From positions 310,001-374,000 of the forward strand of contig JASANH010000770.1 of the NCBI GenBank assembly GCA_030248295.1: a stretch of DNA of 64,000 bases. Reading direction: 5' to 3'. This document shows, piece by piece, positions 1 through 64,000 of this stretch. Within the stretch, counting starts at the first letter, position 1. Each line of letters opens with the position of its first letter. The notes beneath the pieces are model-generated. The model did no database searches and had not been told where the DNA came from. It worked only from the letters and a program-made list of their open reading frames with translations. Source of the stretch: Mesodorylaimus sp. YZB2_4. Lineage: Eukaryota > Nematoda > Enoplea > Dorylaimida > Dorylaimidae. The position numbers and the translations under genes are program-made.

Positions 1-1175
1 GATAACTTTTTACCTTTATTGTTTGCATTGCGGCAAAGTTCGCCGTCCACCCCGTCTAGCAAGCATGTAGTAGAGTTAGGGACATTGCGTCAACAGCTGA
101 CTGAGTGACTGGAAAGTATCTCGAGGACAAGCGACGACCAACTACAGACTGTCTAAGAGCACGGCGCGGCCCCACGCTAACATAAAGCTTTTCCTATTCA
201 GTTTGCATAAGGCGATGACGAGTGAGCACTAGCGCCACCCAACCGCGTGATTAATCCCCCGCACAAGGTACGAAAGGGACGAGCTAGGACATTCGATGTT
301 TTAGTGACCATTTCTTGGCATCTTCGAGTCGGATACCCTCGGCTGACAAAGTGGTAAGTTTATGATAGGAAAGCATTTTTACAAGCCCTTTTACTACACT
401 ACTACTTACCGTGTTTGCTGTGCAGGTTGCCCCCGTTGTGTAAACAAAATACGACCACCGCCGTTTGGTTTATGTACGTCCCTGTTTTGTCGTCGGTGTG
501 GTCTCGGTATGGGCTGCGGCGGGCGGAGGGGGAGGAAGTATGCGAGGAAAGGGATCTCCTCCCTCCTCCTTTCGATTGTTGGGCCGATTTAGTTGCGGTA
601 GACGAACGAATGACTGACCCCCTTCGCAGGGTTGTATAACTAGTCGATGGCGACGACGACGGCGGCAAGGAAACCAATATCGTCGCGACTTACGCGTTTT
701 TATTTCCTTCGCTGATTCATCGTAGAGGGAGCCTAGGCACCTAACATATATCGGTTTTCTACCTGTTTCATACACTTTATACGGCCATTCAATACCGCAT
801 CGGTGCCCCCCCCAAACTCGTGCGTCATCAAGGTATCCTAGACTAGAAAACCAGAAAATGTGGATCAGCACGAGGACTCTATGATTTCTTTACATTACCT
901 TGTCCGACCTCCGCCTGAACATCTGTTCCATTTGTCCTCGCCGTTCGCCTTCGGCAGTTTCCATCTTTCCTTTTTAGATCGGGCTTGGCTCGCCGGCGGT
1001 CATTGTCAAAGGAGAGGAGAGACTGGTGGCGTCGCCCGTTTTCGTCAGCGTTGTAATTTTTCGTCGACTCGATCGTAGAAAACATCAAATTCGACCATCT
1101 CCATCATCTATGTCGGGTGAAGATAATTTTTGACGACGTAATTTTAGTTCGTTTTGATAGAAAAACCACACCACC
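1..1175 (+). other. 5' flank and candidate noncoding 5' exon of the myosin V gene
   Basis: No protein is recognised here. A good splice donor (GTG|GTAAGT) lies at 353/354 and an acceptor (TAATTTTAG) ends at 1147. A noncoding first exon ending at 353 could therefore be spliced to a leader of 28 bases before the myosin ATG. Two in-frame stops (TGA, TAG) lie just upstream of that ATG, so this stretch cannot extend the protein. The promoter itself cannot be located by eye. Several open frames of 60-130 codons overlap on both strands without resembling any family, and I treat them as chance. Confidence 0.45.
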
Positions 1176-4100
1176 ATGGTCGGCAATGGTCCGATTACGA
1201 ATGGTGTGGGCCATGATGATGATATTATAAAATATAATTTGACTAGTTATCGAAAAGTAAGTATTGCCGTTTTTCTTCGAAAGCTAGATTTCTTTGGTAC
1301 TTGCGTGTTTTTCTGAATTACCGCAAAAACTTCTTTTGTTTAAAAGAAGAAGAATTATGAAGCGAAACTCTTCCGCGAATCATAAAATTCAAATAACCGG
1401 TTTTGTTTGAATTTTATGTTCGCGCTTTTTGCAAACAGCTGATCATGATTTGTTCTTCAGGGTGTTGGTGTATGGATCGAAGATGCCGACCACGTCTGGA
1501 TTACGGCAGTTGTTGAAAATGATGATTTTTACGATCGCGAGAAAAGAAAAGGCCAACTTAAGCTTAAATTGGAAACTGGTCAGGTAAATGCTTTTTCATT
1601 TTCTTGCTTCCCGATTGATTTTGTGCCTATTCGGCTAACCTTGCTCGAGTATCGAATTTTTCACACAGGTTTGTCATAAGCAGAGAGATTTTGCGCCAAA
1701 ATCCGCAGCCACTTATGACAAATTTACCGCGAAAAAACGATGATCACATGTTTTTGGTTTTTATCATTTTTCAAGCCCAGATGATAAGATGTGACTTCCC
1801 TGAAATCAGGAAGCTCGCGATCAGGCGATAGTTATTTTCGAATTTGCGAAGGGCTTTAATATTTTTCAATTTTTCTGCTGCAAATTATGCAAACACTCAC
1901 GTTCAGGCTGCATGTTTTTACTGATCCGACTTTAGCACCAATAAATTTTCGCTGAATTATTTTCCTCCCCCTCTGCATTGCATACGGAGCTAAAAACAGA
2001 ATGCAAACAACGAGAATATTGTTCAGAACTAAGCACATAACGCATTTCTATTTGATATGACAGCAGAGACTGGAAGGATGCACGATTTCTGTAATCGGTC
2101 CGCCCTCTTGGAAAACGAATGGCCAGAATAGGCATCGCGTTTGTATTTGTCCGCTGTGGCTTTGTCTTGATTTTGGCTTGTTTTGTGAATTGGATGTTTG
2201 CCATTCTGGCTTGGAGAGATTTTGAATGAGATGTTTTGGCATTTTATGCCTGGTTGGATTTTGGGGTTCTTTTTAACCCCAACGCGATGCGACAGAACTG
2301 GAGAATAGTCTGAGAAATGCGGTGGCGCGTTCTATGTGGCATATGTTAGTCACGAAATATAATGTTATGTACACTTTCAGTTTTCATTTCCAAAAATTAA
2401 AACCTTAATTTTTTATGGACTAAAAATTTCGGGATACGAATTTTGAAATGCTTAGAAAACATAATGAGACATTTCAAAAAATGTAGGCTCTACCCGCATG
2501 CACACTACTCACCGTGTGGCCACTCACCGTGTGTCTATTTCATGGCGTCTCTAACTTCAGTCTTCAAAGTTTTTAGCAGAATTTAATAATGGCAATCGAC
2601 TTTTTACGCTACGATTAACTTCCTTCGCCATCAAATTGGTAACTGGGGCTTGGTAGAAATTAACCGCAACCAGATCATGAAGAACTGTATTGTTGAGGAT
2701 ACATGTAAAGGATTTGCCTCAATTGTGGACTGCTCCCGGGACGACTCGCAATGCAAGTCCCTTTTTTCAATAAATGCAGATATGACTGACGAGAAAATAA
2801 TCTGATTGTGAGGCATAGAAGGACCACGTGCAGAACCCGAATACCATTCTTCCACGAGAGGTTAGAATTAGACCTGTTGGAAATCGCGAGGTTTATGGTG
2901 TCAAGGCCTGCGAAAAGTGGAACTTCGGTGTCGTCATTGTAAACTGATTCGTGCCAATTGGTTTTATGTGGAAGTAATACAGTGTATATTGTTTAGTAGA
3001 AAACACAAGACGCACAGCAAATTTAAAAAAAACCTGATTTTTGATACCTCTGACGTGCTTGCATCATGCTACCCGTACTTAAAAAACATGTATTGGACTG
3101 CGAACTGCTGGAGTCACTATGGGAGTCATATTTGGGATAATGTGCTAACTTCCCCGCCATTTTTGAATTTTTAGTTTTCAACAAAATTGTTTCTTTCCTT
3201 TAAAAAACCAGGCAAAGAAATGACTGGAACAGACGAGCTAATTTTCTAAGCGAGTTGCTTTTGGTACAAAGAAGTGCAAGCCAAAATGAGGGGCGTTGTC
3301 TCTGTGTTCTTGACGAATGTCGTGCGAAGGATTGGAGTAGTAGAACGTGCTGGAACTTGCAACTTTTTGAGACCTTTGATACACGATTCACGAATTGTTC
3401 TCTTTCAGATTCGATCCATTTCAATTAGCAACTTGGCGCAAGATCTGCCTCCATTGCGTAATCCAGATTTCTTGATCGATACGAGCGATTTGACATCTTT
3501 GAGCTACCTTCACGAGCCGGATGTATTGCACAGTTTAAAAACTCGGTTTGGGATGAGTCATATTTACACATATTGCGGTAAGGGACCTGCTGGTGTGGTC
3601 TTGTTTCTGACCGCAAGAATGTGCACTAGAATGCTGCTTGGTCGTGGCAAGGCTGAAACCAACTTTTACTCTCTTAGGGTGTGTTGTGATGAGGCATTTC
3701 TAGCCAACTGTAGTTATCAATGTGGCTTCTTGAAAGTGGCCTCGCCTAATACGCTAAATCTAGCCTGCGGTATACTGTGCTGTAGTGGGGATCAAAAGTT
3801 TCATGTAGGCCGCAGTGGAGTAAAACTTAGTTTCAGATAAGGTGTTCTATTTGCTGCGAATGGTAGATGCCGGGTGCCACATCCTATGTTCTGAGCCAGC
3901 GAGCGTCATGCGGTGTCTTTCTTTCACCATATAGCTTTGGACATAACTGTTAGAGGAGCGTAAATATGGGTTCGTATCAGGGTTTTCCCTGGATCCTGGT
4001 TACTTAACTGTCGTCACATGCGTGAATTCAGGAGAGACTTTTCGGGTCGTGCGATCACCTGCCAAAGATTTGTCACCTGTATGCAATAGCGTTCGTTCGG

Positions 4101-7100
4101 GATCATTATTTTCGGGATCGGTACCGGGATCGGGACTCGCTCAATCCCGACCGGGATCGGGATCGGGACAGGATCGGGATTTTGTGAAGAGAGCGCTTTT
4201 CATTGGCTATAGATGACCTACAACCCACCCTGAGTAGCCAGCAAATTAAAAGCCACAGATTCCCTTTCCTCGGATAATTTTTAGTGCAGTATTTATCATA
4301 GCATTCAAAATCAGGCAAGCGAAGAATCAGTTACAAATTAGCAAACAAATCCCCTCCTCCTCTATCAATTCGATCATCCGCCAAGGTCTCTATATTTCCC
4401 CTTCTGAAATATTTTGATGGCCGTGACCATCTGAGTCAGTGTCAAGCAGAATGTCGCCAGCTTCTGCAGCAGGCCCACCATCTAATCATGGCAAATGCGG
4501 GCTGTTACTATATCTAACTGGGCGCAAATCGTACATCAGAAAAAGCAGGACTTGTGCATTTTATGGGAGTACTTTCATCCGATCATGCCATTATCACCCC
4601 TACAGCTCGTTTCCCATACACCAGCCCCATTCCCTGTTGCAATAAAAACATTCTATCACCACAATATTCAGTCCCCAATCCCGAACACTTTTTATCGGGA
4701 TCGGGATCGGGCTCGGGAGGGGCAATCCCGACCGGGATCGGGATCGGGACCGGGATCCCGAACGAACGCTAGATGCAATATGCACTGCTCTATGTAATCA
4801 CAAACAAACACTCACAAAATTGGTGTGTCAGATGGGGAAATTGCGTTTCTAGGAATCGTCTTGGTTGCTATTAATCCATACTCGGAATGTGGGATTTATG
4901 GGAGCAATATCTTCACGATATACCGCGATCAGAATGTTCGACAATTGGATCCGCATATCTACGCAGTGGCCGAGGAAGCATTCGCGTCTCTGACCAGGTA
5001 ATCACTTCAGACTGCTCCATTTAAGGGGGTCGATCACTTTTCAGAAGGTGTGACTGATGTGTTGCATTGTGAAGCCTTGCGAATCTGTATGCACTGTGCT
5101 TCTAAATTTTAAATATTTCGTGTATCTTACTCTACTGTAGTTGAACATAGGGGCCGCTGCATGGATGCGTGGATAAAAGTTTGAATAAACACATTTTTTA
5201 ACAATCAAAACGAGTTACAGGATTTGCCTTTCTTCTTATGTACGTCAAGTCTTGTACTTGACAGGCAGAAATTCGAATTTTGCACCAAAATTCAAATATT
5301 TAGAGCCTAGGTCTACCTTTTTTCGAATTTGTAGTGAAATGAGTCTTTCCATCAGTCGAGAAAATGACTGAGCGTCTAAACTGTAATCTATCATATCATT
5401 TCAATGCTTGTCTCGTGTGACGTAATTGACAAGCACCCAGTCTCATCCTGCTTGCGTGTTTTCCAGATACAACAAAAGTCAGTCGATCATTATATCTGGT
5501 GAAAGTGGTGCGGGCAAGACGGTGTCGGCCAAGCACGTCATGCAATACTTGGCCGAGGCATGCAGTCGAGGCGGCGTGTCGCACTTGGACGCTGGTCAAG
5601 AACGGATCGAGGCGCGGGTTTTGGCCAGCAATCCCATCATGGAGGTGAGTGCTGCATATCACTGGCTGGCTGTTCCTAACAGGAGTGACCAGTGGAAGGG
5701 CTGCCCGTGCAAGAAAGGATCAACCAAAGCTGTGCCATAAAAAGAATATGAAAGTACTGAAGGGAAAAGAAAATTGGTAGTGAGTCCCGGCGATATACCT
5801 TCGCTAAGCGAACCCCACTGGCTCCAGCAACATTACCCTGCTAACCCAATTCTACCAACCTTCATCTCACGTTGCTGATTCGTAGCAAGTGGAGCCCCAA
5901 CAATGAATACAAAAACATGAACCCCGACTAGGAATCGAACCCGCATGCCTGAGCTACTGATCCTGTTGTACCTGCCCTTGAGAGCCGTCATGCCTTTCCA
6001 CAGGGGCATTTTATAAACTATGCCCACTTACTTTGGCAAGTCAGAAGTCGGTGATAGTTCTTGCGCACAGTGGCATCACTATAAAGCTCCAAAAATAGCT
6101 CTTGTTTGGGTAGTAGAGAAGGGGGTGAGTTGCTGACCACGTGTCACGAATAGCACATGGGCCCTGCCTGGATTAATTAATTACCCTGACTGACTTGTGA
6201 TCCGAGTCATCGCTTCCTAGGCCATCGGCAACGCCAAAACTATTCGTAACGACAATAGCTCTCGATTTGGGAAATTCATTCAAATACTGTTCGATAGTCG
6301 ATCGATCATGTGCGGTGCAATGATGAAGACCTATTTGCTGGAAAAGTCACGTGTTGTCGGGCTGGTAAGTCTGGGCTTGGTGGTCTCTCTGCTGGGGATG
6401 GATTGATGCATCACATGTTTTGCCCTCATTATGCTAACTACGAGCAACTATAGGCAAGGTCGACGGACTCTGTGCATCCTAGATATGGCGCGAAATTCAA
6501 ATTTACATTAGTCGATTTGTTTTGACGCTGCTAAATTGTTCAGGTTTACTTGGCAGTCATGGAATGAATTTTTCCAGAATTGTTTTTGCGGAGTGGACTC
6601 GCTTTTGTTTCTCCATGACACTAAAATCTGATCGATTTTTCCAACAAGGACGGAAGGGGTTTTCCAGGAAGCCTAGCCAATTTTTGTCACATTGTTAATT
6701 TTTGTTCCATGTAAAACCTGATCTGCTTTTAGAACGATGAAGAACGAAATTATCACATTTTTTATCAATTATGCGCCGCTCGCGAGACAGATCCGATTTT
6801 GAAGAGCCTGGAGCTAGGTATGAAATGGAAATCGGCGAATGGTTCATGACTTTCATAATTTTTGTGCTTTTTTCCAGCTGATCCGCGCGACTTTTCTTAT
6901 CTGAATGGTGGGGACTGCACAAAAGTGGACAGTATCGATGATGCAAAGAATTTCTCCGCGACAAAAAATGCTATGATAGAATTAGGTATGCAAAATTAAC
7001 AAAAAAAAGATTGTGCGTTTAATCAACTGAAAAATGTTATTCCAGGGTTTTCATCGGCCGATGTGGCGGCAATATTCAAAATTTTGGCTGGTCTATTGCA

Positions 7101-10100
7101 TTTTGGTAATATAAGATTTGACACGAAAGCGGAAAACGCTGTTTTGGTCGACTCGAGATCCGTGCATCATTTGCGAACGTGTTGCAAACTTTGGGAAATC
7201 AACGAAACTGAAATGAGTGAATGGTTGAAACATCGGCGATTCCGTGCCCCCGATACTGATATCAAGAAACCGTTCAGTTTTGATGAGGTAACATTTTACA
7301 TTTCAGTGAGCCTGGCTCCTGTGCCTTACCATGATGCAGGTTAGGACTCTTGACTGATGATGACACCAGCCTCTGTTCCTACGGCTCCTAGACACTGTGG
7401 GGGCAATGTGGGGTCAGTTCAGAATTCTTACAACTTATGGCAGGCTGTGTGGCGTGATAGTGGACGTTTCTTGGTCTCTCTGACATCAATTCCATGGCTG
7501 GGCATACTGTAATCGCTTTTCGATTGAGGTAAACTGCGTGAACTAGCTTCATACTAGTCTGTTTGGCGGTAGTAGCCTCTATGTGAGAGGAAAAAGATTA
7601 GCTAATAGTGCTAAAACTTTCAAGCAAATTGAAACCTGAATGTGATCTGGCCTGGCAGCAGATTGGTCCTGAGTTAATGACCCATGCTTGCTCTCACGAC
7701 CGGCTGCATGTTATTACTGCTGAGCAGACTCACAGTCAGTGCTTGTAAACATGTAATGTTACGAGGTGAAAGTCATCTAATGGAACTAATGAAGGCTGCA
7801 TGCCCAGTCTGACAAGGGATGCTACCCCACTGTTAAGGTTTTCCTGGGATCGAGACATGTCTCAAACTGGGCTGTGACAAAGGGTGACGCAAAAAAATTT
7901 TGACGGCCGGACGAGGTTCTGGCCAAGAGTGTCCGGTGGTTAAAGTGATTGGTCAATTTTGAAATTTTTCGATTGTTCAAGATATCTTCACGTAGGCTGC
8001 CTATGTAAATTGTAGTCACAAACTTGTCTGTCAGGCTGTAACATGCAATTTTGGCAAGAGAGAAGATATCTTGAAAAAATCAAAAAATTTCAGAATTGAC
8101 GTCACTTTGAGCACCTACCACTCTTGACTAGAACCTCGTCCGGCCGTCAAAATTGTTTTGGCATTCCCCTTTATCGCGCTTAACAGTTTGAGAATGTCTC
8201 GATCCCAGGAGAACCTTAACGATGGGGCTGCATTCTTTGTGAGTGACACGTACCGTCTAGTACAACCTTATCACAAGCATGTCGCTTTTTCAGAACGGAT
8301 TACTTTTTAACCGTTTTTTAAGGCTAACGGAGCGCGAGACGCATCAGCAAAAATGGTTTATGCGCGGTTATTCGATAAGATAGTGGCCAGAATCAATCAA
8401 TCGCTGGGAAGCGAAGAAATGTCTCGGCATGCCGGGACCAGATTTGTGGGAGTTCTGGATATATACGGGTAAGCACGCTTGGGGGCTTATTTAGTCGGGC
8501 GAACACTGGTGGATCTGGTTGCAGTTTTATTGATTTTGCTCATTTAGGTTCGAAATCTTCACAAGTAACAGCTTTGAGCAGTTATGCATCAATTACGCCA
8601 ATGAAATGTTGCAGCAACAGTTCACTCAGGTAGCAATCCAAGTTTGGGTCACTCGTCAAAACTATACATATGCTGGTGGCTTGTTTAGCACGTGTTCAAA
8701 CTCGAACAGCAAGAATACGAGAAGGAGGGAATCGAGTGGGCTCGCATCGATTTCAGCGACAATCAAGCCTGCTTGGATTTGATCGAAAATCGGTTGGGAA
8801 TTTTGGATTTGTTAGATCAAGAGTGCAAAGTGAGCATTTGCAAAGGACGGACGAGTAGATGAGGGATTTGCTGGGACATGAAGTTGGTATCGCTGGGTGT
8901 TTTAATCAGTCATGAAATGTGACACTGACCTGATTGTTACACCCAAAGTCTTTGTCAGATCAGCATAAAAAAGTCAAGGATTTTGAACATTATGCACATT
9001 ATTATTTTGAGCAGAATCAGAAACAGAACCTTCCTGTGCGTGCACTCACGCACGCTTTTGAAGCGTGGAACCTTGCTCTATGTAAACTGTAATTAGCGGC
9101 AGCGGGAGTTTTAAATTTCACCTTGGTCGAGCACTCTACGGGCTCCTCGACTAACAGCTTCCAGCCTGGCTTGTCAATGCAAAGGAAGTAATGCATGGTG
9201 TTGTCCATGGTCGAAAATATTCAGTGTACCCAATAAACGCTATGGGCCCTCTTTGGAGAAGCTTCTAGCGGAAACATCAGGATGGAACTGCCATGTGTGT
9301 CAGTGACCTCCATGCTTCGTTCTCATGATTTCTGGCCTGATCTACTTAGCAAAACTTGTTTTGAATTCTTGGAGACACGGCCTGAACTCAAAAAATGTGA
9401 CAAAGCGAAAGCCACATACATAGGCGTAGAGTCATCCGTTTTCTCCCATTGCGTTCTCTTTTCAAATTCCAGAAAGCTCCCAGTACGGACAAGAATTGGT
9501 ACACGAACATGACAACAACGAATCAAGTTAAAACGTCTCAATTTTTTGCTATTCCTCGAGTGCGTGGTCATGGATTGCAATTCGTCATTCGTCATTTCGC
9601 CAGCGAGGTCACTTACGACGTGAATGGTTTTGTAGAAAAAAATTTAGATGCAGTCAATGCCGAACAAGTGCAAGTTTTGAAAAGAAGCAAAGTGAGGATT
9701 ATGAACATTTTGCACATTATTTGACAGACAGATTGCTGGTTTCAGATTGGATTACTTAGTGAAATAATGATGGACTGTGTTGGGGGCGAAGCGAATGGAC
9801 CCAGCTCAGCGAAAGGGAAAAGCGTGTCGCAGCAATCCACAGCGAAGAAATCGATTGCCACTCAGGTGAGACAATAATTGAGGTGGGCACAATCGTAAAG
9901 CAGCTTCTTGAGCCTGCGGATCCTCATCAGATCTGTGGCTGATGGTGTGAGCGTCCGGGTTCTATGACCAATAAAGCCTGTACACAGCCTGTGACAGCCT
10001 CACGATCAGCTGTGACAATGTTTTGTTTCAGTTTCGGGAGTCACTGAAAGGCTTGAAATCCGTTTTGGACTCGACTATGCCCCATTATGTTCGGTGTATC

Positions 10101-13100
10101 AAACCGAACGATTCGAAGGCCCCGTGGACTTTCTGCCCGGCCCGATCGGTTGAGCAGTTGAGAGCGTGCGGTGTGCTGGAAACTATTCGTATCTCGGCGG
10201 CTGGTTATCCTTCAAGGTAAGTGGACGTGGTGTTGCAGGTGTGGGGTGATTAGGTGAACTTTCCTTTGTTATAATACGTTATCGATTTTCAGGTGGGCAT
10301 TTGAAGAATTTCGTGATCGATATCGGATATTGGCCCCGAATCTAGGGCGACAGTCACCCACGCAAGACCCCAGATCGATAGTAGGCGACATATGTAATCG
10401 ATATCTCGAGGTAGGTTTGACGCGATGTAGTATTGATCTAGGCATGGTAGAACTCTGGTTACAGGGGTATATCACTGTGTAACAATGATGGGTGGACTTT
10501 GCAACATCAAATTTTCTCAGTGGCTGAAACATCACTCTGACGGGTAGTGCTCCCAACTACTTCCGCATCGAAAATCGCTTGCAAGGGCAGCCTCTACCAG
10601 TTTTGATAAAGACACGTTGCCTGTCTTTTTAGAAAGACAAGTTCGCCCTTGGTCGTACGAAAGTATTCTTCCGCACTGGTCAAGTTGCCTTGCTGGAAAG
10701 TATCCGATCGGAGAAATTGCGCACTAGTGCTGTCATGATTCAGAAAACGTTTCGCGGTTATCTGGCGAGGAAACGATACGCAAAAATACGCAATTCAGTC
10801 AAAATCATTCAAGCCGTGGGCAGGGCCTGGTTGGCTTGGAGGTAGGTGACTATGCGCGTGTGTGCTGGGTGTGCAATACAGCCGGGTTCCTTCCCTGGTG
10901 GGTCAGGCGTCAGCCTGTGTTAAGTGCTCGGTGATGTGGTAAAACAGGGACAGGAGAAGGATGCAGCAGATTCGCACTCACAGATGCAGGCACGGCAAAC
11001 CCTCACCTCGCATAGTTCAAGTGGGTTGGAGGGAAGGTCATTAAGATCGTTCTTTGATTTCGTGTCCATGCCTGCAATTTCTTTCTCCTTTATTTTAGAT
11101 ACTCCAAATTCATGCAAATGCATCGTGCTGCCATTATCATTCAAAGTCGATTCCGAGGCTATGTGCAACGAAAGAAGTTCTTGGCTGTTCGACAAGCTTG
11201 CGTGGCAATTCAAGCACGTTGGCGCGCCACCGTCGTCCGAAACCAATTGTGGCAGGTTAGTTGTGTCCATTTTCTCTCATGGGTGTTGTTTCTGCTGACA
11301 GAGGTTTGTGCTGCCGAAACATTCAAATATTTTTGAGCAGAATGAAGACCATTTGCGTGCCTTCAGTAGACCTTCTATATGCATATGGTCAACCACTGCA
11401 GCAAATTTAAATTTTCAACAATTTTTCGGCTGATTAGGTCCAGTCAATCAATAACCCTGTAAATAATTTTTAAAATAATTTTAACCTGTACTTATAGTTC
11501 CGCGCTGAGCAGAAGATTATTATTATTCAAAAGTATATTCGAGGCTTCTTGGCACGGAAACAATTCCAAATATCACTACGTGCTGTGATAATCATCCAAT
11601 GCTGGTTTCGTCGATATCGGGCCAAGAAGGAGCTCAGGCGGCTGAAGGTGACGGCTTCACTTTTTTGGCATTCACGCAGTTGGTTATCTGAATCAAGTTA
11701 TCTGTATCTGAACTTCCATAATTTGTAGGCTGAAGCCAAGTCCGTGAATCATCTGCAGAATTTGAACAAAGGTTTGGAGAACAAGATTATTACGCTGCAA
11801 CAACGGTTGAATCAAGTGGTATGTTATACCCTCGATAGGAGCGATTTGGCACTTCATGAGTGTGGTTTAAGATCGAAGAACGGGACATGCTGAAAAGTGA
11901 AGTTGCAACGATTCCGGAACTGAAGATCAGAATTGTCAAGATTGCGGATTTGGAATTAGAGCTGGTGAAATTGAAGACGGAAAAAGATGAAGAAAGAGAA
12001 TCGAATAGAAGAATGCAACAGCAATTGGAGCATTTAATGGCGGAACTTCTGGAAACGAAGCAGAGTTTAGAAGAGGTGGGTGGTTCTGATACTGTTTATT
12101 CCTCACGTTGGCGCTTCAACGCACAGAACCTTGGGCAAAGAAAACATACAGCATACTCTACACAAATAAGTAGAGAACACTATCACTAAAATCGTAGCGA
12201 CTTCTAAAAAACCCTATCCACGCCAAATCAGGGCTCAGTTTGTTCGGTCAGGGCCACAAAAAAATAGTCGAATGCTCAATAATGTACGGTGTTACAGTTT
12301 TGAGGGAATGGGCTGGTTAAAAGATGGGAATCGCTTTGTTGGCGGTTTCGTGGAATTGTCGGGTAAACCATCTCGTGTAACGTATCCCTTCAAGCTCGAG
12401 TGCGCACATCTGGTTTGGCGATGTGGCAAAGCAGAAGCATAGAAGGACAGGGTTACTGTTGATTGGTTCTGTATCGAACGAGCTAACTAACCTGGGTAGA
12501 TCAGTCGATAAATTCTGCATAATGACGCCCTTTCTGAGCATAGCTAACAAATCAAAATACAACTTGTAACGATATTCAAAGTGCATGTAAAACTGACTCT
12601 TTCTTTCCAGGAACGCAAAAAGACAATCGAGCTGACAAAGAAGTTGTCCAACTTGAAGATGGTGACAGTTCAAAATGGGCATCATGAAAACGAAGGTATG
12701 CGTCCGCGTATGTGTGTGTGCTTGACCGCAATAGCGGTACCCCAAAGCAACCCTAACTGTGAGCGGGTATCACTGAAGTGTAGCGGCCGCGGTGGTGCAG
12801 CGGTTCGGCATTCGTCCCTCCGTATTGCCTAAGGGCGGGTGGCTGGACTCGTCCCGAATTCGATCCCCGGTGACGGAGGTCAGTTTGCGAACCATAAACC
12901 CTCGCTGACCTTGCACGCTAGGCCGTGGGTGATTCATCCGGTACCCTAGAGGTGCTCCGAGTGGAGAGACGAGTGGACAGTCTCGGCTGTCGAACACCGA
13001 CAGTGTCAAAGCCCACCCGCCATCGTTCGAGGAAGTTAGTGTCCAGTTAAGGATGGCCTCGCGTGGAGGTGCTCCTTGTGGACGCACGCAAAGGGATGCT

Positions 13101-16100
13101 GCTGTGTGCGCTGGTCAACCACAGCCAGTCACAGCCTTGCTTATAAGGTTTGACTGCAGCCCTCCTATACAGCAGGCAAAACGGGCTTCAGCCCAAAAAA
13201 TAATGAAAAAATTCCTGAAGTTAGAAGTAGTCGATGTGTCCGTGTGATTTAGGTTACACAAACGGCTTCCACACGATTGTTCCGAAACGCCCCTCGTCGC
13301 TGGGCATGATCCAGGTGCTCGATCTAAATGCTTTCATTCGAAGTTTGATATACGGTGAGCATAAAATGTCTTAAGCACAGCTGTGTGCAAAAGCTAAGGG
13401 CTATGACTGATTCTCGATAACAAAAACTGCATTCAGATATGAAACCAGACATTGCATCGAAGTTGGATCCGAAAGCATTGCCAGCTTATCTGTTGTTTAT
13501 GGCCATGCGATACGAAGATTACGTGGAGCAAGAAATGGGAATTTACGAAATATTTGAGCTTGCTATGAAAAATATCAAGGACCTTATTCGGGTAATAATC
13601 TTTATACAGGTGCAAAATGTGGGAAATTAATGTGTTTCTGCTTTTAGGAACGTTTCGATTTCGATACTTGCGTTTTGTGGTTATCAACGACATGGCGATT
13701 GTATCAGCTGTTCAAGCAGTACAGTGGGAAGCAGGTGAAGATGATAGATTAGAAGGGGTGGGAGAGGTCATGGTATCATTTCCAGTTTAGCCAGTAGTCA
13801 ACAAAGGATGTGAAAGGCCGCGGTAACTCAGTTGGTTAAGGCGTTAGTCCCGCATTGCTGGCCAGCAGCCCTGATCGGGAGGCCGCAATTATGTTGCGGC
13901 TGGGGGTGGCAGTTTAGTCAGCCAGTTACTAGAGTGTAGAGCGGTCTTCGACGGCAGTTTATTAAGTCCGTCGCTGGCCTTGCACACCTGGCTCTGGGCG
14001 ACTCACCTGGTACCGTCAAGTGGCGGACGCCGAACGAGTAGAGAATCAGGAAACTGGTCCTCGAACGCTAGTCGGGAAGGTCAGTCCCTTCTCGCCCAGC
14101 ATCATCCTGGGAGACTGGTGCTGACACAGTATGCCCTCGTGTGGAGGTGCTCCTAGTGGAGACACACTGGGAAGCTGCTGTGAGAGCTGGTCACCTCTCG
14201 GCCTCGCTTATCATATCAAGACTGATGGCCGGCTATAGGCAAATCGAGTTGGAAGCTCCGTGGGGAGCTGGGGGGGCGGCACTGGGCCCAACCCACAAAA
14301 ATTGAAAGAAACAAAGGGTGTGAGTGTCAATGCAAACACCTCAGGCAGTCTGCTGCATACGGACGTGAGGATTCGAAGACGAGTTTTATAAACCTCCGAA
14401 AGCTGAGAATCCTGTTTCAGGAATACATGAAATACAGCACACCCGCCCAATTGGAGCACGTTTTGAAGAATCAAAATCTAGAAGAGTTAGAACGTCAGTT
14501 GGAGCCGTTGATGTCGCACTTGTACATTATCATGTTGACGGATATATTGGAGCCAATGATCGCCACGAAAATTAGTAAGGAAAAATATCAAGTAATCAAC
14601 GTAGCCTGAGTGTAGATTTGATTTTTAGTGCCTGCTATATTGGAGCATAAAGAAACGGAGAAGCAACGAGCTTCGAAATACAGGACTCTATCAAAGTTCA
14701 GATCATTTCCGAAAACCGTGGATGCTATGCAAGATTTGCTTGATCAGGTACGACTTCCGACGACCCTTTATTGATGTGTCGGGCTTGTGGAGAAGGGAGT
14801 GTTTGGTTGCCTTACATTCAGGGGTATGTGGTTGCCTTGGCGAATAGGTCAGGGTTAAAACAGACTGGGAAAGACGGCGGGGACGCAAAACTGGGGGGGG
14901 GGGGGGGCACTGTCCGTAAATCTAGGTGGCCGCAACATGCATGCAGCTCCCTCTGTCGCGTGGTCGTATTGCAAGGCAGAAACCCGTCAGGTTGATGTCT
15001 TTGACCCCTACGACTTGGATCCCTTCCTTCTTGGAGGTTTTTGAATCCAACTGCTCACTGTGGTGTCTTCTACAATGTACGACCGCTCGGTCTTACAGGC
15101 CTTTTGCTGGATATTTTTTGTCTTGCGTATTCTTAGCACATGCTTAGGACATCGTTACTCATCAGGTCGTACCATGACATTTTGCATATACTGATATTCC
15201 GCAGCAGATGGTTTTTACAGTTTAGGATCTGTAGTTTAGGATCTGTACCACAGTTTTGGGTCCTTTGAGTTACAATTTCGATATCCGATATAATTTGATT
15301 TCCTGTCACTCCTTATAATCCTATCTTGTTTCTGGACAGTTAGGGGCGGACATGGCACATCAGGGTTATGCCTTGACGATAACCAGATGAGTTACGACGC
15401 AAAACCATTGCATTTTAGTTGACTGTAATCTACGAGAAGTTCACGCAATTGGGTTTGGATTTTCCGGTCATGCTGCAACTGTTTACTGAACTGATGGCTA
15501 TCATTACATCAAATTCATTCAATCGGTTGATGTTCCGTCGTGATTTCTGCACGCACGCCGCAGCTATACAAATCAAGTAAGTAACGATTAGTTTTTGTGT
15601 GGAAGACATTTGTGCAACTGATTGCAATGAGGAGAAAATGTAGCAGCCAGACCAAAGCTTGATGTTTTCCTTGAATTATATTCAGGCATAACGTGACGTT
15701 GGTACAAAATTGGTTACGCGATCATAATTTTTCGACGGACACTTTGCAACCGTTGATGGAAGCGTGTCACTTGCTGCAAGCTAGGAAGACTGAACAGGAC
15801 ATTGATGGATTTCATGAAATGTGCTCCAGCTTGAACGTTGCGCAGGTAAGGAATGATCATCTTCATGGGACAATGCGCTGCACAGCAACAATGACAGGTG
15901 CATCCATTAGGCACATTGTCCTATTCTGCTGATGCTAGAGTAGGTGTGTGGCTTACTGTAGTCGCCACACAGTGGCTATGCGTCCTGCTGTAGCCGCTGT
16001 TTCTGTTAAAATGTCTGCTCCTCATTGTACTGCTGCATATGTGCGCTCTATCGCAGTCGCCAAACAGCGGGAATGCATCCCCCTTTAGCTACTTGATGTA

Positions 16101-16462
16101 GGTCCTGCCGTCCCAGCAGGGATCCTGTACTGTAGCCCTTGTTCGGACTGGTGATGTAAAGTTGCGGCGATCCGCTGTAGCTTTGAATTCTATGTGTAAC
16201 CTCACCCTGTCTCTCTTAGATCTGCCGTCTACTCACGCACTACAAATCCGAAGGCGTCGAAGCGCAGCTATTGCCAGGGTTCATCGAAAAGGTTGACGAA
16301 CGGTTGCGAGCGAAGCGGAACTTGCGTCCAGGCGAACCTCAGGCGCCCTTGCTCTCGTCATCAAAATCGCCAACGTTGAAATTCAGCTTCGTGCCTTCGT
16401 CTGTTTCCTTGGATGCTGTTCAGGTGCCAGCATTGTTGAAAAGTATTGTCAGGAAATTGTAG
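1176..16462 (+). CDS. class V myosin heavy chain (unconventional myosin-Va-like)
   Basis: Processive actin motor that carries organelles and vesicles. Thirty exons join in phase to 1452 residues: 1176-1256, 1461-1583, 3409-3577, 4853-4997, 5467-5644, 6221-6364, 6733-6817, 6878-6985, 7046-7287, 8323-8468, 8548-8629, 8689-8829, 9473-9691, 9746-9865, 10032-10216, 10293-10410, 10633-10841, 11099-11255, 11498-11647, 11729-11818, 11872-12075, 12611-12695, 13253-13354, 13437-13591, 13648-13734, 14421-14574, 14629-14747, 15419-15576, 15686-15845, 16220-16462. Visible landmarks are P-loop GESGAGKT (about 184-191), switch I NDNSSRFG (about 242-249), switch II DIYGFE (about 471-476), six IQ motifs (about 793-934), a short coiled coil, and a DIL/cargo-binding tail. 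The start sits in CCACCATGG directly after in-frame stops. Animal myosin V is usually near 1800 residues; the shortfall is in the coiled coil. Ortholog-level naming (Va/Vb/hum-2) is not attempted. Confidence 0.95.
4080..4781. mobile_element. fold-back/MITE-like element with GATCGGG-rich inverted ends (myosin intron 3)
   Basis: The left end reads TGCAATAGCGTTCGTTCGGG and the right end is its near reverse complement (AACGAACGCTAGATGCAATA). Inside both ends are arrays of GGGATCGGGATCGGG and its complement, at 4110-4180 and 4697-4757. The centre has no coding capacity. The structure suits a non-autonomous DNA transposon. Confidence 0.7.
5880..6015 (-). repeat. tRNA-like SINE fragment or tRNA pseudogene
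   Basis: On the minus strand the sequence contains a canonical pol III B box (GGTTCGATTCC) preceded by GTAGCTCAGGCATGCG. It is bracketed by GCCCC and GGGGT, which could pair like an acceptor stem. The internal length is too great for a normal tRNA, so I call it tRNA-derived. It lies in myosin intron 5. Confidence 0.45.
7825..8227. mobile_element. MITE with about 120-bp terminal inverted repeats (myosin intron 9)
   Basis: The left arm starts CCCCACTGTTAAGG and continues through TCCTGGGATCGAGACAT and GACGGCCGGACGAGGTTCT. The right arm is its reverse complement, ending at the GATGGGG of 8221-8227. The roughly 400-bp element has no open frame and is a textbook non-autonomous inverted-repeat transposon. 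Confidence 0.8.
10720..11647 (+). other. six-IQ lever arm (light-chain/calmodulin-binding neck)
   Basis: Exons 17-19 encode six IQ-type repeats, two per exon: [69 protein letters not shown] and [15 protein letters not shown]. Six is the canonical number for class V myosins and predicts a long step. The second repeat lacks the usual basic G-x-x-x-R half and may bind its light chain weakly. Confidence 0.85.
10875..10955 (+). repeat. SINE family B, internally deleted copy (myosin intron 17)
   Basis: Contains CCTGGTGGGTCAGGCGTC followed almost directly by GTGCTCGGTGATGTGGTAAAAC. These are the head and tail motifs of the fuller copy at 42062-42235, with the B-box half missing. Confidence 0.5.
11729..12695 (+). 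other. short coiled-coil segment of myosin V
   Basis: Exons 20-22 (residues about 935-1060) are rich in E, K, L and Q with heptad-like spacing, for example [19 protein letters not shown]. Phases fit between exon 19 and exon 23, so there is no gap in the joined frame. The segment is only about 125 residues, much shorter than the several-hundred-residue rod of known animal myosin V proteins. Confidence 0.75.
12330..12440 (+). repeat. SINE family B, diverged copy (myosin intron 21)
   Basis: TCTCGTGTAACGTATCCC, CTCGAGTGCGCAC and TTTGGCGATGTGGCAAAGC match, in order and spacing, the 3' body of the copy at 42062-42235. The tRNA-like head is eroded. Confidence 0.5.
12783..13210 (+). repeat. SINE family A, full-length, tRNA head 1 (myosin intron 22)
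   Basis: Starts GGCCGCGGTGGTGCAGCGG (A-box-like), with TTCGATCCCCGG as B box about 70 bp in. It continues into a shared body (ACCTTGCACGC.AGGCCGTGGGTGA, then CTCGCGTGGAGGTGCTCC) and ends in an A-rich tail near 13190-13210. Other copies are at 25366-26236 and 48677-49086. Confidence 0.75.
13816..14316 (+). repeat. SINE family A body with a different tRNA head (myosin intron 25)
   Basis: The head reads GCGGTAACTCAGTTGGTTAAGG, a very good tRNA A-box region and clearly unlike head 1. From about 13975 the body (GGCCTTGCACACCTGGC, then CTCGTGTGGAGGTGCTCC and GGCCGGCTATAGGCAAA) is that of family A. It ends with AACCCACAAAAATTGAAAG. Confidence 0.7.
15935..16165. repeat. degenerate tandem repeat in myosin intron 29
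   Basis: Two or three diverged units share GTAGTCGCCACACAGTGGC / GCAGTCGCCAAACAGCGGG, followed by ATGCRTCC and a TGTAGC-like end. No coding potential is seen. Confidence 0.4.
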
Positions 16463-19400
16463 CTCGTATCCCGATTTTCGCGACTTCTTGGTTTTCTTCG
16501 AGTTAAAATTTACTTGCGTTGCGCGATTACAACTAATACTGGTTGTGATTTTCCTAGTTTCCTCATTTTGTGCAATCATCCCCGATGACTAACTTCTGAT
16601 CAGCATTTCGAATATGTATTCCCACTAGAGTGTTGTAAGTTTTGTATTAACGGGTTTTTTCATTTCGAGTTCTCTCTGCTGGATTTCTCCGAGTGCTAAT
16701 TACGTTTTTGCAAGTTTTGTCACCATGATAAATATCGACAGTGGATATTGGAAAATGCAATAGCAAAATTTATGCGCGCTACCGGGATCACAGTTGGTCA
16801 ACAGCGGAAAGTCATCTTAGTCTCGTGGCTGCTCCTCTCACTACCCCAAGTTTAGGACACAATATGTCCCAGTAGCATGAAGCGAGTTATCGCTTCACGC
16901 GAGAATAGCGAGACTGCTAATCTGATCCTCAATGAAACCCCCTTTGCATTGACAAGCCTTGGCCTACTGGTTAGAGTTCATAGAGGCTTTAATTCTTCTG
17001 TGACGAGCCTTGGTTGATCACGAAAGAGAAAAACAGATTTTGATAAGCAGGCGGTCCAGAGCAAGGTGTAATTTGTTGATTGCGTAATTTGCATATGTGC
17101 GAATCTCCCGCTGTATTTTTCGACTTTCACAGCGGCACGACAACTCGTTTGTGATACAAATACGATGGTGGTGCCTGCCAGCGATAATTCACGAGTTCTT
17201 TTCTAAATCTACGTACATACTGAACAGTATTATCTCAGGGTTAGGGGAAGGTACTATGCTTTCTGTACCACTTCCCCTGTGCCCGTACTGTATTTCGCAC
17301 AAGGGGGGGGGTGGTCTGGGTCTGGGTGTGAATTGTCGCTTTCACAGGTTGGTTGGCTGTCACAGCCTCTATGTACAGCCGTCACCATGCGTCACTGGAC
17401 AGGGTAATGTGAACACCTTGTGTATGTTCTCTCTGGTCTGAAGTCCTTGGGGGGGGGGGGGGGGATATCCTGGTTTTATCCTCGATTTCCGAAGAACGTT
17501 CTTGCCAAATAAGTACACCTATCGTTCCTCAGGATAAGCTAGGAACATTCGGCGAGGATTGCCAAATAAAGCACTTATGCCAGAGCCTCAAGGTCAGCCA
17601 GGAAATTTATCGGCATGCACATTACCAATCAGAGATTTTTCGAGAGCGAAAATTAAGAGAGTTTTTCGCCATCATACGGGCTAGCTGGAATAAATTACCA
17701 AATTTGTCTTTTTTTTAAGGCTTTTCAATTTCATACAAAACCGTTTGACAAAAGCACTGGCTGGAGTTCATCCTTTTTTCTTTTCACCGATACATGCTGG
17801 CTCAAAGTCGAGATGGTCATCTTGTCACAACTCAAGGGTCAAAGCCAGGATCCCCAGCTAGGTACAGCATGCTAATACATCATTTTTTGGACTTAAACAG
17901 ACGAATTTATGCACACCCAACTACCTATAGCATGCTAATACAGTACGTAGATCATATTTTGGACTTGAAAAGACGAATTTATGCAGTTGCGGAAGCCATT
18001 TAATGGCATGGTCATTGTTAACCTGTCGTTTATGAGCAAAATCTGTAGCCTTCACCGCAAGGGAGTCAGCTTGAGGGGGTCAGTGGAAAAAAACGATTTA
18101 TCACTAGAGGGGAGAAGGATGATCAAAAATAGCTCATTTGCATACGATGGGCCCTTGCCATAGGAAATACTCGCGGCTTGTTACAGCAGACACTTTTTAC
18201 TTATTGACCTTGTTGGAGTCAACAATATACGCTAAAGCACATATTCTAGTTTTTATGGATTTTCTTTTCCGTGTACAGCTCGCACCATAGAGCGGAATTG
18301 CTCTTCTTTGTCTTCCCACAGTGACTGCTGCAACTTGAAAATGTGCTAAGTAATTACTCGTATATCTCATCTTGCAACCTGTCTGATGAGGGTGTCTTAG
18401 CTACAAAGAGTGCTGCAACCGGGACTATACTGTTCCTAAATGCGGGGGCGATTGCATTGTCTGCTTGCCACAACAGAGGAAGCAGTAGCGAGCACCTCAT
18501 TGCGTCGGTTTTCCCTGCTGTAGTGCCGTGCCGTCCTCCCGACCTGATGCATGGACTGATGAGTACCCAATGTTCAAGTTGGTGAGTCAGCAGTGAATAG
18601 GCACAAATGCGAGTCTAAACCAAAGAAGTACTCGAATATTTTATTGTACATCTTTGACGCTGCTAACTGTGCAAAAATGCTGATGCATTATTCTATGAAG
18701 AATACTCATGCAGGCATATTTGGCATTACTTACTTCCCAAATCTCGCACCCATAAAAGCTAAGGCACGTGCTCGTATCAGTGTACTGGTCTTTGTATCAT
18801 AAAGTTTGCACTGAAAGGTGACGTTGCATGTGATTTTTCCACTTTGAGCACAAATGTCAAACATAAAAATGTTATAAATCATCGCATTCTCTTGTATTTC
18901 TTCACAATCCCTTACCATCTTTGACGCCGGTAAACTTTCAACTTTGTCGAGCGGAGACTACGCATCATGATAAGACTGCCAGTTTTAGTAACGGCACACT
19001 TTTGTGTCATATGCGTCATCTACTGTAGAAAGCATATGACTCGTCAAATCTGGCTAGCCGTGTTAAAGAAGCGGCCTGATAAGATCTAACCGTGAGACGA
19101 CGTCTCATGAGACCGGCACGTACCGACAGATTTTTATGAAAAAAAACCAACTCGAACGTTGCCATGTCGGCAAAATATTGTAGGTTAGTATCTATAAGTC
19201 GGTGTTTTGTGTAAGAAAGGCCAAACTTTTTTATTGTCCCGAACTTTGATAAAGTGCACAAAAATATCATCTTCACCCCACCGAGTTGCGTCCTGGTGGC
19301 GCCCACCTATAAGTCCAATAGATAAGAGTAGGGAAGATGATAGTTCCAGATATGGCGAATGCTTAGTAGTATGCACAAGCTTGCTGGTCTTGTAAGCTGG

Positions 19401-19674
19401 TTGAACTGCAGGACGTGACGCACGTACGCGCATCCTATCTTTGGGGGAAGATGTTTCACGTGGAAATAGGAGACGACGACACTTTGTCGCTCCACCTCGT
19501 TTGATTGCCCAACAAGTATACATAAAACACGGCGTCCCCGGTCGGAGTTGATGAATCAAAGATTAGCGAGAACTCTGGTGAGCGTACCGCAGTCTTGGGC
19601 GTTTATTTGTATGGTTATCGGAACTTGGAGACAGTGACTTGTTATTGAAGAACAAACTTGAACTTTCATTCGAC
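16463..19674. other. intergenic region: myosin 3' flank, no gene recognised
   Basis: The stretch starts with the myosin 3'UTR; there is no convincing AATAAA close to the stop, and the first is near 17566. Short open frames (114 codons or fewer) show no family features. G-runs of 9 and 16 bases lie at 17303 and 17449. A GPB5 partner for the alpha-2 hormone, often adjacent in animals, was looked for here and not found. Confidence 0.5.
17862..17995 (+). repeat. two-unit tandem duplication (about 65 bp)
   Basis: AGCATGCTAATACA followed by TTTTGGACTTRAA.AGACGAATTTATGCA occurs at 17865-17912 and again at 17932-17985. It is intergenic. Confidence 0.6.
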
Positions 19675-21456
19675 ATGGAACAGTCTGAAGAAATTGTGGC
19701 GTAAGTCAGTTTCATCTTTTGTGGGTTTCTTATGCGACAGGATAATGGGCATAAAGTTCTGCCATAGTCACTTTTGATTTACTGACAATGAGTTTGAGAT
19801 AAATTGCTCAGGATTTTTTATTTAAGTGTGTCTTAAGTGAATTAATTGAGTTTAAGTTCAATTATTCAAAAGTGTAATCCTTGCTAGGCAGGAAAATCAG
19901 TCTTCGTTCAAGTGTGTTGGATGTACGAGTAGTTGTGCAGTATTTCTGGGCCACTACTGCAAGTAGATGTACGCATTCTCTAGTTTGAGTTTGATGGGTG
20001 TTAGTGCCCTATTTCTTCTTGCTGTTTCGAAGAATAGACATGAGTTCTTCTTTATCTCTCAATTTGAACATAATTACACAAAACACATATGCAGGCTCGA
20101 TTCTATGGGGCCTGCTTGATTAACATCCCCGGTTAAGTCCTCGAGCTAACTGTGGGACCCTTCTTGAGACTATATTTTACGCAACCTGTGCAAGAGTGTG
20201 GCAATGCTTGTCTCGGTTAGGCATTATATCGTACATGGGCATATGAGCGATTGCGGAGGTCTTTTCAGACCAATATAACATATGAGTGCGTAAAATGCAG
20301 TTTCAGATACGGAGACAAAAACGTTGTTGCAAGTTGACTCACTAAAAGCTATTCTAGATAACATTCCCTTGCGAGTGTACTGTAATGCCCAATCCTTCGA
20401 GACAGTTCGCTCATCAGAGCAACCTGAAAAAATGCTGCTCGTATCAACTGCCATAAAATAATGTCAACTTCCGTTATCTAGTTATCAGCGTCATGGTCAT
20501 AAATTTTTTTCTAATCAGTGCTAAAGTTTCCAGGGCAGCAGCGGATGTGCGCTCAGGTTAGGAGTAGACTAGCAACTAGCTGAAACAGAGGCAGGATGAG
20601 TTGGTACAGATAAACTCTAGCCAGCCGATTCTGGAATATATCTTTCCAGTTGACTAGTTTCATCCACCGGGTAATTTCCAGTTGAAACTTGTTTTGTCAG
20701 TAGCACCCGTTGGCAAATAGGAAATGTTATGGTGGCTTAGAAAAAACTGGGAGGTGTGCGAAAATAAATCATTGTTCTGCGAAATTTGGTTGTTCGGGAT
20801 TGCAAAAAGCCTGAGCGTGGGTGAGCTGATTGATATAAACTAGGGACGCAGTCCAAATGCGGCAATACCGACTCTGGGTGGCACCAAAGGCAGTGTCTAG
20901 TCTGTGTGAGGGTAGTGTCGAAAATCGTAAAGGCGACCGATTTTTCTTACTCGTTTGCCATAGAGAGTGCGTAAGAGGGTTAAGAATATCTCATTAATCT
21001 TGTTATATTTGCGTTTGTAGAAGTTGGCCGCGCCAACTGGTAGAAATATCGCGAACGATGGCGACAGCGGTTGTGGCGGAGGCATCGGCGAAAGCTGGCG
21101 GGCACGTAATAGAATCGTCTACTAGTCAACTTCGATTACGACTTTACGACGAGCACCAGGCCGAGGGGCATTACACTCGTGGGTGTGATTTTCCTGATGA
21201 TTTCAAAAGTGAAATGGATCGGTTAAGGAGAGCACCAAAATGCGAGGGTCAGTGTGGGCGATGGTTGAAAAGTAATGGAGAAATTTCTCGGCACTACAAT
21301 AAAAACGACCAGTCTGTTCAATGTGGACGTAATCTTGACCTGAACTCCCATCGCTCATTCACCTCCTTCCCAAAGTGTGCTATGGAGGGGCGATCGAAAA
21401 ATTCCATCACCGAACATCCGAAACAAAGAAAATGCATTCCTTTCGGGTTCATCACA
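19675..21456 (+). other. candidate upstream coding or 5'UTR exons of the alpha-2 hormone gene
   Basis: An ATG at 19675 opens MEQSEEIV and meets a good donor (GGC|GTAAGT) at 19700/19701. A GTTTGTAG acceptor ends at 21020. Joining them keeps the frame through an uninterrupted 145 codons (21021-21456) into the signal-peptide Met at 21457. If translated, the hormone precursor would be 284 residues with the hydrophobic stretch internal. The region resembles no family known to me. I think a 5'UTR with a chance open frame is somewhat more likely, because secreted hormones start with their signal peptide. Confidence 0.35.
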
Positions 21457-21963
21457 ATGAAAATGGTAGCAGTTTTATTCTGTTTAATGATGATTTTGCA
21501 AGGCGCCGATGCATCGGATGGTCAAAATACAAATCCGTGGAGTCCGAGAAAGGGCTGCCATAAAGTCGGTAAGATTTAAAAATCTGCATTTTTGGTAATT
21601 TTGTAAGATTGAAGAATTCTTATATAGGACATAGACGCACAATTAGCATTCCTGGTTGCGATCGAGTTGAAGTATTATTGAATGGGTGCCGAGGTCAGTG
21701 CTTGTCCTGGGCAGTACCATCCGCCGATAACATAGTGGCGTCACCAAAGTTCAGACACAAGGTGACCAGCTACTCGCATTGTTGTCGGATGACGGAGCAT
21801 GAGGAGGTAAGATTCCAACCCATCTTCAAGCCTCCCTGGTCCAATCGCTTTCTCATTTTAGGTCAGCTATCTCATTCGATGCGAAGAAGGTATTCGTGAG
21901 CTGCGATTTCCCAGTGCACTGAAATGCGATTGCTTCGACTGCACGCATCACGCCCTCATATAA
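21457..21963 (+). CDS. GPA2: glycoprotein hormone alpha-2 (thyrostimulin alpha subunit) precursor
   Basis: Secreted cystine-knot hormone subunit that usually pairs with GPB5 to activate an LGR-type receptor. Three exons (21457-21568, 21628-21806, 21862-21963) give 130 residues. The first 20 or so (MKMVAVLFCLMMILQGADA) are a signal peptide. The mature part has the invertebrate alpha-2 pattern: GCHKVGH, IPGC, NGCRGQC.SWAVPS, HCC, IRC and KCDCFDC, ten cysteines in all. I chose the ATG at 21457 because it places the signal peptide at the N terminus; the frame stays open far upstream (see the 19675-21456 entry). The C terminus ends soon after the last CxxC, as expected. Convergent with the Shisa-like gene downstream. 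No N-glycosylation sequon is visible in the mature part, which is odd for a glycoprotein hormone. Confidence 0.9.
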
Positions 21964-23192
21964 CTGGAACACATTTGCTGATTCCTCGCTAGATCTGCTC
22001 CCATGTCACACGCAGCAAAACATGACATATTTTTTGACTTATGTATATTTTTTGTGGACGACGCTGCAGCTGGCTGCTGCCGATTTCCTACGTGTATGTC
22101 TATTATGAGACGAGACAATATTTGTGACGGTGACAATTTTACTGTAATTACAGTGCTACCCATTTTGCCATTATGAAATGCATGACGATGGGAACAGTAC
22201 ACGTGCCCGTGATGATACGTTGCTTTATTTGGCATAAGACCATTGTCTTCTTATTTTGGACACGTTGAAAATATTGAAATGTGATATGATTTGGGATATT
22301 TGTGATAATGCCAGTTCATACAGTTAACAAAAGTGCACCGACAAACATTGTTGCAATCCACAACATGAGCACTGAGTAAGAATTTGACACTTTGTATTCG
22401 CAAAAATCACCAGACCTTGAATTTTTCGAACTTTGGACTAAGGGACCTCGTCCCTAGTTATTATTCTGGTTTTTTTTAAGAAATTTCGAGATTGTCGCCT
22501 TGACATTTTATGCTGATAACGGCAAAAATTCGGCTGAGCTTTGGCAAATTTCTTTTTAGGAACTTTATTTTTTTTCTAAAAAGGGCGTTGGCTTCACGCC
22601 AAACGACTACCGTATAATTTATTATCATGGTTCTGGGCGTGATTCGAAACGGAAGACTGACTCGTGTTTAGAGAAGGGAACGCTCTCGGAAGTAGGGCGG
22701 AGAAGAGAACGATGAAAGTAGAACCTCGCCCGTTTATCTGATATACTATACAGATTAGTGAAATGGGAATAAACTTCACTTGAATTAAATATAACTTTGG
22801 GTGTTTACGGTGTTTTGACAAGTTTTTTCCGAAAGTTGGCTCTTGATATCACGTCATTCATTCTCATGAAGTCTTCTTTACTTTGGGAACACTTTTTTTG
22901 CGACGCGTTTCGCTAATATTTTACGTCAATAGCGAAAATGTATACGCCCTTGGAACACATGAAAAATCATATTTTTAGGATGGTTTTGTAGAGGCGATGA
23001 AATCACCAGTGCCTGGGTAGACAACAAAATCTAGATTCACTTCTCACAATTTCTTGGCAGTAAATACACAAAAATTGGTTTGACAGTGAAAAACTGTTTT
23101 CACTAAAGCATACGAAGAATTATGGAAAAATTACATCATCCAAGGTGGGACTCATGTCTTGTGACATGTCCGGAACACAGCCTGCACTGCAG
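21964..23192. other. convergent intergenic region (3' ends of two genes)
   Basis: Holds the 3'UTRs of the alpha-2 hormone gene (+) and the Shisa-like gene (-). A minus-strand AATAAA (TTTATT at about 22565) could terminate the latter. Nothing else is recognised. Confidence 0.45.
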
Positions 23193-24599
23193 CTAATAAG
23201 GTGCAGCAAGGCTGCGATGCGATCCAAGTTCTGAGCCGTATGGTTGACTTCCGACCACACTTCCACTCGTGCTGTAGTACATTCTCTCTTTCCTTTTCTG
23301 GCCTGAACTTCGTTTGTAACATATGACGCCAATAATGACTGCGATGACGGCCACAATGACCACAAACGCGATCAGGACATAAACGCCCGCCATCCTAAAA
23401 ATATTTTGGTACATTTGCTTTGATAATTTGCGTCAAGAGCTTAGAAAATGCTGAGAAATATGACTGTGAATAACATGCAAGGCGGTACCTGCGCTCTATG
23501 TCCATCACATCGAACTGTTTCCTGCGCAGGAACGCTATCGTTATGCAAAAAAGCACTGTTGTAGCTGCTAGGAAGGAATACCTATGCTGCAGCCTGTCGT
23601 ATACATATTATATATGCTGTACACCCCTGTATTTCTGCAGTATGCATCAGCACATGAAGTGCAAGAAAACAAAGAAATGTAAGCAAAGACTGATTGTGTC
23701 GATGACAACACAAGTGCAGCAAGCGCACGCAGTCTTTGTGGAAAGGATCGTCTAGTACATACCACCATTCATCTCTGGGACAACATCCATCTATGCAACA
23801 GCCGTAGGTTTTTTCGCACCTAAAAAACAGATATCAAATAATAGCCAAAATATAAAAAGACATTTACAATGTGCAAAGTATGCAGTCACGAGGAGCACCT
23901 ACGAACAAAAGACTTGGTCGGGCCGCCTCGGGTCTGTCACGAAAACAAATATCAATACCTCTCCATACCATACGTCACAAATGTATTAGGACTGAGGGGC
24001 AGCTGTATAAACAAGTAAGCAAAATGTACTGTCTTAATGTTGCAGAGGCACTTTATTTTTGTAATGAAGATAGTGCTGGCTTTTGTTAGACGCCAAGAAA
24101 GTTCTATGGTAGAACAACATGCAAGTGAAATTAAATTTTTCTGCAACACAAAATGCATTTGTTGGTAAAAATTCTGTGGGGTCTTTAAGAACCCGCAATT
24201 TCTATAAGTTTCGGTAATTTCTCATTATTTTATCTGCACTTGAAGAGTCCCTCTTGACGCAGACTTTTGCACATTCTCATCTGATGGCACATGCCTGAAT
24301 GGCATTTCCATTAAAAAAAAACAGGTACACTTAGATTTGGTATTTGCGAAATCGAAAGTCCAAAACATATCGACTTACATATCGAACCGGAACTCCGATC
24401 GATAGCACCGCACATAATCCGAATCCGGGCTCTCGGTCACAGTAATCGGATAGCGAACAGCGGTGACCCGTCCATCGCCTTGTATGTCATTATTCGAAGC
24501 GAAGGAGGGTGAAACAAAGAAATCGGCTCTGGGTGGTTCGAAAATTGGCCTTCCACCAGTATCTTTCAAACTCCATCGTGAACGCGGGTTATTAGCCAT
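23193..24599 (-). CDS. Shisa-like (STMC6-type) single-pass membrane adaptor
   Basis: Three exons on the minus strand (24599-24379, 23819-23763, 23394-23193) join in phase to 159 residues. The N-terminal half (about 74 residues) is hydrophilic. It is followed by a six-cysteine module RCY...MCEKTYGCCIDGCCPRDEWW, a TM helix (AGVYVLIAFVVIVAVIAVI, about 95-115), and a short basic then Ser/Tyr-rich tail (MYYSTSGSVVGSQPYG) ending SLAAPY. The C, C, CC, CC spacing followed at once by a TM helix is typical of the Shisa/WBP1/VOPP1/DUF2650 superfamily of type I or III adaptors. No signal peptide is seen. An in-frame TAA 9-12 bases upstream of the ATG fixes the start. The exact function is unknown. Confidence 0.75.
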
Positions 24600-25365
24600 T
24601 TTGACCCCTTATGAGTTTGCTGTAAACTAAAATTCGAAATGGATGTTTAAGGTCGACCGGATACGGATATTTAATATTTAAGCTGGCCTGACCTCTTGGA
24701 AGTAAGCGAGCTTCTTCTCGAGTATTGACAAATAAAGAAACGGAACCCGGGACGGGTATCGAATTCGCTGACGATGGGTGCGAAAGGACGGCAATATTGG
24801 CTTTTCCAAAAAGCGAAAGTGTCGAAACCGGATGAATGACACAATAAAATTCCTTCTTTCTCAGTCGTCACCAAAGGCGTGTATTTGGCACACGAAACAG
24901 CAGGTGACTCGGTTGTACTATGAGAATGAGTAAGACAAGAAAAGCAAAGGGTCTTGGCAGATGCTTGGTCGAGGAGGACTGGACTGGTTATTCGTGTGCC
25001 TACGTATATTTGACGCACGCTTTGAACAGGCCTAGCCGATAACCTGTACTCATCGAAACTCGAAATGCTCGACATTTGGCGCCTGGTAAATAGAAAGCTA
25101 TGTCAGCGAAAATCGAAAAGTCAAACAAAACCTGCGAGTGTCACAGTCGTGGGCTCGAGTGTAATGCAGATGGCCAGGCAGGGATTTGTAAAAAAGGTGG
25201 AGTGAAAAATATTTCGTATTTACTGTCAAAATAAAACAGTGCATGGACAAAAGTGCAGGATACGATAAAGTGATTATTTGGTCGCACGACTTCTGTAAAT
25301 CAGTCAGACACCTACTGCATGTATAATAGCCTACAATGACAATCTCAGGTAATCATCACGAGACA

Positions 25366-26236
25366 GCGGCCGCGGTAGTGCAGCGCATGCGCGTAGCCAG
25401 GATTTGAGGTAGAGGGTGCTCATTTTAAAAAAATAAATGCATGTTAATTTTAGGGGTTTTTGACTCCCTCAGCTTGTGCGAGGGCGCGAAGCGCCCGAGA
25501 GGGCGTGGGGGGGCGAGTTTTATGGCTCCGAGAAACTGATTTTTCTAAGACAAACCACCAGATAACCTCAAATTAATCGAACCCATTGTTAAAGCAATAT
25601 GGTCGCCTCACCGCTCCTTACTCTACAATGCGCGAATTTCAAAATCAAGATCGAGACATATAAACATGAATGGAGTGGGGAGAAAGTGGACACCACAAAG
25701 TGACTGGACATGCGGTGAAATGTGTACCTTGACACTTTTTTGGGGGGGGGGGTGCATTTGCACCCTTTCACCCCACTGGCTGTGCGCCTGCAGCGGTTCG
25801 GCATTCGTCTCTCCATATTGCTTGAAAGCGAATGGCTGGACTCGTCCCAAGTTCGATCCCCGCTGATGGAGGTCGGTTTGCGAACCATGAACCCTCGCTG
25901 ACCTTGCACGCCAGGCCGTGGGTGACTCACCCAGTACCGTCGAGGTGCTCCGAGTGAAGAGATGGAAGCCAAACGAGTAGACAGTCTCGGCTGTCGAACA
26001 CCGACAGGGTTCAAAGCCCACCCGCCATCGTCCGAGGAAGCCGGTGTCCAGTCCAGGATGCCCTCGCGTGGAGGTGCTCGTAGTGGAGACACGCAGAGGG
26101 ACGCTGCCGTGAGACCTGGTCACCTCACGGCCTCGCGTATCATATCATGACTGCTGGCCGGCTATAGTTAGGCAAAACGGGCTGGAAGTCCCGTGGGGGA
26201 ACTGGGGCGGCGCGGGGTCCAACCTACAAAAATTTG
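25366..26236 (+). repeat. SINE family A, interrupted copy
   Basis: The head GCGGCCGCGGTAGTGCAGCG stops at 25385 and resumes at 25791 with CAGCGGTTCGGCATTCGTC, exactly where the intact copy at 12783 would continue. The body then runs to AACCTACAAAAATTT at about 26236. Confidence 0.75.
25386..25790. mobile_element. MITE inserted inside a SINE (GCGTAGCCAG-type termini)
   Basis: The left end is CATGCGCGTAGCCAG and the right end reads CTGGCTGTGCGCCTG, its imperfect reverse complement. The SINE sequence TGCAGCG is repeated on both sides, suggesting a 7-8 bp target duplication as in hAT-type elements. It contains an 11-base G-run (25742-25752) and no open frame of interest. Confidence 0.65.
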
Positions 26237-26339
26237 TTATCATCACGCGTCGCGACGATGCAGTGATTATCTGAGATCATCATTGCAGGCTATTCAGATC
26301 TCTGACAGCCGAAATATTCTTCTGAATACATATTTCATG

Positions 26340-26475
26340 GCCAAGGCGGGATGAAGCGCCTGTCCTTTGGGCGTCACTTTACTGACAAGTGTTCGACTCG
26401 CGGCGCGGAAATCATTTAGTGAAAATACAGTATGCCCTTCCAACCCGTGTTTCCATCCACGTTTGGTGATGTGGT
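26340..26475 (+). repeat. SINE family B copy
   Basis: AAGTGTTCGACTCGCGGCGC (B box) is followed by GGAAATCATTTAGTG and CGTTTGGTGATGTGGTAAAA. Order and spacing match the copy at 42062-42235. Confidence 0.6.
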
Positions 26476-27311
26476 AAAAAAATAAGAAGTTACATTGCCA
26501 AGAAGGTCGGTGTGAACAAGAAGTGATAGTTTCCCGTCTTCAAAGACAAGAGTGACAAACATGGAACTCGTCTGGGATTCTGTGTAGTGACTTGCCGTTT
26601 CCCTCGGACAATTCCTAGTTTGTATAACTCTGTTCTCAACCTTTTTTCCGTTCCCCTAGCACAGGAATTATGCCCACTGGCATCAGACTCTATCCGCTTT
26701 GTTTACTAAATTCTCTGATTTAAACCTTGAAGTTCTCGAGATTTCTAGCCGCAAGAACTGATATACCGTTGCATAAGTTCACAATAATTCAATAATTTCG
26801 TCATAACCCATATTTTTATCGAAATCGGCAACTTTCCTATTGATAACTTTAGAACGATTGTTCCAAGCTCGGCTGGCTTAGCTGAAAAAGTTAAAAATTT
26901 TCAACTTTTCCTGCCGAGCTGGCCGAGCGCCTGAGCCGCAGACCGACATGAATGTGAACAGTCCAGCTGACTTGTGAGCCAGCCAAGCTGAACCAACCGC
27001 AAGCCACAAACTGAGCCAGCCTCAAACCGCGGGCTGAGCTTGCTGAGCTGATAGTCGCAATGTGAACGACACCTCAGCTGACAACCTCGGCTGGATCGGC
27101 AGCCGAGGTGCAATGTGAACGGCCCTTAGCGAGGCAAAGGCGACATCCCCGTCACATGACTTCCAATTTTTTTGGATTTCGCTGGATCTCACAATCAGTC
27201 GAGATGGTTTTGTGTTCTAAGGACACACGACCGACAGGGATTTTTCACTCTCCAAGTGGCATATTTTGGTCCAATTTTTCAATCACCACTATGCATGTGC
27301 TCTATACAAAT

Positions 27312-27397
27312 TACTATCTGTTTTCTTTGGGAATGTACACGCGGCCTATGCGGTAACGTGGAAGGCGTGTATATTTTCAAAGAAAACAGGTTATAGT
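27312..27397. mobile_element. 86-bp MITE, intact copy
   Basis: Begins ACTATCTGTTTTCTTTGGG and ends AAAGAAAACAGGTTATAGT, imperfect inverted repeats around GTACACGCGGCCTATGCGG. A second copy, split by a SINE, is at 41993-42250. Confidence 0.7.
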
Positions 27398-29959
27398 TTT
27401 GGCTAAAAAATTGATTTCTTCCGCTTGCAGCATCTGATAGCAGAATCTGGACCATTCCTTCTATTCCCTCGCTATTTCAAAGTTAAATAGCTACCAAAAT
27501 ACGCAAGAAACTAGTTTGAAAACTCTTATGAAACTTATCTGTGTAAAATTACACCACGTAGAACATTTTATTGCAGTGTGACTTCTGGTTGCTGCGCTAT
27601 TATCTTCTGTTGACCACTTCGCGCATGGACGCCTCATGGATCAAACATGGCTTCCGAAAAGACGATTCCTATCTCATTTAGCAAAATCATCGGAACTATT
27701 CCATGGCAAAGAAAGAATCAGGTTTAAAGCAAACAAAGGAAGAAGAAAAAGGCGTGACATATCAAATTACGAAATAAGCACCAAGGAACTTAAGAGAAAT
27801 CGTTTTAGTCGTGTTGGTGAAACCGCCTAAATCAATTTTTCCTCCCTACCTTTCTGAAGCACTGTCGAGAACAAGTTTTGTTTTGAGCAGGAAGCTATGC
27901 TGTACGTCGTACAGTTTCTTTACCCAGAATCTCGTTCATCCTATTGGTATGTATTGTGCGTGTGCTCAGGTGCTGCGACATATGGGTTTGACGTGACTAC
28001 CTGAACTTGCGGGAATTTGAATAAGTTGCTGCTTCTATTCCTTAAATTCCTGCCCTGCGTCAAACTATCCTAAAGACCAGAAAGTGTATCAATTGTTAAT
28101 GGAATTTGCAAAGAAAAAGAGCTGGGTGATTTTACACGGAGCCTGCTCGAAAGGGTCATGGCACCAGCAAAGTAAAGCCAAAATTTGCCCATCTAAAGCG
28201 CGATCTTACCCCGTTTTTCCGTTTTTAACAAACTAGCGCGAAATTTAAAGTTCTTGTGACCTGGATTGATGCTCAATGCTCATACATACTGTCTCAAGTC
28301 ATGACCATGTTATGATGACTATCTTACTTTAGGACGTCACAGAAAAGAAAAAATTCATCAAGAAAAAATATTTAAACTCGACGTGCTCCCTATCGAAATC
28401 TTATAAAATCAAAGGACAGATTGTTTCAGCGCTTTTACTTTGCTAGGTTCTACCAAGCACATATCTCTCATCGTCAGGTCTACCTAAGTCATGTGTATTT
28501 CACTGACGCTCTGTTGTATGCCACCTTGCCTCCGAACAAACCCAGTTCACCCGTCTTCAAACGATGAATATTTCATTTGAGATCAGTTTTCGCTTTGTTT
28601 ATTCTGGGCATAAGCCAAGTAAAAGATGTGGAGCAAGCTTGGCAATAAGTAGTCTAGCTCTTTCGGGGGAGGGGTATTGGAAAGACGCCGCCAGGCATGC
28701 CAACTGCTTCTCTTGCCAATAGGTCACGATTGGCGTCAAAGTGCATCCGTAAGCTCCTGGCTGCTTTGCATTTGATGCTTTGAGCTTCATTTTATTCAAG
28801 GTAGATTCTAAGTTTGAAAAACTGACATTATACCACATGGGTCAGAAAGTTGTTGAAGGTGCTTAGTTAGATATGTCTAGACCTTTTTTAAAATTGTGTT
28901 CTTATGATTTGCATTCGATTGATGCAAAGAATGTTGACGTCTAGTAGAAATGCAAGGTTGCTAAAAATCTTTGTGTGTTTAGGAAATGCATTGCGCGCTC
29001 GTCTCCTTTTTTTACAGCGTCTGGGCCAGTGGAAACTCCTCAATATTTGTGTTACGCACGGAGGAAACGCTCTAACTATGTAAGAGTCGAATCCTCAGGC
29101 AAGTCTTCCTTATCAGCTTCGTTAGACGAAGCGTAGCTGAGCTTGAAATTAGGCGTAGCTATCTCGCTTTGTTCCGGGCACGCCATTCTTTTGAGAAAAT
29201 TGGGTTGCGCCGCCAAAGAAGGGGTCTAGACATTGACTTTTGCTTCTGCTGCTGCACCAGTAGTATCCACCCATCGAATCCAGGAAGCCTGTCATTTCTG
29301 AACAATCTTCCGCCGATTCTTCTTTGTCTTTTTATCTCTTCGTTCTTTTTCTTGGTTTATTTTTGACTAGTGCGCCGTCCATCAGGTCTTAGCTTGACTA
29401 GCCCTCAAAGACCCCCTCAAAGACCCCGTGTTTAAAACAGTATTAGCTAATCGTCGTTTTTTTATGTGTAATGTATCCGACTCAACTACAGAGTCGACAT
29501 GTTTCGTTTGGAGGATGGATTTATCGAGAATGTGCGCGCCATAAACGTTTTTTTGCATTCAGTGCAAGTTTTCTAAGGCGTCTTCAGTTAGATAGGCCAT
29601 CAAGCAAGGATGTGAATTCGGCCAGACTTATCGGACAAGCAGGTTTCCCAAATTCACAATTTGCAGCCGTATCTGAAACTAACTTTTACACTTCCCGCCA
29701 GGAAGCACTTCCGGTTTTCGATTATGCGCTTCCCCTATTCTCTCTATTATCAGGAAAAGTGAAGTTTTACTTTCTTCTTGACTTGTCTCTACCAGTCTGC
29801 TGTGCATTACCGTCCCTTAGCACCGGAGGGTAGACGGTGCTTTCTTACTTTTGTTTCAGATTGTGGCAGTTTGTCATGGGAGTTTTTCTAATGTTTTTTT
29901 TAAATATAGATCAGTTCGTTCTCACTTGAGGACGAACAGAAAGTATTGGCCCTTTCCGC

Positions 29960-31827
29960 CGGCAAGATTTAAAATTCCCGCGCGACAGCCGACAGCGAGA
30001 TGAAGAACTAGTTTCCATGTTCGTGCGGTAATGGTCAGGTGTACCAAAATGAGCCCAATGTCTGACAGTTTTTATCACCTTTAGATGGGACTCTAAAAAA
30101 ATATTAAGACTCCTAAAAAGACTGAAGGGAAGTTCCTGACTTTTTAGACAGAATCTAAGTAAACATTGCTGTACAGTCTTATGTTTGACCCTGTCCTGTA
30201 AAAAGTTGCTATTTCTTTAAAATCAACGACTCCAGACTGCGCTTTCAAAAAACCAAGGAGACGATAAATACCGTATTCTCAAATCCCCCCCCCCCCGTGG
30301 GAGGAGCAGGGGCATACAAACTCATATGCTTCAAACAGGTTGTTTGCTTAAAAAATTCAAGGTGTCTACCGCACTTTTGAAACACCCTTGGTGTGAAACA
30401 TGTTAAGCAGTGGCGCAGGGCCACTCAACAAACTACCACATTGACAAGCTAACTAAAGAAGACGGGTGGGCGAACTGGGAAACCAGGAGTCCTTCACGAG
30501 ATCGCTTTCCATTGTTTCAATGAGAAGGGCCAGCCGTTGAGTGGTCCAGGTGCTTTTTTTATTCAACAATCCGGTTCCATTTCAAGTGCACCCAGCCTAC
30601 TCTAAAATTTTCTTGAGCATGTCATCTTTGAGGCTCGAGCTTGGTTTCGTTGTTCAATTTTTACATTTTTCGTGGTGCCCGTTTTGATTATTTAGTCATT
30701 TCTCCTCTTTTTTCGTTTTGCTTGGCTTACTTCGAAACACTGTTTTTCAAGGAATTGTAAGACGATCCTGGGCGATTCTTCCATTTTCTTGGTGTGGTTT
30801 GAGAAGACGTGCCGTGCCTTCAGCTTACATCTTTGAAAAGAGCGAATGCTGCTTTGCTGATTGACGAAGTTAACTGAGGTCATTCATCATTTTTACTGAT
30901 CAGGGGGAAGTCAGTGTGCTCTGGTCTCGAAAATTTTCATCGCTAAAACTCGTTTATGATTCTCTGAGCGTCCAGTCCCGCCTTGGGGCAAAGTCCGCCT
31001 GTTGCATTTTTCCTTAAAACAGAACATTGTCCCGAATATTTCAAATCAAAAGTTTTTTATTAAATATTTTAAAGCCAACACTAAAATTACAGCGATTCAT
31101 CAAGCTCTTTAAGTTAAAAATGGCTTACTAAAAGTTGGTTCTGGATGATATTTAGCTAAAGTTACTGAGTTGATGTAAAGACTTTTGGTCCGGTCAAGCA
31201 AATGTGCGTCAGCCAGAAAATTCTAAAAAGGTACCGGTAACTTTCAAATGAGTTACATGCTGAAAAAGTCATGCTCGGCTTCGACTTGTCAATCATTGTG
31301 CTTCCTTTTTGGAATGATGCCTGCCCTGTATACTGCACGGATGGAGAGTACCCAAGTCTAAATGCTTGTGCCTATCCCATATTATATGTATGGACTGATT
31401 AAATCCACTTTATTTCTGAATTTTACCAGTTCAAACAACTCTTCGCACTTATCAGGCGTAAGTTTTTTATTCTATGCAAATCTTTCTGTCCATAAATGTC
31501 TCCATCTGGATACACAGTAAAACTGTATGAGCACATTCATTAGTTGCTGGACGAGGCTTATTCGAGCAGTTAGCTAAGCAGCTAGAACTAGGAAGAACTA
31601 TGTTGCCTGGCACACTGTCCTAAGTTGAGTGCAAATAAAAAAAGTAATCAAATGCCCAAATAAATGTGTTGTGTCTCGTGATTTTGTAGCAGCTACGATG
31701 CACCATAATCTAGTTGACTTGCTGTTTTGCACGCGGAACCCTGAACCAACTTTCAGCGCGGCCAGCCTATTCATTAAAACTCTTCATCACAAAACCTTTC
31801 AGGCCAAATAAACTTCAAATATTCACC
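29960..31827 (+). repeat. duplicated 5' flank of cotransporter copy 1
   Basis: Matches 43655-45334 in a series of collinear blocks: CGCGAYAGCCGACAGCG, AATTCAAGGTGTCT..RGCACTTTT, ATTGTAAGACGATCCT, AAGTTAACTGAGGTCATTC, and the last 40 bases before the ATG. It probably contains the promoter and a 5'UTR intron ending CTTTCAG at 31801. A C-run (30285-30296) stands where copy 2 has a G-run. Confidence 0.65.
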
Positions 31828-34800
31828 ATGACATCGCTTTCACCCGATGGACCTAATCCAGTCGGGACACAACCTCCAGCAGCCCAATCGGGTGCAATGC
31901 TGGAACCTGCACTTGGCAACATCCCGCGTAATTCATCGAGGTTTCTAGTGAACAAGGTGGAAGGCGAGGAAGCACCAGTGACACCTGATGTGCCCCCCGT
32001 GCCGCCTGGAGAGGACACCCCAATTCCTGAGCCGATCACACCACGTGGTGTCCATTTCCAAATGGGCGCGGAGAAAAATGGCGAACCAGCCAGTGATCAT
32101 CAACAGACATTGGGCAATGCGGCCACTTACGGAACCACAAATTTTAAAAGTTTCCAAGCTGTGCAGACGGTGGACAAAATACCCCATTTGGATCATTACA
32201 GGAATATTATGTCGGTACAAGGCGCCATGGCCACCAGACCAACCTTGCAGGAACTGCACGATGAACAGGATCACAGGGAGCATGAGGAAAAGCATAAGCT
32301 GCAGTTCGAACGATTCGGACATATAGAGGTGAGTGAGCGAGAATTGCCACCAGGTAACTTTTCTTGTCAATTAGAGCTGGTACCTACCACTAGTGGTGTA
32401 ATTCTGATGTGTGCCTGGACCCCCTGAGCTGATGACTTTGCCGAGTGCATGTTCGATCATGTGATGCACCAGCTCCTGCTGTAAAACAGTACAGCAACCT
32501 GACATTGAGTGCATTCATTGCGTGCGGGCATGGTCATTCACTAAGCTTGCCGATAGTATATGCAGCACCTATAGAAAATCGTTTCCTGAAAGCTAAACTA
32601 GCACGGGGGAAGGGGTAACCTTGAAGAAGGTGAGAGTGCTGTGATATGCAATCCCCATGTAATATAAGGTTGGCGTACTTCATTTTGCTCAGATCCGTAT
32701 AATTATTATACAAAATGCAAAAATCGAATTTTTAGAGACAGTTGAATTGCACGCACTTCGCGCGCTTTTGCCTGTGATGCGCAGGATAGCAGAGTACTGT
32801 AACCGCAACGATTTTCAGTAACAACTTGATCTTATGGGTGATTTTTGAAAAAAAAGTATCGCTTTCGCCAAATATGTGGGTCAACAATATGTGGCATATG
32901 TTTATATTTGGCAACGCTCCCATCTTTATGTTGAAACTTTGACGGCTCAATGGCAAGAAAATAAACTTTCAGACTATAAACTAAAAAGGGGGCGCGATAA
33001 TTTTTTATTGACGTCTGAAAATTAATACAAATGATTAATAGAAAATTTTGGAAAAGCAGAAATCAAAGCAGATGTATTCCTCTGCTAAAGCATATAAGTA
33101 CTGTATTTTTGTCGAAGTTGTCCGTAGCGTTTCAATACAAATTTCGAACTAAAAAATTATATCCCACCATTTTAAAATTACCCCTAGAATAAACAGTTGG
33201 TCTTGGGACCCAAAAGTTATCAATCTGTGGCATACTTTTTGCCAACTTTCGTGCTAATTTTATTCCATAAGATCGATTACGTTGTTAAATTTCGGAGACA
33301 CTATGAAAAAATAGCTCCCGTCCATTTCTTTTACCGATGTTACTGGAAATCGTTGCGGTTACAGTACTCTGCTAACCTTCGCATCACAGGCGAAAGCACG
33401 CGAAGTGCGTGCAATTCAACCTTCTCTGAAAATTTGATTTTCGCATCTGAGCAAAATAAAGTATGTCAACCTTATTTTACATGGTGACTCATATCACAGC
33501 AGTCTCACCTTCTTCAAGGTTACCCCCCTGATAGTATAGCCTAAACCATACCTACGTCCTCTGTTTCCTGTATCTTTTGTCGGAACGCCTTGTTTTATTG
33601 AGCAGGACCGACCCAAACACGTCACACAAAATAGTTGTGGCCACCAGATTTAGGTTTGGCGCGAAAGAAAATTGGTCTCATATAATTTTTAAAATACCAT
33701 ATAGAAATCTGCTTCTACGTTCGCAATATCCAGTATTTTCTGTTCGCATTGCTTTGTGTGCTCTGTGCTTCCTTAGCACAGATAGTGTACCCCTTCACAA
33801 TTCGTTCAGAGCGGAAAGAATTTGGAGCCAGCAGATCACCTTCAGCCGACCGTTGTTGGACAAAAATTTGGATGGATTCAAGGCGTCTTGGTAAGGATCG
33901 CGGTACTTCTGCTTGGTCTGACTAGACCTGAGTCAATCTACTTTAGATGCGATGCGTTCTAAGCATTCTCGGTACAATGCTCTATTTACGTATCAGTTGG
34001 GTGGCTGGTGCGGCAGGTATTGGTTTCGGCACACTGATTGTCCTGGTCAGCACGGTGGTTATCGTCATCACTTGCATATCCATGTGCGCCATTTGCACCA
34101 ATGGGGAAATCAGAGGTGGTGGGGCCTACTACATGATCTCGCGGTCACTGGGACCCGAATTCGGTGGATCGATAGGACTCATATTCAGCTTCGCTAATGC
34201 AGTGGCATCCGCTATGTGCGTGGTGGGCTTCGCTGAAGTGGTGCGGGATATGATCAAGGTGGGTAGGATTACTGCAGATTGCATGGAGCTGAAAAATTTG
34301 TGGAAATACTTATTCTCGCCTACGCAACTTCGCTAAATTATACTCTGACACAAGGGTGACTTCAAAATTCGGGCTTCGGAGGTTCTGCTGGAAGTGACAG
34401 CTAGAAGCAAAATGGGCCGTTATAGGCTCCAGTTTTTTATGGCCAACTGAAAGTACCTGATCGTAAATGGAAGCACAAAACTGGAAGCCCGCACTTCCAG
34501 TTGGTTCGCGTCCATCATTAGTGACCATACGCTCAAATGTTCTCAGCCGTCGGTCGAGACAAAGAGCCGTCAAATATCGTTGTGCCTGGATGTGTGCCTT
34601 TTTCTCTTACCTGTGTGTTTGTGATCCTGCGTTAGCAAACTTGGAAAAGTTTTAAAACATCCAGATTTCGATTTTCCGATTAAGGAAGAATGGACCAGAT
34701 TCAGAGTCTTTTCAAAGCAAGCCCAAATTCGAAGAGGTTTTTCTCTTTCACAGACACCTGAAAAGATCGGAGCCTTGCGTTAAAAAACAGGAGACTAAAC

Positions 34801-37800
34801 AGGCGTTAAAAATCAGGGTCTGTTTTGTGAATACATCCTAGCTGGCACTGACAATCGTTTTGCTAGGGCCACATTCGAGGGGTCTCTTTGTCTCCACTGA
34901 CCTGAGGGGGACGGCTCGAGCATGTGGCCACTTCTGTAAAAGCTAACCAACTGGAAGTGTTCGACGTTGCACTACCAGTTTGCCATCAAAAACTGGAACC
35001 TACCTGTATGGCCCCTCTTCCTTCCAGTTGCCTTTTCAAGCAGAACTTCCATCTGGAAGCTGTCCACATTTTAGAGGCTCTTTTTACTAAGTATGGGCAA
35101 GGTCGGCTGGGTTGTGTGCGGGGTTTTTGAGGAAGGGAGGAGGAAGAGATCAGATCAGATCAGATCGCCTAAGCATGATCTGATCGCGTGTGAGAAAGGT
35201 CAGGCCAGGTCAGGTTTGGGTCGAGTCGAGTGAATGAGTTGTATGATTGTTAACATAGAGTACTGTGGGCTGGCTGGACAATTGGTTGTGTGCTCGGGGC
35301 TTGCTCAGTCAGGTCAGGCCTTGGTCCAGCTCAGATATTTAATCGCTTTAGCTTGCTTCCTTTTCTTTCTTCCTGCTGGACCTGAGGGATTTTGAGTCCG
35401 TTCCGCACGCGCTATTGTTCGAGTGACCTGAGTCTGTTTCACACACAGCGTACTGTATATACTTATAGTACAGGCACGTTTTAAGAGTTTTATTTTTCAG
35501 AACTGTATCGATTTTACCTTTAATATTAAGCTTTGTCAAAATCATTCAACACCTAATTACGTTCATGATATCAGACGTTCACAATATCTTTGTCCCCAAT
35601 CCGATGGCGTATATAAGACAAATACTGCTCAATGCAATGGCAGAGAAGCCGCCTAACAGAGCCTTGCCCTTGCAATCTTTGCTCCTCGCAAGCAGTGCAC
35701 GTCCACACCGACTTCAAAATTCCATTCGCTTCATGAAAAGCCTTAGATCGGCGAAATAAATACAAATAACCCGGATTATGCGGGCACTGAACACGGACCA
35801 TCTCAGTTTTAAGAAACTTTGTGAGGACAACTTCTGGCACTCCAAAAGCCATGTTTTCAACTTAAATCAAAAACTTTACTCCAAGCCAGATTATGACTAT
35901 GGCGCTTTGACCAAGACTACTGCTGGCGGCAGCGTTGCCTATCTTTTAGCGTGTATGTAGTGTAATTATATACGCTCGCCTATCTCTTAACGTGCCTGTA
36001 GTATAAGTACAGTATATACGCCGCGTGCGGAACGGACGCAGGTCACTCGAACAATAGCGCGTGCGGAACCTGCAAACTCCCACCTGAGGTGGGGGGGGGG
36101 GGGGGGTTTGAGAGGAAGGGTTCAGTGCCCCAGCCGGCCCAACAGAGGCTTTACTCCGTCTACCCCTCCCCCCTCCCGCCCACACTTGATTTTCACACTT
36201 TCCCACCTGGACTCACGCAAATTCAGCCTAATTGCAGAACGAATACCAAGTGATCATCGTGGACGGCGAAGTGAACGATGTGCGCATAATATCCTACGCG
36301 ACCCTGGCACTCATCCTTTGCGTGGTTGTTGTTGGTGTATCGTTCGAATCGAAAGCCCAGTTAGTGCTCCTGGTTGTGCTGGCATTATCATTAGTCGACT
36401 ACCTTATCGGCACATTTATTCCACCTGACGAGGACAAACAGGCAAAAGGCATGACTGGCTATTCAATGGCAACTTTCGCTGAAAATTTTTTCCCGGATTG
36501 GCGAGATCAGACTTTCTTCTCGGTGTTTGCTGTCTTTTTTCCCGCCTGCACAGGTAAGACCTACAGTCACTACTTTCTTACATCATCAAAACCGCGTGCC
36601 TCATTTTAGGCATTATGGCTGGAGCTAATATTTCGGGTGATCTGGCAGACCCACAGTCGGCCATTCCGAAGGGCACTATGATAGCCATTATTGTTTGCAT
36701 GTTATTGTACATCGGAGCTATTTGGACGACTGGAGCCACCTTTGTTAGGTATGACGGTGTGACAGTGCTACTTTTAAGCAAGTGGTATACAACAGTCCTT
36801 GACACATTAGGCGGGCAAAGTTTGCTCTACCATTACAGACTTACATAGTTAGGCACCTAAACTAGTCAGCAATGTATGTAACAATCCTAAAATCTGTGCT
36901 TATACCATTTACCCGCACAGTATATTCCATGTATCAGTCCATTCGCAATGTTCGCGAGACCCGCGAAAAACCCTTGTTTCGAAAGTTTTCTCACTAATGC
37001 ACTATTACGCATCTCTGAGGAGCCTCTAGGAGCCTCTGAGGAGCCTAGGCGCATATGAGCACAAAGACCAGTGGGTTTTATGATATGCAAAAATTTTTAA
37101 CTGCCTCCTCAAAGATACGTGATACTTCATTATTGAGAAAGCTATTGAAACTAATACATATGACACGCAACTACACAATTAACAAAATCTAAAACACGTC
37201 TTTCAGATTACTACTGTATGATCACATTATTGATGGTACTTTTGCAGGGAAGCTGTTGGCAATTTCACCTCCTCGGCCCTCACGTTGTCAGAAGGGTCCA
37301 ATAGCACTGCTTCGGCCTTGCAGTATGGATTATTGCACAATTTTCAAATCATGGAAATATCTGGTGCCTGGCGTCCATTGGTGACTGCTGGAATATTTGC
37401 TGCTACATTGAGTTCAGCCTTGGCTGCCTTCGTCTCTGCACCTAAAGTCTTCCAGGTAAGGGCTCTATGCGATTTGTTTTTCAATTTCTGCCAGTTTAAC
37501 CTGGTCTAGTGTCAGCAGACCAGGCTGACACATTTGGCTTATTTTAATTTGCCACACTCCTTTTTCGAGCTGCAGGAATGCACACTGAATTCTTTTTTTT
37601 TAGGCTGTGTGCAAAGATCGGCTATTTCCTTATATTCATGTGTTTGCGAAAGGATATGGAAGAAGCGATGAACCAAGACTCGGCTACGTCCTTGCTTTCT
37701 TTATTGCTGTCGCTGTAATTGCCATTGGTATGCCCTCAGCAAATCCGCTACGTTTCTTATGTTCATAGCACTCCAGTTTTCAGGCTCCCTCAACGCGATC

Positions 37801-40800
37801 GCGCCAATAATATCCAATTTTTTTCTTATGTCCTACGCCCTGGTCAACTATGCGTGCTTCGATGCCTCATTCGCTGGTTCACCAGGATTCCGACCAGGAT
37901 TCCGCTTCTACAACAAGTGGGTGTCCTTGTTCGGGGCAGTGCTGTGCCTGGCAGTCATGTTCATCATCAGCTGGTGGAATGCACTGATCACGTTCGGATT
38001 CGTGGCTGCATTATATGTCTACGTATTACATAGGAAACCAGGTAAGGGCAGACAGAGCAGGTGGGACTTACTGTCAGCTGGGAAACGATGTGCGAGACGT
38101 CTTGGTGTTTGAAGTGCCTCACAGTCTTCTACGCCGGATACTGCTGTACCTACATAATGTCTGACACTAATCCTACCGGCACCTTGATGAATGCAAGATG
38201 TGTACAGAGCATGACAGGAAGAATGCCCATTGTCGATGTTGTGCGGAACGCAGTGGATGCTCTATCTTACAGTTTTACTTAGCTAGCATTGGTCGTGAGT
38301 CGTAACAGTGAAGGTTCAGACAGATGATACTCTGGGTTCCAGTGCGAGAAGCAGAAGATAAGAGGTAACAATACTTGCGAGACGCAACAAAGCAATCAAA
38401 GTCTTGCCTCTATTGATAATGTGACATTTAAACGTCTCCTCTCTTCTTCCTACAATTTTCTTCTCTCCACAAATTCCGCTTCATCTTATCACAATTAATA
38501 TATGAATAAAATCTCACCTTTTAGATGTAAACTGGGGTTCTTCGACACAAGCTCACGCTTACAAAGCAGCATTGCAGTCGGCCTTAAAATTAGCTTCAAG
38601 AGAAGAACACGTGAAGAACTATCGTCCTCAAATATTGCTATTGACTGGAAACCCAGTGGCTCGACCTGCCCTGGTTGATTTTGTATCCAACATCACAAAA
38701 GACAACAGCTTGCTCGTTTGCGGGCATGTGGTTCCTGTAAGTCATGATGAGTGCCTCAGTTTGCTCACCCCAGTGAAGCCCTTTTATATGCGTGGTAGAT
38801 GTACCCTACAGCCAAAGCATTGGCCTGCATAGAACGATGGTCGCGGCAGTTGTATGAATGGTTCGACAAGCGGAAAGTGAAGGCCTTCTACGTCGGTGTG
38901 GCGAGACCGAATCTCAGAGACGGGGTGCAATGTATTATGCAAGTGGCTGGACTGGGAAAGCTCAGACCGAACGTGGTCATGCTGGGATTCAAAAATAATT
39001 GGAGAGAGACCGCGCTGCAGGATCAGACCAATGTGGATTATTTCAACATTATTCAGTAAGAGTTTCTGTTGGCACGATTGTCTTTGGTGACTGCTAGGTG
39101 ACACAGACAATCCACAGGCATTCTGACCTACGACTGATAAAAGGATCCACTAACATTTAGCAGCCAGGAACCTACGATCAGGAGTTGCCCGTAGCTAAAA
39201 TTAAAGCAGCGGCCCTGAAGGCGCAGTTTAACTAAGCAAGTTAACTGATTGACTAGGAATATAGACATGTTCACAGCGAGAATAAAAGCCAGACATCTCT
39301 CTGCGGACAATCTGTGTTCGTAGTACTATGGCGGTTTCATGCAACAAATTTCCACAGCAGCCATGCTCTCATCAGTACCTACACTTTACACAGTAATTGC
39401 AGCATGGCATGAGTTGAACAGAATGCTGATTGTTGCACTACAGTAAGATAAAGAGACTGACAATTAGCCTAAATTTGTTTTGGCATGTTTCAGTGATGCT
39501 TTTGAAAACAACTGCGGTGTTGGCATTCTACGTTTACAAAATGGCTTGGACGTCTCGGAAATGATGTCAGAACACAATGTTGGGGACACAGAAAATTTGA
39601 AGCTCCCTGAACCAGCATACCGCACAAATATCGACGCAGCTGGTTCAGGCACTAATCTTATAATGGACAGCAAAGGTCAACTTTCTCCCGAATCAGAGTT
39701 ATCGGCGTCTCAACGACTGCTGAGGAGCAGAACAGACACTGATCGCGAAGCCCCAGCTACATCACTCACAAGCAAGATCTTCGGTGGAGTCATCAAAAGT
39801 TCTCACGGAAGCTTGAACAAAAACGGTTCGTCGGACATGGACGCTGAGGGGGGGAAAGGTGGTCAGGACGGGGCAGAAATGAAGCTGCTGAATGAGGAGC
39901 TGCTGAGCGACCAGGACAAAGATGATGGAGAGGGGAAGGACGAGGACGAGAATGAGGGAGAGGACACTGACGACATGGACAGACCTCCGACACCACCACG
40001 CGCCAGCTACTTGCGCAGTCGACGAATGACCAAGCAACAACGCGAGGTCTTGCAAATTATTGACCAGTTCAAAGCAAAAGTCAAGAAACCAGTCGTCCAT
40101 GTCTACTGGCTATTCGACGACGGAGGTGGGGAACTTGTAATATTCAGGATGCAGGAACCAAAATTTGAACATTTCAGGCTTGGGTTTACTGGTGCCTCAC
40201 TTACTCACAGTGCCTCGATCTTACTTGGAAAATGCTAAGCTAAGCGTCTTCACAGTGGCGGCCAGTCGCAGTCAGCTCGAGAGGGAACAAAGAAGGTACT
40301 GCATTAAAGGATGCACTTTTTGGGGGCATGAGAAAATTGTTTTCTTCAGCATGGCTGCCCTCCTGAGTCGATTCAGGATCGAGTACTCCGACGTGTTTGT
40401 CATACCCGATCTGGCAAAACGTCCGCAGCAGTCGACCATTCAGGAGTTTGAGTCATTTATCAGCCCGTTCAGAGCGCCACCACAACTCGATCACGGCGTG
40501 GGGAATGAAGAAAAAAGTCGTCCTGCACATGGATACATCACCGAGGCAGAGTACGCTGCATTGAGGACCAAGGTAAATGAGCCTTTTACTGTGTAGCCCG
40601 AGCTGGGACAAAGTGAGTGGATATCGCCATCAGATTTTTTTAATAATAACTGTGGGCTTGTATATTTGCGCACACTTACATCAGAAACTGATGCTCGAAG
40701 GCTCATTTTTACTGGTCACCAAGTTCTCTGCGACATAGCGGCGCACTGGTTGGAATGGTCCCAAATTGTCATGTTCGAGGATCACTGTGCTCTGTCCTAG

Positions 40801-42556
40801 ACTTCACTGGACCCTGAAAACTCGGAGACCAGTATAAATGCACCAAAATCAGGAAAATGAGGATAAAAGCGACTAGGCCCAGGCGCTAGTACTGAGTTCC
40901 CGATCAGCGTCCCTGCGCGCTCTGTCCCTGCGTTTTTGCACAAAAAGTCAAAGTTTGTGCAAAAACGCAGGGACCCATTTGTAACGATTCCAAAAATCGA
41001 CGATCACCTCTAAAATTTCGAACAAAGTGTTAGCCGATGCAGTTTTTAGTGCTGAATCCAAAAATGAAGTTAAAATGTCGGTTTCAGAGTGATTTTGACC
41101 AGTATCTCCTCATTTTCTGAACCTAGTTTTTCACCTTGATCTGAGCCCACTCTATGACGCTCAGATCATTGGCTATGTCTGATTTATTGATCATGTTCTT
41201 GAATCCGGGTATTCGATTGATCATTGCGACCATTCTATTAGTCAATATGATCGATCTGATCATTTCCCAGTTGATCATTTCTATCAATCGATTGATTGAT
41301 TAACTGGGTGATCGATTCCATGATTTTTATTCGTATCGGCCGTATCAATATTTTCAAATTACCTCAATCTGATCGATCAAATGCACTACAGCAAAGCAAT
41401 TGTGCATACAATTATCACATTGTTCTGTTTTCGTGTATTTCTAATCGTACAGGATCTCTGGGCTGTCTGGACCCGATTTCCGTCATTTCCGACTGGTTTG
41501 CGCCGCGCCTCTTTGGGTAAAGAGCAGAAAATATTTTCCTCTAAGGCTGCGCCTTTGAAAACGAAGGGACAGAGTCCCAGTTTCTAAAAACTCAGGACAG
41601 AGCGCTCTGGATCAGGGACTCTGGGAGGCAGTGCAAACCTTCTCTCACAATCAGGCCCAGAGTGGCAGAGAACTGTGTCCTGAGCGCACTGTCACAGAGA
41701 ACTCCTTGGCCAGTATAAATGAGCCTTGAGCGTGGCAGTAGCGCTCTTCTATCTGTTTCGTTGGCAACGTTTGGGGGCGCAGTGTAGGCAAAGCAACATT
41801 TTTGAAGCGGTGGGTTACAAAAACCATTCAACTATCTTTTTTCATTCGTTTTCCGTTTTCTCTGGATCTGCCATCTTAGGTTTTGGTACGGGATCAACAG
41901 GACTTGCAACTCCCATTCCAGCGGCTGCCCTTTACCCCCGTTCCTCCGTGCATGCCTTTTCTAATCACACAAAAAAACTCATTATCTCAGGTACTATCTG
42001 TTTTCTTTGGGAATGTACACGCGGCCTATGCGGTAAAGTGGAAAGCGTGTATATTATCTTCGCCGGCCTCGTGGCCTGGTGGGTTAGGCGTCTGCCTCTC
42101 ACGCCGCGCGCAGTTACAAGCGAGTGTTCGACTCGCGGGCCGGTAAATCATTTCGTGTAAAATGTGTCCCTCGCCCTCGAGTGCGCGTAAGCGTTTGGTG
42201 ATGTGGTAAAACATGAACATGAACATGAACATGAAAGAAAACAGGTTATTGATAAAGTTAAAGTTTTTTGCCTCCAGTGAGCTTCCTCTATGTTTATACT
42301 AGGATCGCATAAATACCAACGTCACTTTTCTCACATTTAATACTTCTTTTAGACTTATCGTCAGCTACGAATACGAGAAAAATTATTGGAGAATTCGTCG
42401 GATGCGACCTTGATCGTTGTGACCCTTCCTGTGCCCAGACGTGGTATTCTGACTTCCAGCCTATATTTAGCTTGGTTAGACTTTATCACAAAAAGTCTTC
42501 CTCCCGTGCTTTTGTTACGAGGGAACCAGCAGTCTGTTCTGACATTTTATTCATAA
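31828..42556 (+). CDS. SLC12A-type Na-(K)-Cl cotransporter, copy 1
   Basis: Electroneutral cation-chloride cotransporter of the plasma membrane. Fourteen exons join in phase to 1194 residues: 31828-32328, 33810-33890, 33947-34258, 36238-36553, 36610-36748, 37248-37455, 37604-37727, 37784-38041, 38525-38736, 38799-39055, 39494-40125, 40178-40295, 40350-40572, 42353-42556. The N terminus carries SPAK/OSR1 docking RFLV (38-41) and the phospho-regulatory [14 protein letters not shown]. The TM core has [39 protein letters not shown] and [15 protein letters not shown]. Sequons NFT and NST lie in the TM7-8 loop. The long C terminus ends [10 protein letters not shown], as in NKCC/NCC. At Cys285 (34217-34219) the K+-coordinating TM3 tyrosine of NKCC is replaced; the TM1 Asn is Ser200. 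A long acidic linker is in exon 11. Confidence 0.95.
32606..33529. mobile_element. fold-back element with inverted repeats over 200 bp (copy 1 intron 1)
   Basis: GGGGTAACCTTGAAGAAGG at the left is mirrored by CCTTCTTCAAGGTTACCCCC at the right. The match continues through TTGAATTGCACGCACTTCGC and CAGAGTACTGTAACCGCAAC (left, 32744-32810; right arm in reverse complement, 33345-33425). The arms fade towards the middle. There is no coding capacity. Confidence 0.8.
34371..35061. mobile_element. inverted-repeat element with CTGGAAG-rich arms (copy 1 intron 3)
   Basis: The left arm GGTTCTGCTGGAAGTGAC ... GGCTCCAGTTTTTTATGGC is matched in reverse complement by the right arm (GCCATCAAAAACTGGAACC ... 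AACTTCCATCTGGAAGCT). It is absent from the much shorter intron 3 of copy 2. Confidence 0.65.
35380..36090. mobile_element. inverted-repeat DNA element (copy 1 intron 3), possible transposon relic
   Basis: The left arm CCGTTCCGCACGCGCTATTG...CGAGTGACCTG...ACTGTATATAC is mirrored by the right arm at 35990-36075. The interior has a minus-strand frame of 93 codons (35571-35852) with Cys pairs (WTCTACEEQ) that may be a fragment of a captured or transposase zinc-binding segment; I cannot assign it. A 16-base G-run abuts the right end (36091-36106). A short GATCA repeat lies just upstream (35148-35166). Confidence 0.6.
40924..40974. repeat. perfect 21-bp inverted repeat (hairpin) in copy 1 intron 13
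   Basis: Arms 40924-40944 (starting GTCCCTGCGTTTTTGCAC) and 40954-40974 are exact reverse complements around a 9-base loop. They lie in a region (about 40790-41730) with other CTCTGTCC/GGACAGAG inverted matches, so this may be part of a larger decayed element. Confidence 0.8.
41993..42250. mobile_element. small MITE split by a SINE B insertion (copy 1 intron 13)
   Basis: The left part (41993-42057) and the right part (AAAGAAAACAGG to about 42250) match the intact 86-bp MITE at 27312-27397. Between them sits the SINE B copy. The homologous intron of copy 2 lacks both, so they came after the duplication. Confidence 0.75.
42062..42235 (+). repeat. SINE family B, best copy, tRNA-derived
   Basis: The head GCCGGCCTCGTGGCCTGGTG (A-box region) pairs in sequence with CGCGGGCCGGT further on. 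The B box is GTGTTCGACTC. The body includes CCCTCGAGTGCGCGTAAGC and TTTGGTGATGTGGTAAAAC, ending in a (ACATGA)n-type simple tail. Confidence 0.75.
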
Positions 42557-42793
42557 CTTGACTGAAGCGTATTTTTCTGAAGAATATGGTATACATAGTT
42601 GTTGGTAGCTGCTAGAGAGGTTCTTGATAGTAATATTGGGAATAGTAAGAAAGGGTGCAGGTTGTTATGCAGACTGTGCTAGTACATGTTGCGACCTGTT
42701 TATCTTTGGGAAATATCAACGGATTTGTGCATGAAAAACGTTTTATGTGCGAAAACGAGTTTTTATAGTCTTGAATATTGTTATTTCGGCTCA

Positions 42794-42799
42794 AATAAA
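42794..42799 (+). terminator. polyadenylation signal of cotransporter copy 1
   Basis: AATAAA 238 bases after the stop. The surrounding sequence aligns with the corresponding signal of copy 2 at 54116. Confidence 0.65.
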
Positions 42800-43654
42800 A
42801 TTTAAAGTTTTTACGCTTGTTCTGTTGTCCTAGTGTATTGATTTAGTGTACTTCTCCTCCATATGAGTGAACCTCTTCGGAACATTCCACTGGTTTTCCA
42901 TTTTGGATCCTAGCTGACCACTCAGATTCTCAAAATATGTCCAAGTCAAACCCAAGCTCTGTCAACTCATGGTACTTGGCTGTATGCTGGTGCTGCTTCT
43001 GGTTCTGGTGTTAGTTAGTAGTATGAAAAGTATATCTTCGAATTACAAAACAGCTGCCCAGTTTGGTTAGATGCCAACCAGTGATGGTTGTTTATGAAAC
43101 TACAGTGTATACGGGCAAGAACAGCAAGCGATCCACTGCCGATCATATGACGAGTCCACAGACAGTACATACTGTGAAAAACACAAGAGAAAAACACTGA
43201 TCGTGACTTTGAACACGCCCATCTTACACATACCCTAAAATTCTTTTGTCATTTTACGACTCCCATGTTCACGTGGTGCACCCAGGGCTGCGATTGCCTG
43301 CCGCGCGCGTACGACGGGTTACTGTAGGATACAATAACATTACAACCTACATTTCTTCACACTTTAAATCGCCTATATTTCAACACATCGTCACCCTAAA
43401 AATACTCCTAAAATTCTCTCGTCTATTAAATTTCAGATACCAGTCACCTAAATCGTAGGTTGCACACAAACTGCATGGATCGACTGCCCGACATGCCCAC
43501 TGTCGGGTACTGTAGGATACTGTATCACACTGTTTACACTTTATACTGCCTATACTTCACAGCGCCACACAAAAGTACACGCTGAATACCCCGTCTACAT
43601 GATTACTACTCTGGTAGTATGGCTTTTTCTGCGAGCACGAGTTTCCTTGGAAGA
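42800..43654. other. spacer between cotransporter copies 1 and 2
   Basis: No gene is seen. ACTGTAGGATAC with a following CACACTTTA..CGCCTATA..TTCA motif occurs twice (43321-43385 and 43507-43560), a diverged tandem repeat. Confidence 0.5.
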
Positions 43655-45334
43655 TTTGAATTTACCGCGCGATAGCCGACAGCGTTAGGTGTAAAAAAAT
43701 TAACCTTTATGCCTGAATGGATTTCCCTTTTGTGAATCAGACTTTCAAAAACTGCGGGGACGCGTAAAAAGTCTTTACAGGGAATTCCTGACTTATTTTT
43801 ACAGAAGCCGAAAAGTAAACATTAGTCTCTTGTCTTTTATAAGTGTTGTCCTTCAGCACCGCGAGCTCTGAATTTTAAAAACGACGACGAAAGCCCATAT
43901 CCTCAACTCAAACAATTCCCTCCACAAAGGCATTTCGGGGGGGGGGGGGGCATAATATTCAATTCAAACAGGTCGCCTGAAGATAAAAAATTCAAGGTGT
44001 CTGCAGCACTTTTCAAACGCCCTTGGTGCAGAACACCTTAAGCAGTGGTGCAACTACCACATTGCCAATCTGAAGGAGAGGAGTGGGCAAAATAGAAATC
44101 GGTTTCGTTGTTCATTTTTAAAAATTTTTGCTGCCCGTTTTGATTATTTAGTCACGTCTGTTTCTTTGCTTCGTTTCAGGACTCACTCCGAAAATTGTTT
44201 TTCAAGGCATTGTAAGACGATCCTATGCGATTCTTCAATTTTCTTGGCGTGTCGTTTGAGAAGACTACTTGCTTTCGGATCTCAAATTTTCTAAAGAGCG
44301 CACGCTGTTTTTTCTGATTGATAAAGTTAACTGAGGTCATTCATCATTTCAGCCGATCGGAGGGAAGTCTGTGTATTCGGGTTTGGATAATTTCTATCTT
44401 TATAGTTGCTCATATAGTCATCATTTTCTGCGCGCTTATCGTTTGTCACACCGCGGCAGGGACCGTCTTTGTCCATGTTTTCCAAAATTTCAAATCAAAA
44501 TTTTCTTATTTCAAAGCCCAAACACTAAAAAGACAGCGATTCAACATTTTTTAGTCGAAAATGGTTTATGAAAAGTTGGTTCTGGATGATATTTGAGCTG
44601 AAGCTGGTGAGTGAACTCGATAATTATGGTTGTGTCTGCGCCATATGTCAGCAAATGCAGTTGCGCATGAGGAAAATTTCAAAAGGAACTTTCGAATGAG
44701 TTATGTCTAAAAAAGGTCGATTTTCGACTATGCTATGCATGTTATATTTACTATGCCAAAAAGCTTATCAGCCCACTGAAATGGCGCATCACAAATACGA
44801 GAAAAACAGAATAAAATGGTCAAAAACCAAGCTTGGAAACAAGACTTTTAAATTCATCGAAAGTGCCGGAGGCGATATCACTCAGGATCTCAGGGTTCCA
44901 TGAGGTAAAAGTCGAAAACTCGAAACTCTGAGAATATGAATGGGACCGCCAATCATTGTGCTCCCTTGTTCGGAATGGTGTCTGCTTGAAAGGGAATTTC
45001 ACGCTGTCTTCTGCATGGATGGAATCTGGATCAATGTGTAAATGCTTGTACCTATTCCACCAAGCCGAAGTTTATTTGAGCAGTTAGCTAATCAGTAAGA
45101 ACAAGAGGATACAGAGTACAGAGGAATACTGCGTTGGCTGTACACTGTCGTAAATACAGTGTAAATAAAAAGTAATCAAATACGCTGTGTGTTGTTTCAT
45201 TGCTTTTGTGGCAACTACGCCGTACCTTGCTGTTTTACGAAGCGGGATTCTGATGTAGTTTTTATCGCGGCTCGCCTGTATTGTAACTCTCCATCACAAA
45301 AGCTTTCAGGCCAAACAAACTTCAAATATTCACA
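43655..45334 (+). repeat. duplicated 5' flank of cotransporter copy 2
   Basis: Collinear counterpart of 29960-31827, including the last stretch CTTTCAGGCCAAACAAAC before the ATG. It likely contains the promoter. A 14-base G-run lies at 43937-43950. Confidence 0.65.
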
Positions 45335-48300
45335 ATGACATCGCTTTCACCCGATGGACCTAATCCAGTCGGGACACAACCTCCATCAACCCAATCGGGT
45401 GCAATGCTGGAACCTGCACTTGGCAACATCCCGCGTAATTCATCGAGGTTTCTAGTGAACAAGGTGAAATGCGAGGAAGCTCCAGTGACACCTGATGTGC
45501 CGCGTGGAGACGAGACTCCAGTTCCTGCACTGATCACACCACCAAATTTTCAATTGGGCATGGGCAAAGACAGTACAACGCCTGGTAGTCTTCAAGAAAC
45601 ATTGGACCATGTGGAAAGTTATGAGGCAGCAAATTTTAGAAGTTTTCGAGCTGTGCAGACGGTGGACAAAATACCCCATTTGGATCACTACAGAAATATT
45701 ATGTCGGTGCAAGGCGCCATGGCCACCAGACCAACCTTGCAGGAACTGCACGACGAACAGGATTACAGGGAGCATGAGGAAAAGCATAAGCTGCAGTTTG
45801 AACGATTCGGACATATAGAGGTGAGTGAGCAGTGCCGGACGACTCCCGTCTTGTAGGTGACTCCCGACTCCAGGTTACTGACGAATCCTTCATAAAAGTA
45901 CTAAGATACAATTTCAGTGGGATATATGACCCAGATTCTGGTCGCTTATACGCGTCCTCCTGCATCTGCTAATGATCGCTTGCCCATCAGTCACCTTTTC
46001 TTATCTGGTGGAAAAGCTAAAAAATATTGTTTTGCAATAAATGAGCTGAGTCCTCTGGGCTGTACCACTGGGAGTTGTTGCCAGAATGACAAAAATCTTA
46101 AGGAGAAGGCATATTATTAGATTGATTTTGTTCCCTCGTTTCTTTTAAGCACTTAATCCTGTTTGTGGTATAGTCACATCTCATTAGTCTCAGGATCACT
46201 TCTGTTTCTGACTGATTGGTGGTTTTTCCTTTAAAGTTTTACTGCCAGTTTAGAGCGGATAGTGTACCATGTAACTCCTATGCGAGTGGATGGACCCCCA
46301 GGTAATGGCCCTGTCGAACTGAATGCTCCTATCGTAAGCCAATGCAGCATCCTGATATTGAGTGCATTCGTGACATGGAGGCATGGCCAAATGATTTGCT
46401 AGCTTGCTACTAGCTGCTCCAGCATCTCCTCTTATGTTTAGTGAGAATGCCAAGTTTCATGGTTATAGACGCCCAGAACCCAGTCATACAAAGTGGTGAA
46501 ACAAAACAGTTGTGGCCACTAGACTGGATTTAGTTTTGGGGGCGCCAAAGGCCATGTGAACCTGCAATATATTTGGAAACTGTCATCTGCCTGACCAGAG
46601 GATGGTTCAAGCCATAGGACCCAGCCCACGCGGTCCACGGCACCTCGATTCCTATTCCACCAACACATTCTAAACAGCGCGTCTTTGATCCTCTGCGCTT
46701 CCTTCGCGCAGAAACAGTGTCTCTCATCGTCAGATCACACTCAATTCACTAACTTTTCTCAGAGCGCAAAATATCTGAAGCAAGCAAATCACTCCATACA
46801 ACCGATCATTGGTAGACAAAAGTTTGGGTGGATTAAGGGCGTCTTGGTAAGAGTCTTCTTTCACCTCTGCAGTCGAAGCATGACTCACAATCAGCCATCT
46901 TCAGATGCGATGCGTCCTAAATATTGTCGGCACAATGCTCTACATACGTATCAGCTGGGTGGCCGGCGTGGCAGGTATTGGTTTCGCCACGCTGATCGTC
47001 CTGGTCAGTACGTTGGTGATGGTCATCACTTGCATATCCATGTGCGCTATCTGTACCAATGGAGAAATCAGAGGTGGTGGGGCCTACTACATGATTTCGA
47101 GGTCACTGGGACCCGAATTCGGTGGATCGATAGGACTCATATTCAGCTTCGGCAATGTTGTCTCGTCCGCTCTGTGCGTGGTCGGATTTTCTGAAGTGGT
47201 TCGAGACTTGATCAAGGTGGGTGAGACTGTGCTGAACTGTATTGAACTGTAGATTGCGTGAGAAAGACGGTGAGCTCAAGTCATGCGGCTTGTTCTTTAG
47301 CTCTGACATAGAAAGCGCACAGACGCACAAAACACACTCTAGGCGCATTCTGGATTTGGCATCTTTAAAATGGTGTTTTGATCGTAATCTAACCACGCCA
47401 GGTAGTCCATGGCGATGGGTCCATGGGAGAGTAATCGATACTCCCCTGGCTGGGAGACGTCAACTCCTCGGGTTGATGTTTCAGTTGTAGGTATGGTCGC
47501 AAGACTTGCCTGCTCCAGTCGGAGTTTTTGTACCGCTGACTTCGGTTGGCCACCTCCCTCCTACGCCCGCCAGGCTTGGTTACAGTAAGCAAAAATTCAG
47601 TCCCATTTCAGAACGAATACCAAGTGATCGTCGTGGACGGCGAGGTGAACGATGTGCGCATAATATCCTACGCGACCCTGGCCCTCATCCTTTGCGTGGT
47701 TCTTGTTGGTATCTCGTTCGAATCGAAAGCCCAGTTAGTGCTCCTGGTTGTGCTGGCATTATCATTAGTCGACTACCTTATCGGCACATTTATTCCACCT
47801 GACGAGGACAAACAGGCAAAAGGCATGACTGGCTATTCAATGGCAACTTTCGCAGAAAATTTTTTTCCCGATTGGCGAGATCAGACATTCCCTTCAGTGT
47901 TTGCTGTCTTTTTTCCAGCTTGCACAGGTGAGGGCTACCATCACAATTCATGCAGCTTCAGAAAACACGTGCCTCATTTTAGGCATTATGGCTGGAGCTA
48001 ATATTTCGGGTGATCTGGCAGACCCACAGTCGGCTATTCCAAAGGGCACTATGATTTCCATTATTATTTGCATGCTCTTGTATATTGGAGCCATTTGGAC
48101 GACTGCGACCACCTTTGTTAGGTAGATGTTAGATTTTCGATACCTAGACAGCTGATGCGCAACAAACGACCATGAAGCAATATGAGGGCAGCTTTGTCGA
48201 ACCATTACAGCTATTTACAGCTGGACCAGACATCAAAGTACTAGCTCTAGAAAACTATGTTTATACCCTTTTTCAGATCCAAAGTCTTTCGCAAACACCA

Positions 48301-51300
48301 CAGACATCTCTTTTCATGCTGCACATACTGCATATTGTATACTGTATACTCAATGTGCACAATGTATATGTATATCAACTACTTCCTCGGGTACCACTCC
48401 TGCATTAGCCTCCTTGAAATTTTCTTGGGAAAGGAATTACAGGATTAGAATTCAACAATCAATGGTTTTGAACGTTTTCTCAAAAAGTAATGCTAATTAA
48501 AAAGAGTACATACAGTGGGCAGTGCGTTTGAAAATTGCATAGAGCAAATGATGGAAAATTTTATGTGTAGTGCACCATTGACCAAATACAGTATGCACAT
48601 ATACAAGGGGGGGTAAGAATGTAGGAGGTAAGAGCCCTAGTAGACGATTCCAACAAGGTCATCATAAGGTGTCTAAGGCGGCTGCGGTGGTGCAGGCGGT
48701 CAGGCATCTCTCCAAACTGCTTGAGAGCAAAAGGCTGGACTCGTCCTGGGTTCAACCCCAATGATGGAGGTCGGTTTGCGAACCATGCACGCCAGGCCGG
48801 CCACCACGCCCTCGCTGACCATGCACGCCTGGCCGTGGGTCCGAGTGGAGAGACAGGAGCTAAACGTGTGGCTGTCGAACAGCGACAGGATTCAAAGCCC
48901 ACCCGCCATGGTCTGCGGAAGTCAGTGTCCTGTCCTGGATGATCTCGTGTGGAGGTGCTCCTAGTGAAGACACGCCGAGGGACTCTACGCTGCTGTGTGT
49001 GCTAGTCCCCACACAGCCGAGCTTATCAGGTTTGACTGCAGGCCGGCTATTGGCAAAAAGGGCTCCGGCCCAAAAAAATTAGAAAAGAAAGAGGGTTTGA
49101 GTAATTGCATACTGTTAAGAAGAATATACCTATCCGTACAGGTCATGGTAAGAGACTTATGTTTTCATTCACAGATAACAGAATCCAAATTAAGTTCTCG
49201 GCATGGTTATGATTATACTTGATATTTTACAGGGAAACCGCTGGCAACTTCACCTTCTTGGCTCTCGGCTTGTCGGACGGGTCGAATAAGTCGAATAGCA
49301 CCGCTTTAGTCTCGCAGTATGGATTATTGCACAATTTTCAAATCATGGAAATATCTGGTGCCTGGCGTCCATTGGTGACTGCTGGAATATTTGCTGCTTC
49401 GTTGAGCTCAGCCTTGGCTGCCTTCATCTCTGCACCTAAAGTCTTCCAGGTAAGGGCTCTCTAAGTACGGTTTTTCGCAATGCATTGAACCTTCATCCGG
49501 TGTTGACGGACCAGGCACGCACCTGACTTCAGATACTAGCCATACTTCTTGTTTCCGAGAAGGAGAAATCCAACCGTATGAATTCTACCATATATCTAGG
49601 CTGTGTGCAAAGATCGACTATTCCCTTATATTCATATATTTGGAAGAGGATTTGGAAGAAACGATGAGCCAAGACTCGGCTACATCCTTGCTTTCATCAT
49701 TGCTGCCGCTATCATATCCATTGGTTAGTCCACACTAATCGTAATTACAGTGCAGTACGATCCAGTTTTTCAGGCTCCGTAAATGGAATCGCGCCAATAA
49801 TATCCAATTTTTTCCTGATGTGCTACGCTCTGGTCAACTATGCATGCTTCGATGCCTCATTCGCTGGTTCGCCAGGATTCCGACCGGGATTCCGCTACTA
49901 CAACAAGTGGGTGTCCCTGTTCGGGGCAGTGCTGTGCCTGGCAGTCATGTTCATCATCAGCTGGTGGAATGCACTGATCACGTTCGGATTCGTGGCTGCA
50001 TTATATGTCTACGTATTATACAGGAAACCAGGTGAGGAAGCCGGACTGATTTGAGTGGTGCTGCGTGAGTTGGTGCTAATAGGTGATTGATGACAATCGC
50101 TCCAAGGCATGGGACCCATTTAAAGGGGATGGATGGCGATCCATCCCCTTTATCGATCGATTGATCGAGCCCTAAAGTCATGCTGATCATGAACCTAACA
50201 TCATGAACTTCTGTTGTTTTAGACGTAAACTGGGGGTCATCGACACAGGCCCACGCTTACAACGCGGCGCTGCAATCAGTCTTGAAACTAGGTTCCAAAG
50301 ACGAGCACGTGAAGAACTATCGTCCGCAAATATTGTTGTTGACTGGAAACCCAGTGGCCCGACCTGCTCTGGTCGATTTTGTATCCAACATCACAAAAGA
50401 CAACAGCTTACTGATTTGTGGACATGTTGTTACGGTAAGTCCTCTCGGTTGAGGGCATCGTACCTGACGTTCATACAGCTAACTAAACCTAAAACTGAAA
50501 CTGATTCCATCAGCTAACTGAATCGTTTTAATTCAGTGAACTGTACAAATTACAACTCGTTATAACTCACGATCACTTCAAACGCGAATATAAAAAGAGG
50601 GTTTCTTTAACTACAATCACTTTGTTGACAAAAATTTTGAAGTTTATCTCCTTGATCTAAGGTAGCCTTCCCAACAGACGTAATCGGTGATTGCAATTTG
50701 CCCCAGTTGCAAAATAACCTTTTTGCAAAATATCAGCTCGACTGGTCAGCGCCTAAAGTCCTGTGGGTTTTTGAGTTCTTGTGTGGTAAGGAGACAGAGT
50801 GTTGCAGAAAACTCGCAGGGTTTTTCTAAACTCAGCTTCTGGGTTTGGGGTCCGTGTTCTAGCACTCGGGGATCAGGTTTTCCCACAAAAAAACCGACAA
50901 AGCAAAAAGACTTACAAATCCGCAGAGCCTTGTGCGCTAACTGCTGCTGGCCAGTTTTGCATCTTTAAAAATTACAATCATTGGTTACGTGAAGTTCGAC
51001 TAACAGCTAGCAAGGTTCCCGTTGAACTCTAAATACAAAATTGTGGTATCTGAGTATAAAACTGGAGAATTTAGCTCGCCGAGATTTCAAACAATAACTA
51101 GCTAAAAACTTTTTTGGAAATACCGGATTATTCAGGTAAATTCATTGAATTAATTTTTTTGAGTTAAGTTAACATTAACTGCAACTGAATCTTTTTTCGA
51201 AAACTGTATCAACGCTACATCAGACCAGATGCTTTATTATGCGCTGTATGTCCACGTATTAGATGGAACCAACTGCCAGACTCCTGGCTTCCATCGAGGG

Positions 51301-53892
51301 ATGGTCGCGGCAATTGGACGAATGGTTCGACAAGCGGAAAGTGAAGGCCTTCTACGTCGGTGTGGCGAGACCGAATCTCAGAGACGGGGTGAAATGCATT
51401 ATGCAAGTGGCTGGACTTGGAAAGCTCAGACCGAACGTGGTCATGCTGGGATTCAAAAATAATTGGAGAGAGACTGCGCTGCAGGATCAGAGCAATGTGG
51501 ATTATTTCAACATTATTCAGTGAGAGTTTCTGCTGGCATGATTGTGTTGGTTGGCGTACAGGGTGGGACATAAATCTTGAAACAACTTTGAGGATCAAAA
51601 GAAAATCAAAAATTAGCGATAGAGTCTAATTTTCTTTTTAAACACTTGAAAATTATCGGATCAGACATATGGATCTTCAAAGTGCAACAACTGGCGCATT
51701 CGCCGCATTCCCGTGAGAGTTTAAAGCTGCCTTGTTTCAAGACTTATGTCCCACCTTGTACATTAACCGACCACAGCCATCTCTGAACTCTGATCCATGT
51801 AATGGTTCATAATCAGGTACCTATTATCAGGATTAACCATACCAGGAATCATACTAGCCCCTAAAGGCGCGTTTGATGAAGCAAGTGAATTGATTGGCTT
51901 GATAAGAGAACTGAACATGCGCACACGGAGAGTTGAAACTAGGCGTGTCCGTGCGAGCAGCCACTTCTTCACCTTACAACTAAACTTTTATGCAACAAGT
52001 CTCCAAAGCAGTCGTGCTCTTTTCCAGATCAACATTAGTAATGCTCAACAGATTAGGTGATGTGCAAGACGTGTACTCCAGTCAGACAAACAGACTTTTT
52101 GACATGTTTCAGTGACGCCTTTGAAAACAACTGCGGTGTTGGCATTCTACGTTTGCAAAATGGCTTGGACGTCTCGGAAATGATGTCAGAACACAATGTT
52201 GGGGACACAGAAAATTTGAAGCTCCCCGAACCAGCATACCGCACAAATATCGACGCAGCTGGTTCAGGCACTAATCTTATAATGGACAGCAAAGGTCAAC
52301 TTTCTCCCGAATCCGAGTTGTCGGCGTCTCAACGACTGCTGAGGAGCAGAACAGACACTGATCGCGAAGCCCCAGCTACATCACTCACCAGCAAGATCTT
52401 CGGTGGAGTCATCAAAAATTCTCACGGAAGCTTGAACAAAAACAGCCCGTCGGACATGGACTCTGAGGGGGGAAAAGGTGGTCAGGACGGGGCAGAAATG
52501 AAGCTGCTGAATGAGGAGCCGCTGAGCGACCAGGACCAAGATGATGGAGAGGGGAAGGACGAGGACGAGAATGAGGGAGAGGACACTGACGACATGGACA
52601 GACCTCCGACACCACCACGCGCCAGCTACTTGCGCAGTCGACGAATGACCAAGCAACAACGCGAGGTCTTGCAAATTATTGACCAGTTCAAAGCAAAAGT
52701 CAAGAAACCAGTCGTCCATGTCTACTGGCTATTCGACGACGGAGGTGGGGAAACTTGTAATTTTCAGGATGCAGGAACCAAAATTTGAACATTTCAGGCT
52801 TGGGTTTACTTGTGCCTCACTTACTCACAGTGCCTCGATCTTACTTGGAAAATGCTAAGCTAAGCGTCTTCACAGTGGCGGCCAGTCGCAGTCAGCTCGA
52901 GAGGGAACAAAGAAGGTACTGCATTAAAGGATGCACTTTTTGGGGGCATGAGAAAATTGTTTTCTTCAGCATGGCTGCCCTCCTGAGTCGATTCAGGATC
53001 GAGTACTCCGACGTGTTTGTCATACCCGATCTGGCAAAACGTCCGCAGCAGTCGACCATTCAGGAGTTTGAGTCATTTATTAGCCCGTTCAGAGCGCCAC
53101 CACAACTCGATCACGGCGTGAGGAATGAAGAAAAGAGTCGCCCTACGCATGGATACATCACCGAGGCAGAGTACGCTGCATTGAGGACCAAGGTAAATGA
53201 ACCTTTCACTGTGTAGCCTGAGCTGGGACAAAGTGAGTGGATATCGCCATCAGATTTTTTAAAGATAACGCGCTGCACTTAAGATAGAGACGCTGTGCTA
53301 TAACGATAAAGATAAGCACTGCGTTTTTTGTTTGTTACGTGCAACATCTGAGAGCACAATACGGTTAAAATCAGAATGTTGGGGTTGGTTGGATGCAACA
53401 AACACCATGTAATAGTCGTTTTAATGCACTCGTTCTCTCTGACTCGGGTGTATAAAGGGAAGCGTGATTAGGGAAACATCCTCTCCCTTCCTCCTCCATG
53501 CATGCCTTTTCTAATGACAAAAAAAAACAAGATTTTAATATCTCAGGGAGAAAAAGTTTTAAAACTGAGCTGAATGAAGTTTAATTTTTTGTCTTGCAGT
53601 GCGCTTCCTCTGATCACATCAGACAAATACCATCATTGCTTTTCACGCATTCAGCCCTCTTTTCAGACCACAGTTTATTACTTTTCAGACTTATCGTCAG
53701 CTACGAATCCGAGAAAAATTATTAGAGAATTCGTCGGATGCGACCTTGATCGTTGTGACCCTTCCTGTGCCCAGACGTGGTATTCTGACTTCTAGCCTAT
53801 ATTTAGCTTGGTTAGACTTTATCACAAAAAGTCTTCCTCCCGTACTTTTGTTACGAGGGAACCAGCAGTCTGTTCTGACATTTTATTCATAA
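45335..53892 (+). CDS. SLC12A-type Na-(K)-Cl cotransporter, copy 2
   Basis: Same family and role as copy 1. Fourteen exons in the same phases give 1193 residues: 45335-45820, 46763-46846, 46905-47216, 47612-47927, 47983-48121, 49233-49449, 49600-49723, 49774-50031, 50223-50434, 51263-51519, 52113-52744, 52798-52915, 52970-53192, 53689-53892. RFLV docking is at 38-41; PHLDHYRN is kept. The TM3 K+-site tyrosine is Cys281 (47175-47177), as in copy 1, but the TM1 Asn is retained (N196). The N-terminal loop differs from copy 1 around residues 55-100 and lacks the TPRGVHF segment. Exons 11-14 and introns 11-12 are nearly identical to copy 1. The exon 10 donor is CA|GTGAGA, so the TGA there is intronic and not a stop. 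Confidence 0.95.
48677..49086 (+). repeat. SINE family A copy (copy 2 intron 5)
   Basis: GCGGCTGCGGTGGTGCAGGC head, TGGGTTCAACCCCAATGATG B-box region, the GGAGGTGCTCCTAGTGAAGA body and an AAAAAAATTAG tail match the copy at 12783, with internal rearrangement of the middle. Confidence 0.7.
50121..50152. repeat. 14-bp palindrome with 4-base loop (copy 2 intron 8)
   Basis: TAAAGGGGATGGAT, GGCG, ATCCATCCCCTTTA: perfect arms. It is followed by a GATCGATTGATCGA run. Confidence 0.85.
51559..51758. mobile_element. 200-bp Tc1/mariner-type MITE (copy 2 intron 10)
   Basis: Starts CAGGGTGGGACATAAATCTTG and ends CAAGACTTATGTCCCACCTTG, inverted repeats flanked on both sides by TA, the target duplication used by Tc1/mariner elements. 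No such insertion is in intron 10 of copy 1. Confidence 0.8.
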
Positions 53893-54115
53893 CTTGACTT
53901 GTGCTTGTTTTTTTTTAAAATGAGGTATACTTACTGTAGTAAGATAGGCACTGGACAGTTTCACAAACGTATGGGTGGGAATATGAAGGAGCTGTGCAAT
54001 ATGAACAGATCACAACATGTGGCAGACCGTGATCTGTTTATGTATGCGGAATATGTACGTGTACGCGGATGTGAGAGAACGAGTTTTAATAGCCTTTCAA
54101 TGTTATTCCAGGTCC

Positions 54116-54121
54116 AATAAA
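54116..54121 (+). terminator. polyadenylation signal of cotransporter copy 2
   Basis: AATAAA 224 bases after the stop, in a context (GAACGAGTTTT, then TGTTATT) aligned to that of copy 1. Confidence 0.65.
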
Positions 54122-55228
54122 ATCCCTAGAAGTTTGCGCTATAGGTTGTAGATTGCAGCCATATTCTTCTTGTCAATAAACATGTTTGTCGCAATATCCA
54201 AATTTGTCTATCACTGGAGCTAAACTAAAAAAGTTTTGGACCCACAAATGTGTGCCCATCACGGGCTTTGCTTTACACAATGTACATGCTTAGAGACAAC
54301 ATGACCGCATGAACGGAAAAAACTATGCCATGGTAAAATTTGTGCATTTGTATGGGCAGTGCTGACGATTCTGATCAATGCCTCATTAACCGTGTAATTT
54401 TTTCGAAAAGTGTGGATATCGGGTACTGTGTCCAGCATAGTGAGCTCAAAGATATTATTGTCTCATTTGCAGCTCTGCTCGATAATGTTTTTATTGCTCC
54501 AATCTGCTGCAGGTTCACCTGCACCATGGCCTAATTTGTTGATTTACACCAACCTTAATAGAAAAACTTGATTTCCAAGATGATTTTTCATCATGCAACA
54601 CGCGCCTGCTTATCTGTTTTCTATGCACGGCAGTGCGTGTTACGACGGACGTGCTGTTCAGTAGAGTCAACAAAGCCGAGTCGTTCCTAAGCCAAGGTAT
54701 TACTTCCGTGTCGCAGGGACAACAGTGGACGATATTCGTGAGTAAGTGAATTCTAAGCTTGTTTTATCGACTCTGGTAGGTTCATGACCCTGAGATGAAC
54801 TCATTACAAAATGTACTGTAAGTCGTATGTACAGTATGTTACAACAAAATAAAGACGCGGTGTCAAAGTGTGGCATGGCAGGTAGCCACGTTTGCAGCTC
54901 AAATTCTATTCTTATCTATTTTATTGAGAACGATTTAACACGGATCAGTGGATATCGTTATGAGATCCACTTAACAAGGTCTTTATGAGTCACCCCAGCC
55001 TAGTGGGAATGAAGGTGTCCTTGCACGCGAACGTACTGAGCATTTTGTACAATTCATATAATTCTCTGCTCCTGTCTGATATGCAAAAAATAGGACGATG
55101 CCACGATTCAGCTTAAAATAAGGCTTGTTTTCATGCGCTGAGGTGGTGATTCGCAATGCAGCATGCTTTATGCAGGTAAAATATCGAAGATAATGGTCTA
55201 AGTTGAGGCTAAATTGCACGATTATGAG

Positions 55229-55507
55229 TCGATTTCCCCACTGAGACGATTCCCCCACTGAGACGATTCCCCCACAGAGACGATTCCCCCACTGAGCCGA
55301 TTCCCCCACTGAGCCGATTCCCCCACAGAGACGATTCCCCCACAGGGACGATTACCCCACAGAGACGATTCCCCCACAGAGACGATTCCCCCACAGAGAC
55401 GATTCCCCCACAGAGACGATTCCCCCACAGAGACGATTCCCCCACAGAGACGATTCCCCCACTGAGACGATTCTCCCACTGAGACGATTCCCCCACAGAG
55501 ACGATTG
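55229..55507. repeat. 17-bp minisatellite, about 16-17 units
   Basis: The unit is ACGATTCCCCCACAGAG with a CTGAG variant. Because 17 is not a multiple of 3 and the unit has no minus-strand stops, long minus-strand frames (repeating GESSLWGNRLCGGIV) result. They are artefacts of the repeat. Confidence 0.9.
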
Positions 55508-56639
55508 CCGCCGATCCTGCAGTCGGATCGGATCGGGAACTGATTCACCCCTCAGATCGGGTTTTCACATACATTTGTAATTTGAACAGCTGCCTTGATA
55601 AGCAGAGAAAACTGGCCTGGTCTTACATTCACTCGTATTGGCAGCGTGTCAAATATCCTTCCTGAAATACTCGAAGGAGTTCAAAAAGTTCGTAGCCTGA
55701 ATACCTTGCACATAAGCTGCAGCACCGAAATTTTACTTCACCCTGCCCACATTGTACAAGCCTATCACACTCGTACTGCCTGTTGCAACCCAAGTCGGGT
55801 CAGCACATCAGGCGAAAAATTATGGTGGGGGAAACGACATGGTGGGGGAACCGGCACAATAGGGGAAACGTCACATGTCTCAGTGAGTCAATTCCCCCAC
55901 CAGGCACGGTGGGGGGGGGGGGGACGACACAGCGGGGTAATCGTTACGGGACCAAATTGCACCAGGAAAAACCAGTGCTCTCGAAACGAACCGAAACCGA
56001 AAGAACCGAGAACCGAGCCGAACCGATTAGCTAGAACCGAAACCGAAACCAAATGGTCACGTTGCACCTGTACTTGAGCATAGATGCTTTCGAGGACCAT
56101 GTAGACTGTGACAAGTAATCATTCAGTAAATCAAGAAAACTTTTAAACAAATGACTCACCAACTGGAAGGGCAGGCTCTGCATCCTTTGGCATACGACGG
56201 GTGCCATAGCAGGGTCGCACGCTCATTTGGTACTTTGCAGTTTATGGATACCGCTCCTACTACACATCCCGGCCCACGTGCCGTGCTAGACTTGTTAACG
56301 CGTGTTGCTTTCTATTTATGTTATATTTTGCCATCACTCCTCCGTTCGTGGTAAATCGGGCAGCAAATTGTTTGAATACGCGCCAGATGTAGTGACCGCA
56401 GGGTGGCCGCCTTCCTATGACCAAGATCTTCAGAAAATTCATATGGCGTGGGCGTGCGAAAGCGTTGGGCTAATGCCAGATTGCAGTGCAATTACGTCAA
56501 GATCTGACGGGTTTTCGAACAGTGTGATCCTTTTAGCGAATTCTGGTAATCTGGTTTTTTCAGCGTTTGCTCGGTTTTAGAGAGGCATTTAGAGAGGATG
56601 TGCAAATAAAAACAGAAAACTAAACGGCTATTTGAGATT

Positions 56640-56672
56640 GCACTCGACGAGATTCAGCTCTTCGTCGAGTGC
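56640..56672. repeat. 11-bp perfect hairpin
   Basis: GCACTCGACGA and TCGTCGAGTGC flank an 11-base loop. Its role is unknown. It is not a histone-type 3' stem-loop. Confidence 0.7.
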
Positions 56673-58688
56673 AGACATACCTCGCCGTGCTGCCACAGAA
56701 GTGTCCTCGTTTACAAAAGGGTACTTTACCATAAAGTACCAGAAATTTGATCTCTTGGCATCTTTGTAAAGTATCCTTCCGTTTTTGTTTGTTCAACGAC
56801 CGATCGAATGCTCTCAGTTTTTTTTAGTTAGTATAAAATGAAATTGAAAATTTTTCTCACATTTGCTAGAATAGCGGTACAGAAAAACTAAACATGGCAG
56901 AAATTTTTATCATATTTAAACTATGCGTACCCTTTGGTAAGTCCGTTTAGATATTTGCGTATCTTCGATGACTTACTTTATATATCATGGTCAGAATAGC
57001 AAAACTACATAATTTGTATTAATGCATCGTTTCGATTCTTTCTACGGCGTTGTCTTGGCGGCTGCGAAAACCCACGGAAATCTCTGTTTATAAAGCTGAA
57101 AAACTGGTTTAAACTATCTCATCTTAAGAAATTGGCCAAATTCCAGGGGGCCTCCCTCCGCTCTCTATTTTCGCTCCCTTTCGAATACACTTGTTTCCAT
57201 GCCAATGGTTGACGGGGTAACAAACAGTGCTGGTTTTGGATGCGACTGTTGTTTCGACAAGGACCTTCCACCATTTTCGCCAGGTGCAATATACTCAACC
57301 ATCATGGCATTTCGGAAATGGGTTTTGTCAATGAGAGGCAGCTAGGTGGGACGGATGCCAAGATAAACTCTTTTCGGCAAGTCTGCAGTCATTGATTAAT
57401 CTTGCTCAGACTAGCGGGAAGGATTGGGCAGAGGTAAAGTTCACTGAAATTTTTTCCGGCATGCCGAAAGAGAGTTGAAAACAGGGCCAATTGTTTTTCA
57501 CGTACATCAGTTTCACTTGATTAACGGCCACGATTTCATTAAATTCTGGTTCCTGTCATTTTGTGCTAGGCAGGATGGACAGCACTGGGCCGCTTTGAAA
57601 CTGGCGCTCATGCATCTAGCTTATGGCACACCGACAGTACCTCACTGCGATACGTAAGCCAGCAATGGACTTGCTGGCGCCATCCGGATGCCAGCTTCTC
57701 CCCCCCCCTCCTGCGTCCAAGCTGTTTCCATTACGCAGCAGCTATCAAATTTTCTGTGGCGTGTAATTCAGGCCAGAGCGCCAGAACGTTTGTGTGCTTG
57801 GTGTTTTTGTTCCATCTTTTTAATTTTAAGCGACGTTGAAACATGGTTTCTGCTTCTAGGATCTTCTAAAACATGCAGAGTGTCCTGCCTGCCGAGCTGC
57901 TGACATTTCGCGGTGTCTGAAGTTCACGTTATGGCATTTCTTGAATTTTCTCACGTGTCCGCCTTTAGGCCCTGAAAATTTTGGAAAACGGTTATCGATG
58001 CAGTAAATTTGTGCCATTAGTCATTTTCCTATTCGTTTTGTGGAAAGACCTAGGCCCGGGTTTTAAAGCAAAGCCAGGACGCTTAGGTTTAAAAATTTCC
58101 TGTCATTTCTATCGTCTAGCTTGCTATGCTAGTTGACACCACTTGGTCGGGGAGTTTGCCTAGTTCGCGAGGTTGCAATGTGACGCGACTCTTTCCATCT
58201 GTCGCCAATAGATAAGTCAGTGTGGTCTGTGTAATCGCGATGAGCAGTTGTAGCTGCCTGTAAGCTAACATCATCCCTGCTCGATAAAGTTTATTTGAGC
58301 AGGTGTCAGGTGCGATAGGAACCTTGGTATGGGTAGAATGAGATTCCTATGTATAAAACTACCCGTTCTGCAAAAGCAGGTAGCTAGTGGGTTCGCGTGT
58401 GAACGAACTGGGTCGAACGATGAAGGTGAAACTGCGCGGAAAAAGAGATGTTTCTAGCTTGCTTCGGAAAAGCTTAATAATGTGTCCGGGATTTTAAGCG
58501 AAGGTCTTAACGTAGTTTCCTGAACGAGCATCGGGAATTGCTTCCGCTAGGGACCTACTAATGTAGTGTCTCGTCAGGATTCTGGCCGCGAAAAAGTTGA
58601 CATAGTTTACGCAGGCGGGATTTTCGTCAGCTCTTGATTGGAGGAATAGGACCTAAAATATTTACTTTAGACCACGCAATCTGCTGTG

Positions 58689-61600
58689 ATGGCATCAATT
58701 TCTTCCGACCAAGCCAATCCGAACGACCCATCGTCTTCTCCTAATATGTCAGTGGAAGCTAATCAAGCCGAAGATATTCCACGAAATGAATCAAGATTTC
58801 TTGTGAACAAAGTGGAAGGCGATGAAGGCTCAGCGACACCCGACTCATCACCGTCGCCACCTGAATCGATTCCCCGACGAGGTGTCCATTTCGAATTGGG
58901 TGTGGCCAAAGATGGCGCAGCTCCTGGTGATCACCAACAAACATTGGGCAATGATGGAACAACGAACTTAAAAAGTATTCAAGCTATGCAAACGGTGGAG
59001 AAAATACCACATGAGGACCACTACAGGAATATTATGTCGGTACAAGGTGCCATAGCCGCAAGACCAACTTTGCAGGAATTGCACGAAGAGCCGGAACATG
59101 GGAAGCGTGAAGAGGAACATAAGATACATTTTGAACAACTCGACCAGATGGAGGTGAGTGGGAATAAAATGCTGAAAATTCATGACTCTAAACTAATGAC
59201 TGTCTGGTCCCTGCAAGGGGTTTCGTAGGAGTGCTAACGATTCCTTCCTCTGTCCATGTTTTACTAGTGCAATCCTTGGCTCGTATAAATCAGCCTGAGG
59301 GGTTACAGTAGGTTAGTCTATCACATGGCGCTCGGTATGGCTGATGTTGTGTAACAGTCTGTTTCATGAAGCTCAATGACACTGGGCCGCGGAAGAACGA
59401 GATGTTCCCCTCTTCAACATCTGCCATCAGCTTAGAATGTACAGTATCCCCGTGGACGGGAGCAGTCGAAATTATATCCCTCCTGGGAGTAGTCAAGAAT
59501 ACAATAGACCATAGTTAGGACGGGGCTGCAAGAACCGTCTTTTCTCCCCACACCAGATGGTGCAAATGCAAACCTTTCCGCGTGGATAGCCGAGATCTCT
59601 ACAGCATATGGCCTGGCATGTGCCCGCTGTGTTCGAGGTGCCTCTTATGGAACATCGAGCCAGCGAGCTTATTGAATTCAAGGGTAAAAATTATCTAAAG
59701 CTTCTTGAGTTATTAGGACTCGTTTGCTGACACGCTTACAGAACTGATCTCTGTCAAATAGGACCCCCAAAGATGTGAAAGAACCTTGACTTTTCAGGAA
59801 CTCGTGTTACGATCTTTTTTTTAAGAGCGGCAAGAAGCCAGATCCAGTCGATAAGCCACAAACCAAATCAGGAGAAAAGTTCGGATGGATTCAGGGCGTC
59901 TTGGTAAGGATCATGGTAGTTCTGCTTGGTCTGACAAGACCTGAGTCAATCCATTTTAGATGCGATGCGTGCTGAGCATTCTGGGCACAATGCTTTATTT
60001 ACGTATCAGTTGGGTGGCTGGCGTGGCAGGCATCGGCTTCGGGTTGTTGATCATCTTAGTCAGCACAGTGGTGATCAGCATCACTTGCATATCCATGTGC
60101 GCCATTTGCACCAATGGAGAAATTAAAGGTGGTGGGGCCTACTACATGATTTCCAGGTCACTTGGACCCGAATTTGGTGGATCGATAGGAATAATATTCA
60201 GCTTGGCAAACGCTGTGGCATCCGCCATGTACATCGTGGGCTTCTCAGAAGTGGTGCGGGATATGATGAAGGTGGGTGAGGATGCTGTATCCTGCTTGCT
60301 TACTTTATTGGGCCCGTAATTTTGATCTAAAGACATCTGCTATACTGCTTTACCTGAGTTCTGGAAATCACTATGGACTATTCATTTAAGCTTTCACATA
60401 CTGTAGTTACGTGTCCCCAGTTACACAAAATTTCAAATGTGGTCTTCCGAAATCGTATGCCATGGGGCTTATTACATACCCATAGGGGAATAGACAAGAC
60501 GTAAAGGGCCATAGGACCTTACATCGGGACGAAGATGTTGTGGGCAAGCTTTAGCTATGACACAATGAATCAAAAGGGCTTTGGTTTTTTCGCTCCTCCT
60601 AAAGGATGTTCGATCGAAAGTTAAAACACTCTCACTCAGCTACTGGCTCAGGCCTAGTTATCAACCGTCTGCAAGTCAAGAGGGCTTTGATTCTGTTTCA
60701 GAACGAATTCCAAACGACCATTGTTGACGGAGATGTCAATGACGTCCGCATTATATCCTATGCAGCGCTGATTCTTATTTTTTGTGTTGTTATTGTCGGC
60801 GTTTCGTTCGAGTCAAAATTGCAAATAGTCCTGATGGTCGTGCTGACCATATCATTGTTGGACTACATTATCGGAACATTCATACCCCCCAGCGATGAGA
60901 AACAGGCGAAGGGCATGACTGGTTATTCAATGTCAACTTTGACTACAAATTTTTTCCCAGATTGGCGAGATCAGACTTTCTTTACTGTCTTCGCCGTCTT
61001 TTTCCCAGCATGCACAGGTAAGTGCCACAATCACATTATTTTCTAGGCAGAGATGTCACCTGAATATGTATTGTAAACGAAGAAAACATCCAAACATGTT
61101 ACTGTTGATCTTCAGGAATCACTGCTGGAGCGAATATTTCGGGTGATCTAGCAGACCCACAATCGGCGATTCCAAAGGGGACTATACTGGCTATTATTAT
61201 TTGTATGTTTATCTATGTCGGAGCCACTCTGACGACTGGAGCTACCTTCGTAAGGTGAGTACACACTGGGAACAGAGTGTGCCACGACTCGATAGTTGGC
61301 TGGCACACGCAGTACGCATGCCTGGTGACTGTACAGCACTGTGCGCATCGCCATGTACAGTTTGCCTGCATGAAATATAACCCAATCGGCGGATGTCGTG
61401 GGTTTTCTAAGCCTCTACATGCTGTACTCATACTCATATTTTACTCATCGCCCAAGCAAATACATGCACTCAAGGAGCGAAAGACACGATGAAACATACA
61501 CAGATTACAAGGTGTGTTAAGTTGTTAGATTGTGTTAAATACCCAGATTAAAAGAAGGTTTTTGAAACCAGCTTACCTGCTGTAAGATTTCTGCAGTACA

Positions 61601-63639
61601 TCAGTGCCTGTGTACCAAGCACATTTCTCCAGTATCATTTGAAGTATGCGCTACTGTTAGATTGTACACTGGGCAAGGTGTCTGCACATTTACAAACTGA
61701 TTATTGCAGACAATTTGCCTAGCTTGGTTTACTGAACAAGTGTGTGCGAGTGTACAGGCTCTATTATTTCAGAGAAACAGTTGGAAATTTGACTTCATCG
61801 GCCTTCGCCGTGGAAAATATCACCAATAGCACCACTGGTGATACGACCGGCATGGATTACGGACTATTGCATAATTTTCAAATCATGGAAATATCTGGTG
61901 CTTGGCGTCCATTAGTGACTGCTGGAATATTCGCTGCTACATTGAGCTCAGCCCTGGCCTCTTTCGTCTCTGCGCCAAAGATCTTCCAGGTGCGTTTGTG
62001 CACGAATCACGACCTGCACTTTCCACAGCTACTAATCAATGAGTTTTAATGTCAGGCAGTATGCAAAGATCGCTTGTTCCCCTATATTCATGTGTTTGCC
62101 AAGGGGTACGGTGCAAGTGAGGAACCAAGACGAGGCTACGTCCTTGCTTTATTCATTGCTATTGCTGTAATTGCCATCGGTACGTCCTTGGAAAGGCCTA
62201 ATTTTTGTTCCAGGATATATACTGCCAGCTTTTCAGGCTCCCTCAATGCCATCGCACCGATTATTTCCAACTTCTTCCTCGTATCCTATGCCTTGATCAA
62301 TTATGCATGTTTCGATGCCTCATTTGCTGGGTCGCCAGGTTTCCGACCAGGATTCGGCTACTACAACATGTGGGTGTCCCTGTTCGGAGCAGTGCTCTGC
62401 TTGGGCGTTATGTTCGTCATTAGCTGGTGGACCGCATTGATCACGTTCGTATTCATGGCTGTCTTGTATATCTATGTGTACCGGAGGAAGCCAGGTAATA
62501 CATGGGCACTTCTCGTTAGAGCGTAAAAGCTACAAAAAAATAGGGGCCCGTTTATAAAATTGGGAAAAACCATTTTGTTTAGGGCAGCTCAGCTTTGAAT
62601 TGACGCCTCATCCCTGTCATCTAAGCATGGGACAAGTTTCTGGCTCTGCAGTAGAGCTTATCATTAGTCTGTAACCCATTGCAGCGTGTGGTCATGTGGT
62701 CAGGAGTAGACTATACTGGCCATTCAGAAAAATGATCCCTGGCTTTTGACACTGTGTCAGATGTCCTCTTTGGACTTTTGGACCTACTCCTGGTCCTTTG
62801 TTCATTGCCACCTCCGATCAAAGAGCCAAGAGCAACTTTGAAATTTCCAAAGTGTAGTCCCCACTTCGTTTTGTTGTGGGCCAAATTGGCCTTAGCGCCA
62901 AATTTTAATGGATAATTTATGTATGCTCTGCACTACGATTACCTGCTACAGTAGATGATGATGTCTTTGCTAGAGAGAACTAGAGCTAGAGAGCATCCTT
63001 TGTGTGTGCCGCTCTTAGGTACTCGCTGAATCGAATCCCATACCAGTCAGTAACCACACATTGTTAAAAGCATTATGGACTTCGTGAAATAATCGCGAGT
63101 CTTGTTTTTCCAGATGTGAACTGGGGCTCGTCGACAGAAGCTCACGCATACAAGGCCGCACTGCAATCAGTCTTGAAACTAGGCTCCAAGGAGGAGCATG
63201 TGAAGAACTATCGTCCTCAAATATTGTTGTTGACTGGAAACCCAGTGGCCCGACCTGCCCTGGTCGATTTCGCATCTAATATTACGAAGGACAACAGCTT
63301 ACTGATTTGTGGACATGTTGTTAACGTAAGTCACGTCTCATAAGTGCATCAGACCACGGGCTTTATTATATCGATGTATTAGATGGAACCAACTGCCAGA
63401 CTCCTGGCTTCCATCGAGGGATGGTCCCGGCAATTGGACGAATGGTTCGAGAAGCGAGAAGTGAAGGCCTTCTACGTCGGTGTGGCGAGACCGAATCTGA
63501 GAGAAGGAGTGCAATGCATTATGCAAGTGGCTGGATTGGGAAAGCTCAGGCCGAATGTGGTCATGCTAGGATTCAAAAATAATTGGAGAGAGACCGCGCT
63601 GCATGATCAGAGCAATGTGGATTATTTCAACATTATTCA
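58689..63639 (+). CDS. SLC12A-type Na-K-Cl cotransporter, copy 3 (3' part beyond the window)
   Basis: Ten of the expected 14 exons are present: 58689-59153, 59826-59903, 59960-60271, 60702-61017, 61116-61254, 61773-61989, 62056-62179, 62237-62494, 63114-63325, 63383-63639. Lengths of exons 3-5 and 7-10 equal those of copies 1 and 2. It reads to ...NVDYFNII with donor CA|GTAAGT; the C-terminal exons 11-14 lie to the right. An in-frame TAG 15-18 bases upstream supports the ATG at 58689. RFLV docking is at 36-39; PHEDHYRN is present. The TM3 K+-site residue is Tyr272 (60230-60232), the NKCC state; the TM1 Asn is Ser187. Most divergent of the three, with an N-terminal tail of 155 codons in exon 1. 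Confidence 0.93.
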
Positions 63640-64000
63640 GTAAGTCTTATGCTATGTGTCCTTTAAAGCTACCTAAGACTCCGTCATTTCCAATAGCTGG
63701 TTTTGCGGAGGTAAATTGTGGGTGCGGGTGTAAAGTAAGTATAGGGCGGCCGCTAGGGGGGGGGGGGGGGGGGGGCTACAGTAAAACAGTGCCAAGTATA
63801 TATGGAGCGCAGTACACAGTGCATCACAAGGCTATTAAACGCGTAATATGGAGACCCTCCCTAACAGACAGATGTCATGTGATCGCTGGGACTGGTACCA
63901 AATGTGTGTGCTGTGCTGCAGCATAATAATAAAGAGTTCAGGTGGAAATAAAGCTATCTATCTATAGGTCAAACTTGAAATGGCCACATATCCACATAAA
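63640..64000 (+). other. start of copy 3 intron 10
   Basis: Follows the exon 10 donor. It holds a 20-base G-run (63756-63775) and no recognisable exon. The equivalent introns of copies 1 and 2 are 438 and 593 bases, so exon 11 is expected just past the window. Confidence 0.7.

Follow-up and report, generated by a model that had tools for sequence, protein, structure and literature searches.

Replacement of the K+-coordinating tyrosine Tyr383 by Cys in a tandem array of N(K)CC-type cotransporter genes of the nematode Mesodorylaimus, and its possible bearing on ion coupling

The window, which is the whole stretch of 64,000 nucleotides analysed from contig JASANH010000770.1 of Mesodorylaimus sp. 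YZB2_4, holds three of four tandem genes for SLC12 cotransporters of the N(K)CC type. The genes, and the exon of each that encodes the residue corresponding to Tyr383 of human NKCC1, lie as follows.

31828..42556, + strand: copy 1, SLC12 N(K)CC-type gene (spliced alignment), Cys at the Tyr383 position
33947-34258, + strand: copy 1 exon 3 (TM1-TM3), codon 91 TGC at 34217-34219
45335..53892, + strand: copy 2, SLC12 N(K)CC-type gene (gene model), Cys at the Tyr383 position
46905-47216, + strand: copy 2 exon 3, codon 91 TGC at 47175-47177
58689..64000, + strand: copy 3, SLC12 N(K)CC-type gene (gene model), Tyr at the Tyr383 position
59960-60271, + strand: copy 3 exon 3, codon 91 TAC at 60230-60232

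The copy 1 model, from spliced alignment, has 14 coding exons and a TAA stop after 42553; its exon 2 (33846-33890) is weakly modelled, and exon 9, which ends at 38730 on a poor donor, is probably 6 nt longer. No internal stop interrupts the model of copy 2, in which the junctions of exons 1/2 and 13/14 are approximate. The window takes in exons 1-10 of copy 3, and the remainder runs on to about C10:376705; the single in-frame stop of this model lies beside a 14-nt piece that was forced in where exons 13 and 14 join, beyond the end of the window, and is taken as a modelling error. Exon 3 of copy 4 lies just beyond the window (C10:381058-381369) and has Cys at the Tyr383 position. The third coding exon is 312 nt long in copies 1-3, copies 1 and 3 share 82% identity in the TM domain, and the coding sequences of the four copies differ pairwise by a synonymous divergence of 0.22-0.91. 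Among the four, dN/dS is 0.16-0.22 (0.11-0.19 in the TM exons); the genes look intact and are under purifying selection.

The original prediction that these genes are of the NKCC type holds up well. Copy 1 matches the Pfam domains AA_permease_N, AA_permease and SLC12 with 42.2, 73.8 and 53.2 bits (cut-offs 21, 24.6 and 27), and exon 3 of copies 2 and 3, the part of those copies that was scanned, also passes the AA_permease cut-off. The best PDB chains for the TM domain of copy 3 are those of NKCC1 (529 bits), NCC (456) and KCC (227), and exon 3 of copies 1 and 3 ranks the three in the same order, closer to NKCC/NCC than to KCC; the serines of the Na+ site are kept. Our grouping of 34 genome-search matches, which are lower bounds as counts, gave 15 N(K)CC-type genes. 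Excluded from these were C81, C30, C26:440490 and C47 (Tyr at the column), all presumably KCC-like from their appearance, as well as C105, with Ser at the Tyr383 column, and C461, whose match ends short of it. The models of C10b, C6a and C61 are partial, and those of C13b, C17, C26a, C26b and C281 contain one to four stops each in forced pieces, so that we make no claim of intactness for these five. The COX1 locus translates sensibly under mitochondrial code 5 (AGR as Ser, ATA as Met). A search for Chitin_bind_4 gave no match, but it also gave none in any of 14 control genomes and therefore does not demonstrate absence.

Exon 3 of copies 1 and 3 aligns to residues 293-396 of human NKCC1 (7d10_A) without a gap, as does exon 3 of copy 2 to the other copies, and codon 91 falls on Tyr383, the K+-coordinating tyrosine of TM3, as had been proposed. 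Re-reading bore out TGC, TGC and TAC in copies 1 to 3; copy 4 has TGC, and C142, a dispersed relative of the array, encodes Cys at this position by TGT. Within the array the NKCC tyrosine is found in copy 3 alone, with Cys in copies 1, 2 and 4, and no array gene has the His of NCC. Across the 15 genes the column holds three Tyr, seven His, four Cys and one Asn; the His codons are CAY, the Asn codon of C17 is AAC, and the remaining Tyr genes, C61 and C13a, have TAY. The change had been described as one within the array, a description that is too narrow, since Cys is also present in C142 and 12 of the 15 genes are without Tyr. Chance does not account for the replacement, since Tyr occupies the column in all 80 prokaryotic relatives surveyed (the best 80 of 242 confirmed loci). 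These relatives were ranked by similarity to copy 3, itself a Tyr gene, which may bias the sample mildly towards Tyr; residue 383 forms no part of the search patterns, although 7 of the 27 conserved columns (349-354 and 356) are fixed by one pattern. Among the 27 deeply conserved TM1-TM3 columns, only 383 and 302 are kept in as few as 3 of the 15 genes. For a plant CCC, an alignment of 149 homologs is reported to show N, S, E, Y and H in this column and no Cys (PMC11641049), and a literature search, short of full texts, returned no report of a natural Cys there.

The rest of the transport core had been said to be kept in all three copies. This is correct for the Na+ site (L297/A610/S613/S614), the K+-site partners (I299/P496/T499), the Cl2 residue Y686 and the gate pair R307/E389, all of which align unchanged in copies 1-3, but it fails at four other positions. 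Throughout the four-copy array Thr takes the place of V302, a Cl1 residue that adjoins the K+ site; copies 1-3 have Leu or Val for W300; N298 is replaced by Ser in copies 1, 3 and 4 and in C142, copy 2 having Asn; and L502 is Thr in copy 3. Thr302 is common to copy 3 and the Cys genes and, apart from copy 3, is seen in non-Tyr genes only. Genome-wide, S613 and S614 of the Na+ site in TM8, along with P496 and T499, are kept in 15 of 15 genes, and A610 in 14. The other K+ ligands of NKCC1 are either kept or act through backbone carbonyls, and K+ might therefore still bind in the Cys copies.

Three segments of the array bear on exchange between copies.

34187..34254, + strand: gene-conversion-like tract, copy 1 exon 3 nt 241-308, identical to copy 4 and spanning codon 91
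39478..40643, + strand: copy 1 exons 11-13 with introns, 97.5% identity to copy 2 52097-53263
52097..53263, + strand: copy 2 partner of the homogenised C-terminal block, 97.5% identity to copy 1 39478-40643

The exon 3 tract, at 68 nt, is the longest identical stretch shared by copies 1 and 4. It contains 23 matching variable sites of 81, and none of 20,000 shuffles gave a run as long (six pairs tested). These tests support, without proving, homogenisation of a stretch that spans codon 91, and the history of the codon may therefore depart from that of the gene tree. The remaining blocks of copies 1 and 2 are 72-92% identical, and from these identities the C-terminal part of the two genes is best read as recently homogenised.

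The history of the codon turns on the placement of C142. On DNA and full-length trees C142 lies outside the array, and on the DNA trees this calls either for two origins of Cys or for a reversion of copy 3 to Tyr. A clade of Cys genes only is rejected (p-AU 0.00013 for full DNA, 0.045 for TM DNA and 0.029 for full protein). C142 is also outside the array on the C-terminal protein tree (100/99) and, weakly, on a TM protein tree made with fewer genes and a simpler model (80/69); the N-terminal protein tree gave no resolved placement. Grouping of the four Cys genes, rejected on DNA and full-length protein, is favoured by the TM-domain protein tree, which joins them in one clade (94/88; 89/87 without column 383) and leaves copy 3 outside; the array-clade alternative has a p-AU of 0.246 there and hence is not rejected. 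On that tree copy 3 would have kept Tyr and the codon would have changed once. Amino-acid patterns favour the Cys clade at 10 sites, the array clade at 20 and a pairing of copy 3 with C142 at 2, the corresponding numbers in exons 3-8 alone being 9, 5 and 2, so that the patterns in those exons go against the array clade. Between C142 and each of the array copies synonymous sites are at or close to saturation, which is not the case among the array copies. On the DNA and full-length trees, the tests support, short of proof, at least two changes of codon 91 among the five nearest genes. On the DNA trees, a return from Cys to Tyr in copy 3 costs no more changes than repeated Tyr-to-Cys replacement, and with less certainty we infer an array ancestor that already had Cys, followed by such a return in copy 3.

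A different history, to which we give somewhat less than an even chance, is that copy 3 kept the ancestral Tyr. Cys would then have two origins, one in C142 and one in the ancestry of copies 1, 2 and 4, or a single origin in the array followed by spread through gene conversion. The position of copy 3 on the TM-domain protein tree, the 9 sites against 5 in exons 3-8, the copy 1/copy 4 tract across codon 91 and the retention of Tyr in C61 and C13a all speak for such a history, whereas the exclusion of C142 from the array and the rejection of the Cys clade on full-length and DNA trees speak against it, as does Thr302 in copy 3. The same evidence bears on the suggestion that copy 3 is a conventional NKCC: its place outside the Cys genes on the TM-domain protein tree fits, but it does not emerge as an unchanged copy, because it shares Thr302 with the Cys genes and because reversal is no costlier on the DNA trees. 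Elsewhere in the family, the protein tree suggests that the NCC-like His arose more than once.

Published mutants bear on what the replacement could do. Transport by human NKCC1 is reported to be impaired in Y383C, Y383W and Y383F (PMC7889885, citing earlier work; the content of the 2012 TM3 scanning paper comes via PMC7889885 and PMC4301019), which makes altered K+ handling in the Cys copies plausible. In KCC4, activity is lost when Y216 is changed to A, F or H (PMC7200160). In NCC, Na+ occupies the place of K+ near His234, and H234Y is unstable and gains no K+ transport (PMC9645730). Residue 383 alone therefore does not set K+ coupling, and the original prediction that a single residue changed the ion coupling of the array is left as an unproven switch.

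Our preferred reading, held tentatively and at a little under even chances, is that, in this N(K)CC family with a replaced Tyr383, the Cys copies resemble Na+-Cl- cotransporters, the Tyr genes resemble NKCC and the codon changed at least twice. The Cys copies would be working Na+-coupled Cl- carriers whose pocket between TM1 and TM6 binds K+ weakly or not at all, so that they would behave like Na+-Cl- cotransporters; copy 3 and the other two Tyr genes would keep Na+-K+-2Cl- transport. The function that we infer as most likely for the Cys copies is transport of Na+ and Cl- in which K+ coupling is weak or absent.

It is rather unlikely, in our estimate, that Na+-K+-2Cl- transport persists in the Cys copies with only its affinity altered, K+ being held by backbone carbonyls and Thr499 while Ser298, Leu300 and Thr302 compensate for the lost hydroxyl. 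P496 and T499 are indeed kept in every gene, mouse KCC4 Y216F gives 62% of the wild-type signal where the mock background is 38%, and KCC4 I132S and P429H are not significantly under wild type (PMC11994965); human NKCC1 Y383C, however, is reported to be impaired (PMC7889885). Moreover, Ser298 (copies 1 and 4 and C142) and Thr302 are also present in the Tyr-bearing copy 3, so that neither is specific to Cys, and copy 2 pairs Asn298 with Cys.

SLC12 cotransporter proteins form dimers, and the Cys copies could have lost transport and persist as partners or regulators of other cotransporters. Proteins in which this tyrosine was replaced in the laboratory do lose much activity (PMC7889885, PMC7200160), yet the Cys genes retain the Na+ site, the Cl2 tyrosine and the gate residues, and the TM exons of the array are constrained (dN/dS as above), and we regard this role as improbable. 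That the copies are alleles or errors of assembly is scarcely credible, as they stand in order on one 1.3-Mb contig at the synonymous divergence given above, and Cys recurs, coded TGT, on contig C142.

Beyond our preferred reading of an N(K)CC family with a replaced Tyr383, we speculate that the array codon might be an evolutionary switch of ion coupling, in which Tyr became Cys, gene conversion homogenised that state between copies and copy 3 regained K+ coupling by returning to Tyr; there would then be three natural solutions at this position, Tyr (K+), His (NCC) and Cys. We consider this bolder proposal doubtful. The need of SLC12 carriers for K+ is unsettled, since Tyr or His tracks K+ use and yet NCC H234Y is without K+ transport (PMC9645730). 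The Mesodorylaimus genome offers four natural states, Tyr, His, Cys and Asn, of a side chain otherwise hardly ever changed, and its related genes that differ at residue 383 are matched pairs for testing the Tyr/His rule, including pairs with Cys, which is reported to impair human NKCC1. The genome also shows that an animal can have a large N(K)CC family, whose residue swaps may alter which ions are carried.

NKCC1 (SLC12A2) is the best PDB match for the TM domain of copy 3, the array keeps its Na+ site (A/S/S) and gate residues as well as P496, T499 and Y686, and AA_permease_N and SLC12 domains lie at opposite ends of copy 1. The array departs from NKCC1 in having Cys for Tyr383 in copies 1, 2 and 4 and Thr for V302 in all four copies, and the genome in having at least 15 N(K)CC-type genes. 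Aedes aegypti aeCCC2 and aeCCC3 are likewise extra genes, in an insect, for putative Na+-coupled cotransporters, and aeCCC2 produces a Na+/Li+ conductance in oocytes (PMC6468792); the literature passages searched did not give their residue at the Tyr383 position. NCC (SLC12A3) differs from the array genes, which have Cys or Tyr and not His and whose one TM domain scored against PDB, that of copy 3, is nearer NKCC1. Its His is nevertheless common to seven paralogs in the Mesodorylaimus genome, and in NCC, as in the Cys copies, the K+-coordinating tyrosine is naturally replaced and the Na+ site is kept.

Cysteine stands in place of the K+-coordinating tyrosine in two of the three cotransporter copies within the window. 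As originally noted, codon 91 of coding exon 3 reads TGC in copies 1 (34217-34219) and 2 (47175-47177) and TAC in copy 3 (60230-60232). In copies 1 and 3, exon 3 matches residues 293-396 of human NKCC1 with no gaps, so that codon 91 corresponds to Tyr383, in keeping with the earlier claim that it is the K+-coordinating position; copy 2 is in the same register at this codon. In NKCC1, the Tyr383 hydroxyl is reported to coordinate K+ together with N298, I299, P496, and T499 (PMC7889885).

We built models for copies 1 to 4 with a purpose-written spliced aligner on the 1.3-Mb contig that holds the window (assembly, 145 Mb). The models comprise an N-terminal domain, a TM domain, and a C-terminal domain that ends in a 14-residue sequence followed by a stop codon; the copy 4 model lacks its start. 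Copy 1 exons match the Pfam families AA_permease_N, AA_permease, and SLC12. Some short junctions are uncertain, namely those of exon 2, of the exon 9 end, and of exons 13/14, where the copy 3 model carries a single in-frame stop next to a forced piece. Across the four copies, pairwise dN/dS runs from 0.16 to 0.22 for the whole coding sequence and from 0.11 to 0.19 for the TM exons, suggesting that all four are working genes. A minisatellite with a 17-bp unit (16.5 copies; window 55226-55506) lies between copies 2 and 3, and pieces of a myosin head domain (5426-5740 and 7000-7344) lie upstream of the array. Dispersed repeats of ~300 bp (12770-13118, 25752-26123, and 48706-48992) and an inverted repeat pair within the first intron of copy 1 (32711-32822 and 33339-33450) are possibly mobile elements.

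Querying the genome with copy 3 exon 3 gave 34 matches, which we grouped into genes, at least 15 of them N(K)CC-type. At residue 383, copies 1, 2, and 4 and C142 have Cys; copy 3, C61, and C13a have Tyr; C13b, C10b, C6a, C6b, C26a, C26b, and C281 have His; and C17 has Asn. Every non-Tyr codon is a single nucleotide change away from TAY. A change of ion coupling within the array had been suggested, and residue 383 does differ there, but the dispersed gene C142 also has Cys. Among these genes are two neighboring pairs and one very divergent member.

C13: L018 and L019, neighboring N(K)CC-type genes, one with Tyr and one with His at 383
C26:16847-24178 and 31116-39769: L014 and L015, neighboring N(K)CC-type genes
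C17:345169-351650, minus strand: L020, the very divergent gene, also N(K)CC-type, carrying Asn 383, Thr 610, Phe 686, and Val 299

The C13 neighbors provide a second pair for comparison. In L020, multiple ion-site residues are altered together (A610 to Thr, Y686 to Phe, and I299 to Val); the partial C6a model stops short of Y686. COX1-like pieces occur on many contigs (C73, with forward and reversed copies, C273, C741, C47, and others) and may be mitochondrial insertions or misassembly.

Of 242 confirmed prokaryotic relatives, found with patterns that leave this residue out, the 80 ranked most similar to copy 3 all have Tyr in column 383. Across 27 TM1-TM3 columns with one residue in ≥95% of those prokaryotes and the same residue in human NKCC1 (the search pattern itself fixes 7 of these columns), 383 and 302 are the least kept, each in 3 of 15 genes. 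Columns 354 and 356 follow (9 of 15), with the mild substitutions Y/F and I/L. Residue 302 is one of three reported to hold the Cl- beside K+ (PMC7889885), and it covaries in part with 383: Thr302 accompanies Cys383 in four genes and Asn383 in C17, Ala302 accompanies His383 in six, and Val302 occurs with Tyr383 in C61 and C13a and with His383 in C13b. Copy 3 alone combines Thr302 with Tyr383.

Synonymous sites between C142 and each array copy are saturated or nearly so (dS not computable, or 2.3-2.7 when exon 3 is compared with that of copies 1 and 2), whereas synonymous divergence among array copies is 0.22-0.91. In the full-length DNA tree the four array copies form a group (100/100) and C142 falls outside it; a single clade uniting the four Cys genes is rejected (p-AU of 0.00013 for full DNA, 0.045 for TM DNA, and 0.029 for full protein). 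By contrast, the TM-domain protein tree, built from all 15 genes, brings the Cys genes together (94/88; 89/87 minus column 383), and on those data the array clade is not rejected (p-AU, 0.246). The DNA trees would imply either that Cys arose twice or that it arose once before the array, with copy 3 reverting to Tyr. The trees that tested the Cys clade do not fix which of copies 3 and 4 branched earlier; the C-terminal protein tree joins copies 1, 2, and 3 (84/90), suggesting that copy 4 branched first, in which case reversal in copy 3 would be one step cheaper than independent gains. Codon 91 may have a history different from that of the genes, since an exon 3 tract shared by copies 1 and 4 looks like gene conversion. 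Between these copies the first half of the exon (156 positions) holds 28 differences and the second half (156) holds 4 (Fisher p = 7e-6, for a split chosen once the data had been seen). They are identical over nucleotides 241-308, codon 91 included, with 23 variable sites in a row matching, a length that none of 20,000 shuffles equaled (six pairs tested). Separately, exons 11-13 and their introns are 97.5% identical between copies 1 and 2 (window 39478-40643 and 52097-53263; other blocks, 72-92%), which points to recent gene conversion of the C-terminal part.

The rest of the transport core had been described as intact in copies 1 to 3, which holds for S613, S614, P496, T499, R307, and E389 (retained in all 15 genes) but not for residue 302, which is Thr. 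With the residues of the Na+ site and the gate conserved, the Cys copies are likeliest to carry Na+ and Cl-, with K+ coupling weak or absent. Laboratory mutants Y383C, Y383W, and Y383F are reported to impair human NKCC1 (PMC7889885), and changing the equivalent tyrosine of mouse KCC4 to A, F, or H reportedly leads to a loss of activity (PMC7200160). In NCC, which has His, Na+ is described as filling the K+ place (PMC9645730). The strongest caution is NCC H234Y, which the same paper describes as unstable and gaining no K+ transport. That the Cys copies remain K+ coupled with altered affinity seems rather unlikely, and that they serve nontransporting roles is less probable still; weak or absent K+ coupling is the reading we favor.

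The literature searched, available as partial texts, yielded no report of a natural Cys at the Tyr383 position, although one may exist. One copepod is reported to have expanded ion transport gene families, with NKCC among the families mapped, and another a single NKCC paralog (PMC11706791). For Aedes, three genes are described as putatively Na+-coupled (PMC6468792). Against these few species, at least 15 N(K)CC-type genes in one genome is a high number.
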